Part shown: piece after piece, positions 1 to 64,000 of the stretch
Numbering within the stretch: position 1 is the stretch's first letter
Layout: the number at the start of each line of letters is the position of its first letter
DNA from: Halichondria panicea
Lineage: Eukaryota > Porifera > Demospongiae > Suberitida > Halichondriidae
Direction: 5' to 3'
Length of the DNA: 64,000 nt
Assembly (NCBI RefSeq): GCF_963675165.1
Contig: NC_087391.1
Span: forward strand, 4,700,646-4,764,645
The notes under the pieces: generated by a model
The model's input: the letters and a program-made list of their open reading frames with translations, nothing else
What the model was told of the DNA's origin: nothing
Databases searched by the model: none
Program-made: the position numbers and the translations under genes

Positions 1-792
1 AACGGTACCACTTCCAACGGGATACTCGATGAAAACTTTAAGCTCATAATCGGAACCTCGGCAGACAGCATCGAATGCAATAACTCGACCGATAAGAGAA
101 TGATCTTTGCTGAATCGAACACGAAATGGAGGAGATTTCGAAAGAGTGTTTAGAGTGTCTTGAATTTGAGCAAATCTCTGAGTAGTACTGTCAGGAGTAG
201 GAATAACATCAGTTGGAAAATGAACTTTGTTGTTGTGAAGAGAATATACTGAAGTGGGAGCAACTGCTCCATTCACTCTCTGCATCTGTGCTGCAAAATT
301 CTGCTGGGCCATTGTCGGTATTGCAGCAAATCCAGGGATACTCTTGCTAGTAGGTACAGGAGAGACAACATGCACTTTTCCCATTCCATCTCTGGAGCTA
401 ATCATGTATGCAGGAGAAGAAGGATGGTGTCTTAGGTGGTTGTGAGCTACTACAGGTCTTGTAACTCCACCAACGGTCACTGCCGGCATGAATCCAAGCA
501 CTTGCTGTTCATGGGGACTGTTTAAATGGTTCTGAGGCATTGCAGGAGGTGAATGTTGCTGCAGATTTATACTTCTCTGTGGTGGAACATCAAAAGTTTT
601 TCTCAGTTGTTTTGCTTTCTCAATAACCTCACTGATTTTGTCTACACCTTCGTAGTTGCAGCAGGCTCTGCAAACGGGCTCGGAAAAATCGTAGAGCATA
701 GCCCAAGGCCCTCGAGGAACTTCACATAAGAAGCATTTGTGTGTCGCAGCCGGAGCAGCATGGTTCGTTGTAGCCATCATGACAGTTGTCAT
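1..792 (-). CDS. IRF2BP-family protein, N-terminal part (runs off window)
   Basis: Open for 264 codons from an ATG at 792 to the window edge with no stop, so it is the 5' part of a longer gene. Residues about 19-55 form the IRF2BP1/2/L-type N-terminal zinc finger: Cys-x2-Cys, then [19 protein letters not shown] and a CNYEG motif, followed by an [13 protein letters not shown] helix. After this comes a long Gln/Pro/His-rich low-complexity stretch, and a more ordered segment starts near the edge. Family members are nuclear transcriptional co-regulators whose C-terminal RING binds IRF2 and other partners; the RING would lie outside the window. The ATG has G at -3, and two more in-frame ATGs follow within six codons. 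A TATA box lies about 60 bp upstream. No intron is seen in this part. Family call is confident; the paralogue cannot be told. Confidence 0.85.
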
Positions 793-849
793 TGCTAAAA
801 ATTACACTTTTCTTGCACTAGAATTAAAATTGCTGCAGTACTACGCCTC

Positions 850-857
850 TATTTATA
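850..857 (-). promoter_or_regulatory. TATA box of the IRF2BP-like gene
   Basis: On the minus strand this reads TATAAATA within GTATAAATAGAGGC, about 60 bp upstream of the ATG at 792. Spacing fits a short 5' UTR. Confidence 0.6.
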
Positions 858-946
858 CTATGCTTGTTTGCATATTAATTTTTTTACTTCCTTTTTTAGA
901 AGCTGTGGTTTCAGCTCAATTAGAGTGGTACATTCCACAATGTGTG

Positions 947-954
947 TGACGTCA
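947..954. promoter_or_regulatory. Palindromic CRE site
   Basis: Perfect TGACGTCA, the full CREB/ATF consensus, about 90 bp upstream of the TATA box of the IRF2BP-like gene. This suggests a CREB/ATF-responsive promoter; function is inferred from sequence and position only. Confidence 0.5.
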
Positions 955-1332
955 CACCCACCCACCCACTCAAACAGCTCATACACTAATTATACGTTGT
1001 ACCTTACACTCATTCCGGTAAAAGATGCACCACTTTCCTGTAAAATTTATATGTCCATTTTAATAATACACAAGGTACTCAGATGTTGACAGTCAATCAA
1101 ATATTTCACACACACAGAAGATGCATTAAGCTACACTAATTCTGACTGTATTTAATAGAGTAAACTATTTATGTGTAATCAATGGTCATGGAAATGAATA
1201 AGAGACATTTTTAAACAATAGGCGGAAATCTTCAGGTAAACAATTACAAGGCTGAACATGCATCAACAGTAGGAGCAGAATAAACACCTGCAACCTCGTT
1301 ACAGGCACAGATATACACTCTGTACTTGTAAT

Positions 1333-4300
1333 TCAATTCTCTAGGGAAGCTCTAATGATATTTACGGCTGTGATCTCATTGAGAACCCAGTCTATACATA
1401 CACCCAAAATGACTATGCTAATAAAATTACAACCAGGTATCAAAACAATGACATCAGAAGTGGTCATGCACGAGCGCCACTCATCATACGTGTACATACG
1501 TACCTCTGTAGCCCCCTCTGTGTCGACATCAATGCCTATGCTAGGAGTACTAATGTGAGCTAAAGGGGCTGATAGTTTTGTTAACGGAAGCCCTCCAAGT
1601 GGACTAGTCTGACAATATTCATTCTTCACAAGTGAGAACACTCTTTTCCCAGGGCACGGATTTCTGTTGGCATGGTTATCTTTGAACACCGGATTTCTGT
1701 TGGCATGGTTATCTTTGAACAACGGCTTGTCTGTATCCATAACTACCTGCACAGACAAAACCTCAATTAAATAAGCAGATTAACAGTGAGAAATAATGTG
1801 CAGAACAATGAGGAGTGGCTCACTGTGGTGGGATAGGTGTGTGAGCTGATATCAATGGACCATTATCATACAATTGTAAGGAAATAGTCTAGAGTAAAAA
1901 CTTGGCCAATAGACCAAACCCTTGGGGGGCATTAGCATGGAATGGATCAATGGATTATGGTGGGATCTTATTTCAACAACACTCAGTAGGGTCATTCAAT
2001 ACTCCAAGCAGCCAAGTATCTAAACTGTAAATGTGATTGTGCTCATAAGTCACACAGGGGGAGTGAGGAGAGAAAAGAAACGCCTCCGCTCTGTGGTTTT
2101 GGCACTGGTGTGTGGTTGCTGTGATCTCAGGCTTTCACAAGCTCACAATTGCACCTGTTGCTATAGGAACTGTGCCCAAAACAACAATTACACAACTTGT
2201 GTACTTGTTTTAAAAAAGGACCATGAATATTGTTTAATATTGCAAAATCAGCAAACAGCTACTACGTACATGTAGTTTGTGAAGGATACCTAATATAACA
2301 TAATGCTTAGTTACCTGCAAACATTTACGACACACACACATTTCCATGAACTCTGGCCAATATTCATACTGGCTGTGGCGTAATGCCATGTAGGTAGGTA
2401 CACTGCCACAATGTTGATTCACGGGGGCCCCTGGGTCTAACGAGGTTAACGAAAGGAGGAAAACTGTTGCAAACAAACTATGAATAAACATACTAATAAA
2501 AAAGACTGCAAAAAATAAGGACCTCTCATAATTAGACACCACGTGTGAGAGCAGTCTCATTGTAACCGAATCAGCCTGAACATAATGCAGTGCCGTATAA
2601 AGACGTCATATCAATATCTTGTCAGCTCACATGAACAGTTGCGAATGTTTTGAGCACAAACAAATGCGAGGCTAAGCTTACAGTACTCATGCTCCAACAG
2701 CAGGGATCTTATGGTAACACTTGCCTCCTTAAGTGAGAAACAACTGGCTATTGACACATGCAACCTTTCAAGTCAATCTCATCTTCCACTAAGAGTTAAA
2801 TAAACAAACATAGTGCCAAAATATGCATTATCGGGTCACAACGCAGAGTGCATACAAACAAGGTAACATTTTCAATACAAACGCAGACAAATTTAAGTCC
2901 ACAAATACCACAAGAATTAATTTTAATTAAATGACGAAGCAAACACAGTTGTCGTTGCAGGTTATACAATAAATATTATGTTCTGTTAATAGCAGCAGGA
3001 GTCTATTGCATCATAATAATCATGAAGTTTTAGATCGTAGGTACACACCCTCTAAGTTACATCAGACTCAGCCATGTCTACGGCTGGGGGACTAGATGCT
3101 CTACTTAAGTATGGTTTAGATAACATGAAAGTGTTAGAAAGCCTCCCATAAACCACCACCGTGGGGGAGGGGGTGATAGTGGTAGGGGTGACAGTGGTAG
3201 GGGTGACAGGTTCATGGTGCACTCAAAACATTAAAGCCACAGGAGGAGAGGGTATAAACTGGAGGCAGCTTTCTGGCCTAGCTTATAATTGATAAGGACA
3301 AAGTGTAATTGGTTCATTGTGTCATAGTTGATTGCTTTGCAAACATACTAACTGTGAATTTTTAAACACTCGTTGTTAGCCTCACTGTAAACACAGACAA
3401 GTTTAGCAGACTGTTTGTCAAGTCATTTCAATCAAATTGTACTCAGCGTACTTACCAAAACAACCAGAAAGGTTCAAAGCTATCTAAATGAAAAGCTTTC
3501 TACTGAGACGTAAGAAAACTATAGTAAATTGTAGGGTGTACTTGAGAATACATTTACACACGTGAAGTACTGGTTTCTGAAACAAAAACAAAAACAACAA
3601 CAACATACTGAAACAAAACTACCATCCTACTCCACAACACAAACGTGTACAACTAGTACACAAGTGTCTTGTAGTAAGTATAGCTTGACCGACTTTCAGG
3701 TACCAATGAAACCACAACATTGGGTTCAAGTGCAGTAAGTGTATGGGCAGGGCACTGGAGGAAAGACACGACACACTATAAGCATCGTGTAGGGAACACA
3801 TCACTTTCACTTTTACTCAATTATAGATACACTTATAGATACACTTATAGTAACTTAATTATAATCGTGGGGGGATGAAGATACGCACTCAATATGAAAC
3901 TCTACTCTGTCTTGGTACATCTGTTTGTTTGCTGAAAACAAGCCTTAGATAGATTATTATAATAATAATAATAGTGGGGCAACCTGCTAATACATACAAA
4001 TGCAGCCGACACAGCTCGGATGATATGTCACAATCCCAAGTGTTTCGTGTTTCAACCACCGAGTCACACCAACACAACCACCAAATAGCGCCCGATAAGT
4101 GAAGCCAGCTACAAAGAGACTGATATACAAAGCATTGCAGAGGAAGAAAATGGCTTATTTAATTATTGGAACACCTCATTCCATAGCAATGTACTTAATG
4201 AAACATGTACAATGTACGTGACAAAAGAGATAAGAATCATTAAAACTGCACAAATTCCTACAAACAAAACCAAATAGAGTGCTTCCTCAGGATAACAATC

Positions 4301-5629
4301 GGCTAATTAAATGAAAGAACAGGCCACTTCAAACAAACTGAAGGGCACCCTGAGGCGACAACCTTAGACAACCTTAGACGTTATCCACCTACGTACATTT
4401 CCTGGCAAAGCACCAAAGTTTACAATAGGTGTCTTCCCTCTTAAAAACTAAATTAGCCAGACTAGACGCGCACTGATCAACCACCATGTGTTTTGACAAT
4501 TTGTGGCCTACACAATCTTTTGTGAGCATGGGAAAACAGGAACCTAGTTTTCGGGCTGATCTGATACCAACCACAAATTACAAGATCAAACGAGAGATAG
4601 ACATGCTCCTTGCATGGAACACACAGATGGCAGACACCGGAAAAACCAGCCGTCTTTTTTAATTTTTCTATCCCAAACCTCTAATCAGAATAAAATTAAC
4701 ACACAGATGGCAGACACTGACAAAAACCAACCGGCTTTTTTAATATCCCTAATCAGAATAATTAAGGTAATGTGTAAAGAAAAACCCGATTAAGGTTTTG
4801 CTGCAAACAATAGTCATTCTTCATTTTCCGCATCATAGACAAGGATGTGAGAATTGGGTACGGTCATGTAAGTAGCATGTGACTATGAGGCATCTAACTG
4901 TATTGGGAAAAGTCGTGCCAAAACAATAAGTGCTCATAATTGTTCACTCGATTAAGTGATTCATTAACACAATGCTGGGATCCAAAAGCGTTTACTGGTG
5001 ATTTAAACATTGTTGCTTCTTGAATGTCAAATTTGGACCCATGCCATAAGAGCACTTGACGAACACCATTTTAAAGATTGCTAAAATTCTTATTTACCAT
5101 TCTAGGAATTCAAGAATGAATGCAGGCTAATTGGCACTCAGACGTTTCAACAAACAAACAAAACCAAACTCTTTGCACCTGTTACTAGAGTTAGAGCAGA
5201 TTAAAATCCTCAAATATGGTAGTCTTAGAGAACTTACGAAACATTCACGTACACTTTAAACATGCCAGCTCCTACGTGCATGTTGCAAGGCAATCATGTA
5301 CTTGCATGTGCTTTTTAGTGAGCAATTAGACTTCTTTAATTTACCAAAAGCTCAGATTACCACAAATAAACACATGGTCATATTTGGTTACAAAGGTCGG
5401 CATAATCACACGGAGGTGGGAGGTTCAGTAATAAGATAAGTTCATACTCAACAAATAATAGTTTTCGAAATCTCACCATGGACTCCAAAACAAAACTTAG
5501 TCTGGAACAACGGGAGACAATGGTTGAAAACACAGTGGTTGTTGGTGTGGGAAGGTGGACTCTAGTCAAGGGTCATTGCTCAATTACAAACGTTTACACT
5601 TAGACCCTGATCGTTGACTCTGAGTTATG

Positions 5630-5660
<31 letters not shown>

Positions 5661-8600
5661 TAATGACCCTTTGCATATGTAATTAGCTGAGTGCCAGACA
5701 CTCGGCCATGCTTTCACAATAACCCAGTGCACCACACACCCACATACACACACATGCCATGGGTAACATTGGAATCTCATTATAGTACAAAACAAGGTCA
5801 CAAATTAATGACCAGGTACCTATGTAAGCACGCACAGATATACCACACACAGACACTGCCATTCTTGGTAGTCCCTAAGGGAGTAATACATGTACATGTA
5901 TGAACAGTTGTACACCTGAAACTTCTGCAAATACTTAAACCTCGGAACAATACAGTATTCATATGACGCGTACAGTGCATACATGTACCTTGTCCATTGT
6001 CAGTAGCCGAGAGTGTTGCAACTCTTCCATCCTGTTGACTCGGGTCACAAGGTCTGAGTATTGTGGGGGTGTGTCTCTCCACTCCTGCGCTGTCCTCCCG
6101 GGAGATGAAGGTGGGCGGGCTCTGTAATGACTACCAAGTGGGGTAATGTTGTTGGGCCGATTTGTGAAGAAAGTATTATTTTTAGTTGGCTTAGACCTCA
6201 CATCTTGATTGTTTTGGGAATGAGCCCAATTAGTGTGATTTTGGGCGCCATTTGTTTTGACATAATCAGTTTGGTCTACGGGAGTAGGTGAAAGTCGTTC
6301 TGGCTCATGACTAGTGACATCACTAGCTGCTTGCCCCGGGGGAGATTGTACCTTAGAGCCTGAAGGTCGCCCCATCAGCTTGACAGGATTCTGTAAGCAA
6401 ACAGAAATGTTCCCATTACTATGCATTCAAAATTATATCATGTTTGGGGACTTAAAATTAGTACACAATAGGTATGAGTGACAATCTATTGTGCTGATGA
6501 AGCCTGTTGCTATTGCAACTTAACTGTGTGTCCCAACTATACCATATAAGCTAACTTTATTAGTCCCTAGGTGGAGGTATCCGAAGCCATGATAGTTGGG
6601 AATCAGATGTGAACATATTATTGCAACATGTTTGGCAGTGGAGATTATTGCATGGATAGTCAAAATATAGTCTTGAACCACAGCTCCACCACTTGTGCTA
6701 TAATTTATCGATTTTTGTATGAAAGTTTGGAAATAAATTGCTTAAAGGAAGGCATATCCAGCTACTGATTGTTTACGATTGCTCTAAATTACCATATCTA
6801 ATTAACTGAACCAACGCCTCACATCCTCTTAATACATTCGACGCAAACACCTACCAAATATGAGGGAATTCGAATCTCTCAAGACACTATAACACGATTG
6901 TAAGCAAATATAGAAGCCAAGACAAAAAAGGGATAAGTAAAAAAAACAAAGACAAGTGTCTCCAACTAACTCTTCAGCAAGTTAGGTTGTATCCTGTCTG
7001 GTTGTAGGTGTCCTATGATCTCATTGAAGGAACTTCCCAAGACCTACGCATGCATACACACCCACAGATTCAAGTGGTGAATACCTGCTCTAGATATTAT
7101 ATTACATAATTATGATAAAGAGTAAAGCCCTCAGGATATCGTGACATGACTGAACAATAAAAATGAAATTCCACAATTAACATATAACTATTAAGAGAGA
7201 CGATTTTAACTTGTGACTTTGATCTATTTCTCCCAAAAATTCCCAGCCTATTTAGGACTGTGTCTTGGGTTCCTGCCTGCAATGCTACGCTAGACAGCCA
7301 CCCACACGGCCTATACACATACTGAAACATGTACGTACCTAATATGTATAAAATATACAGTGTAGACAAGTGGGTGTAACTACCCCAACAGACGAGCTAA
7401 ACATTATGGAATTCTATTCAGAAATCGAAATTACATACCTGATGGGTTCCCAGGAGAGCAGCAGTGGCTGCTGCTGTACACGTGGCAACCAGTTTAGCAG
7501 TCTCCTCGTGAAATCGAAATTGTCCATCTTCTCTGAGACGATTTTGATTTTCAGACATCTTGATTTTCTGCATGAATGAAATAATCATAATTATAGGCTA
7601 GCAATTGATTATCAGATAAGTTTAAGTGTGGGAGAGCTGCTGTAGATAAATCATCTCTCTACATGACATATTTACAAACCCACAGACTCATGTTTTCCCA
7701 TGATTATACATTTATTCCTCACACAGCCTGGAACATTTTCCCACACAAAAGTCTGTTAAACCTCAAAAATGGATTATAAATTCTTTCTCACAAGTTTAGC
7801 TACCACAGACTCAGGATTACCTGATCTGCTGCCTGTACAACGTCTGAAATAACCACATGTGATTTTTGACTGTCTGGCAACCCCACTGGTTGAACATGAT
7901 ACACAGCTTTGGCCCTAGAGGTGCCAACGTCCTGTGACTTCCTGCCAGGGAAAATGTTACAGAGCAAAATGTGACATCCTGTTATAATTGAAAAACATTT
8001 GATCATAACAATTAAGGAGTCCCTGCCTGTGTGGTAAAAATAGCAGACATTTGATTGAATTATGGTCAGTAGCCACCCTGTTTTTTGTGCATAGCAGCAT
8101 CTGTGTAGGAGGCAATGTGTTAGGGAGAAGGGGGTGTTTTAGGCACCTTTATACATAACAACAGTGTGTACAATTACTAGGTGCAGAAACAAGTGCTTGA
8201 ATACACATATGATGTAACCTCATGCATGACAATTAGCTTATGCAAGACATATCACAATTATATCAACCAAACTGATTTCTTCTAAGTGCAGCTGCAAGCG
8301 AGCTACGTAGCTAGGAGTCAACAGTCTGTGGAAAGAGTGAATTTTTACATGCGCCTATTGTATAGATAGCGTGAGAAACTAGATATGCACTTTTGATAAC
8401 CTCTAGCAATAGCCTTGTGAGTGCAATTAATTAGAGGCAAATACTTCCTTTACAGGGCCAGCGGGTACCACGCTTGCTTCCTAACTGAAAATTGGGTGGA
8501 GACAAAATAAAGGGCAGGCAGAGACAAATAAACAGATGCCTTGATTCATCATGCTTCTTTAGCCGGTTGCTTCCCAGTACAAATAGAGGAACGAAGCCTT

Positions 8601-11600
8601 ACCAGTAGAGCAGCTTGTCCCTGGAGGCTTGAGCTGTGCATTGTTCTGTGGACACCTCATTCTGAATCAGCACACTGTCAGCTGCAGTAATTACATAAGT
8701 GTTTGATCATAATCCACCTGCTTCCAGAACCTACGTATGTATTTTATTGTATAATTCTACACGCTATATGAAATGCATTAATCTGGCTGCTAACAGTGAA
8801 TAATTGAATAAGAAAAGTGACACACACACGTATACACACACGCACCCGTGCATACACATACACGATGCAATGAAACTAATACAGTTTGGCAAGCCATACA
8901 ATCAATGTAAGTGAGATCCTTTATTGCACGAAACGGATGCTCCATCCCACCCATTGTGGGTAATCATCAAAAAGTACAAAGGAATTCTTGGTTGATTACG
9001 CTCATGTGTGGTTCTCTTTGTTTTGGCCACAACCAAGCATGTTAATTAGTATATAGCTGTGGTTTAATTACACGGGGGAAGCCATTGTGTGGCAACTATT
9101 GGATATGTGTATGACTCTTTCCGAGCTGACTGTACATTCAGGTATGTAAATAAACAAATAGGAATAAAGAATAATTTATGGTTACAGAATGGCTGAATGA
9201 AAGATGAAATTCAATATTTCCCGTGAAATAGCAAAGACATAAGAAGAACTTTCACTTACAACAGTACTTAGAAGTTTGGTGCAATCAAAATAGAAACCAT
9301 TTTTACGTTAAATTCCTCATTTGCATATTACGCTTTCCTCATTCCTAGAGCTAATAATAAACCGCTATAATCGTCCTCTAAGAAATGGGGGTAATAGAAA
9401 CCATTTTTATGTTAAATTCCTCATTTGCATATTACACTTTCCTCATTCATAATGAACCGCTATAATCGTCCTCTAAGAAATGGGGGTAACCCACTACGTA
9501 GCTTTAGGGGACTTGCAAACTGACGGAAAATCAGTCTTGTGCAATAATGACGTATTTCAATATGTCAGACGGACTAATTGAATCAAAACACAGAACCGAC
9601 TGTACATTATAGTTCCTAGTTCCAACAACACATGAAAGGCTTCATTCCAGTTGGTTCCTGGTTAATAATGAAGGGGAGGGCCAGAGTCTAAAAATAGGAA
9701 TGTCCTGAGAATTATATTTAGTCGAAAAAGGAACAAACAGATTGGGAAACACCATAAGAAAGTCCTAATGGTTGATGCAACCTATTGACATTGGGGTCAA
9801 ATTAATGCTATATGGTGTTGTACATATACAAATGGAGAAATGCATGTACATGTACAAGCATGTGCCAAGTACAGATTTAAGTATGACAAAAACAATTCTA
9901 TTGAGCCAGTTAGTAAAAACCTTGCCCACACATGTGTATGAGAAATGATCACCAGTCTGGACAGAGTACATGATTAGAGTGGGGATATACATGTACTGCT
10001 TGCCCTATATTTTAAATCACCAAATTACATTATACTGTACGTATGTACTTTTTTCACATCCAACATACACTCAAAATCTCGCCATTAATTTTACTGGGCT
10101 GGGAGGGGGCTACTCACATGAGATATCTTGGGGGTCAGTTGAATCTGGTCTGGTTTGAAGCACTCCTTGTCGAAGGGAAACCTGAACATGGGAAGTGTGT
10201 GGGGGAGACTCTGTAATAAGGAAACAATTAACCAATCATAGAGGAAAATACATGAGAGCAGTGTAGTCGGTATACTTTCCTACACTAGCTCAAGACTATA
10301 CAGATTTTTGAAAAGAGATGATAGCCGCCTTGTTTCGCCTTGTTTCTCCATATGTACTCTAAAGAAACCCACCTTCTTAGTGCCAGCCTGAGTGTCTTGG
10401 TCCGTATTCCCTACACGGCAATAAAAAATAGATTAAGCAATTTCTCAATTCATTGGTAACACAGCACAAGGTAACTCAAACCAAAGATAAAAGAAATAAG
10501 TTTTTTATCCTCTGGGTCATCACATATAGGGTGAATCAAAGGAGTCCTAGCACCTTTGTAGAAGGTATTTCGCTAACCTTTTGGCAAAAGCTTATTTTTT
10601 GTTACAGTTGTGCCCACCTGAGACCAAGGTCATGGGAAGGCCGGCTAAAAAACAAAAACTTACACCCACATTAAGTTGTACGACAGTACATACCAGGATG
10701 TGGCTGGTAGGTTCACTATAGCTACCTGACACAGGGTCTAGCAACATGCCCACAATAAGAGCATTAACATGGCAGTATTGAACTCAGCTGCACCAAGGAG
10801 GGTTAGGGAGCCCCCTATAACTATGATGTCTATTATGGTCACTCTATAACTGTAGTTTACCCTCTATAAATTATATAATTATTACAGCGAGGTTGTGCTC
10901 CCATCATGTAGGTTGGACCTGTGGTATGTGAAGGCCACCTAGTCTAACCACTAGCTGTTTCACTGTACTTTGTGAAAATTATACTCAATGGCCAGGTCCC
11001 TATTTATTGGATTACTGTTGGTTGAACTTTGGTTGTGGTCCTAACCACCCACAGTAACCTAAGCTGACCACCCACCAAGACCTTGACCAAAATAAACCAC
11101 ACTTGAACTCTACTGCAACTTGATAGATTTTAGAAGCCAGGAAAATTAATTTGTTTTGAGAAATTTATATTTGCGTGAGATCAAGCACTTCAAAGCTTTA
11201 ATTCACAGGAAATCAAGCCCTTCTCAGATCACAGTCAGAAGTCTCAACCAAAATATATGAATTAAATTTTTAGAAAACGGAAACCTGAAATTGAATATCA
11301 CTACTGCTACACGTAGGAAGGATATTTAGCTTTAAAGGCATGACAGGTAGTCTTTCATCTCCTGTTATGGGCAAAATAGGGAAAAGCTTTTACATACATA
11401 TGCTCATAATGGTTGGTCAAAGGTCAACAAATTCCAACAGATCAGACTTAAGACGTTATTTGCAAGTTGGAACAAATGCCAATCCCAAGAAAATCAGCTA
11501 GCAACAGCTTGAATCACTTAACCACATTGTGTTGAACACCAACATTGAAGAGGGTAATGAGTTGACAACATTGTCTAAAACTGTGGGAAAGTGTTTACTT

Positions 11601-12759
11601 AGGCAATATCTATTCATGAGATACAAGGGAGTAACTCTTTGAGCATTGCAGCGCCTAAATTTCTGGTGGGAGAGTTTGAGTTCACAGAATTCTTGTATTT
11701 GACAAACAAAACATGTGACTGGGTACGTCCGTGTGTATAATCTTCATGCTGTATATATCAATATTTTTGAAAGCATGGGTTTCTGTAGACTACATACGGG
11801 ACTTTAATTTGGGCAGGTGATATTTTCGTGAGAAAGAGATCGTGTGGACAGAAAAACAGAGACACAACTGTTTATATTTTGTACGCGTGTCAACACAGAC
11901 AGTGAAAGCATAATAGGTGCACGGAGTCAAAATAATTTTTAATAATAATACATTTTGCGAATTGACCAAGACAAAATGGACAGGCCATGAGTAAGTGCTC
12001 TGTAAATGGATCAGTACTATGCATATACAAAAGCACTTTTACGTAGACAGGGCCACTTAATAATTAATTGTAATTATGTAAATTCTCCGACAACATGCAC
12101 TCACCAATTAAATTTACTTTACGTTGAATTATGCGCTCCCTCTGAGGAGTCAGTGCTGTCCTCTCCTCCGCCCTCTCCTGACCTCCTCCTACCAACTGTA
12201 TAGTGCACACAGAACAACCAGCTCAATAAAACTGTAGTCAGTATAATAGTAATTTTCAAGAATGTCCCCTAAACTGATGTTTTATGTATCTCCTATCATA
12301 ATTAATATTATCTTACTAATGGTGAAGCCTGTGATGTGTGTGGGTGGGTGGGCTGGAAGGAGTGCCTCCCCGGCTCTATCATGCTGTGCAGTAGTGGAGA
12401 CTTGCCCTCAAGAGACGAGGATGAACTATCGTATGGTGACTGTATCTCTCTTAACTTTTTAGCAGACACTCGGACTCTTATCGAAACTGTGGGTGTGGTT
12501 TTAGGTGTGGTCAATGCATTCTCCTTGTTAGTTGAAGTCTTAGTAGAGTTGAGACTACTTATGTCGAGATTGGTGTACTCTGTGAAATCTTTACTGCCTC
12601 CATCTATGTCGTGAGCACTGATGGTGAGAGGGGTGGGGTCTTGTGAGGCTGTGAGGGTGTGCTGTGAGGGGGTGGGAGTGTAGCTCTGGCCGGGTGTGCT
12701 TTGGTGTGAGGGGAGGGGGGAGAACAGACTGCTTGAGCGATCACTGCTGTTGTTCATTG
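1333..12759 (-). CDS. Unrecognised multi-exon gene, about 650 codons
   Basis: Exons read on the minus strand with GT/AG borders and matching phases: 12317-12759, 12105-12195, 10118-10210, 8603-8681, 7821-7941, 7439-7567, 5989-6390, 5477-5561 (weakest), 2315-2436, then 1746 down to a stop at 1333 or a good donor at 1504. Every junction keeps frame; for example TAC-TG joins G-AAG to make Trp between 8603 and 7941. The first exon shown has an ATG close to its acceptor, so the start may lie there or further upstream. The protein begins Ser/Thr/Pro-rich, then has a probably helical, Ala-rich part (EETAKLVATCTAAATAALLG), another Pro/Asn-rich part, and a Cys-containing end (CVCRKC) with an 11-residue tandem repeat. 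No family recognised. A candidate 38-nt exon at 10373-10410 would break phase and is left out. Confidence 0.5.
1658..1723 (-). repeat. 33-bp tandem duplication inside a coding exon
   Basis: Two copies, 33 bp apart, encode FKDNHANRNP twice in the last exon of the unrecognised gene. The duplication keeps frame, consistent with the exon being translated. Confidence 0.7.
2560..5470. other. Intronic/intergenic stretch, no gene seen
   Basis: AT-rich and lacking convincing exons on either strand. It holds a short G-rich tandem repeat (3165-3215, GTGACAGTGGTAGGGG-like), an (AAT)n run near 3955-3972 and an about 85-bp imperfect tandem duplication at 4620-4760. Under the gene model it is an intron of the unrecognised minus-strand gene. 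Confidence 0.4.
4620..4760. repeat. Imperfect tandem duplication, about 85 bp
   Basis: Both copies start CACACAGATGGCAGACAC, run through a CTTTTTTAAT stretch and end with CTAATCAGAATAA. Confidence 0.65.
5631..5660. repeat. (CA)n microsatellite
   Basis: Uninterrupted CA dinucleotide run in an intron of the unrecognised gene. Confidence 0.9.
8700..10110. other. Intron with tandem duplication, no gene seen
   Basis: Lies between two exons of the unrecognised gene. Apart from CA-rich sequence near 8820-8865 and a 100-bp tandem duplication, nothing is seen. Confidence 0.4.
9289..9488. repeat. Tandem duplication, about 100 bp, two copies
   Basis: Both copies contain ATAGAAACCATTTTTA, TTCCTCATTTGCATATTAC and CCTCTAAGAAATGGGGGTAA. 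They differ by a short deletion and a few substitutions. An octamer-like ATTTGCAT lies in each copy. Confidence 0.8.
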
Positions 12760-15700
12760 CTGTGGGGGAGTAGAGAAATGTACACTGGTGGTTAGTAACA
12801 CACACACAACACAACAGCTGGACATTTACAATCTACATTGGCTACTGAAATACTTGGGAAAAGAATTTGTGAAGTTCGTTTCAGGAAGTGCTCTCCCTTA
12901 TAGTTTACATTGCACAGGTGCAATCACTACATACATGAGAAAATCAGATAGGCTGGAATCTAAGGTACTTGTTGTGCGGTTATAATTTGGATAATACATT
13001 CCTCAAAGGTTCCTACTTAGTTATGGGTGAGTGATTCCCACATTCAACAAGAAAGGAGGTAATTGAGACTATGGAGGAGGCAGTAACCCAACAAAAACCA
13101 GGAACTGACCTTCCCTCTCTCTCACACAAATACAAATACGTATCAAAAATCATCACTGCACTCTGACACTCTGATTTAGTTACTTCCTTAGATGATTGTC
13201 TAGATTACAATGCACAGTGACAATTTATTATTATTTTCTTCACAAAACAGTGCAAAAAAGAGACCATGCAATGCACATGCAGGTCTTGAAATAGTTTTTG
13301 CACGATACTGTACAGGTGTACAAACCACATTGAACATTGCTATGCAACAGTATGGTGGATTCGCAAGCATGCACAGACAGCATTGCCCACCTGAAGTGGC
13401 AGATTCTGAAGAAGCATGTTGTTTGTATGAAATTCCAAGAGATATCAATTTCAAGCTCATAGCAATGTTGGTTGGTCTAGACTCAACAGAGGAAGAAACA
13501 CTTGAAAGGATTTTTTATTGTGCCTGCCCACACAATCGCTAACTGGGCCACATGAATGAAGAGAGGATCTGATCAATTAGAGTTATACACACCAATAACA
13601 AAAGTATAATTGAATTTTCAGTTCTCAGAAGAATAAAAAGAAGGATAATAAAATTTCCGGCATTAGTAAGGATTTTATATATCCTCTATAGCAACTAGCA
13701 GTAACCACAGTTTTGCCCAGAGGAGTACTGACTGGGCTAATTAATCGATAATTATCCTAAAACATACCTGTCTGGAACCACCTTTGTCTCCATGCCAACC
13801 TCAGTGTAACAAGTACATACTTAGTTACGCAAACATAGTAAGTGAATTATTCACACATTGTACTGGGTACTAGTTGAGTGGGTGGCAATTATTTCCGTGT
13901 CTAGTATCAGCATTAGGGCCACAGCTGGCAAAACAAGCCACTTAGTGGAGGAGCCAACAAATTTACACGTTCCAGGCGTAAACGAGTAGTTGAATTATTA
14001 GTCTTGGTTACATATGTCGATGAACATACATGTGTATGTCGATGAGCATACATGTGAGGAAACTGACCACACAGTAAACCACACAGTGACCGATTGCTAA
14101 AAGGTTGAGTGGTCAGGGACAGGAACGCATGGGAAGCATGTAGCAGCTGCTTAGTAACTGTGGGCGCATACTCACAGCAAAATGTCGTGATAATTAGCTT
14201 TGCAAAATGCTTATGTAGCTTCCCTAGAGTGAGTCAGCTTCCATGACTTTTTTTTACAGACGAAACTGGAAGCCAGCAGTTAGATTATAGTGATATACAA
14301 ATACCATACTAGGAGTGATATTTTACCAGTGGAAGCTAATGATGTTAAAAGGTATGTAGGTCGATTGCTCAGCTCAAGTTCTGAGAGATTCAATTCTCTC
14401 TTCCATAATTATGTACTAAGAGTTCCACTTTTTCTCCGAACGGATATGTAGGAATAGCAGTTGTGCGTAGTGTACGATGGTTCATTTCAACTGAAATTTG
14501 CTCTCAAGTTCTCTGTCAGTCGAATACAGTTGCCAAAAACTAGCCCATAACAATTCTATTTCTCGCTCCATTAATTATCAAGTGACAAATTGCTCATTAG
14601 TGAGGGATAGCCAGCGTGAAGCACATGTTGTTTGTTGAATTGATACAGACGCAAATACGTCTAATACACAACTACTGCAAGACCTTCTAAGGAAGGGACT
14701 AACTTACGATCAATCTCACCAGCCAAATCTTAATTCCCGACCTACCCAATTGTTAGTGCTACACCTTTGTCCATATGAAAGAAAAGTACGTACCCTAGCT
14801 TAATTTGGGGGTTGCAATTAAACACTACATGTATGTAAGTACTAGCTAGTCTAGATAATATAATTATGTAGTTGACAAAACTCAGCTAACGAAGTTGCCA
14901 AAACAATTACGCTTAAAATTAAAAAAGAGGATGTTTTCAGACATTACTAAGGAATAGAATGTGGGGTTACTAAGTGCAAAAAAACCCAACAATAAAACAG
15001 CTAAACTACTTGGAATGAATACTGATGATCACCTATACACAGTTAATCAAAATATTATAGCAGTGATTCAGATACATACAAAAGAGTCTGCACGCAATAG
15101 TCCCAAATAATACAAGTGGCTTCATGAGGAAATCAGTGCGTCAGTGCGTGTCTTTCCGAGGACATCAAGGCTCTGCTATGTGCAAGATACTGAGAACTGG
15201 GGCACTTTACAGACGATGCTGTTAAACAAGCCATAAGGAACACAAGAAGAACACCCCCACACACAAGCCACAGACAGAGCAGAAGCCTCTACACAAGCAG
15301 GAAGAACAGATTAACCTAATACAGACGGAGGAATTCCTGAACAAATTGACAAAAGATCACTTCTATATTAGAAACCCATAGCCAGCAGGATGATCAAATT
15401 ACTCCGTGTATGCAATGACAAATACCCTGAAATCAAATTTGTAAAGCATTTTCTGTAAAGGGATTGAATTGCATTATCAATAAGGAGCTTGAAACTATTA
15501 AGTAACTTAAAGGAAAATAAAGTGCATGCACGGCCAATTAGTATCATCTGACCATAAATAAGTACGTACATACCTCATCCATATCTATCAGACAACTAAT
15601 GTTATTACAGAACATAATTTTACTTATCATATTCATCACAATCCCAGCTACCGTATTACTAGAATATTGTTTGCCAAATCAGCCAAAAAATTTACCCTTT

Positions 15701-17740
15701 GCGATCTAACTATTGCGTTCTGGCAAGAATTGTGTTGTATGTTACCTTAGGTTTTGCGATTTTATTGTTGCGAATTGATCAACCCTCGCAAAGTTCGGAT
15801 ATGTTTAATGCTCACCAAACATTCTGTAGCTCAAACAGAATACAGACACAGGCACAATACAGACACAGGTGCACGCACACATACGTGATAAAGGTTGAAG
15901 GCAATAGTGTATGTCTTCTATCTAATGGAGGAAATGTTAGGGATGAATAAACACATCCTGGTATTGGCTATTCACAAAAGAATGGTGGGCTAAAGGGAGC
16001 TCTTACTAGTGTCTCCATCAATAGCCGACCTCCTGTGATAATATTATTATTCCAATATTTCCGCTGCGTGTGTGTGTGTCTAGCAAACACAAATGGTGTG
16101 ATTGAATATTTATGGCTCCTGCAAAACATGTATTTCAAAATATTTACTATACTGTACCCAAATAATACACCAAATTTAGAGAGGAGAGTACCCTGCTGAC
16201 TTGGCAAACAAAACACCCGCCACATTAATTAAATTATGTAATTTGTTTTTAGTAACACTGTAAAACATTAGATCATATCCTAGTGTCGTGCCATTTTCCT
16301 GCAAGTATGGTTGCGAGTCAATTCAATGATTGAACATTCATTAAAATTTACGGCAAAACAGGATGTCTAGGTTTAAGCCCCTCATGACATTTTTGCTGAG
16401 TGGAGGACTAATTAACGCTCTACCCATACCAAATGGGATAGACTGTTTTAATCAAATACAGGATTCTGTTGATGTGTAAAGTTCAACATTATACAGAATT
16501 GTAAACAAAATAGGTGTAAGAAGCTAATACGAAATGCCCAAATTGACTTAATTAATGAAAACATAAAAATAGAAGTCAATAGAAACCCGCCCGAGACATA
16601 AAAACATAAATTTAAGAATCTCCTAATAATACAATCTTATTGTGCTCCTACCTACCACCTACACAAAACTTGTGGCTCATAGAGATGGTAAAGATATTTG
16701 AGGGCCAACAACATGACTACATGCTTAACCATGGTAGTACAGGTGCACTGTATTGGGATGTGTTTACACACTTCAAAAGCCGAAAAATTTAACCATAAAC
16801 AGTTGTAAAGCTTCTTAAAAAGGAATCTAGATGGCCTATTTATACTAGAGGGGGCTCAAGCAGAGCACTGATTACGACCAGCTGAGCCTGCTACAGTCTA
16901 GCATCACTTACTATATAGTGGAAAAAATACACAGTGCTTTTTCAAGGATCCTACAGAAATTTCCGGAACATAGTGGGTTGTGGGTGGCCTAGCGTTATCT
17001 TGCACTGTATGTATGTATGTTGTTATAGTGTATGTTGTTATAGTACTAAAGAGAGGCAAGGTTAGTGTCACTAATGGATATACACCCGAGTACAGCATTG
17101 TCATGGGGACAACTGGTGTATCAATTTCAGAGTACAATTAACCAAATTAACATCTACTTAAAATTAGCAGTACCCCATTAACAGTTACAAATAGTGGCCT
17201 GACCACAATTAAGCCGTTTATCTTCGACTTGCTGTATCACAATTATATTCCCCTATGTCCGCACACAATTTACATAAGTTAAGAAACTCACTCCTAAGAA
17301 AGATGAAATGGGAAAAGATCATTAATGCAATAATGGACTAATTATGTGAATGTTGTAATAATACTATGGGTAAAGATCATTAAATAAATAGTTGAAATTG
17401 TTGTTAGTGGTCAGTAAATGAATGGGTAAAGATCGTTAATGTAACAATTGGATTTTATGTGTGTGTTTACAAAGACACTCTTAACTACTGTATGTATACT
17501 GTACTGTACTGAGATACATCTGGTAGCTACCACTCACGTATTTCTGTCATATAAAATAATTCAAGACAATACTTATACCACAAACACTGGACTTACACGT
17601 CATGTTTCATTGGCTTCTCTCTGGCTATCTCACAAGGAACTTTTGCAGCTTCATCTTTGCTTCCATTAGTGTTTGAGCTTATCCTTCCCAAGCTTATAGC
17701 TTCTCACAGAGTACAGTACAGCTATAGCATAGAGTTATGG
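12760..17740. other. Long stretch with little coding signal
   Basis: AT-rich DNA between the unrecognised minus-strand gene and WDR75. Apart from one isolated ORF (13210-13542) and irregular repeats of GGGTAAAGATCATTAA near 17310, 17367 and 17424, no exons, RNA genes or element ends are supported. It may hold 5' non-coding exons of the minus-strand gene and the WDR75 promoter. Confidence 0.4.
13210..13542 (+). CDS. Isolated ORF of 110 codons, unknown
   Basis: Starts with ATG and ends with TAA. Composition is protein-like in its second half (about residues 55-110, including DINFKLIAMLVGLDSTEEET and four Cys), but no family is recognised and no splice partner is evident. It could be a small gene, a relic of a transposon or retrocopy, or chance. 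Confidence 0.2.
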   Translation: MHSDNLLLFSSQNSAKKRPCNAHAGLEIVFARYCTGVQTTLNIAMQQYGGFASMHRQHCPPEVADSEEACCLYEIPRDINFKLIAMLVGLDSTEEETLERIFYCACPHNR

Positions 17741-17751
17741 GGCCGGCTACA

Positions 17752-17850
17752 ATGGCTGACCTGGCACTTCACTCTCTTGCTGGACACGCCTCCAGCATTT
17801 TGTTGCCAATGGATCTCGTGTACCACTCCACGTGGCTGAACTTTCGTTGA
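17752..17850 (+). promoter_or_regulatory. Possible upstream ORF in the WDR75 leader
   Basis: A 32-codon ATG-to-TGA reading frame ends 34 bp before the WDR75 ATG at 17885 and in a different frame. If the transcript starts upstream of it, it could lower WDR75 translation. The transcription start is unknown, so this is speculative. Confidence 0.3.
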
Positions 17851-17884
17851 CGAGCTAGCTGAAGCCTGTGATATTAGAAGGAGA

Positions 17885-20800
17885 ATGTTGCCGAAGGAGA
17901 GCTTGCAAACGTCCAAACTAGTGGTGCAAGGTGGGGAGACCTTCAATGCAGCCAAGGTACAATTCTCAGAAGATGCAAAGTAAGTGAACGTCTAGCTGAA
18001 GAATTGCAAACTAAATTGTTGGTCCTATCTCATACCAGGTGGATGTACCTGTCTTGTGGGAGCCATGTCAAGATACTCAGTTACAACTCCAGAGAAGTGG
18101 TGCACACTCTCGTACACCACACAGACGATGTCACCTCAATCCTCATCAACCCAGCGAACAAGATGCAGGTACGATATTTAATTAGCAGTTTTGTCACACT
18201 ACTGACATACTACTAATTTACTCTTTGAGCCTTCGAGCTTGATTTAAAACGGTCAACAAAACTTTCACATACACAATGAGTTTTGCATACATTTTTCATT
18301 GTGTACATGTCAGGGAAGAATAGTTTTATTATAGCAGTCAGTCAATTTGCATGCACCAGTAGTAGTACTTGATAAGTGTTTGTGCACCACTGTAGGTGTA
18401 CACCACATCACTGGATGGACACCTGGCATTATGGGATACCACTGACGGAGCTCTGCTCAGAGTGAGTGAATATGCACCCACTGTTCTCCATTCAGCCCCA
18501 CCCCCTTTTTGTTTTTATACCTCCAGGTGATTGACTTTGGAGTTCCACTGTACAAGCTTGCCATCCGCCCTAAGCACTCTGACCCCTCAGTGTTCCTACT
18601 CATCGGAGCCAAAGGTGTGATTATTGTGCCACTAAAGTTGACTAATCCTCTCACTCACTCATAGATGATACTAACCTAAGGGTTGTGGGCATGCCCAGTA
18701 GCGTGCTCACAGAGAGACAGCCAACAATTCCCCCTAGCGACCAAATAAAGGAGTCCAAGAAATATTTGCGACTGTGGAGAACATCTCATGACCTCACCTT
18801 CAACCGTGATGTAGGTTCATGAAAGCAAATGCCAGCCATGCTGTTGCAATACGCTCTAATAACTATATCTTTACAGGGTTCCCACATGATAGCCTACAGT
18901 GGTAAAGTGCTCTATGTATACGACTTTGTGACAGATAACAACAACAGGTTAGCTGACTAGTAGTACTCACTCAACAGATTGCTATGATCTCGGTATTACC
19001 ATAATCTCTCCTCTCAGGTACATCAGTGATCTCCCTATTCAGTGTCTCTCCGTGCACCCCACAAGGAACTGCATCGCCACTGGCACTAGCACTGGGAAGA
19101 TTGTCCTCTGGTAAGTAACTGTAATGCTTTAGTATTCATTGAAGAGTCTTGTAATAGTATTGTACTGCGTCGTGTGCAAATTAGTGTGTCATTAGGTCAG
19201 TTCTTTTTTGTAGTGCTAATTATGCCTTGGTGCGCATATGCAAGCGAGGTATACGGTAGCGTGTTTTGTGTAAGCGTGTTTCTGTGTGTGTGTGTGTGTA
19301 GACTGCTACAGCTGCTCAAGGAACAATGACATGCAGATAAGAGTTTCTATAGGCTTCTAGTCATGTTTTCTTGGATTTGAAGTAGTGGATTTTCAAAATA
19401 ATTCTTTGTTCTCGAGTTATGCCTAGTTTTGCTTACTTGGAATGTCATTGCACCCTTTTCAGAAGAGTGCGTAGAAAACATGTCCATGGAGTGTTGCTAC
19501 TCTACTTAGTAGTTAGCTCTGCACTAGAACGCTAGCTATTGGTAGCTGCAAGAGTGAGAAGAGGGCTGTAAGGCTCTGCTGATGCAGCCATTCATTTTAG
19601 ACTTGGAATTTTGGCATCGATCGTTTTTAACAGCAATCATGGTCGATTATTACCCACTCCTCGTGTGAGTCTGGCATGCAGTACAATTATTTTATGCAAA
19701 AATATTCATCGTGATATAAAATAAAAGCTATTGCTATAATTTGACACCTCCACTGAGGCATCAGCACCCGCCGTGCTTTCATTATAGTGTCAGTTAATCA
19801 GCAGGACGGTTGTTTCTGTGGGACCTGTATCGCTATCCATATAAATATAACTACTGTCCATATATGTGCTCTCACTCAGAAAGTTGGGGGCATGATCAAC
19901 TGTGTTGCTAGGGAGACTGATCCTGGTTGAGGGGGGGTGGGTGTCTTGGTCCGTGCGGGGGTTGGTATCTTTATCGGATCTTGGGGGGCAGAGGTAGACG
20001 AAGCAAACATAGGTAATGAACGAAAATGGAATAGTAACTCGATTTATCGGATAGAGGGCGTATGTTATTATCGTTATGGCCGAGTTTTGGTACCAAAATA
20101 CGTTCAATATTTCAATGACAATTCGTATTATGCAATAACTTGATAGGAAACCTAGCAACAGTCCAATTTCCTTCAAGATAGTTTTCATACGAGCTCTTAG
20201 AAAATGTTTCCTTAGCAACCAGCAACACCATACTGTTAGCGTACATATGCATAGTATACTCAGCGGTATCTCTATAGCCACTGGGATCCACTCTGGAATT
20301 AGTTTAAACAAAAGTTCAAACTCTAGTCTGCGATCACAGTCTTCATCACTTTTGTAGGCAATGTGGCATTCGTTGGAGGGCTGCCAATACTTTGGTTTCC
20401 CAGCAATTGCCATCAGAAGGCCGACAACAAAGAGTGGAGTGATAAAATGCACTACAACGAATAAAACCTCAGTTGATTTAGATCCGTGGCAGTGATAGCA
20501 CGACCTTTGCACACTGCTGTAGACTTTGTACAGTAGGACACAGTTAACGGAGATTATGAAAAAAAATTCGACCATTGACGGGTAGTATATGATTGTCTCT
20601 ATGATTGCACACAGCCGCCCATTTTCTGGGTAAAAGTAGATGATTAGGTACAGCGATTGAACGACTTGAGCAACAGTGACGGCCACAGACAAGTAGATGA
20701 AAAGCCTTAATAGAAAGTTGTTCTTTTTCTTGCAAACAAACACTAGCTCTGCTACTAGTCCAACTATACTCAGAGCTAGGCAGATCACTCCAGGGATTCC

Positions 20801-23800
20801 AACTGACAGCGCTGTTTGCCTAGTGAACTCGAGAGATGTTTCATTGCAATCATTTTGGTTGGACGGCATCTTGGCCTGGCTTGTAGTCGGCTCAGCAAAG
20901 AATGATATTGTCTTTTAAAACAATGCCAAGTAATATTACACATGTCAACTATGTGTATATATAATCGATGAGGCTACGCTTATAAGGTCGTTCACAATTG
21001 TTATATTTGTTACTTTAAACCATCACACCATTTTCACACGTGTACAAAAATGGTGATCGTTGGCCACCACTATAGTTGGGTGGTCTTAGGGTGTGGTGTA
21101 TTAATCCTAGGCGAGTGGAAACCGCAAAGCTCTGTTAGAATGCTACTGCAAGAGTCAATTTTGCATGCCACTAGCTCTAACTGACGTAGCGTGTTCCTGG
21201 ATCAAGGTTTGTCTGCTATTGTTGCATTTTGATTGACTAAGAGAATTACTAATGTCTATAATATTACACTACACTAGATTAAGCAAACATTTTTGAGTTG
21301 GCTTTCCTTACCTTCCTCAAAGCTTTTCTTTAGAGTAGCAGCAGCAATGATATCGGTGGTAGCAGGTACTAGGTAGCAAGTCACTAGTTGCTTTCTAAAG
21401 CTATTGTGTATGGATAGTTTGGCTGCAAAGACAAGCTCTGCCATTAGCAAATATTTTTTATAGTTCAGCCTCACTCAGCTGCAGCCGAGAGAATAATTAT
21501 TTTCACCAAAGACAATCTATGGAAACATCTACAGTACGACTATCAATTATGACTAATTATACCATGGAAACCATGGAAATGTTATTATAACACTATTTTA
21601 TTGCTGATTCAGCTATATTCGTGAGTGTTATATCAGATACCAACCCTATATATACTTAGAACATTTGGCATCAATCGTTTTTAACAACAATCATGGTCGA
21701 TCATTACCCACTATTTGAGTTTCCCTGGATTCTGCCTAAATTATTGCAAAAATGTTCATCATGATATAATAATGTGTATAAAAGCTTTGTGTTATGTAGC
21801 TTTGGCACCTCCACCGAGGCATCAGCACCTGTGATACTTGCAGTGCTTTTTTAATTCAATTTGCTACTCTGTACTACTGTTCACTCTAGGTACAACTATG
21901 CTGAGAGGGGAACTGAGGTAGTCAAGACAACCCTTCACTGGCACGCTCACGCTGTTGGGGACCTCTGCTTCACCACTGATGGTACGTAACTTCCAACTTC
22001 CAACCATAGCCCCTCATCACGAGTTTTGGTTTTAGTTTGGTTTGGTTTTCCAGTATTTTAAATCTTCATGTATCCTCACCTACAAGTATTGTATGTGATA
22101 GTCTCCATATGCGATAGCGCAGGAGTGCATAAATATTCATTTGTGACAGTCTCCTACATGTGATGCACTTGTAAGCTATGTATATATAGCATTGCCTGTG
22201 TCTAGAATTGTCTAGTTACTCACTTCCTTCTTTCATGTTCCCCCCACAGGCACGTATCTGGTCAGTGGTGGTGAGGAGGGTGTACTCGTCCTCTGGCAGC
22301 TGGACACACACAAGAGAGAGTTTCGTCCTCGTCTTGGCTCACCCATCACACACCTCGCCTGTAGCCCTGGTGACAAGTACTTCACTGTCGGTCTGCAAAG
22401 CAATGGTGAGCCCTGATCTGGGATGATTCCAATGCAGATACCATAGCGCCCCCATCCTTGTAGTTAGTTTTGGTGTCCAGATCTCAATTTCAGAGATTGT
22501 ATTTTGCTGCTCCTAGACACTGTAGCTCGTACTTATTATGTTGTCTTGCTAATTACCACTACCATGTACATATAGCTTTAGATATGTGATTGTGTGTTTG
22601 GTGTAGTGGCTTGTGTCCTTCATTTCATGGTAAATAGGGTGCTTCCCCCTTGCTTGTTAATGTACCAGTACCGTATAGCGGGTACATTTTTGTGAGGTGC
22701 AAAATTTCTAAGGACAGAGCAGTTAACGCGAAAATTAAAAGGGTAAACTCCCACGCACCGGTATGTCACATGCAAAGCTCTTGGTGGGTGTAGTTTCCTA
22801 GAATTGAATCGCAACCTACGAAACATTTTCCGCGGTACTTGAATAGTAGCTGGGCTAATAGAAGCTCAGTGTAATAAAAATTATAGTGAAATCCGGGTCT
22901 GTTTTCAATGCTGTGTGTTTGTGCATTATTAACTATCTGACCTTTGATTTCCAGTGGTGCAAGTGGTATCAGGACTGGACACTGAGGTGGAATGGACTAT
23001 CGGAGGACTGAGGAGGTCCCATACCCAGACTGTAGACCAGAATGGAATCAATACTGGCCTAGTGATATGTCCACGTTCCATGTCTATAGTGACCAACAGT
23101 ACGCCCGGGTTCATCCAGTTCTATGACCCAGTCAAGGAGTCCGTCACCCAACAAGTGAGTGTTTAAGTTAACGGTAGTACTGTACGTAACTGTATAATGA
23201 AATGTCTTCATATAATCATTTTAACCAGAAGTCCTACCATTATCTAAGCAAATCTTATGAGCAGTTCTTCTCTCACACACTAGTTGAATGTGACGGACCT
23301 GAACTACGTGTCTCGGCCTGATGACACACCCCTCTCTCTGACCACAGTAGACCACACCTCTTTCTCTCCTGACGGGGACTGGCTAGCAACAGTGAGTGAA
23401 TAGCTGTTACAATGTATGTGACTGAGAGTTTATATAATTATTGCTTGAAACAACAGTAAAAAAAAAAATCGCATTGCTACTAACTAATAATTATGTTCTA
23501 GGTTGAGAGCAGAGATGATGGTAAGACTGTCCCTGAGTTACGGATGAAGTTATGGCAGTACAGCTCCTCTCAACAAAGGTCAGGCTCACTTTTAGGTAGT
23601 CTCAGTGGAGAATTGGCTCTTGGTTCTGTATATTTGTCAATTTTTTGTTGTCTCGGTGCAGCGTTAATTTTCTTAACATGATCTGCAATGTTAGAGTCGT
23701 ATTCTTTTCGTTTACTTATAACGTCTTCAGGAATCACTTTTTTACGAGTTTCAAGACTTGGTACTGGTAGTTCATCGCACACTGCTATTGGTTCTAGTGT

Positions 23801-26800
23801 AAAGTTGACTCCCCTGTCTTTCATATTCCATTTCCAGTCAGCCAGTTGTTCTCTAATTGCTCCATCGCTTTGGGGTGGTTTTCCATAATACAGGTAGCCA
23901 ATGTGGAGCTTGTAGTGGACAGTAAGCTTAAGCCTCTCTTCCCAATCCACGAGCATGTCCAGTATGTTAGACTGACATTTTAAGCAAGGATTGCTGGTAG
24001 CCATCGTGGTGAGGCTTATTTCTGTTTGTCCAGTTAGATCCTTCATCGTCTCATCAAGCCATTTTTTCTGCTTCTTTATAGCAACTAGCTCAGCATGCTC
24101 ATGAGTTTGTTTGTTTGTTTCTGATTTACTTCGATATATCTCCCCACTCGGTTCCAATCTCACTTGATACACAACAACTATTGTTGAGCTGTCTCGTGGC
24201 TGAACTCTGTTGAAGCGACACACGTCGTGCGGCTCAAGCAGGTCACTGAGGTCGCCTAGTGTTCTTGCATCTATATTGTTGAAATAACTGTCAATATATA
24301 TTATACATTGTTTATTAAGCGTATACATTGTATGTGTGATTAGGAAACAAATAGAAAGCTTACCGTTTGTGCCAATATTAACCAAAACTACTCAGCTGAT
24401 CAAGTACATGTATTATTGGGTCTTTCAACTTTTGTGTGTGTTGTGTGTGTGTGCGTGGTCTATAGGAGAGTGATTTTACCGAGAAGTATGTATGTGAATA
24501 TCACACCTGGATACCGTAGCGCTGTGTTACAGGATATAGCCTCCATACAACAAGTTAATAGCGGCAGATTCGATGTTAAGGATTAATAAAAGCGAACAAA
24601 AGCTAGCTTGAAATTCCACTTTGGCTGCATGGCTAGCTATAGTTACACGGGGCTTTTATTCGAGGTACGTGTTTGTCACTGAAGTGATTCCGTACCAGGA
24701 ACAATGGACAAGGATCACTAAAGTAGAAAGCTAGAATTGTAGTTTGTGCCATAACATATCAGAAGCCATTATTTCTTTGCTGACTTTGCTGTGATCTTAG
24801 TCCATTGCACCACTAAAACTCAGTTCACAAAAGTTTCAGCATGCCTCTAGTCTCTTTCCTGTTACTTGCTGTTTAGTCAGCTTCCATGCTTATCATACTA
24901 CTGCATTTATTGCTGTGTCAACAGAATCCTTATAAGACCCAGATCTTGCATAATGTATGTGTTGTTGGTACTCATAACTTACCATTTGTGGCCATTGATA
25001 CCAAGTACTTGAAACTGCTCAGCTCTAAGTTTCAGTGGTCTTTCAACTGAAACTTGTGTGCGTGGTCTAGTGAGTAGTGATTTTATCTGAGAAGTGTGTA
25101 TGTCACTATCACATCACATGATTAAATGAATGTTGTGCCTTTCCACAATGTACAACTATGTCCAACAATATGATTGACTCCATAATTAATTATAGTACTG
25201 TCTGCTAGCTACATGTAGTTTATACATTATACTCTGCCAAATAATTATTGACACATATACAGTAATCATGATTGTATTTTATTGTCTCCCTCAGATACAC
25301 TCTGAACACTTGTGTGGAGCCACCTCACGATCGACCTGTCACCAGCATCACCTTCCAACCACGTCACCGTACCAACAAGACGTCCAATCAGATCCCTCTA
25401 TTGGTCTCTACGAGTCTAGATGGCCACTTCAAGACGTGGGTCCTCCTAGGAGAGGAAGTGGGTGTGTCATGGTCGTGTCAGGCAGTGGGTTACTACCATG
25501 GTCTGGAGAGTGTGGGGGCGTGCTTCAGTGAGGATGGGTCACTACTGGCTGTCAACTTCAAGACTGTGAGTGCATGAATAATATTGGTTGAGGTGCACAA
25601 ATATACCTAGAACTCATTACATTCAGTCTGATTGCAATCACAAACAGTATCACATGCACGTACCGAGCAATAGTTATATACCACACCTTGACAATAATTA
25701 TTCCTGGGGTATACCTCCCTAAAGGTAGCTTGCCCCCCCCCTCCATCCCCCTAGTAATTTTTTCTGTACTAAAGCTTCGTGTAGCTATGATTTGTGTGTG
25801 TGTGTGCTGTTTGTGATTACTGGTTGTCTCTATCCAATATGTTCAGTGTCTGACTCTGTGGGACCCAGTGAACTGTGAGCTGAGGAAGACTCTCTGCAAC
25901 CCTTTCAAGAGTGGAGACTATCGGTGAGCTAACAGTGCCACTGTAGTGTACACACATGGAGCTTTGGTGTACTTGTAAATTGTTTTCGTAAGTGTGTGAT
26001 GTTGGGTACCTTAATAAGCTAACCTTTGGTCTGTGCAAAGTACTGTCTCTTATTCAATCTCTTGTGCATGTGTTGAAGGCTAGCAGCTACTTGTTTCATG
26101 GATGTAAGCTCATTATTTGTTCCTCTTGTGTGTCTATAGGTGTATGGTGTTTGGTCATAAGAGCTCTTCCCAGTATCTCGTGACAGCCTCAGAGACTCAC
26201 CTCCAAGTCTGGGACCTCCTCTCTTGCTCAGGTGAGCACAGAGTGTGGTGATACAGTATCACTATAAGCTATGGTCTTATGTTTTAGTAGCTATCGTACG
26301 TTTAAGCTGTAAATACACTGTCCGTACATTTGCCAGCAAATATTGCCAAAGAATAGAAGACCTTGTGAGCATAATCTACCAAGGTCACATGTATGCATTC
26401 ATTCTTAGACCAGCTGTTATTGTGTGCTCTGTTGTTATTGAGTTTGTGTGCTTTCTTATCCAGTGCTGTGGTGTGTGAAGACCAGAGTGTGCTCCATGGT
26501 ATCTGATCCTCTGAGTCAACTCACAGCTGTGTTTGTGCCCTCAGGGAATGACCCATCATCCACACATTGTGAGTGCATGGCTGTGCGGCTGTGCATGTGA
26601 ACTCTCATCCATACCATGATAGGAGTTTTGACAAGTTTTGGTTTTTGTATAATAATAAATTATGGTCTCTTAGCTAGTATAGCTAGGCCTTGTACAATTG
26701 TGCAGTGATTTTCTCCTAGTCTCCAAGTTTCATGTGTTTCCTAACAAATCTCACCCAGTAGTCTGAGCTACATGTAATAACACTTGGAAATGGTCTTTAC

Positions 26801-26830
26801 ATTTCATGTAAATCTAATGGACCCCCCCCC

Positions 26831-26872
<42 letters not shown>

Positions 26873-27170
26873 GTACCTGATTGACCCCTCTTCCCCCACT
26901 CCACTGGCCGTACATCACTCTGTGTGCTCGGGGCAAGTGCTGGGGGGCGTGTTCCTACCCCCTCAGTCAGGGGGTACCTCCACACTGTACTTCATGGACA
27001 AGGCACAGGTTAGTACAACACTACCAGTGCTCTTCGGAAGATTATAACTTGCAAACCTACAGTAGCTATTGCGTTAGTCTCTCTGTAAAGTCCTATAAAA
27101 TTTTTGCATGCAATGCATACATATACAGAAGTATTATCTCCGTGACCCAATGTCATATGTGTTTATTATG

Positions 27171-27230
<60 letters not shown>

Positions 27231-28551
27231 GTGTTGTATGGCCTAGAGGAGGAAGGTAAAGAGAAGAGTGATGACTCTCGGCCGTTACTAGGGGACAATG
27301 TTCCCACGTCAGAGAGGGCATTCTGGGATATCTTTGGAGGCAGCAAACTACAAAACAGAGGTCAGTGTCAGTGTCAGTGTGTAGCTAATAGGCATTGCTT
27401 AGCCTCGATTCCAGGCCGCTTGAACAAGGCGGCCTGGTATACCTTGTATGCGCATGCGTGTACATTACCCCAAAAAGGGGGTAATCTGTGTATTTGTGGA
27501 TACTGTCAGTAAAATAAACCGTGTACTATTTGTATTCTGATTTTACAGTCCGTTACATAGAAGTATTGTGCAAAGATGACTGAGTTCTTACGCCCTTTAT
27601 TGTATCAAGCCAAGTCTCTACTTAACGACACCCTACACTGTAAGGCTACAGGAAAGGCATGATATGTTCCTGTGGGTCCCCTGATGAGGCTGTGGTAATA
27701 TAGACCAGGCAAGTGTTCTGCTACTAAATCTTGCCTTTATGTTCGACAAGAAGTCATTGCTGAAGATAAAGAAGCTAATTATTACTCCTGAAAGCTTTTA
27801 ATAAGCTTTAACTCGACACTCAGGAAGTTATTCACTCAAGATCTTCTGATGTATTAAAGAGTCCACCACTCTTCCTAGCTGGCAGCTCTAGCTGTCTGGG
27901 AGGCTTTCTTGAACTGTCTCTTTGATAAACAGAGCTAGAAGAAGCAACACTGCTGCAGCATAATTATTCTACTTTGATTAGTGTCTCTGAAAGCTGCCAT
28001 TGTGGTCACATTGTCATACGTATTATTCCCTTTTGTAACTTTGTCCGTTTTTTTACAATTTGTATGATGAAATTGTTGTCAATTATTTCGCGCATGCGCA
28101 TACAAGGTATACCAGGCCGCCTTGTTCAAGCGGTCTGGAATCGAGGCTAGGCATTGCTATGCATAACATATTATTATAGCGTTTTATTATGGCATTTATT
28201 TTACAATGTGCTACTCTTGCTACAGGTTCTACAGTACACCACAAGTTGAACAGCACGTCCAAACCATCACTCTCTCTACTCAGTGCCCCTCCCCACGTCC
28301 TCCCCCCAATGCCCTCCCTCTGTCTCCCGTTCCTCCAGTCACTGTTACCACATCGGCAGGGGTCTAAAGGTCACCTTGATGAAGACATGGTCGAGAGTGA
28401 GGTAGAAGGTTTGAGTTCAGAGGATGAAGGTCAGCCAGAAGTGGGTGTGGCCTCTAGTAAAGCTAACAATGTGATGGAAGTGGACATTGAGTGTAGAGAC
28501 TTGGAGGTCAAGAACTATGACTGGCTAGTAGAGCATTTCAGAATAATGTGA
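17885..28551 (+). CDS. WDR75: WDR75 (Utp17-type WD-repeat nucleolar protein), complete
   Basis: Nineteen exons with GT/AG borders: 17885-17979, 18039-18168, 18396-18461, 18527-18614, 18665-18810, 18877-18947, 19018-19110, 21890-21981, 22250-22405, 22955-23154, 23284-23391, 23502-23578, 25295-25565, 25847-25923, 26140-26231, 26464-26568, 26872-27008, 27231-27360, 28226-28551. They sum to 2460 nt (819 residues plus stop), close to human WDR75 at about 830. Landmarks are VYTTSLDGHLALWD (exon 3), GTYLVSGGEEGVLVLWQLDT (exon 9), LVSTSLDGHFKTWVL and CFSEDGSLLAVNF (exon 13), YLVTASETHLQVWDLLSC (exon 15), APPHVLPPMPSLCLPFLQSL and the C-terminal YDWLVEHF (exon 19). WDR75 is a nucleolar t-UTP component of the SSU processome, needed for pre-rRNA transcription and 18S processing. 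An in-frame stop precedes the ATG. Intron 7 holds a 7TM receptor gene, intron 12 a deaminase gene (both antisense), and intron 18 a transposable element. Confidence 0.93.
19612..19786. repeat. Left copy of direct repeat flanking the 7TM gene
   Basis: Contains GGCATCGATCGTTTTTAACA, AATCATGGTCGATTATTACC and ACACCTCCACTGAGGCATCA. A matching copy lies at 21660-21850 on the other side of the receptor gene, and a further one at about 49710-49890. The end CCTCCACCGAGGCATCAGCAC also occurs near 32920. It appears to be the right part of a mobile element whose left end (GCCTCGGTGCGCAT-like) is at about 19220 and 49352. Confidence 0.65.
19790..20869 (-). CDS. Orphan seven-transmembrane receptor (GPCR-like), single exon
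   Basis: 359 codons from an ATG at 20869. Seven hydrophobic segments fall at about 20-46, 53-79, 87-114, 134-157, 190-219, 232-258 and 265-293. The N-terminus is short with no signal peptide or large ectodomain. Cys87 at the start of TM3 and Cys168 in the second extracellular loop could form the usual disulfide. There is no clear DRY or NPxxY motif, so it is not a typical rhodopsin-class receptor; the layout is closer to divergent cAMP-receptor-like or secretin/adhesion-type 7TM cores. The about 65-residue cytoplasmic tail is rich in Thr/Ser/Pro and has clustered Tyr-Met-Asp repeats. It lies antisense in WDR75 intron 7, between two direct repeats. Ligand unknown. Confidence 0.75.
   Translation of the reverse strand: MPSNQNDCNETSLEFTRQTALSVGIPGVICLALSIVGLVAELVFVCKKKNNFLLRLFIYLSVAVTVAQVVQSLYLIIYFYPENGRLCAIIETIIYYPSMVEFFFIISVNCVLLYKVYSSVQRSCYHCHGSKSTEVLFVVVHFITPLFVVGLLMAIAGKPKYWQPSNECHIAYKSDEDCDRRLEFELLFKLIPEWIPVAIEIPLSILCICTLTVWCCWLLRKHFLRARMKTILKEIGLLLGFLSSYCIIRIVIEILNVFWYQNSAITIITYALYPINRVTIPFSFITYVCFVYLCPPRSDKDTNPRTDQDTHPPSTRISLPSNTVDHAPNFLSESTYMDSSYIYMDSDTGPTETTVLLIN
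21660..21850. repeat. Right copy of direct repeat flanking the 7TM gene
   Basis: Same sequence as the right part of the 19.2-19.8 kb element: GGCATCAATCGTTTTTAACA, AATCATGGTCGATCATTACC and CCTCCACCGAGGCATCAGCAC. It lies about 2 kb from the left copy in the same orientation. Confidence 0.65.
23570..24328 (-). CDS. AID/APOBEC-like deaminase, single domain (copy 1)
   Basis: A 252-codon frame from the ATG at 24328 if read without splicing. Zinc and catalytic residues are intact: H78-A-E80 and P114-C115-LK-C118, preceded by TMATSN (compare the SWS-PC of AID/APOBEC). A hydrophobic strand with a GYLYYG motif and a helix-strand unit ending NFTLEPI follow, matching the AID/APOBEC order. Deaminases of this group convert C to U in DNA or RNA, in immunity or editing; the target here is unknown. 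By comparison with the copy at 39474, the normal gene has a 13-nt first coding exon (MATN plus one base) and an intron ending at ...ATATAG before GCAAGAACAC. In this copy the exon-1 ATG (about 24376) has become ATT, so it may be start-lost or use the downstream ATG. It is antisense in WDR75 intron 12, and its TGA overlaps the last bases of WDR75 exon 12. Confidence 0.7.
   Translation of the reverse strand: MYTLNKQCIIYIDSYFNNIDARTLGDLSDLLEPHDVCRFNRVQPRDSSTIVVVYQVRLEPSGEIYRSKSETNKQTHEHAELVAIKKQKKWLDETMKDLTGQTEISLTTMATSNPCLKCQSNILDMLVDWEERLKLTVHYKLHIGYLYYGKPPQSDGAIREQLADWKWNMKDRGVNFTLEPIAVCDELPVPSLETRKKVIPEDVISKRKEYDSNIADHVKKINAAPRQQKIDKYTEPRANSPLRLPKSEPDLC
24975..25115 (-). pseudogene. Orphan exon 1 and promoter block of a deaminase gene
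   Basis: Contains the start exon ATGGCCACAAATG followed by a GTAAGT donor, as in the gene at 39474, and about 110 bp of conserved upstream sequence, but no matching exon 2 follows. The upstream block holds a perfect 9-bp inverted repeat, AAGTTTCAG-N11-CTGAAACTT. Interpreted as a 5' relic of a lost deaminase copy in WDR75 intron 12. Confidence 0.55.
26823..26871. repeat. Poly-C plus (CA)n tract ending in a splice acceptor
   Basis: A C run then a CA microsatellite ends directly in CACAG before WDR75 exon 17. The same arrangement occurs in the copies near 34877, 47480, 53180 and 58087. Confidence 0.85.
27173..27230. repeat. (TG)n tract ending in a splice acceptor
   Basis: A TG microsatellite abuts GCAG before WDR75 exon 18. 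Lengths differ among copies (29933, 35210, 58470); the copy at 47745 has almost none. Confidence 0.85.
27400..28149. mobile_element. Non-autonomous MULE-like element with 9-bp target duplication
   Basis: About 56-bp terminal inverted repeats (left TAGCCTCGATTCCAGGCC..., right ...GGTCTGGAATCGAGGCTA) enclose 750 bp with no coding capacity. It is flanked by GGCATTGCT at 27391-27399 and 28150-28158. Paralogous introns at about 35402 and 47916 carry a single GGCATTGCT and no insert, so the empty site is visible in this window. Long inverted repeats with a 9-bp duplication are typical of Mutator-like elements. It sits in WDR75 intron 18. Confidence 0.8.
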
Positions 28552-29254
28552 TATTCGATATTTTTTGTGAACCAAGCATTCTTGACAATACCAGGAGCAG
28601 ATTACAGAACCTCTTAACAATACATGTACACAATACATGTATATGTATATGCACGGCTACACTATAATACTGGTAATTTCTGGAATCAAAACATTTGTGG
28701 TTGAGCAATTAGTTCGTGGGTAATAATTTCGTGGTTATACACTGCAATGATGATTGCTTCATTCGTGGGTAAAATGTTTGTGTTCCTGTATTTAACCACG
28801 AAAATTACTTTTAACATCTGCATTGTTACGTAATTAGCTGGAAGCCCCACCCACGATGACAGAGGTCATGGAAGGGTTGGGCCATTAGTGAAGGAGACCT
28901 TCACCCAGCCCAAGCCCAGCACTAATCACGACTAGAGCCTAGTCGGTGAAGTTGAACAAACCAAATACCAAAAAAGAACAACCACAGGGGACCGGGCGGG
29001 TGGGAAAAAAGATAATGTCTTTTGTAATGTTTGATTAGTCATTGTTTTCCTAAGTGTGTGGTGTTGAGTACCTTTAGCTAACCTTCAATTTATGCAAGTA
29101 TTCAAACTCATGTGCATAATTATGTTGAAGGCTAGGAGCTACTTATTTCATGGATGCATGTAAGCTCATTACCTTAAGGTCACAGGTACATTTGTCTGTA
29201 TTTTTGCTGTGGTATTAAATTCTGCTAAATTTTGCTCAAGTTGTTTGTCTATAG
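28552..29254. repeat. WDR75 3' flank, duplicated at 59070-59766
   Basis: About 700 bp after the WDR75 stop, nearly identical to 59070-59766, in both cases running from an exon 19 into an exon-15-like sequence. No gene seen in it. It marks a recent duplication or conversion. Confidence 0.8.
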
Positions 29255-30450
29255 GTGTACAGTGTTTGGTCATATAAGAGCTCTTCCCAGTATCTCGTGA
29301 CAGCCTCAGAGACTTACCTCCAAGTCTACATGGGACTAGCCTCGATTCCAGGCTGCTAAGAGAGGGTTAGGCCTTGAGAAGGAGGCTAGTTTGGGACCTC
29401 CTTTCTTGCTCAGGTGAGCATAGAGTGTGGTGATACTAAGCCATGGCATTATGTTTTTTAGTAGCTACATGTTTACATTTGAGATGCGAGTAGTTGTGCA
29501 CTATATATACATGCATAATTGTATATACAGTCGGCACCAGCACTGAAAATAATGTACTTCGTTTAGCTAAAGAATAGAAGACCTTGTGAGCATAATCTAC
29601 CAAGGTCACATGTGTGCATTCATTCTTAAACCAGCTGTTATTGTGTGCTCTGTTGTTATTGAGTTTGTGTGCTTTCTTATCCAGTGCTGTGGTGTGTGAA
29701 GACCAGATCTAGAGTGTGCTCCATGGTATCTGATCCTCTGAGTCAACTCACAGCTGTGTTTGTGCCCTCAGGGAATGACCCATGCTGTTACCTAATTCCC
29801 TCCATAAGCTGCTTGGTCCTTTTTTTCCCCCCTATAAAAATAAAGTGTTTACATGCAATACATACATGTATAACGTACATGTATATAGGAGTATATCTGT
29901 ATGTATTGTGTGTGTGTGCATATCATCAATGGTGTGTGTGTGTGTGCAGGTGTTGTATGGCCTAGAGGAGGAAGGTAAAGAGAAGAGTGATGACTCTCGG
30001 CCGTTACTAGGGGACAATGTTCCCACGTCAGAGAGGGCATTCTGGGATATCTTTGGAGGCAGCAAACTACAAAACAGAGATCAGTTCAGCAGGTACAGTG
30101 TGTGACTAGTACACTATATGCAGCGTAACTAAGGTTACCATACTTGTGCCAACTGTGCATTTTACTATATTTTGCTACAGGTTCTACAGTACACCACAAG
30201 TTGAACAGCACGTCCAAACCATCACTCTCTCTACTCAGTGCCCCTCCCCACGTCCTCCCCCCAATGCCCTCCCTCTGTCTCCCGTTCCTCCAGTCACTGT
30301 TACCACATCGGCAGGGGTCTAAAGGTCACCTCAATGAAGACATGACCAAGGTCAGCCAGAAGTGGGTGTAGCCTCTAGTAAAGCTAGCTGTGTGATGGAA
30401 GTGGACCTTAAGTGTAGAGACTTGGAGGTCAAGAACTATATATGACTGGT
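29255..30450 (+). pseudogene. WDR75 3' fragment (exons 15, 16, 18, 19), broken
   Basis: Exon-15-like 29255-29413 carries an about 60-bp insertion with 9-bp inverted ends (ACTAGCCTC/GAGGCTAGT). Exon-16-like starts at 29685 and has a 6-bp in-frame insertion. Exon 17 is missing. Exon-18-like starts at 29950 and its donor has changed from GAG-GTCAGT to GAG-ATCAGT. Exon-19-like starts at 30181 and has an internal deletion that brings an early stop at about 30371; remnants continue to about 30450. A non-functional duplicate. Confidence 0.8.
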
Positions 30451-30722
30451 GATATTTATGTGAATGCATGGCTATATTATATACATGTACTCAAGACTCG
30501 AGTTGCTTGGATGGTATGATACAGCTATTTATATAACAGTAGTGGTATGTACAGAACTATACGTAATTGGTATAGCATGAGACCAAGTGCATACAGGCAC
30601 AAGCACGAAGGCGAATCCCTGATGGCTAGTTGCCTCTATAATTATTGCGAGAATTCTCATGCTTTATGTGTTTATATCATGATGACCCCCTGTAATAATA
30701 AAACGGAAAGGACTGTATGACT

Positions 30723-30728
30723 TTTATT
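30723..30728 (-). terminator. Candidate poly(A) signal of the astacin gene
   Basis: AATAAA on the minus strand about 175 bp downstream of the astacin stop codon. Confidence 0.4.
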
Positions 30729-30903
30729 GCACCTTTGTAACCTTGACTATGTGATAAGTTATGATAAGGACACGTTCAAAAATTCTTTTGGCGGAAGAAA
30801 CACGGCTCTAATTATCACAGCACAAGTAACTGAACTATAATCGTACTAAGCGTCAAAATTCTGACAGTCTGTATATATAGTATTGTTTGTGGAAATCGAG
30901 TTT

Positions 30904-32625
30904 TTAATTAGTGTAAGAATAGCCAAACACGGTATTACCACTGTAGCAGGTGTGAGAATTGTAAGATCGTGAATAATTTGGACTGGGCAACCAGTAGGTC
31001 TCACTACTGGACATCGCATCATCAGCATTATTGTCAGAGTCATATACCCTTACTCGAAAGTAGCGCCAAGCACGATAACCAAAATTCAGTGACTGGTCCC
31101 AGTTTGGGTTATGGGTTCCCGACCTCACACTTGTGGTGAGCCGGCGAGAATTACCGAATCTGTCTACTGCAATGAACTCCATGTATGGGTCACTTTTGTT
31201 CAACCAGCCATCTTTATCGGGAAGATTACGTCCGTAACGAGCATTCACTAGCAGATTACCAGCTCGATATTCACAATTAGTTCCAGCATATCCTTGTCTG
31301 CAAGAACATCGATAGCTTGCACACTGGTCAATACACGTACCACCATTTCGGCAGCGATTGGGAATGCAATCATTAATATCCCTAATCAATTTGTAGTCAT
31401 AGTAAAGGTATCCACTATCATACGCATTATGCTTTTGGCTGTATTGGTTTCCAAGGCTCATTAAGATCAACTCTTTATTCGACATCTTATCATCTCTAAA
31501 AATATCATCATCCCAAACTTGCATCTCGAAGTTTTTCCATTTCTGGCAGCCAAAGTTAAGCCACTGATTCCAAGTTGGATTTGTTGTTCCTGGTATGTCT
31601 CGAGTAGATTGAGTCACCACATAACCACTGGACCTTCTTGCTTGAACTCTCACATAGGGATCTGGGTCATTTAGCCATGGGTCTGTGTCTCTAAGATTTC
31701 GAGCATACCGAATATATACTTGTAGGTTCATTGTATAGCAGGCATAAAGCAGATTTGCTTGCTTTATATCTTCAGTACTTAATTGTATTCTTTGTCCTAT
31801 GTCAGGTGTGCCTTGTCGGTTGTACTCAGCTTGGTTTTTAACCGAAATGGTTGTACAACCAGAGCAATTTGGTTTTTTAAAGTATGTTTCACCGTAATGC
31901 ATAATCGATCCATAGTCGTAAATGGAGCCAAATGAGTGAATTTCGTTGACTTCCCTACTCATGAATTGATAATGTGCTTTGTTGCTCTCAATAATATTAT
32001 CCCAGTGTATTGTTACATATTGGCCTCTATCAGGTCGGCTCTGTTCGTGCCAAAAACCAATTGCATGGCCAATCTCATGAACAATAATACCGAAACTTTC
32101 ACATCCTCCGGACTCTAAGTTAATCTCTTGCTTTCCGCCCTTTCTTCCGATACTCGTTGAGTGGCATCCTTCACTAGTGTTGACAAATTCAATATAGTCT
32201 CCCGAATTAGCAATCTCAAATCTCAAGCAGGTATGATGTTCCCAGTGATTTATCGCCCGTCTGATAACTTCAACAGTTGCAGTTGACTCTGAGATGTGAT
32301 CTGAAATTCTATATCGTACAATACCATTAGCCCATAGTTTAATCGCTCCTTCCCTTCCGACCCCACGTCGCTCAATACGTTTTAAGGAATTAGATCCATC
32401 AACAAACAAATTCCGAAGCTTCTCTCCACCAGGAACACTGCTAAAGTTGTAATGGTCCAAGATAAATTCTTTTGAGAGTTTCAAATCACCTTCAAATAAT
32501 CCATTTTTCATCCAGTCGGTTATGTTTATAGGGACGGCATCAGTGTTGTTTTTTAGCGGTACAACTGCAGGTGCAGCCAAAGTAATACTGATCAAACACA
32601 AGCACACAGAGATTTGTGATATCAT
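30904..32625 (-). CDS. Secreted astacin metalloprotease with C2-like and EGF modules
   Basis: 573 codons, one exon, from the ATG at 32625, chosen because it opens a signal peptide (residues 1-20, hydrophobic then APA). A propeptide has FEGDLKLS (45-52), the astacin aspartate-switch region, and a basic site RIERRG (83-88). The catalytic domain (about 88-298) has HEIGHAIGFWHE (183-194) with three zinc His and the catalytic Glu, and the Met-turn SIMHY (240-244). Next come a C2-like module (299-413, with RNLRDTDPWLNDPDPYV), a six-Cys EGF module (418-452) and a second C2-like module (457-573, with LPDKDGWLNKSDPYM). Astacins cut matrix, growth-factor or food proteins outside the cell. C2-like modules are usually calcium/lipid binding and unusual here. 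The gene lies antisense between WDR75 copies with no other link to them. Confidence 0.9.
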   Translation of the reverse strand: MISQISVCLCLISITLAAPAVVPLKNNTDAVPINITDWMKNGLFEGDLKLSKEFILDHYNFSSVPGGEKLRNLFVDGSNSLKRIERRGVGREGAIKLWANGIVRYRISDHISESTATVEVIRRAINHWEHHTCLRFEIANSGDYIEFVNTSEGCHSTSIGRKGGKQEINLESGGCESFGIIVHEIGHAIGFWHEQSRPDRGQYVTIHWDNIIESNKAHYQFMSREVNEIHSFGSIYDYGSIMHYGETYFKKPNCSGCTTISVKNQAEYNRQGTPDIGQRIQLSTEDIKQANLLYACYTMNLQVYIRYARNLRDTDPWLNDPDPYVRVQARRSSGYVVTQSTRDIPGTTNPTWNQWLNFGCQKWKNFEMQVWDDDIFRDDKMSNKELILMSLGNQYSQKHNAYDSGYLYYDYKLIRDINDCIPNRCRNGGTCIDQCASYRCSCRQGYAGTNCEYRAGNLLVNARYGRNLPDKDGWLNKSDPYMEFIAVDRFGNSRRLTTSVRSGTHNPNWDQSLNFGYRAWRYFRVRVYDSDNNADDAMSSSETYWLPSPNYSRSYNSHTCYSGNTVFGYSYTN

Positions 32626-32629
32626 TTTT

Positions 32630-33368
32630 GCTCTTGTCAATTTTGCTGGTCTGAAATCACTGACTTTCCCTTTTTGTATGATAATATACACAACATCCTT
32701 TGTGGTCAATGATTACAGGTAGCATGCATGACCTTGGTCGGCTTTTGGCTTCTGCTTGCACACTCCACCATTGAAACAGAAGGGAGCAAAGTTTGCATAT
32801 GTTTGATGCACAAAACATTCTAGTAATACGGTAACAGGTCATGGTCGATCCATTTTGCACCTGTATACATGATTATATAATCTATGTGCATGCATGTCAA
32901 TGTTGAATTGTACTAGTTCCTCCACCGAGGCATGAGTATACCCGCGGTGCTTCATTTTTATCATTTTTATAAGACAGGCTCTATAATTATACAGATACAA
33001 GGGGTTCAATACCGTCTTTCTGCATGTGCTTAAATTGATATGTGTGGCGCACAAATAGAAGCTACTCTTTCTATAGTGTCACTAAGCATTGTTAGTACTA
33101 CTATAGTATAGAGAGCTATAATCATTTGCGTATGTTATAGCTGAGCTATATAGAATAGCTAATTTTCTCTGTTTTTCTCCGTGCACGCACATTCTTCATT
33201 ATAAGTCATGACCAACCTCCTCTGGGTTTTTATGTCAACAGCCGAGGGTTGTACTTTAGTGCTCTAGTTTGCATGTACATGTATAGTGTTGAAAACTAAT
33301 TTGTTGATACATATACTTACATTAATCGATGATAATCATGATAGTGTGTATTTTATTGTCTACCTCAG
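32630..33368. other. Upstream region of astacin gene, no gene seen
   Basis: Contains an element end (CCTCCACCGAGGCAT near 32922) and a repeat (CAACAGCCGAGGGTTG near 33238) shared with 43430. No exon until WDR75 exon 13 at 33369. Confidence 0.4.
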
Positions 33369-34872
33369 ATACACTCTGAACACTTGTGTGGAGCCACCTC
33401 ACGATCGACCTGTCACCAGCATCACCTTCCAACCACGTCGCCATGCTAACAAGACGTCCAATCAGATCCCTCTATTGGTCTCCACGAGTCTAGATGGCCA
33501 CTTCAAGACGTGGGTCCTCCTAGGAGAGGAAGTGGGTGTGTCATGGTCGTGTCAGGCAGTGGGTTACTACCATGGTCTGGAGAGTGTGGGGGCGTGCTTC
33601 AGTGAGGATGGGTCACTACTGGCTGTCAACTTCAAGACTGTGAGTGCATGATAATATTACATGTAGTTGAGGTTCACAAATATACCTAGAACTCATTACA
33701 TTCAGTCTGATTGCAATCACAAACAGTATCACATGCATGTACCGAGCTATAGTTATATACCATACCTTGACAATAATTATTCCTGGGGGTATACCTCCCT
33801 AAAGGTAGCTTGCCCCCCCCCCCCCCCCTCCGTCCCCCTAGTAATTTTCTCTGGACTAAAGCTTCGTGTAGTATGATTTGTGTGTGTATGCTGTTTGTGA
33901 TTACTGGTTGTCTCTATCCAATATGTTCAGTGTCTGACTCTGTGGGACCCAGTGAACTGTGAGCTGAGGAAGACTCTCTGTAACCCTTTCAAGAGTGGAG
34001 ACTATCGGTGAGCTAACAGTGCCACTGTAGTGTACACATGGAGCTTTAGTGTACTTGTAAATTGTTTTCGTAAGTGTGTGATGTTGGGTACGTGTATATG
34101 CTAGCCTTTGGTCTGTGCAAAGTACTGTCTCTTATTCAATCTCATATGTTGAAGGCTAGCAGCTACTTGTTTCATGGAATGTAAGCTCATTATTTGTTCC
34201 TCTTGTGTGTCTATAGGTGTATGGTGTTTGGTCATAAGAGCTCTTCCCAGTATCTTGTGACAGCCTCAGAGACTCACCTCCAAGTCTGGGACCTCCTCTC
34301 TTGCTCAGGTGAGCATGGAGTGTGGTGATACAGTATCACTATAAGCTACAGTGTTATGTTTTAGTAGCTACATTTAAACTGTAAATACACTGTCCCTACA
34401 TTTGCCAGCAACTATTTAGCCTTTTTAGCCAAAGAATAGAAGACCTTGTGAGCATAATCTACTGAGGTCACATGTATGCATTCATTCTTAGACCAGCTGT
34501 TATTGTGTGCTCTGTTGTTATTGAGTTTGTGTGCTTTCTTATCCAGTGCTGTGGTGTGTGAAGACCAGAGTGTGTTCCATGGTATCTGATCCTCTGAGTC
34601 AACTCACAGCTGTGTTTGTACCCTCAGGGAATGACCCACCATCCACACATTGTGAGTGCATGGCTGTGCATGTGAACTCTCATACCATACCATGCTAGGA
34701 GTTTTGACAAGTTTTGGTTTTTGTATAATAATAAATTATGGTTTCTTAGCTAGTATAGGCCTTGTACAATTGTGCAGTGATTTTCTCCTAGTCTCCAAGT
34801 TCCTAACAAATCTCACCCAGTAGTCTGAGCTACATGTAATAACACTTGGAATGGTAAAATCTAATGGACCCC

Positions 34873-34929
<57 letters not shown>

Positions 34930-35208
34930 GTACCTGATAGACCCCTCCTCCCCCACTCCACTGGCCGTACATCACTCTGTGTGCTCGGGGCAAGTGCTGG
35001 GGGGCGTGTTCTTACCCCCTCCGTCAGGGGGTACCTCCACACTGTACTTCATGGACAAGGCACAGGTTAGTACAACACTACCAGTGCTCTTCGGAAGATT
35101 ATAACTAGTAAACCTACAGTAGCTATTGCCTTATTCCCTCCGTAAAGTGTTTGCATACATATACAGAAGTATTATTTCCGTGACCCAATGTCATATGCGT
35201 TTATTGTG

Positions 35209-35248
<40 letters not shown>

Positions 35249-35804
35249 GTGTTGTATGGCCTAGAGGAGGAAGGTAAAGAGAAGAGTGATGACTCCCGGC
35301 CGTTACTAGGGGACAATGTTCCCACGTCAGAGAGGGCATTCTGGGATATCTTTGGAGGCAGCAAACTACAAAACAGAGGTTAGTGTCAGTATGTGGCTAA
35401 TAGGCATTGCTATGCATAACATATTATTATAGCATTTTATTATGGCATTTATTTTACAATGTGCTACTCTTGCTACAGGTTCTACAGTACACCACAAGTT
35501 GAACAGCACGTCCAAACCATCACTCTCTCTACTCAGTGCCCCTCCCCACGTCCTCCCCCCAATGCCTTCCCTCTGTCTCCCGTTCCTCCAGTCACTGTTA
35601 CCACATCGGCAGGGGTCTAAAGGTCACGAGGAGGAAGACATGGTCGAGAGTGAGGTCGAAGGTTTGAGTTCAGAGGATGAAGGTCAGCCAGGAGTGGGTG
35701 TGGCCTCTAGTAAAGCTAGCAATGTGATGGAAGTGGACATTGAGTGTAGAGACTTGGAGGTCAAGAACTATGACTGGCTAGTAGAGCATTTCAGAATAAT
35801 GTGA
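33369..35804 (+). pseudogene. WDR75 partial copy, exons 13-19, reading frame open
   Basis: Exons 33369-33639, 33931-34007, 34217-34308, 34547-34651, 34929-35065, 35249-35378 and 35479-35804 match exons 13-19 of the full gene in length and phase, keep splice sites, and end at the same stop. Exons 1-12 are absent upstream; an antisense astacin gene lies there instead. It could only encode the C-terminal part of WDR75 (second propeller and tail) if a promoter were captured. Called a partial duplicate, but unlike most copies it has no visible disabling change. Confidence 0.75.
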
Positions 35805-35878
35805 TCTTTGTGTGAATCATGCAAGCATTCTTGACAATACACAATGGTTGTACGGGTTTATTATAGCTATTCGGATAA

Positions 35879-35962
35879 GTAATACTAGCAGTATAGCTAA
35901 TACTAGCAGTATAGCTAATACCAGCAGTATAGCTAATACTAGCAGTATAGCTAATACCGTTA
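35879..35962. repeat. 18-bp tandem repeat, four to five units
   Basis: Unit TAATACTAGCAGTATAGC, itself an imperfect palindrome around CTAGCAG; one unit reads TAATACCAGCAGTATAGC. A single related unit lies near 53930 upstream of another deaminase gene. Confidence 0.85.
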
Positions 35963-36018
35963 CTACCGTATTATTACTGTTTTGCTAGCACCATAATAAT
36001 ATGCAAACTTTGCGAATG

Positions 36019-37452
36019 CTAATTGTTTCGCAAAAATAAGATGCATGTGCTTGTATTTGTATTACATGTCACAATCCTTACCAGGTTGTAAAACGCAAAT
36101 TTTGCTATATAACTTGGCTTATTCGAAAAAGTAAAACTACCACACAATATTGTTATACGGATCATAACTAAACTATAAAGCAAGGAAATTCGCATGCGGG
36201 CAAACCATCTCACTTGTTCTACAAATTTTCTCAGTGATAATTTAATATTAATCAATCTGACATTTTCTGCTGCATCAATGTCATATTGTGGCCTTTGTAT
36301 AAGCTTAGCAAGCTTCCACTGTTCTTGCTCTGCTTGTGAAGCATGTCGTTTGCAATAAACCATGCCTAGTTCCGCTGTTACACTGATTGGGTGGAGTTCT
36401 ACTATGATCCCTGCTCGGTCAAGCTCAAACAACGAGTCGACAGTAGCCTTTTCATAACGAATGTTAGCTACACGTAATACGAGTCTTGGCTTAAGCTTGT
36501 AAAGAGTAGAAGTGATTGTTGCTAAACAGCTTGGGCATGGCAAGTGCGTCACAGCTAATACAATAGTCTCACTCCATATAGTCCAACTCTCTGGTTTTTA
36601 CTAAGTTTCTTATCTAGCTAGATCTATCCGATGTTTGATATCTGGTATTGTTTGACAACATTCTTCACCATGCTTTTCAATCGGTTTTAAAACTTTTCCC
36701 TTAACCCTACCTACTGTATTCACAGCGTTTATTTGCACTTGTGCCACTGCCACATAGTACACAGCTTTTGATTCGTAGCTACTTTCGTAGAATGCTCGCT
36801 CTTCTCTAGCTTGCAGTTCGGTTTTCACTTCCATCAACGTGGTGAAGAGCCACCTCGAATTCACTGGTCCTTGAGCAATAGTTTGTTTAACTTTCCAGAC
36901 TATATAATCTATTCTTATGTCTTTATTTTCTCTCTTCTCCGTAATATCATACCGCCTAACATCATTACACATGTAGTTACATATTTCAGTGACAACTAAA
37001 ATTGGCTGGAGGAAGCATCTTAAATTCAAATGACAAAGCCAAAATGCCAAATCTTCAATATTTTCATCTTCACCTCCCCCATCTCCGAAGTACAGATTTG
37101 CTATGCGTAGTATGAATGTAACTGTTGCTCCTCTTCTTGTTAGAGACTCGAGGAAATCTTCCAAATCTTCTCTACACGTGAAGCATGGGCTCTTTGAGAG
37201 ATTGATAGTGATTTCAATATTGACTCCTTGTAATAGTATCTGTCTCATGCGTGGAATAGCTTTAGCTTTTTTGATGAAAAGAATCTCAGCATGGATTCCT
37301 TCACTCACTGTTGGGATAGCAAGAGTCCTATCCCCATCTATGACAACAACACTAAATGTTACAGTTTTGCTATCACTAAATAGCATTCCTCCACAGAATA
37401 TTTTCTGGAAGCGTTCTTGGAGCAATGCCAGATCTCCTAGATGTGCTGCCAT
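36019..37452 (-). pseudogene. Double-domain AID/APOBEC-like deaminase, broken in the linker
   Basis: Begins with ATG at 37452 (MAAHLGDLALLQERF). The first deaminase domain is intact: HAE in GIHAEILF, then SPCFTC and LRIANLYFG. The second domain begins with HGE (EKHGEECC), but three in-frame stops (TAA, TAG, TAA) follow within six codons at about 36598-36616, before KPESW. After them the frame stays open through PCPSC and LRVANI to a stop at 36019. The frame is kept, so only nonsense changes separate the halves. It is either a pseudogene or a gene now making only the first domain (about 280 residues). Closest relative in the window is the intact copy at 54013. It lies antisense between WDR75 copies. 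Confidence 0.75.
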
Positions 37453-37878
37453 CACCTTCTTTAGATACTTTTTGTGAATTGAGTCTGCAAAAGGTCATGG
37501 TCATGGGTTGTGGTCGTGGTTATCCTATCTGGCACAAACTGAAACCATACATAGCGGAAATAAACAGTGTGGCTTAGTGAGTCAGCGCACGTTATCCCAA
37601 TCTGATCAAGCTTATTGTCTTGTTGCCTATGTATTCCACAATTAGCCTCCTTATAGGTACTTATAGCTAATTACCCCGTGCATGCGCAGCGCCAGCAGGG
37701 TAGAGTGATTGGTGTGTGTGTGTGTGAGTGATTGGTGTGTGATTGGTGTGTGCGTGTGTGCGTGCGTGTGACAGTGTGGACACAAAGATGAGCTGTTTGA
37801 GCGAACTAGATATTTCATGGACTGCTTTAACTGCTATTATGAGACGTACCTAATGGACCCCCCCCACTCTACATGTAG

Positions 37879-39482
37879 GTATGCTGAGAGGGTATTGAGG
37901 TAGTCACTGGCATGCTCACGCTGTTCGGGACCTCTGCTTCACCACTGATGGTAAATCTCCAATCCTTAACTGGGTTTTGGTTTTGTTTTCCAATAATCTT
38001 CATGTATCTCTCACCTACACCAGTAACATAGTGTGCAAATGTGATAGTCTCTAATCACAAGCTAAGTATAGCTTATCGCCTCTGTCTAGAATTGTCTAGT
38101 TGCTCACTTTTTTCTTTCATGTCCCCCCCCCCCCCCCAGGCACGTATCTGGTCAGTGGTGGTGAGGAGGGTGTACTCGTCCTCTGGCAGCTGGACACACA
38201 CAAGAGAGAGTTTCGTCCTCGTCTAGGCTCACCCATCACACACCTCGCCTGTAGCCCTGGTGACAAGTACTTCACTGTCGGTCTGCAAAGCAATGGTGAG
38301 CCCTCAGGGATGATTCCACTGGATACCATAGCCCCCCATCCTTGTAGCTGGTTTGGTGTCCAATTCCAGAGATTGTGTTTTGCTGCTCTACTTCCTAGAC
38401 ACTGTAACTTATTATTGTTGTCTTGCTAAACCACTACCATTTTACTTTGCACATGTACATATAGCTTTAGGTGCTTTGAGTAAATATGTGAGTGTGTGTT
38501 TGGTGTGTGTTATGGCTTGTGTCCTTCATGTCATGGTAAATAGGGTGCTTCCCCCTTGCTTGTTAATGTACCAGTACCGTATAAGTGGGGACATTTTCGT
38601 GATGTGTAAAATTTCACGTTTTTCGCGGGCAGGGCAGTTAACACGAAAATTAAAACTGGGATAAACTCCCACGCATCGGTATTTCACATGCAAAGCTCTT
38701 GGTAGGTGTGGTTTCCTGGCATTGAAACGGAAATATTACCTCACCCACAAACATGTCTGCTGAGGGAGCCAAGTAGAGCAAAAATTTGTTCCCGCAAAAA
38801 TCGGTACTTGAATATTAGCTGCTAACAAATAAATTAGTCAAATCCGGTTCTGTTTTCAATGCTGTGTGTTTATGCATTATTAACTATCTGACCGTTGATT
38901 TCCAGTGGTGCAAGTGGTATCAGGACTGGACACTGAGGTGGAATGGACTATCGGAGGACTAAGGAGGTGCCATACCCAGACTGTAGACCAGAATGGAATC
39001 AATACTGGCCTAGTGATCTGTCCACGTTCCATGTCTATAGTGACCAACAGTACGCCCGGGTTCATCCAGTTCTATGACCCAGTCAAGGAGTCAGTTATAC
39101 CCAACAAGTGTGAGTGTTTCAGTAGTGTGTACTGTATAGCTGTAATGGAAATGTCTTCTTTTAACAATTTATTATATCTGGATTCTCACACGCACACACA
39201 CACTAGTTGAATGTGACGGACCTGAACTACGTGTCTCGGCCTCTCTCTGACCACAGTTGATCACACCTCTTTCTCTCCTGATGGGGACTGGCTAGCCACA
39301 GTAAGTGGATTAGAGGGGGGAGCTGTTATGTGTGACTGAGAAATTTTCCTCCCCACAGTAAAAAAAATCACGTTGCTAAACAATGTATTATTAATTATGT
39401 TCTAGGTTGAGAGCAGAGATGATAGTAAGACTGTCCCTGAGTTACGGATGAAGCTATGGCAGTACAGTTCCTCTCAACAAAG
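37879..39482 (+). pseudogene. WDR75 partial copy, exons 8-12, broken
   Basis: Exon-8-like 37879-37950 has internal deletions; exon 9 38140-38295 is intact; exon 10 starts at 38906 and has an indel near its end (GTTATACCC); exon 11 39207-39300 lacks 14 bp after CTCGGCC; exon 12 is 39406-39482. The changes shift frame. It continues, after a 6.5-kb intron-12 equivalent filled with deaminase genes and elements, into exon 13 at 46052. Confidence 0.8.
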
Positions 39483-40322
39483 GTCAGGCTCACTTTTAGG
39501 TAGTCTCAGTGGAGAATTGGCTCTTGGTTCTGTATATTTGTCAATTTTTTGTTGTTTCGGTGCAGCGTTAATTTTCTTAACATGATCTGCAATGTTAGAG
39601 TCGTATACTTTTCGTTTACATATTACGTCTTCAGGAATCACTTGACGAGTTTCAAGACTTAGTTCTGGTAGTTCATCGCACACTGCTATTGGTTCTAGTG
39701 TAAAGTTGACTCCGCTGTCGTTCATATTCCATTTCCAGTCAGCCAGCTGTTCTCTAACTGCTCTATCGCTTTTGGGTGGTTTTCCATGATACAGGTAGCT
39801 AATGCGGAGCGTGTAGTTGACCGTAAGCTTAAGCCTCTCTCTGCAGTCCACGAGCATCTTGAGTATTGCAGACTGACATTCCGAACAAGGACTGCTGGTA
39901 GCCATTGTGGCGAGGCTGATTTCTGTTTGCTCTGTTAGATCTCTCCCATCTAGCCAGGCTGATATTTTTCTTATAGCAGCTAGCTCAGTATGCTCTGTGG
40001 TTGTTTCTGATCTATCTGAATGGATTTCCCCACTTGGTTTCAGTGTCACTTGGCTTACAGCTACTATTCTTGAGCTGTCTTGGTTTTGAACTCTATAGAA
40101 GCGATTCCTGTCTTGCGGCTCGAGCAGGTCAATTAAGTCGCGTAGTGTTTCTGTTTTAGTAGCTGTTTCTGTAGCTGTATTAATGGTTGGAATAGTTGTC
40201 AATCACTTTTATACAGTATTATGTATGATAATATGTTTACTATAATAATGGCTTAATTATACAAGAGGTTAGCAAACAAATAGAATGTTTAAAATAGCTT
40301 AAAAGTTACCATTTGTGGCCAT
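39474..40322 (-). CDS. AID/APOBEC-like deaminase, single domain (copy 2), two exons
   Basis: Predicted exons are 40310-40322 (ATGGCCACAAATG, 13 nt, donor GTAACT) and 39474-40174 (acceptor ...TTAATACAG), giving 237 residues. The splice joins in frame to read MATNATETATK. Active site: H66-T-E68 and P100-C101-SE-C104, preceded by TMATSS. Then comes LRISYLYHG, comparable to the RI-x-x-LY segment of AID/APOBEC proteins, and a final strand NFTLEPIAV. HTE replaces the more common HAE/HVE but keeps zinc His and catalytic Glu. The tail after about residue 180 is basic and polar. Neither a signal peptide nor a membrane segment is seen, so a nuclear or cytosolic protein is likely. Its stop codon overlaps WDR75-like exon 12 on the other strand, exactly as in copy 1. 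Best-preserved member of this subfamily. Confidence 0.72.
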
Positions 40323-40496
40323 TGATACGAGTACTTGAAACTGCTCAGCTGAGTACTAGTCTTTCAACTGAAATGTATGTGTGCGTGATCTAGTGAGTAG
40401 TAATTTTACCGAGAAGTGTGTATGTGAATATCACATCATGTGATTTTATCATGTCTAAATACGCAATGCCATCGTATACATGTAGCTATGTTATAG

Positions 40497-40606
40497 TTAT
40501 TGACTGGTTGACTAGTAATTATGGCTTTTAACCAACCAATGCCGAGGGCACAGCCCGAGGCTGAGGTTGGTTATAAACCATAATTACTAGGCAACCAGTC
40601 AACAAC
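40497..40606. mobile_element. Foldback element, about 40-bp arms
   Basis: GTTATTGACTGGTTGACTAG... is mirrored as ...CTAGGCAACCAGTCAACAAC around a loop with CCGAGGGCACAGCCCGAGG. Arms are imperfect. Related loops (CGAGGG...CCCGAGG) occur at about 41680 and 53845. Confidence 0.65.
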
Positions 40607-41028
40607 TGATTTATTTACTGCAAAAACAGCAAAACAGTCATTTGAACATTAATGGAGACAGTCAAACTTGCTCTCACAGCCACTTGTGCCTCAGAATATG
40701 CAGTTAGAACAGTTACAGCTGTCAAGTATGAGAGCTAGCTAGCTACTTCTCCAAACATCTAGGTTCTACTGGAAGCCATAAATTGACCAGACCCGCCCAC
40801 CAATGCAATATCAGCAGCTGCCGTTTTCAATTTGCATTGTTCAAGTCTACCAACACTGCACTGCACTGTACTCGAACTCCTCTACCTCTGAGCCACAACC
40901 TTGACTAGAAACACAGAGCAAGAATTGAACTGCAGTGTTTCAGGCCTCATGAACATGTAATAAGTAGCTAAGTGTGCTGTATTGCTATTTTACTGTGTAC
41001 AAATTGTCAAGATGATTCAAAAGTTGAA

Positions 41029-41507
41029 TACCGTATTCACCCGAATTACCGGGACACTCTATTCTAAGGGACACTTCGGACTTACGTAATTTTTTCATTC
41101 TATATTAAGGAACAACAGGAAATGTAAATATTTTTAGACGTCCCGATCTAATTAGAACGAAAAAGAGCATGTTAGCTCGATAGAGACTCAAAACTCTTAG
41201 AAATTCTCTGGATTCTACTCTCTGGCACCGTAATATGTCACTGACGGTTGAAGACACCTTTGTAGACATGGAACCCGCGTACACAGCTTCTAAACTGCAC
41301 AAAGACATTTTAGCTGCAGATCTAGCCTCGGCCTGGAATTGAGGCCGTGTACGTACCTTAAATGGGGAAATATTCGTTCTAATTACTACGGGACGCCCTA
41401 ATACAAGGGACACTTCGACTTTAACGTAATTTTTCTTGCTCTATTCCAAGGGACACTGGAAGCCGTAATTATTTTTTTGTGTCCCGGTAATTCGGGTGAA
41501 TACGGTA
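41029..41507. mobile_element. Tc1/mariner-like MITE
   Basis: Inverted ends CCGTATTCACCCGAATTACC and its complement enclose about 480 bp and are flanked by TA on both sides, the target duplication of Tc1/mariner elements. The interior holds two diverged copies of GGGACACTTCG...AACGTAATTTT. No transposase. Confidence 0.7.
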
Positions 41508-41521
41508 GTGCTTGTAGGAAG

Positions 41522-42475
41522 TAAAAATATGAGCCATATTCCATACTTCCCTGGAGGAAGTAAAATATGGCTCATATTCACTGGAAATCACCTAGGATAC
41601 GGACTGAATCAGTAAATAAGTATTAGTTAATGTACAGTGTAGAGGGGTTTATGACAGTAAACCTCCCGACTACGAGGGCGTAAGCCCGAGGGAGAGGTGT
41701 GGTTTACTGTCATAAACCCCGAGGTACTGTGTATTAACTGATATATGTCTCATCTGATTGGCTGACTGGTTGCTATGCATCCAGCTATATAAGCTTGCAT
41801 GACTACCACATAGCAACACTATTCAAACAAGAAGACAACTAGGAAGAAGAGAGCTTGTCCACACCAGGGCTCCGTCCACACTTGCGCAGCTTGGACAGAA
41901 TAATATGAGCAGCCAGCCCCTCCCTCCAAGCGAACGGTACAGAGCCACTCTCCCTCTCTGTGCAATTAGTCAGCAGCCCCTCCCTCCACGTACCTACTGC
42001 AGCAACCAGCCAGAAGAAACAAAACAGCTAGCTCTAGACAGTGTCTAGACCAGCTCTCTTCAGCTATGCCAGGCTAGTAGGCAAGCAAAGGTAAGCTTAA
42101 AATAGCCGCTCCTATATATTATAATTAAACTGGCTTTTTTTCTTTGAATACAGAAGCTGAACAGGCCTAATGCAGTGGCTTGCAGTATACTAGTGCTAGT
42201 GAGCAAGGCTCGGCTTGAGCCCTAGCCCTCTCCCAGAGTGTCTCTAAAGCAGCTCCTTCTCTTCAAGCACACAGCAGAATTTTTGATGAACTAGTCTACA
42301 GACTATATCCGACTCCATGTTTTCATTTATGACATTTTCTTTCTCATGCAAGACATTTCATTCATCTTCATTCACCAAAAACACCATTTTGTTGCATATG
42401 CTTGAGGTGCCAATTTATGAGCCATATTTTCCCTTGTAGCCCTGAGGTGCCAATTTATGACAGTTAAACCCCACT
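41522..42475. mobile_element. Foldback/repeat block
   Basis: Contains a hairpin of AATATGAGCCATATT... and its complement (41527-41582) and a strong foldback GGGGTTTATGACAGTAAACC / GGTTTACTGTCATAAACCCC (about 41646-41720). A block at 42405-42465 repeats GAGGTGCCAATTTATGA twice. No coding signal supported. Confidence 0.5.
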
Positions 42476-42583
42476 AGACTACATGGCAAAAGTGTAGTAG
42501 ATGGGAAATATACAATGATAATCGCCTTGTCAGACATGTTATTTATTGTCTGTCTCAGTGAATAATTGTATCCTAATGCAATC

Positions 42584-43722
42584 TTGAGTCGTATACTTTT
42601 CGTTGATGTATTACGTCTTCATACAGGGTTCTCTTGACGAGTTTCTAGACTTGATTCTGTAGTTCATTGCACACTGCTATTGGTTCTAGTGTAAAGTTGA
42701 CTCAGCTGTCTTTAATATTACATTTCCAATCTGCCAGCTTTCTTTAACTCTGCTATTAAGGAAGTGTTTGTTAGGTTTAGTTTAGGTTGCTAACTTTAAT
42801 TAAGCCTCACGAACATATCCAATATCCGGCCCTGACTGACATTCCAAGCAAGGACTGCTGGTAGCCATTGTGGTGAGGCTGATTGCTTCTTGTTACCCGA
42901 GGCGCACGTGGGCGGCCACGGGTATAATAGTTTGTTTGTTTGTGATACCGGAGTCAACTCACCTGGATCCCATAGCACTGCATTTACAGTGTACAGTTTA
43001 CAGTATGGGGATAGCCTCCACACAACAAGTTATTTTAGCAGCAAATTTTTTGCTGTTAAAGCTTCGCAAAAGCTAAGAAGCTTGAGCTTGTACGTTGGCT
43101 GCATGGCTAGCTATATAGCTAGCTACACAGCTAGCTACACGGCCTTTATTCAAGGTACGTAATTGCAGCTGAAGTGATACTGTACCAGGAACATTGATGG
43201 AAAAGGGTCACTACAGTAAATTTTGATTGTGGTTGTTGCTTTTTCATGCTTACCCAGGAGCCATATTTCTAATACTCCAGGTTTCTTTTCATGACTTTGC
43301 TGTCAACAGTGAATGTCTCATACACTAAAACTCTGTTCTTAAAAGTTTCAGCATGCCTCTAGCTCCTGTTACTTGCTGCTTAGCCAACATTTATTGTATA
43401 ACACTCTTTTAGTTGCTATAGATCATGTCAACAGCCGAGGGTAGCACTTCAGTGCTCTAGTTCAGTTAGATTCCTCTGTCCTAACAACTAACAGCATGCT
43501 CAATGTCTCGTGGCTGAACTCTATAGAAACGATACTTGTCTTGCTCCTTGAGCCGGTTACTGAGGTCACTTATATTAGTGTTGTTGCATCTGTATGTTGG
43601 GAAAGTTGTTTATACTTTTAGCAGCTTCCCGACAATTGTAAATGCATGACCCACAATAGCATGTACAATGTATATACTTATAAGATAGAGCTACTGCTTA
43701 CCCCTCTTTGTGGCATTAGATG
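42584..43722 (-). pseudogene. Relic of a single-domain deaminase gene
   Basis: Three pieces in gene order match the single-domain deaminases: an exon-1-like block at about 43700-43722, an N-terminal part at about 43500-43592 (complement of the ...LSDLLEP.. region), and the core at 42584-42890 with several deletions, including sequence around the PCLEC-type motif. About 600 bp between the last two matches a repeat also found at 24515-24730. Clearly non-coding now. Confidence 0.65.
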
Positions 43723-44219
43723 CAAATACTTTAACAGCTCGTGCTCTCTAGTTTAGTGGTTTGTAGTTATAGTGGTACGTACATTTTACCGCCTGCATAT
43801 CTACAGTAATTTTTGTCCTGGTGTATTAGTTAGGCTATGTGTTGTAGGCTTCTTAGCTGTGTGTCATTGTACTTTTTCTCAGGGTTACCACACAGCTAAG
43901 AAACCTACTACACACACACACACGGTCATATGGTTTAGAAAATGCGTTGTCTGTGGTCCAATACTTGACCAGCAGGTTTCTAACTTGAGTCTTAAGTTTT
44001 AGTACTTAGAAAACTCATAGTAGTAGAGTGGCATCATCAAAGGTTGAATTTTCTAGACATGTACGTAATTATTGCAATTTTAGTATGTACGTGCAATACT
44101 TGTGTGCCAACTAAACTATAAGTACAATAAAAGTATGTATTTAGACAAAGAATATTGTGGTTTACATGTATAGTATTATCCTTGTGATATTATTGGCTCA
44201 AATTTGCCTAAAAATGCTC

Positions 44220-45457
44220 CTATGAAGACATCTCTTCATCTGAGTCTGGCAAAGATAGCTGCGGTGATTGCGTTTCACTGAGAGGAGGAGACATTCTGGA
44301 CTCTAGTTCTCTTTTTAGAGTCTGGAATTCAGTTTTCAATATGACGTATCAATCAATTATTTGTCCTGAGAAGGATGGCAACGGAGCATAGAAAGGTTGT
44401 AGGCAGACATGGATTAAATTTCCTCTTAGACGCTCTATCCACTCAATGAAACTGTCTCTTTCTTCGCCTACAGGAACTTTGGCGATATATAGGACCAGTT
44501 TGTTGTTCACTCCATAAAGCTTTTTTTCTCCCAGGAACTTCGTAATCCTCTCTTGGCATTTGATGGAGGGCACGTGTGCACATACCAGTATGATACACTT
44601 TCTGATAGATCCCCACGACAAGGGAATTCTAGTTTTAATTTCGTGTAATAGATGATCTCCATCTCCATCTAGTTTTTTTGAATATATAATCTCTGTTGGT
44701 CGTTTCTCATCCATCGTAACAGCTGAGACTATGAGCCGGAGTAGTATCATTTGTTTATCACTTTCGTCTATAAAGTATGTTCGTGTCAAACCTGACCACA
44801 CCAATTTGAAGTGTTTAATCAAATTCGTCACATGTGTAGTCCCGTTTTGAATGTTATCAATTTGTCGGTTAATTCTCGTATCTTCGTCTATTCTGGTGCT
44901 CCTTTGTTCCTCAGTTATCTTCACCTTTCTTGTTAGCATAGCTATTTCTGAAATGACATTGATGGCACTCAAATAGACTCTAATTTTTCGCACTTCGAGG
45001 TCTTTTATCCAGTAATCTAACTTTCTTTCTGCTTCATTAGGTTTAGACTTTTCTAAATACAATCGTGCTATCCTTAAAGTGAAATGAACGGGTACACGAC
45101 ATGAAATGAACAATGCTTGCAAGTCTTCTCGACATTTAGAGCACGGACTATCAACATTGTAACAGATACAGCTTCTGGTGTGTATATTCGACTATTTCTT
45201 TGCAATCCTTCGTTTGCTTTTTTACAAAATAGTTGTTCTGCATGAAGCTGAGGGTTAGATGTTTTTACAAAGTTTATTAGTATAGGTTCCGTCCGTCCCT
45301 GTACTCTCAGTTCAAATTTACACATGACTCCAGTTTTACTTCGTGGATCGTAGAAACACTCCAATGCTTGATCGAAGCATAGCTCTTCTTCAAAATCTTT
45401 TAGCCTCGGGCTAGGAGTCAACTCATTGTGGTCTGTGGTAATGTATGCTTCAGCCAT
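44220..45457 (-). pseudogene. Double-domain deaminase of the third subfamily, frameshifted
   Basis: Starts at ATG 45457 (MAEAYITTDHNELT). The first domain has H72-A-E74 in QLHAEQLF, but a one-base frame change at about 45156-45161 follows residue 100; the shifted frame then reads NVDSPCSKCRED and FTLRIARLYLE and stays open to a TGA at 44349. The same frame continues past this TGA for about 42 codons (LKTEFQTLKRELESRM ... SDEEMSS) to TAG at 44220, so the end may also be truncated. The second domain is degenerate: the His/Glu region is GDHLLHE and the Cys motif is PSIKC, missing the first Cys. A sequencing error at the frameshift cannot be excluded; otherwise a recent pseudogene. Confidence 0.7.
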
Positions 45458-45734
45458 TGCTATATGATTTTAAAGAACAATTACACGATTAGTCAGCATA
45501 CATATGTGGCGTATGTGTTGTGTGCCTTTTTAATGCTCGCCATGGTAACTTGATTCAAAGTATTGTTATAATTCATTGGTCACTGACTCAAATAGTACGT
45601 ACCATCATTATGTAGTAGGTACTATTGTGTGCGATAAACTCTATGTACGCATATAATTTACTGTGTCAACAGAATCCTTATAAGACCTAGATCTTGCATA
45701 ATGTATGTGTTGTTGGTACTCTATATATTTATAA

Positions 45735-45880
45735 CTTACCATTTGTGGCCATTGATACCCAGTACTTGAAACTGCTCAGCTCTAAGTTTCAGTGGTCTTT
45801 CAACTGAAATTGTGTGGGTGGTCTAGTGAGTAGTGATTTTATCGAGAAGTGTGTATGTCATTATCACATCACATGATTCA
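45735..45880 (-). pseudogene. Orphan exon 1 and promoter block of a deaminase gene
   Basis: Nearly the same as 24975-25115: ATGGCCACAAATG with donor GTAAGT, and upstream AAGTTTCAG-N11-CTGAAATTG (one arm slightly changed). No exon 2 follows before WDR75-like exon 13 on the other strand. Confidence 0.55.
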
Positions 45881-46051
45881 TTGTTTAAATGAATGCTGTG
45901 CCTTTCCGCAATGTACATCTATGTCCAACAACATGATCGACTCCATAATTAATTATAGTACTGTCTGCTAGCTACTTTATACATTATACTCTGCCAAATA
46001 ATTATTGACACATATACAGTAATCATGATTGTATTTTATTGTCTCCCTCAG

Positions 46052-48300
46052 ATACACTCTGAACACTTGTGTGGAGCCACCTCACGATCGACCTGTCACC
46101 AGCATCACCTTCCAACCACGTCACCATACCAACAAGACGTCCAATCAGATCCCTCTATTGGTCTCCACGAGTCTAGATAGCCACTTCAAGACGTGGGTCC
46201 TCCTAGGAGAGGAAGTGGGTGTGTCATGGTCGTGTCAGGCAGTGGGTTACTACCATGGTCTGGAGAGTGTGGGGGCGTGCTTCAGTGAGGATGGGTCACT
46301 ACTGGCTGTCAACTTTAAGACTGTGAGTGCATGAATAATATTGGTTGAGGTGCACAAATATACCTAGAACTCATTACATTCAGTCTGATTGCAATCACAA
46401 ACAGTATCACATGCACATACCGAGCAATAGTTATATACCACACCTTGACAATAATTATTCCTGGGGGTATACCTCCCTAAAGGTAGCTCCCCCCCCCCCC
46501 TCTCCGTTCCCCTAGTAATTTTCTCTGTACTAAAGTTTCGTGTAGCTATGATTTGTGTGTGTATGCTGTTTGTGATTACTGGTTGTCTCTATCCAATATG
46601 TTCAGTGTCTGACTCTGTGGGACCCAGTGAACTGTGAGCTGAGGAAGACTCTCTGCAACCCTTTCAAGAGTGGAGACTATCGGTGAGCTAACAGTGCCAC
46701 TGTAGTGTACACACATGGAGCTTTGGTGTACTTGTAAATTGTTTTCGTAAGTGTGTGATGTTGGGTACCTGTATATGCTAGCCTTTGGTCTGTGCAAAGC
46801 ACTGTCTCTTATTCAATCTCATATGTTGAAGGCTAGCAGCTACTTGTTTCATGGAATGTAAGCTCATTATTTGTTCCTCTTGTGTGTCTATAGGTGTATG
46901 GTGTTTGGTCATAAGAGCTCTTCCCAGTATCTCGTGACAGCCTCAGAGACTCACCTCCAAGTCTGGGACCTCCTCTCTTGCTCAGGTGACCATGGAGTAT
47001 GGTGATACACTATCACTATAAGCTATGGTGTTATGTTTTAGTAGCTAATCGTACATTTAAGCTGTAAATACACTGTCCATACATTTGCCAGCAAATATTT
47101 ACTTTTTAGCCAAAGAATAGAATACCTTGTGAGCATAATCTACCAAGGTCACATGTATGCATTCATTCTTAGACCAGCTGTTATTGTGTGCTCTGTTGTT
47201 ATTGAGTTTGTGTGCTTTCTTATCCAGTGCTGTGGTGTGTGAAGACCAGAGTGTGCTCCATGGTATCTGATCCTCTGAGTCAACTCACAGCTGTGTTTGT
47301 GCCCTCAGGGAATGACCCACCATCCACACATTGTGGGTGGCTGTGCATGTCATACCCATTACCATGCATGTTGTCTTATCTTGCTAGGAGTCCTGAAAAG
47401 TTTTTGAATAATTATTATCTTTTAGCTAGTAGTCTCGAAGTCTCCCCCGTTCTTATAACATGTGTACCTAATGGACCCCCCCCCCCTACACTCACACACA
47501 CACACAGTGTACCTGATTGACCCCTCTTCCCCCACTCCACTGGCCGTACATCACTCTGTGTGCTCGGGACAAGTGCTGGGGGGCGTGTTCCTACCCCCTC
47601 AGTCAGGGGGTACCTCCACACTGTACTTCATGGACAAGGCACAGGTTAGTACAACACTACCAGTGCTCTTAGGAAGATTATAACTAGTAAACCTACAGTA
47701 GCTATTGCCTTATTATCTCCATGACCCAATGTCATGTGCGTTTATTATGTTGTGTGTACACAGGTATTGTATGGCCTGGAGGAGGAAGGTAAAGAGAAGA
47801 GTGATGACTCTCGGCCGTTACTAGGGGACAATGTTCCCACGTCAGAGAGGGCATTCTGGGATATCTTTGGAGGCAGCAAACTACAAAACAGAGGTCAGTG
47901 TCAGTGTGTGGCTAATAGGCATTGCTATGCATAATTATCATATTATTATAGCATTTTATTATGGCGTTTTACAATGTGCTACTTTTGCTACAGGTTCTAC
48001 AGTACACCACAAGTTGAACAGCACGTCCAAACCATCACTCTCTCTACTCAGTGCCCCCTCCCCACGTCCTCCCCCCAGAAGACCAGAGTGTGCTCCATGG
48101 TATCTGATCCTCTGAGTCAACTCACAGCTGTGTTTGTGCCCTCAGGGAATCCCCTTCCCAGAGAGTTGAGAACTCCACTCACTCTGAAATGGAGAAGAGG
48201 AAAAGACATGCCAATCAAGATGAGCAGCTCTACAGAGTGTTGTCATCGGTGGAGGTGGTGTAGAATTGATCCTGGCAGGTGTACAGTGATGAAGCTCGAG
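46052..48300 (+). pseudogene. WDR75 partial copy, exons 13-18, with chimeric 3' end
   Basis: Exons 46052-46322, 46606-46682, 46894-46985, 47228 to about 47332, 47508-47644 and 47764-47893 match exons 13-18. Exon 19 starts at 47994 but is cut at about 48078 and joined to a second exon-16-like sequence (AAGACCAGAGTGTGC...). That runs, after CCCTCAGGGAAT, into about 200 bp foreign to WDR75; one frame there reads QRVENSTHSEMEKRKRHANQ and ends at TAG. The same foreign tail recurs at 63668-63860. The exon 15 donor is changed to GTGACC. Confidence 0.75.
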
Positions 48301-48816
48301 CAAGATCGATGGACCAAACTCTCAGAGCACACTGCCAACCATGTATATTGTCTTATCTTGCTAAGAGTCCAAACAATTTTTGTGGTGTTTGCGTATATGT
48401 GGCCTCTTAGCTAGTGATTTTGTCCTAGTCTCCAAGTTTCATGTATTTCCTAACAAATCTCACCCAGTAGTCTTAGAAAACAAGCTACTAATATAACACA
48501 CGAATTGTTGTGATATTTGCTTATTTGGAAGGGTCTCTCCCACTAACACATGTATACCTAATGGACCCCCCACTCTACATGTAGATATGCTGAGAGGGTA
48601 TTGAGGTAGTAGTCAAGACAACCCTTTACTGTTTACTGGCATGCTCACACTGTTGGGGACCTCTGCTTCACCACTGATGGTACGTAATCGCCCCTCATCC
48701 CTAAGCTGGGTTTTGTCCAGTAATCAATAATATTATTTATCCCTCACCTACTGTAACATATGTGCACATGTGAGTATTTAATCACAAGCTAAGTATAATT
48801 ATAGCTTGTCGCCTAG

Positions 48817-48990
48817 CGGGTATATTTTGAGGGTATAAATTTTTGCGGAAATACCTTTAGAAAAGTTTTTGCGGATTTAGAATAGCAGCGTTTTTGCAGC
48901 ATGCATACAGGCGATATCGAATTTGCGGTACATGCTTAATCAGCAAAAACCACTAACATTTATACACTCGAAATATACCCGCTATACGGT
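48817..48990. mobile_element. MITE with AGCGGGTATAT-type ends
   Basis: Left AGCGGGTATATTTTGAGGGT is mirrored by right CGAAATATACCCGCT; the interior is TTTTTGCGG-rich. It lies in the intron before exon 9. Confidence 0.55.
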
Positions 48991-49349
48991 ATCTAGAATT
49001 ATCTAGTTGCTCACTTCATTCTTTCATGTTCTCCCCCCCACAGGTACGTATCTGGTCAGTGGTGGTGAGGAGGGTGTACTCGTCCTCTGGCAGCTGGACA
49101 CACACAAGAGAGAGTTTCGTCCTCGTCTAGGCTCACCCATCACACACCTCGCCTGTAGCCCTGGTGACAAGTACTTCACTGTTGGTCTGCAAAGCAATGG
49201 TGAGCCCTCAGGGGATACCATAGTCCCCCATCCTTGTGGTGGGTTTGGTGTGAGTCACTGTCCAGTAATCTTAAAATCGTTGTGCTCAGAATATTCGATT
49301 TTCAGAGATTATGTTTGCTTCTACAGCACTCGTGCAAATGTATTTATGC

Positions 49350-49890
49350 CTCGGTGCGCATGCGCAAGCGAAGTATACGGTAGTGTGTTTGTGTGTGTGT
49401 GTGTCTATTTGTCTGTGTAGACTGCTACAGCTGCTCAAGGATCAATAAAGTATAAGTAAGAGTTTCTATAGGCTTCTAGTCATGTTTTCTTGGATTTTAA
49501 TTCGTGGATTTGCAAAATAATGCTTCGTTCTAGAGTTATGCCTAGTTTTGCTTACTTGGAATGCCTTTTCAGAAGAGCACATAGCCAAACTTGTTTACCG
49601 AGTATTGCTACTCTACTTAGTAGTTAACTCTGCACTAGAACGCTAGCTACAAGAGTGAGAAGAGAGCTGCAAGGCTCTGCTGACTTGCAGCCATTAATTT
49701 TAGACTTGAACTTTCGTTTTTAACAACAATCATGGTCGATCATTACCCACTCTTCGAGTTTTCCTGGATTTTGCATGCAGTAAAATTAAAAATGTTCATC
49801 ATAATCAATATATGTATAAAAGCTAGCTTAGTAGCTTTATGTTACGTAGCTTTGGCACCTCCACCGAGATCAGCACGTGCGGTGCTTTCA
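49350..49890. mobile_element. Copy of the 19.2-19.8 kb element
   Basis: Starts GCCTCGGTGCGCATGCGCAA and ends CCTCCACCGAGATCAGCAC; it matches 19220-19786 across most of its length, including GACTGCTACAGCTGCTCAAG. Short inverted ends GCCTCGGTG/CACCGAG(GC). It lies in intron 9 of this WDR75 copy, a different intron from copy 1, so it is an independent insertion. Confidence 0.65.
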
Positions 49891-50029
49891 TTTCTGTAAT
49901 GACTTTGTTTGTTTCACTGTACAGTTGATCTATGTTTGTACACTGCAGCTCATTATTTTGTCTACGTGTGATTGTATGTTTGGTTTAATAACTTGTGTCC
50001 GTACGTGCTTTCCCCTCGCTTGTTTAAAT

Positions 50030-50262
50030 ACCGTATAGCGGGTAAGTTTCGTGGGGTAAAAAATTCGTTCAATTCGATAAACGGTGGTTCTCGTGAGTAA
50101 AAATTTCGTTTAGTCTCGTTGTCTGTACTGCATTCCTACGTACCGGTAAGCCACGCCTACGTTAAAATTTCGTGGAGGTCAGCTTGCCCATGAAAATAAC
50201 GAATATTTTACCCCACAAAAATTACCCGCTATACGTATACGGTATACAAGTACTTGTAATAA
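50030..50262. mobile_element. MITE with ACCGTATAGCGGGTAA ends
   Basis: Left TACCGTATAGCGGGTAAG and right TTACCCGCTATACGTATACGG; interior with GCCACGCCTACGTTAAAATT. Closely related to 52066-52222, and ends are shared with relics at 22670 and 38576. Confidence 0.7.
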
Positions 50263-50587
50263 TAGCTTTGCTAACGAAGCAGCCCAGTTGAATCTCGAGT
50301 CTATTTTCCAGTGGTGCAAGTAGTATCAGGACTGGACACTGAGGTGGAATGGACTATTGGAGGATTGAGGAGGTCCCATACCCAGACTATAGACCAGAAT
50401 GGAATCAATCCTATTGGCCTAGTGATCTGTCCACATTCCATGTCTATAGTGACCAACAGTACTCCCGGGTTCATCCAGTTCTACGACCCAGTCAAGGAGT
50501 CAGTCACCCAACAGGTGAGTATATAAAGTTGCTAAGTTAGTGCTGTATAGCTGTATAGCTGCAATGATCATAATTAAAAACTAAAAG

Positions 50588-50655
50588 TTCCTCACTCACA
50601 CACACACGCACGCACGCGCGCACGCACACACACACACACACATGCACGCACACAC
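50588..50655. repeat. (CA/CG)n alternating purine-pyrimidine tract
   Basis: CACACGCACGCACGCGCGCA-type alternation just before exon-11-like sequence; able to form Z-DNA in principle. Confidence 0.8.
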
Positions 50656-50805
50656 ACTCTAGTTAAATATGTGACGGACCTGAACTATGTGTCTCGGCCT
50701 GATGATACGCCCCTCTCTTTGACCACAGTGGACCACACCTCTTTCTCTCCTGATGGGGACTGGCTATATAGCCACAGTAAGTTAATATGCAGTACCCATA
50801 AATAA

Positions 50806-50885
50806 AACTTGACGAGTTTCAAGACTTGGTACTGGCAGTTCACCGCACACTGCTATTGGTTCTAGTGTAAAGTTAATTGCTGCCT
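50806..50885 (-). pseudogene. Short deaminase remnant
   Basis: About 70 bp match the NFTLEPIAV...LPVPSLETRQV-encoding part of the single-domain deaminases. The rest of the gene is gone, but it sits at the same place after WDR75-like exon 11/12. Confidence 0.6.
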
Positions 50886-51289
50886 GAATATCGGCATGGT
50901 ATGATTGCAAACAACATGCAGTGATTCGAAGTACATGTAGTATCATTACCCTGTCAGCTTGTGCAATTGTAATTGTCAAATGCCACAAAAATATTGTGGG
51001 AAAAGTATATACATGTAATAGTACACAATTAAGGCATGTTATGAATAAGAAAAGTCTATAAAAATTATTGTTTATGTATGTATATTGCGCAATTTAAAAT
51101 GTTCTTGTACCATCTGGTGTATTTCGCGTTTGTCCAACACGAATTCTTCTTCCTGTGATAACTGGCTTTGTTCTTCCGACGACTCTTCCTCTGGTCTTAC
51201 TTCATTGTTGATTATGCCTTAATTGGCATGTAACACTCATTTAATAACTATAGTTTGATACATACAATGGTGTACACTACGTACTATGT

Positions 51290-51490
51290 TTACGTAAGGT
51301 TCAACAGAATTGTTATAAGACCCAGATTGTGCTCCTGTTATTGTCTTTTGCAGTGTGTGTGTGTGTGAAGTGATATACTTTCTGTTTGTGGCCATATATT
51401 TATACCAAGTATGTACGTATATAAACTGCTAAGCTCAGTTGTCTTTCAACTGGAACTTGCGTGTGTGTGGTCTAGTGGAGTAATATATAG
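51290..51490 (-). pseudogene. Degenerate exon 1/promoter block of a deaminase gene
   Basis: Resembles 45670-45880: GTTATAAGACCCAGAT, GTTTGTGGCCAT and CTTTCAACTGGAACTTG in the same order. The start exon is disrupted. No gene body. Confidence 0.45.
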
Positions 51491-51677
51491 TCTAGTAGTA
51501 CAGTATGTGATTAGTGAAAGGTATGTGCCTTTTCAGCTACACAGTGAATATACATTGTCCACTAGTGCATGCCCTCATGCTATGTACTTACTCTGTTAAC
51601 CATCCTAAATAATTTAATCGATACGTATACAGTAATCATGATAATCATGATTGTGTGTATTTTATTGTCTCCCTCAG

Positions 51678-53744
51678 ATATGCGCTGAACACTTGTGTGG
51701 AGCTACCTCACGATCGACCTGTCATCAGCATCACCTTCCAACCACGTCGCCATGCTAATAAGACGTCCAATCAGATTCCTCTATTGGTCTCTACGAGTCT
51801 AGATGGCCACTTCAAGACGTGGGTCCTCCTAGGAGAGGAAGTGGGTGTGTCATGGTCGTGTCAGGCAGTGGGTTACTACCATGGTCTGGAGAGTGTGGGG
51901 GCGTGCTTCAGTGAGGATGGGTCACTACTGGCTGTCAACTTCAACAGTGTGAGTGCATGATAATATTTCATGTAGTTGAGGTGCACGATTTATTTTACTA
52001 CCTAGAACTCATTGCATTCCCCTTATTCAATCTGATTACAATCATGAACAGTATCACACAAGCTACCGTATAGCGGGTAATTTTTATGGGGTAAAAAATT
52101 TGTTCTATAAAAATTTCGTTTAGTCTCGTGGCTGCACTGCATCCTACATTCCGGTAAGCCACGCCTACGTTAAAATTTCGTGGAGGTCAGCTTGCCCACG
52201 AAAATTACCTGCTATACGGTATAGTATATATCACACCTTGACAATAATTATTTCTGGGGTATACCTCCCTAAAGGTAGCTTGCCCTCTGGTAATGTTTTC
52301 TGGATGAAGATCCAAAGCTTCATGTACATGTAGCTATGACTTGTCTGTATGCGGAACATACTGTTTGTGATTACTCTCTCTCTATCCGATATGTTGTGTC
52401 TGACTCTGTGGGACCCAGTGAACTGTGAGCTGAGGAAGACTCTCTGCAACCCTTTCAAGAGTGGAGACTATCGGTGAGCTAACAGTGCCACTGTAGTGTA
52501 CACACATAGAGCTTGGTGTTCTTGTAAATTGTTTTCCTAAGTGTGTATGATCTTGGGTACCTTAATTTAAGCTAACCTTCCGAAAGTACTGTCTCTTATT
52601 CAATCTCTTGTGCATAAAGGCTAGCAGCTACTTGTTTCATGGAATGTAAGCTCATTATTTGTTCCTCTTGTGTGTCTAAAGGTGTATGGTATTTGGTCAT
52701 AAGAGCTCTTCCCAGTATCTCGTGACAGCCTCAGAGACTCACCTCCAAGTCTGGGACCTCCTTTATTGCTCAGGTGAGCATATAGTGTGGTGATACATGC
52801 AGTATCACTAAGCTATGGCGTTATGTTTAGATAGGCTTGTGTCCAGGCCTTCCTGTTTTCATAGATGCATGTACGTATAGAAGGTAGCAAAGACATCCAG
52901 TGTATGAATTTATTCGATTCCTGGACCATGTTATTGTGTGCTTTGTTGTTATTGAGTTTGTGTGCTTTCTTATCCAGTGCTGTGGTGTGTGAAGACCAGA
53001 GTGTGCTCCATGGTATCTGATCCTCTGAGTCAACTCACAGCTGTGTTTGTGCCCTCAGGGAATGACCTCATGCATCCACACATTGTGGGTGGCTGTGCAT
53101 GGGAACATCTCATACCATATCACATGCATGTTGTCCTATCTTGCTAAGAGTCCTGACAAGTTTTTGCATACCAAATAACCCCCCCCCACACACACACACA
53201 CACACACACAGTGTACCTGATTGATCCACTCAAATGGCCGTACATCATTCTGTATTCTCGGGGCAAGTGCTGGGGGGCGTGTTCCTACCCCCTCAGTCAG
53301 TTTACACAACAGAGGTTAGTACAGTGTGTGACTAATAGGCATTAATTGCTATGCATATCATAGTTATACGTCACTCACAAACTGTTTTATTACACTGAAT
53401 GTGCTACTTTTGCTACAGGTTCTACAGTACACCACAAGTTGAACAGCACGTCCAAACCATCACTCTCTCTACTCAGTGCCCCTCCCCACGTCCTCCCCCC
53501 AATGCCCTCCCTCTGTCTCCCGTACCTCTAGTCACTGTTACCACATTGGCAGGGGTCTAAAGGTCACCTCAATGATGACATGGGTGAGAGTGAGGTCGGA
53601 GGTCTGAGTTCAGAGGACGAAGGTCAGCCAGAAGTGGGTGTGGCCTCTAGTAAAGCTAGCAATGTGATGGAAGTGGACATTGAGTGTAGAGACTTGGAGG
53701 TCAAGAACTATGACTGGCTAGTAGAGCATTTCAGAATAATGTGA
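51678..53744 (+). pseudogene. WDR75 partial copy, exons 13-19, broken
   Basis: Exon 13 51678-51948; exon 14 about 52397-52473, with the acceptor AG lost (ATGTTGTGTCTG); exon 15 52682-52773; exon 16 from 52978; exon 17 from 53212, fused by deletion to the end of exon 18 (CAGTCAGTTTACACAACAGAG, to 53314); exon 19 53419-53744 with a TAG replacing the CAG codon after CTCCCGTACCTC. Several independent lesions. Confidence 0.8.
52066..52222. mobile_element. MITE with ACCGTATAGCGGGTAA ends
   Basis: Ends TACCGTATAGCGGGTAATTT and AAATTACCTGCTATACGGTA form near-perfect inverted repeats around about 120 bp. It lies in intron 13 of this WDR75 copy and is absent from the other copies. Confidence 0.75.
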
Positions 53745-53805
53745 TATTCGATATTTTGACACTAAATATGATGTGGCTATGTTAAGTTAGAACATGGGCA
53801 AGAGG

Positions 53806-53872
53806 TATCTATGTGTTATAGTGTCCCAAAGCTCGAGGGATGAGGGACACTATAACCATAGATACCGAATGC
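53806..53872. mobile_element. Small foldback element
   Basis: GGTATCTATG-TG-TTATAGTGTCCC is mirrored by GGGACACTATAACCATAGATACC around a loop containing GCTCGAGGG. Confidence 0.65.
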
Positions 53873-54012
53873 TAAATACACTCAAATGGGATCTAAAATA
53901 ATTATAAAGCTATTCCGAACATTAAATAACACTAGCAGTATAGCTATTACATTGTTCTAGTGATACATCCTACATTGTTATATAAAGAACTAATTAGCTA
54001 TTATGTCAACTA

Positions 54013-55347
54013 TTAAGATATGCAGATGCATCTTAATCGTTCGCATTCTTCCTCAATTACTCTCTCTTCAATTATTCTCTCTGATAGTTCATTATTAATC
54101 AATCTGACATTTTCTACTGCGGCAACATCTGATTGTTGCCTATTTTGCTTAGCACTACTCCACTCTCGCTGCTTAGCAATCCTCCACTGTTGTTGCTTTT
54201 CAATCGTCCACTGTCGTTGCTCTGCTTGTAGTACTAGTATGCAATTAACTTGGCCTAGTTCCACCATTACTCGGATTGCGTGGAGTTGTATTGTGATTCC
54301 TGCTTGGTAACGCTCAAACAGCCGGTCGACAGTAACCTTTTCATAAGGAACGTTAGCTACACGTAATATGAGTGTAATCTCGTTGGTGATTCTTACTAAG
54401 CAGTCATTGCATGGGAAGTGTGTCACAGCTAATGCAATAGTCGAACTCTGTGTACTCCAACTCTCCGGTTTTACAAATTGATTTATCTCAGTATTTATCT
54501 CAGTTTCGATATCTGGTATTGTATGACAACATCCTTCACCATGCTTTTCAAACGCTTTTAAAACTTTTTCCTTACTCCTACCTACTGTATTTACAGCGTT
54601 TATTTGCACTTGTGCCACTGCCACATACACATTGCTTGTTGCACAACTACTTTCGATGAATGTTCTCTTAAGTTCCGCAGGTTTCAGTGTTTCTTTCACT
54701 TCCGTCAAAGTGGTAAATAGCGGCCTAATATTCACTGGTGTTTGAGCAATAGCTCGTTCATCAACTGTGGCCACTATTTTATCTACTATAGCATATATTA
54801 TCGTGTCTTTGTCTCTTCTCTTCCCCTGTATTTGTTCCCACTCATCAATACTGACTCTTCGAGGACTATAATCAGGCATTTCAGTGACAACCGAAATGTT
54901 CTGAATACCAAGGTGATCCACTATTTTTTCTCTGTTTAAATGATAAAGCCAAGATGCCAAATCTTCAATAATTTCATCTTTACCTCCCCCATCTCCGCAG
55001 TACAGATTTGCTATGCGGAGTGTAAATGAAACCGTTGCTCCTCTTTTTGTTAGAGACTCGAGGAAATCTTCCAAATCTTCTCTACATGTGAAGCATGGGC
55101 TCTTTGAGAGATTGATAGTGATTTTAATATTGTCTTGTATCTCTTCCAGTAGATTAGCTTGTCTGATGAAACCAATCTCAGCATGGATTCCTCTATTGCT
55201 CACTGTTGTGATAAAAGAAGTCGGACCTCCGTTGATGACGACAACACTAAATGCTACAGTTGATTGCTCACTAAATGGCACTCCTCCCCAGAATATTTTC
55301 TGGAAGCGTTCTTGGAGCGATGCCAAATCTCCTAGAGGTACTGCCAT
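54013..55347 (-). CDS. Double-domain AID/APOBEC-like deaminase, intact
   Basis: 444 codons, single exon, ATG at 55347. First domain: H55-A-E57 (RGIHAEIGF), then S83-P84-C85-FT-C88 and LRIANLYCG (110-118), a helix and a strand NISVVTEM. Second domain: H269-G-E271 (KHGEGCC), P312-C313-ND-C316, LRVANVPYE and a strand ITIQLHAIRV. Both domains keep zinc and catalytic residues. The C-terminus (about 375-440) is a Gln/Trp/Glu-rich helix, probably a coiled coil. Two-domain layout recalls tandem-domain APOBEC3 proteins, but is probably an independent duplication. Likely C-to-U deaminase of DNA or RNA; an immune or anti-transposon role is inference from the family. It is antisense between two WDR75 copies, with GTG just before the ATG. 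Ordered but distant, so the exact family within the deaminases is not certain. Confidence 0.78.
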   Translation of the reverse strand: MAVPLGDLASLQERFQKIFWGGVPFSEQSTVAFSVVVINGGPTSFITTVSNRGIHAEIGFIRQANLLEEIQDNIKITINLSKSPCFTCREDLEDFLESLTKRGATVSFTLRIANLYCGDGGGKDEIIEDLASWLYHLNREKIVDHLGIQNISVVTEMPDYSPRRVSIDEWEQIQGKRRDKDTIIYAIVDKIVATVDERAIAQTPVNIRPLFTTLTEVKETLKPAELKRTFIESSCATSNVYVAVAQVQINAVNTVGRSKEKVLKAFEKHGEGCCHTIPDIETEINTEINQFVKPESWSTQSSTIALAVTHFPCNDCLVRITNEITLILRVANVPYEKVTVDRLFERYQAGITIQLHAIRVMVELGQVNCILVLQAEQRQWTIEKQQQWRIAKQREWSSAKQNRQQSDVAAVENVRLINNELSERIIEERVIEEECERLRCICIS

Positions 55348-55585
55348 CACCTTCTTTAGATAATTTTTGTGAATTGAGTCTGCAAAAGGTCATGGTCATG
55401 GTCATGGTCATGGGTTGTGGTCGTGGTTATCCTATCTGGCACAAACTGAAACCATACATAGCGGAAATAAACAGTGTGGCTCAGTGAGTCAGCGCACGTT
55501 ATCCCAATCTGATCAAGCTTATTGTCTTGTTGCCTATGTGCCTCCTTATAGGTACTTTGATTATTAATTTAGTATTAATAGCTAA

Positions 55586-55625
55586 TTACCCCGTGCATGC
55601 GCAGCGCCAGCAGGGTAGAGTGATT

Positions 55626-55685
<60 letters not shown>

Positions 55686-55969
55686 TGTGTGCATGTGTGT
55701 GCATGTGTGTGTGTGTGCGTGTGTGTGTGTGTGTTTCGAATAAACACTTGTTCTGCATGAAGTTCAGGACTAGATGTTTCTACAAATGTTATTGTTGTAG
55801 GTTTATTATGTACTGTCAGTTCTAATTCACACACAAGTCCAGTTTTACCTCGTTTATCCCAGAAACACTTTATAAAGGCTGGATCAAAGCTGTCAATCTC
55901 TTTAAAGTCTTTTAGCCTCAGGCTAGTGGTCAACTCATCGTGGTCTGTGGTTATATATCCTTCAGCCAT
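55586..55969 (-). pseudogene. Third-subfamily deaminase, truncated by microsatellite
   Basis: Starts at ATG 55969 (MAEGYITTDHDELTTSLRLK), parallel to the gene at 45457, and keeps HAE (PELHAEQVF). At about 55738 it runs into a (TG)n/(TGCG)n microsatellite read as Thr-His repeats and loses the PCxxC half. Upstream of the gene at 37452, the same microsatellite context (CAGCAGGGTAGAGTGATTGG) occurs with the deaminase part absent, which marks a shared breakpoint. Confidence 0.7.
55624..55735. repeat. (TG)n/(TGCG)n microsatellite
   Basis: About 110 bp of TG with CGTG interruptions. A shorter relative is at 37708-37770. Confidence 0.9.
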
Positions 55970-56214
55970 TACTGTGAGGTCATTGACATAAATTTAATGT
56001 ACGTCTAAGAAGTCTCTCAATTACATGATTACTCAGCATATTACATATTTGGTGTTGGCCTTTTAGTGCCTATGGTAACATCCATATTCAGAGCATTGTA
56101 TTCATTGGTCTTACTTCACTGTTGGTTATATTAATTGTCATGTAACACTCATTTTAATATACTAGTCTGATACTATTATGGTGTACACTATACATAGTAT
56201 GTTTACGTAAAGCT

Positions 56215-56470
56215 TCAACAGAATTGTTATAAGACCCAGGTTGTATGTTTATGTGCTCCTGATATTGTCTTTTGCAGAGTGTGTGTGTATGTTTGTGAAG
56301 TGATATAACTTTCTGTTTGAGGCTATAATTATATTGATACCAAGTATGTATGTATGTAAACTGTTAAGCTCAGTTGTCTTTCAACTTGAACTTGCGTGTG
56401 TGTGGAGTAGTGATTTTACTGAGAAGTGTGGTGGTATGTGAATATCACATAATTAAGGTGATTCATTACT
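56215..56470 (-). pseudogene. Degenerate exon 1/promoter block of a deaminase gene
   Basis: Same order of motifs as 51290-51490 (GTTATAAGACCCAG, GATACCAAGTATGTA, GTCTTTCAACTTGAACTTG, GAGAAGTGTG). The start exon is damaged (GTTTGAGGCTAT). No gene body follows before WDR75-like exon 13. Confidence 0.45.
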
Positions 56471-56586
56471 TCAGTGAACGGTATGTGCCTTTCCAGCTAC
56501 ACTGTGAATACAATTGTCCACTAGATTCCCTCATGCGTACCAGTGTATACATGTAGCCTTACTCTGTATTTTATTGTCTCCCTCAG

Positions 56587-58095
56587 ATACACTCTGAACA
56601 CTTGTGTGGAGCCACCTCACGATCGACCTGTCATCAGCATCACCTTCCAACCACGTCACCGTACCAACAAGACGTCCAATCAGATCCCTCTATTGGTCTC
56701 CACGAGTCTAGATGGCCACTTCAAGACGTGGGTCCTCCTAGGAGAGGAAGTGGGTGTGTCATGGTCGTGTCAGGCAGTGGGTTACTACCATGGTCTGGAG
56801 AGTGTGGGGGCGTGCTTCAGTGAGGATGGGTCACTACTGGCTGTCAACTTCAAGACTGTGAGTGCATGATAATATTGGTTGAGGTGCACAAATATACCTA
56901 GAACTCATTGAATTCCCCTTATTCAATGTGATTGCAATCACAAACAGTATCACATGCACATACCGAGCTATAGTTATATACCACACCTTGACAATAATTA
57001 TTCCTGGGGGTATACCTCCCTAAAGGTAGCTCCCCCCTCCTCCGTCCCCCTAGTAATTTTCTCTGTGCTAAAGCTTCGTGTAGCTATGATTTGTGTGTGT
57101 GTGTGTATGCTGTTTGTGATTACTGGTTGTCTCTATCCAATATGTTCAGTGTCTGACTCTGTGGGACCCAATGAACTGTGAGCTGAGGAAGACTCTCTGT
57201 AACCCTTTCAAGAGTGGAAACTATCGGTGAGCTAACAGTGCCACTGTAGTGTACACACATGGAGCTTTAGTGTACTTGTAAATTGTTTTCATAAGTGTGT
57301 GATGTTGGGTAACTTGTATATGCTAGCCTTTGGTCTGTGCAAAGTACTAATGTTGAAGGCTAGCAGCTACTTGTTTCATGGAATGTAAGCTCATTATTTG
57401 TTCCTCTTGTGTGTCTATAGGTGTATGGTGTTTGGTCATAAGAGCTCTTCCCAGTATCTCGTGACAGCCTCAGAGACTCACCTCCAAGTCTGGGACCTCC
57501 TCTCTTGCTCAGGTGAGCATAGAGTGTGGTGATACAGTATCACTAAGCTATAGTGTTATGTTTTAGTAGCTACGTTTAAGCTGTAAATACACTGTCTGTA
57601 CATTTGCCAGCAAATATTTAGCCTTTTTAGCCAAAGAATAGAAGACCTGTGAGCATAATCTACTGAGGTCACATGTATGCATTCATTCTTAGACCAGCTG
57701 TTATTGTGTGCTGGTTGTTATTGAGTTTGTGTGCTTTCTTATCCAGTGCTGTGGTGTGTGAAGACCAGAGTGTGCTCCATGGTATCTGATCCTCTGAGTC
57801 AACTCACAGCTGTGTTTGTGCCCTCAGGGAATGACCCACCATCCACACATTGTGAGTGCATGGCTGTGCATGTGAACTCTCATACCATACCATGATAGGA
57901 GTTTTGACAAGTTTTGGTTTTTGTATAATAATAAATTATGGTCTCTAATTAGCTAGTATAGGCCTTGTACAATTGTGCAGTGATTTTGTCCTAGTCTCCA
58001 AATTTCATGTGTTTCCTAACAAATCTCACCCAGTAGTCTGAGCTACATGTAATAACACTTGGAATGGTCTTTACATTTCTAATGGACCCCCCCCC

Positions 58096-58133
<38 letters not shown>

Positions 58134-59069
58134 GTACCTGATTGACCCCTCTTCTCCAACTCCACTGGCCGTACATCACTCTGTGTGCTCGGGGCAAGTC
58201 CTGGGGGGCGTGTTCCTACCCCCTCAGTCAGGGGGTACCTCCACACTGTACTTCATGGACAAGGCACAGGTTAGTACAACACTACCAGTACCCCACACTG
58301 TACTTCATGGACAAGGCACAGGTTAGTACAACACTACCAGTGCTCTTCGGAAGATTATAACTAGTAAACCTACAGTAGCTATTGCCTTAGTCCCTCCGTA
58401 AAGTCCTATGAAATGTTTGCATGCAATGCATACATATATATCTCTGTGACCCATATGCGTTTATTATGTTGTGTGTGTGTGTGTGTGTGTGTGTGTACAG
58501 GTGTTGTATGGCCTAGAGGAGGAAGGTAAAGAGAAGAGTGATGACTCTCGGCCGTTACTAGGGGACAATGTTCCCACGTCAGAGAGGGCATTCTGGGATA
58601 TCTTTGGAGGCAGCAAACTACAAAACAGAGGTCAGTATAGTATCAGTGTGTGACTAATATGCATAACATATACGTCACCACTCACAAAATGTTATTATAG
58701 CATTTTATTATGGCAATTTTACAATATGCTACTTTTGCTACAGGTTTTATGGTACACCAAAAGTTGAACAGCACGTCCAAACCATCACTCTCTCTACTCA
58801 GTGCCCCTCCCCACGTCCTCCCCCCAATGCCCTCCCTCTGTCTCCCGTTCCTCCAGTCACTGTTACCACATCGGCAGGGGTCTAAAGGTCACCTTGATGA
58901 AGACATGGCCGAGAGTGAGGTCGGAGATCTGAGTTCAGAGGACGAAGGTCAGCCAGAAGTGGGTGTGGCCTCTAGTAAAGCTAGCAATGTGATGGAAGTG
59001 GACATTGAGTGTAGAGACTTAGAGGTCAAGAACTATGACTGGCTAGTAGAGCATTTCAGAATAATGTGA
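56587..59069 (+). pseudogene. WDR75 partial copy, exons 13-19, nearly intact
   Basis: Exons 56587-56857, 57150-57226, 57421-57512, 57747-57851, 58133-58269, 58501-58630 and 58744-59069 match exons 13-19 in phase and end at the same stop. A 51-bp tandem duplication after exon 17 repeats its last about 31 bp and donor (to 58320), giving two competing donors; using the second would insert 51 nt in frame. Exons 1-12 are absent. Either a partial duplicate without function or a source of a C-terminal fragment. Confidence 0.75.
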
Positions 59070-59766
59070 TATTCGATATTTTTTGTGAACCAAGCATTCT
59101 TGACAATACCAGGAGCAGATTACAGAACCTCTTAACAATACATGTACACAATACATGTACATGTATATGCACGGCTACACTACAGGTAATTTCTGGAATC
59201 AAAACATTTGTGGTTGAGCAATTAGTTCGTGGTAATAATTTCGTGGTTATGCACTGCAATGATGATTGCTTCATTCGTGGGTAAAATGTTTGTGTTCCTG
59301 TATTTAACCACGAAAATTACTTTTAACATCTGCATTGTTACGTAATTAGCTGGAAGCCCCACCCACGATGACAGAGGTCATGGAAGGGTTGGGCCATTAG
59401 TGAAGGAGACCTTCACCCAGCCCAAGCCCAGCACTAATCACGACTAGAGCCTAGTCGGTGAAGTTGAACAAACCAAATACCAAAAAAGAACAACCACAGG
59501 GGACCGGGCGGGTGGGAAAAAAGATAATGTCTTTTGTAATGTTTGATTAGTCATTGTTTTCCTAAGTGTGTGGTGTTGAGTACCTTTAGCTAACCTTCAA
59601 TTTATGCAAGTATTCAAACTCATGTGCATAATTATGTTGAAGGCTAGGAGCTACTTATTTCATGGATGCATGTAAGCTCATTACCTTAAGGTCACAGGTA
59701 CATTTGTCTGTATTTTTGCTGTGGTATTAAATTCTGCTAAATTTTGCTCAAGTTGTTTGTCTATAG
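59070..59766. repeat. Duplicate of the WDR75 3' flank (28552-29254)
   Basis: Near-identical to 28552-29254 over about 700 bp apart from a few small gaps. No gene seen in it. Confidence 0.8.
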
Positions 59767-60835
59767 GTGTACAGTGTTTGGTCATAAGAGCTCTTCCCAG
59801 TATCTCGTGACAGCCTCAGAGACTTACCTCCAAGTCTGGGACCTCCTCTCTTGCTCAGGTGAGCATAGAGTGTGGTGATACTGTCTGGGACCTCCTCTCT
59901 TGCTCAGGTGAGCATATAGAGTGTGGTGATACTAAGCCATGGCATTATGTTTTTTAGTAGCTACATGTTTACATTTGAGATGCGAGTAGTTGTGCACTAT
60001 ATGTACATGCATAATTGTATATACAGTCGGCACCAGCACTGAAATGTACTTCGTTTAGCTAAAGAATAGAAGACCTTGTGAGCATAATCTACTGAGGTCA
60101 CATGTATGCATTCATTCTTAGACCAGCTGTTATTGTGTGCTCTGTTGTTATTGAGTTTGTGTGCTTTCTTATCCAATGCTGTGGTGTGTGAAGACCAGAG
60201 TGTGCTCCATGGTATCTGATCCTCTGAGTCAACTCACAGCTGTGTTTGTGCCCTCAGGGAATGACCCACGTCCACACATTGTGGGTCACTCTGTGTGCTC
60301 AGGAGTCAGGACAAGTGCTGGGGGGCGTGTTCCTACCCCCTCAGTCAGGGGGTACCTCCACATACACTGTACTTCATGGACAATGCACAGGTCAGTAGTG
60401 TACCATACTATATAGTGCTCTTAGGAACCATGCATACAGGGTTTCATCTAGTGGGAGGGGGGGCAGGGGTGAACCTTTCCCCCCAAATAATGACATCATC
60501 ACATTAGTATTGTCTCTATGATGTGCAATATAATTATAACTAGTGATGCACTAACGTGTAATAGTGGGTGTGGGCAACAAATGTGGGGGTGGCCAAACAT
60601 TTTGCGGCGTGCTTACGATATAATACCGCTGGATTGTACATTCATGTAAAGTAAAATGTAATGCATCTGACCATGTATGGCCACTGAAGTATTATGCACA
60701 AACATGCACTTTATATAGGAATGAACAGAGAATAAGGCAACAGGTACTTCACATGAATGTATAACACGTCCAAACCATCACTCTCTCTACTCAGTGCTCC
60801 ACCAATGCGCTAGTAGAGCATTTCAAATAATGTGC
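59767..60835 (+). pseudogene. WDR75 3' fragment, broken
   Basis: Exon-15-like 59767-59858 is followed by a second copy of its last about 30 bp and donor (59881-59910). Exon-16-like starts at 60177 but its acceptor is CCAA instead of CCAG. Exon-17-like 60286-60391 lacks its first part. About 60 bp of exon 19 (CACGTCCAAACCATCACTCT and AGTAGAGCATTTC) remain at 60767-60835. Dead copy. Confidence 0.75.
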
Positions 60836-61062
60836 AAACCTTGAATAAATGACAATATACCACATAATTGTACATTAATTGTACATGTATTTGGCTTAAT
60901 TGATTCCATGTGTTTCATACTCTGAGATGTGGGATGGTATATATAATTATGATACATAACCTAGTGTAGCATGCAGAGCTATAACACAGTTACTGATTGA
61001 TACATTGAAAGTATAATAAGTCTAAATCATTATAAATTGTGTTATAGTCAGGATTGTTCGAC

Positions 61063-62271
61063 TTAGTCGTCCAAAAGGATCCCGGCAAACCGCTTCCACT
61101 CTTCGTCAAATATTCTCTTCTTTATAATTAGTGCATCATTAATCTTTCGGACATTTTCTACTACCTTATCATCTAATTGTCGCCTTCGTTCAATAGCATT
61201 CCTCCTCTGTTGTGCTTGTGAAGAATTTTGTTTGCAATTAACTGTACCTACTTCCTCTATTACTCTGACTGGCTGAAGTTGTACTGTCATTTTATTTAGG
61301 TGAAGCTCATATAGCCAGTCGACAACAATATTACGATCATAAGGAATGTTAGCTACACGTAATATGAGTAGATCTATTTCTTCAAAATCGCTGGTGATTT
61401 TTGCTAAGCAGTCATCGCATGGAAAGTCTGTCACAGTTAATGTAGTATTCCTACTCCGTATATTCCACGATTCGGGCACTTTCAATTCCGATATCGATTG
61501 TATGATTTTTGATATTGTAGCACAGCATTGTACATGTTGTTGACCAATATCATTGCCCTGCTCTTGCCTAATTTTGAAAGCTTTAAACTTGTCCCTTTTT
61601 GACATATTTTCAGCGTATATTTCTACCCGTGCCACTGCCACATACACAGCCGGACTTTCGTATAATTTTCGCTTTATTTCTGGGGCTATTTCTGCCAAAT
61701 CAGTAGAGAGCTTTAACATTTTTTGATTAATTTTCCAAACTATGTGCATTATTTGGTCATCTTTCGTTTTTCTATATTCAAACATATTTCGCGTGTAACT
61801 AATATTATGAGGTACTTCGTTGGTAGCCAAAATGGGCTCAAGATCACAGGTTTCCACTATGTCTTCGCCTTTCAAAAGACTAAGCCAAGAGGCCAATTCT
61901 TCAACAGTATTGTCTTTACCTCCCTCTTCTCTACTGTAAAGATCTGCTATGCGTAGTGTAAATGAAATGTTTGCTCCAGCATATGTTAGAAGCTGAAAGC
62001 AATCTTCCAAAATTTCTCTACACACGAAACATGGGCTCCTTGAGATCAACAGATTGATAGTGACTTTAAATTGATCTTGTGTTAAGTTCAGTGATTTGAT
62101 GTAGTATTTTAATTCATAGATGAAAATCCTCTCAGCATGATATCCGTTACCACTTCTCGTATAAAATTCCTCCGTGTTCCCATCGATGGTTACTACACCA
62201 AGTGCTACAGTTGTATGTTTATGAGATTCTTCATCGTACAAATGTGTATAAAATTGAACTATTTTTTCCAT
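61063..62271 (-). CDS. Double-domain AID/APOBEC-like deaminase, second site altered
   Basis: 402 codons, single exon, ATG at 62271. First domain: H45-A-E47 (GYHAERIF), P80-C81-FV-C84 and LRIADLYSR (106-114), complete for catalysis. Second domain: H246-V-Q248 (QQHVQCC) where the copy at 54013 has HGE, so the catalytic Glu appears to be Gln; P284-C285-DD-C288 and LRVANIPYD remain. The second domain probably still binds zinc but should be weak or inactive, as in some two-domain APOBEC3 proteins, where one domain serves nucleic-acid binding. Most diverged of the double-domain copies here. The C-terminus is a charged helix (QQRRNAIERRRQLDD...). Antisense, between WDR75 fragments. Confidence 0.77.
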   Translation of the reverse strand: MEKIVQFYTHLYDEESHKHTTVALGVVTIDGNTEEFYTRSGNGYHAERIFIYELKYYIKSLNLTQDQFKVTINLLISRSPCFVCREILEDCFQLLTYAGANISFTLRIADLYSREEGGKDNTVEELASWLSLLKGEDIVETCDLEPILATNEVPHNISYTRNMFEYRKTKDDQIMHIVWKINQKMLKLSTDLAEIAPEIKRKLYESPAVYVAVARVEIYAENMSKRDKFKAFKIRQEQGNDIGQQHVQCCATISKIIQSISELKVPESWNIRSRNTTLTVTDFPCDDCLAKITSDFEEIDLLILRVANIPYDRNIVVDWLYELHLNKMTVQLQPVRVIEEVGTVNCKQNSSQAQQRRNAIERRRQLDDKVVENVRKINDALIIKKRIFDEEWKRFAGILLDD

Positions 62272-62990
62272 GACTCTCTTTTGGAATGGGAAACTTCTTT
62301 TGAATTCAGAGTTTTTATAGTTTCATAGTTTTGATTTTGGGGTTTTCTTATCCATTGACATATCTTCCCACATGCTAGCTATCCAACCCATACAAATTAA
62401 AGCCAAGATAATTTGACACTTGCATACATTCCACATTGTTAGCTTTAAAGCTAGCAATGTGGCTATATAATGTTTACCATGTCAGTCGATAATTATGATG
62501 TTTATAACACACACTCGGCAAAAATGTCGACGTCTATTCTATGATCGAGTGTTGTTGGCCACACACACTTCCTGTCCCAGCTCCCTATACTGAGAGCACA
62601 TCGTTGAACCCTGCACTGTAACTTCCCTCTGTGGGTGTGATACTGGGGAGTGGGGTGGACTGCCCTCGACCCATCTCTGTATGTGGGTGTACAGAAGAGA
62701 ATAGTCAAGGAATTGGCTTCCAGAGGACATAATTGCATTCTGATTGTCTTTGGTACCTCCAACCCTTGTAAACTTCACTGTGGTTGGAGGTAACAAAGAA
62801 GAGAGTAGATGATCAGAATGCAATTAAAGTCCTCGGAAGCTAACTAAGAACTTTTAATTAGCCCTAAATATCTTCCTCTTGTGTGTGTAATGTGCATGTG
62901 TGGTGTTTGAATTGGAAAAATAATCACAAACAGTGTCACATTCATACACTGTGCTCACACGAGCTAGTATAGGGAGTACCATGGCATTGT
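62272..62990. other. Upstream region of deaminase gene, origin unclear
   Basis: Contains overlapping open frames on the minus strand (62502-62823) with protein-like but unrecognised sequence. It could be the deaminase promoter plus a relic of another gene. WDR75-like sequence resumes at about 62997. Confidence 0.3.
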
Positions 62991-62996
62991 GTGTAT

Positions 62997-63860
62997 GGCA
63001 ACCCTTTCAAGAGTGGAGACTATCGGTGAGCTAACAGTGCCACTGTAGTGTACACACATGGAGCTTTGGTGTGCTTGTAATGTTTGATTAGTCAGTGTTT
63101 CCCAAGAGTGTGTGTGATCCACGTTGGGTGCCATTAATCTAACCTTCACAGTACTGTCTCTTATTCAATCTCATGTGCAAGCTAGCAGCTACTTGTTTCA
63201 TGGAATGTAAGCTCATTATTTGTTCCTCTTGTGTGTCTATAGATGTATGGTGTTTGGTCATAAGAGCTCTTCCCAGTATCTTGTGACAGCCTCAGAGACT
63301 CACCTCCAAGTCTGGGACCTCCTCTCTTGCTCAGGTGAGCATAGAGTGTGGTGATACAGTATCACTAAGCTATGGTGTTATGTTTTAGCAGCTACGTTTA
63401 AGCTGTAAGTTCACTTTCTGTACATTTTCCGCAGCAAGTACTTACAGTTGAGCTTATACCAAAGAATAGAAGACCTTGTGAGCATAATCTACCAAGGTCA
63501 CATGTATGCATTCATTCTTAGACCAGCTGTTATTGTGACAGTGTGCCCTGCCGTTGTTATTGAGTTTCTGTGCTTTCTTATCCAGTGCTGTGGTGTGTGA
63601 AGACCAGAGTGTGCTCCATGGTATCTGATCCTCTGAGTCAACTCACAGCTGTGTTTGTGCCCTCAGGGAATCCCCCTCCCAGAGAGTTGAGACCTCCACT
63701 CACTGAAGGGGAAAAGACATACCAATCAAGATGAGCAGCTCGGTACAGAGTGTTGTTATCGGTGACACGGTGTGTGGTGGTGGTGCAGTCAATGATCCAG
63801 CTGGCAGATGTACAGTGATGAAGCTCGAGCAAGATCGATGGACCAAACTCTCAGTACACT
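62997..63860 (+). pseudogene. WDR75 fragment (exons 14-16) with chimeric tail
   Basis: End of exon 14 at 62997-63026, exon 15 63242-63333 (first base G changed to A), exon 16 from 63586. At CCCTCAGGGAAT the sequence switches to the same foreign tail as at 48145-48300 (CCCAGAGAGTTGAGA, CCAATCAAGATGAGCAGCTC, GTACAGTGATGAAGCTCGAG). More diverged than the other copy. Confidence 0.7.
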
Positions 63861-64000
63861 GCCAACCATGTATGTTGTGTTATCTTGCTAGGAGTCCTGA
63901 CAAGTTTTTGTGGTGTTTGCATATGGTCTCTTAGCTAGTGATTTTGGCCTAGTCTCCAAGTTTCTTTCCTAACAAATTTCACCTCGAAAACGAGCTACTA

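Follow-up and report, generated by a model that had tools for sequence, protein, structure and literature searches.

Krishnan 2018, a study cited in reviews, is said to have described AID/APOBEC-like deaminases (AADs) across animals, secreted ones included. APOBEC3G contains two deaminase domains, of which the first is non-catalytic and the second catalytic. Lamprey CDA1L1 is an expanded family with measured deaminase activity and with copies that restrict HSV-1, according to PMC8962628. The available text of PMC5956068 gives measured deaminase-type activity for sea urchin and brachiopod AID-like proteins, reports that one urchin copy rises after bacterial challenge, and sizes the V5-tagged urchin proteins at 22.3 to 24.6 kD, which is single-domain size. 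For sponges, the accessible parts of two reviews give SNAD4 as a clade of secreted AADs (PMC8201067, PMC11004436), and the accessible parts of PMC8195603, PMC13428168, and PMC7916673 add nothing on sponge deaminases.

Here, we describe an AAD array in the sponge Halichondria panicea, the beginning of which lies in the 64,000-nucleotide stretch of DNA that we analyzed (the window). Its members resemble SNAD4 in their HxE and PCxxC motifs and in having it as their best or near-best Pfam model, but they differ in that the predicted gene models examined have no signal peptide and in that two of their classes, A and B, are two-domain proteins. Like the mammalian APOBEC3 genes they form a tandem multigene cluster, and like APOBEC3G, their best structural match, classes A and B combine two deaminase domains, one of them non-catalytic. 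The domain order is reversed, however, with the catalytic domain first rather than second; the dead domain lacks the Glu itself; and the proteins carry a long C-terminal helix (class A) or a Ser/Glu-rich tail (class B). The array is an expanded AAD family, as are those of urchin, brachiopod, and lamprey, although the urchin proteins are of single-domain size and we found no nesting in WDR75 in the available text of either report (PMC5956068, PMC8962628). A preliminary description of this locus had called the family undescribed, which is too strong given that metazoan AADs are known and that SNAD4 has been placed in sponges (PMC8201067, PMC11004436). The family is known, and what looks novel is a two-domain protein whose live domain comes first, along with the nesting in WDR75. 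The content of Krishnan 2018 aside, our literature search found no two-domain deaminase array of this type outside vertebrates.

Results

We searched the genome (131.5 Mb in 39 contigs), in which the window occupies C15:4700646-4764645, and we carried positions past its end on in window coordinates. A search of this genome for COX1 yielded one nuclear fragment, which contains two in-frame TGA codons. The deaminase array covers 137.7 kb (positions 23573-161293) and holds 23 loci, every one on the minus strand, whether genes, partial copies, or relics. The cluster had previously been delimited to 23570..62271, and a cluster does lie there, but the array continues some 97 kb beyond the window, ending at about C15:4,861,938. 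By class, the loci divide into seven A, eight B, seven C, and a single-domain D, and the class order C, B, A repeats along the plus coordinate, with gaps. In about 12 copies, the catalytic domain is open and a start could be modeled (A54, A61, A92, and A121; B66, B102, and B115; C39, C100, C112, and C129; and D135), while 11 of the 23 are incomplete, lack a start, or have a broken frame. C100 and C112 differ in the frame in which they end.

The NAD1 profile gave 23 matches in the genome (19 on C15 and 4 on contig C13), every one over the cut-off, and the SNAD4 profile gave 25 (21 on C15 and 4 on C13), 22 of them over the cut-off. At the thresholds used, with the best candidates scored, neither profile had a match outside the C15 and C13 clusters genome-wide. 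Among 14 prokaryote genomes used as controls, NAD1 matched in none and SNAD4 in seven, never over its cut-off. Given that all NAD1 and SNAD4 matches fall in two clusters, and that the controls contained no match over the cut-off, we conclude that the array is not a product of chance, and we regard both the family assignment and the array as solid. The second cluster, on C13, comprises five ORFs, three of which have a strongly hydrophobic, membrane-anchor-like stretch near the front and one of which has Asp in place of the zinc-binding His.

The window contains the first seven loci of the array, of which three look intact (C39, A54, and A61), one (C23) is open but has ATT in place of the expected start codon, and three are relics. 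The earlier claim of deaminase genes and relics in three classes on the minus strand is borne out, and the ORFs lie where it had placed them. C23 (23573..24391, minus strand) is a class C single-domain deaminase ORF that scores 29.1 bits against SNAD4 (cut-off, 27 bits) and has ATT at 24376, where its sister genes carry the ATG of exon 1. A36 (36022..37494, minus strand) is a class A two-domain relic, in which an open front part (36613-37452) is followed by three in-frame stops between the domains and then by the remainder of the back domain. The class C ORF C39 (39477-40202, minus strand) scores 30.6 bits against SNAD4. Its inferred splice model joins a predicted 13-nucleotide exon 1 at 40310..40322 (minus strand), encoding Met-Ala-Thr-Asn, to a predicted exon 2 at 39474..40174 (minus strand) that includes the stop codon, and the ATG and GT donor presumed for exon 1 recur in several copies. 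Class C models share this form: a short exon 1 (e.g., Met-Ala-Thr-Asn), a GT donor, an intron of about 60 to 135 bases, and an in-frame AG acceptor. For classes A and B, the predicted start is the Met common to the copies, and all gene models are predictions from the DNA sequence.

Two of the remaining window loci are class B remnants, B44 (44352..45457, minus strand), a relic with its frame broken between HxE and PCxxC, and B55 (55589..55969, minus strand), a fragment that enters a CA repeat after its HAE helix. The other two are open class A two-domain deaminases. A54 (54013..55347, minus strand; 444 amino acids) has HAE at residues 55-57 and PCFTC at 84-88 in its front domain and C-x-T at 274-276 and PCNDC at 312-316 in its back domain, followed by a long C-terminal helix at 382-443. 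A61 (61063..62271, minus strand; 402 amino acids) scores 37.1 bits against NAD1 and 32.8 against SNAD4.

The plus-strand exons among these genes belong to the housekeeping gene WDR75, as judged by Pfam and by human WDR75 in 7mq8, which confirms the WDR75 segments reported earlier on that strand. A 5' coding segment for the first beta-propeller (18010..18168, plus strand) has a single copy in the 183 kb read. The exon for the end of the first propeller (22249..22404, plus strand) has 8 array copies, some broken; an exon of the second propeller (25296..25559, plus strand) has 11 by protein search, all in the array; and the last coding exon (28225..28539, plus strand) has many, several of them broken. 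C23 sits antisense in a WDR75 intron, between the exons at 22249 and 25296, in the copy that bears the 5' coding segment; the other array units have partial sets of WDR75 exons, and some fragments contain stops. The WDR75 profile has a further weak match over its cut-off at C15:11114-11515 (27.3 bits), and the first-propeller profile also matches other WD-repeat genes. The founder of the array may have been a class C gene lying antisense within a WDR75 intron, in which case the WDR75 3' exons would have been copied along with it.

Copies of the WDR75 exons are 92-99.7% identical, and identity in their flanks varies between near-complete and about 50%, with many pairs near 50%. For the exon at 22249, all 15 pairwise differences among four copies fall at third codon positions, a count that omits the indel-shifted copy at 128303 and three others; in a gapped alignment of all eight, two more copies differ at third positions only, and those at 98588 and 111319 do not. 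The two other WDR75 exons had no clear third-position bias. We considered cDNA-driven exon copying as a simple explanation and rejected it, since by eye the similarity runs about 50-70 bases beyond the splice sites.

Five of nine ORFs from the window's seven loci pass at least one curated AAD cut-off in Pfam (SNAD4, NAD1, APOBEC_N, and others), as do all five further C15 proteins and four of five from C13. One piece of B44 falls slightly under the cut-off (25.7 versus 27 bits), B55 reaches 11.3 bits, and two of the nine window ORF pieces have no AAD match in Pfam. Cut-offs are passed for both SNAD4 (PF18750), the top Pfam model for several members, and NAD1 (PF18778). The two score about equally in places (B66, 47.5 against 47.6 bits), and NAD1 scores better in A36 and A61, so the Pfam scores do not settle the clade. 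We do not claim NAD1 membership, because the accessible part of PMC8201067 lists NAD1 for vertebrate groups (fishes, coelacanth, amphibians, lizards, and marsupials). The APOBEC3 (PF18771) cut-off was passed by none of the proteins scanned (best, 26.0 versus 27 bits), and the top PDB sequence matches of A54 are APOBEC3G entries (E 0.00066).

Class C proteins consist of one domain, and those of classes A and B of two: a front domain with intact HxE and PCxxC and a homologous back domain that lacks the catalytic Glu. We aligned 14 rows selected among the array and C13 ORFs, numbered as in A54, and found H55, P84, C85, and C88 invariant, together with the Leu and Tyr of the strand after PCxxC, and E57 present in at least 90%. 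For B44, whose aligned piece is frame-broken, the match at this His is due to chance. The strand reads LRIxxLY in A36, A54, A61, and C39, LHIGYLY in C23, LKIARLY in B66, and LRFAYIY in D135. The preliminary description was thus right that intact first domains keep HxE, PCxxC, and an LRI-x-x-LY-like strand, which we found in the open front domains, but it missed that the second domains in class A and class B proteins are degenerate deaminases.

All seven class A copies retain C-C-x-T-[I/L] and PCxxC in the back domain. In the aligned class B rows, Pro-Ser-x-x-Cys replaces PCxxC, a Cys being lost besides the Glu. Because of their position at the helix head in the A54 model, the second Cys of the class A motif may substitute for the His and the Thr for the catalytic Glu. 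The class A back domain possibly still binds zinc through three Cys. Profile comparison of back with front domains (hhalign) gave E values of 9.7e-10 for class A and 8.5e-7 for class B, and class A against class B back domains gave 3.1e-8, each value coming from a single pair of profiles built on few sequences. When front and back domains were placed in one tree, the back domains formed one clade (99/99), to which a long-branch warning applies.

We modeled A54, the sole class A protein so treated, with AlphaFold2 on the 14-row alignment. The model (pLDDT 82.5, pTM 0.75) contains two strand-helix deaminase units and the long C-terminal helix. A Foldseek search of the PDB with it returned full-length APOBEC3G at ranks 1-16 (E 8.0e-14 to 2.5e-11) and, among the 50 rows listed, mostly single APOBEC3 domains and AID thereafter. 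Against full-length APOBEC3G, the query TM-scores reach only 0.24-0.32, so the two-domain arrangement of that protein is not matched, and how the two domains sit relative to each other is different or uncertain. The B66 model is weak (pLDDT 54.8, pTM 0.40), with a fair front domain whose elements follow the same order as in A54; APOBEC3G again took ranks 1-16, a structural match that we treat as supportive only. We are confident that the class A front domain, as modeled, has the zinc-deaminase AAD fold. Structure prediction thus placed A54 inside the deaminase fold, and along with the Pfam AAD matches and the Foldseek matches to APOBEC3G, it upholds the AID/APOBEC fold and family first proposed for these genes.

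We estimated dN/dS for 11 pairs by the Nei-Gojobori method with bootstrap. The upper bound is below 1 in four (A54/A92, 0.63; B66/B115, 0.58; C23/C129, 0.54; C39/C129, 0.51), and the interval spans 1 in seven; C23/C39 has a value of 0.63 with an upper bound of 1.02. When four class A pairs were split by region, the PCxxC helix and beta-4 were the most constrained in three (A54/A121, A54/A36N, and A54/A92), a pattern absent from A54/A61, and other class A stretches ranged from about 0.6 to well above 1. The regional pattern fits either diversifying selection around a fixed core or relaxed constraint. It is possible, although in our judgment rather unlikely, that the array is largely decaying, with one or two deaminases performing modest housekeeping RNA or DNA editing, the rest being by-products of unequal crossing over in the WDR75 region, and no role in defense. 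Such decay would account for the 11 frame-broken, partial, or start-less copies and for the WDR75 fragments carried along, some with stops, and the seven intervals that span 1 fit the relaxed constraint it implies. It is harder to reconcile with the roughly 12 copies whose open catalytic domain keeps HxE and PCxxC, with the constraint on B66/B115, C23/C129, and C39/C129 (0.51-0.58, upper bounds below 1; C23/C39 not clearly so), and with the retention of C-C-x-T and PCxxC in seven of seven class A back domains.

We assessed secretion by a simple hydropathy measure on the inferred start codons. The predicted A54, A61, A92, A121, B66, B115, and D135 proteins have no hydrophobic N-terminus, the maximum mean hydropathy over 15 residues being 1.39 in these seven A/B/D models versus 2.55-3.35 in three C13 ORFs. 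The class C models inspected likewise show no signal peptide, beginning at their predicted starts with Met-Ala-Thr-Asn or similar. Secretion, as the "secreted" in SNAD-type names would have it, was therefore rejected for the gene models examined, which at their predicted starts have no signal peptide, although a further exon might lie upstream of those starts. Consequently, although SNAD4 is the top Pfam model for several members and the available review text gives it as a sponge clade of secreted AADs (PMC8201067, PMC11004436), we think it improbable that these are SNAD-type deaminases secreted against extracellular microbes or parasites, as the literature proposes for SNADs; both the seven A/B/D models and the class C starts speak against it.

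Identity between array units is mosaic. In one pair of 11 kb units, the inner 8 kb are about 99.7% identical and the edges 2-15% different; in a second, the 4 kb between the B and the A gene are about 99.5% identical, and most of the coding sequence of the two genes differs by 7-13%, a figure that drops to 2-3% at the transitions. Over 1515 nucleotides, the B102 ORF does not differ from that of B115. Judged from these alignments, the mosaic is explained by segments that were duplicated or converted, with breakpoints inside deaminase genes or at their edges, and selection on the coding parts could be an added contributor. On these comparisons, the array evolves by birth-and-death with segmental exchange, copies arising and dying by tandem duplication, and the pattern of gain and loss earlier attributed to this locus holds. 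That the deaminases act, AID-like, on their own array and trigger conversion events by which segments of deaminase genes and of WDR75 are reshuffled is very improbable, since ordinary non-allelic conversion in a tandem array suffices without deamination, even for breakpoints at deaminase genes, the identical B102 and B115 ORFs (0/1515), and WDR75 exon copies that are 92-99.7% identical beside flanks near 50% in many pairs.

The genome holds many long-ORF LTR retroelements, which are plausible candidate targets. As a weak test for hypermutation, we compared the best 30 of 150 listed retroelement matches, a small, biased sample of the least damaged copies from which damaged ones are missing. Pairwise comparison of the 30 loci gave 52 pairs of at least 800 columns, 42 of them at 80-99.9% identity. 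In those 42 pairs, drawn from the best-scoring and least damaged loci, there was no excess of G-to-A changes (180 G/A versus 203 C/T mismatches), and across the 30 best-scoring loci there was no G-to-A clustering, no same-direction transition run of either type exceeding 3.

Discussion

We favor, with moderate confidence, the reading that this is an intracellular AID/APOBEC-like deaminase cluster, an independently evolved locus of APOBEC3-like restriction factors. The AAD profiles, the APOBEC3G matches, the homologous back domains, and the four constrained pairs of 11 all favor it, as do the segmental exchange, the lack of a hydrophobic N-terminus, and the presence of LTR retroelements. It is weakened by the 11 defective copies of 23, the seven pairs of 11 whose dN/dS spans 1, the low TM-scores, and the negative hypermutation result. 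The role in defense is one that we infer by reasoning from these features.

As restriction factors, these proteins would use the front domain as a putative deaminase acting on cytosine in RNA or single-stranded DNA. The catalytically dead second domain may bind nucleic acid or RNP, or drive self-assembly, and so target the enzyme, a job that would parallel the one done in APOBEC3G by the non-catalytic first domain. The targets could be retroelements or viruses, which would explain why copies turn over and why constraint is weak beyond the core of the active site.

More tentatively, and with some doubt, we suggest that the array represents an independently evolved APOBEC3G-like system outside vertebrates, in which a live front domain is joined to a targeting domain that is dead but still binds zinc, and in which copies recombine by segments, with breakpoints inside the genes. 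If so, the two-domain restriction-factor design would have arisen at least two times and would not be a mammalian invention, and the restriction of retroelements through mutation by two-domain deaminases would have a separate origin outside vertebrates. As the live and dead domains stand in mirrored order, what the dead domain does could then be tested by comparison with APOBEC3G. Since the 131 Mb genome of this sponge combines closely related, open paralogues with many long-ORF retroelements, the idea of an arms race becomes directly testable.

Features in and around the deaminase array

Copies of WDR75 exons lie on the plus strand at 22249-22404, 38139-38294, 49043-49198 and 64505-64660 (the last in window coordinates continued past the window end), with others besides. 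On the minus strand, the class B (two-domain) deaminase fragment at 55589-55969 is broken by a CA/GT repeat (55627-55734) directly past the helix that carries HAE, the HxE motif of the front domain. Also on this strand, and inside the array, an uninterrupted ORF (30904-32712) codes for an astacin metalloprotease that also has C2 and EGF domains. Beyond the window, ORFs at 152732-164931 appeared astacin-like by eye, and these are copies of each other. An IRF-2BP1/2-like zinc-finger protein is encoded at the window edge (1-801, minus strand).

A second cluster and the retroelements of the genome

Another contig, C13, holds a second cluster of five AID/APOBEC-like ORFs (3447363-3456775; loci L021, L022 and L027). 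Three of the five have a strongly hydrophobic, membrane-anchor-like segment near the N-terminus, and in one ORF the zinc-binding His is replaced by Asp.

Genome-wide, there are at least 150 RT_RNaseH_2 matches (e.g., loci L028-L057), many with open frames of more than 1000 codons, and several compared retroelement pairs are ~99% alike. Together these describe a young LTR retroelement population.

Likeness among the WDR75 exon copies

The WDR75 exon copies are 92-99.7% identical, splice sites included, although in many pairs their flanks are only ~50% alike and the nearby class C (single-domain) deaminases have diverged at silent sites (dS of 0.21-0.34 among C23, C39 and C129). Among four of the copies of one exon, every pairwise difference falls at a third codon position. 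These patterns may reflect gene conversion or a hidden function.
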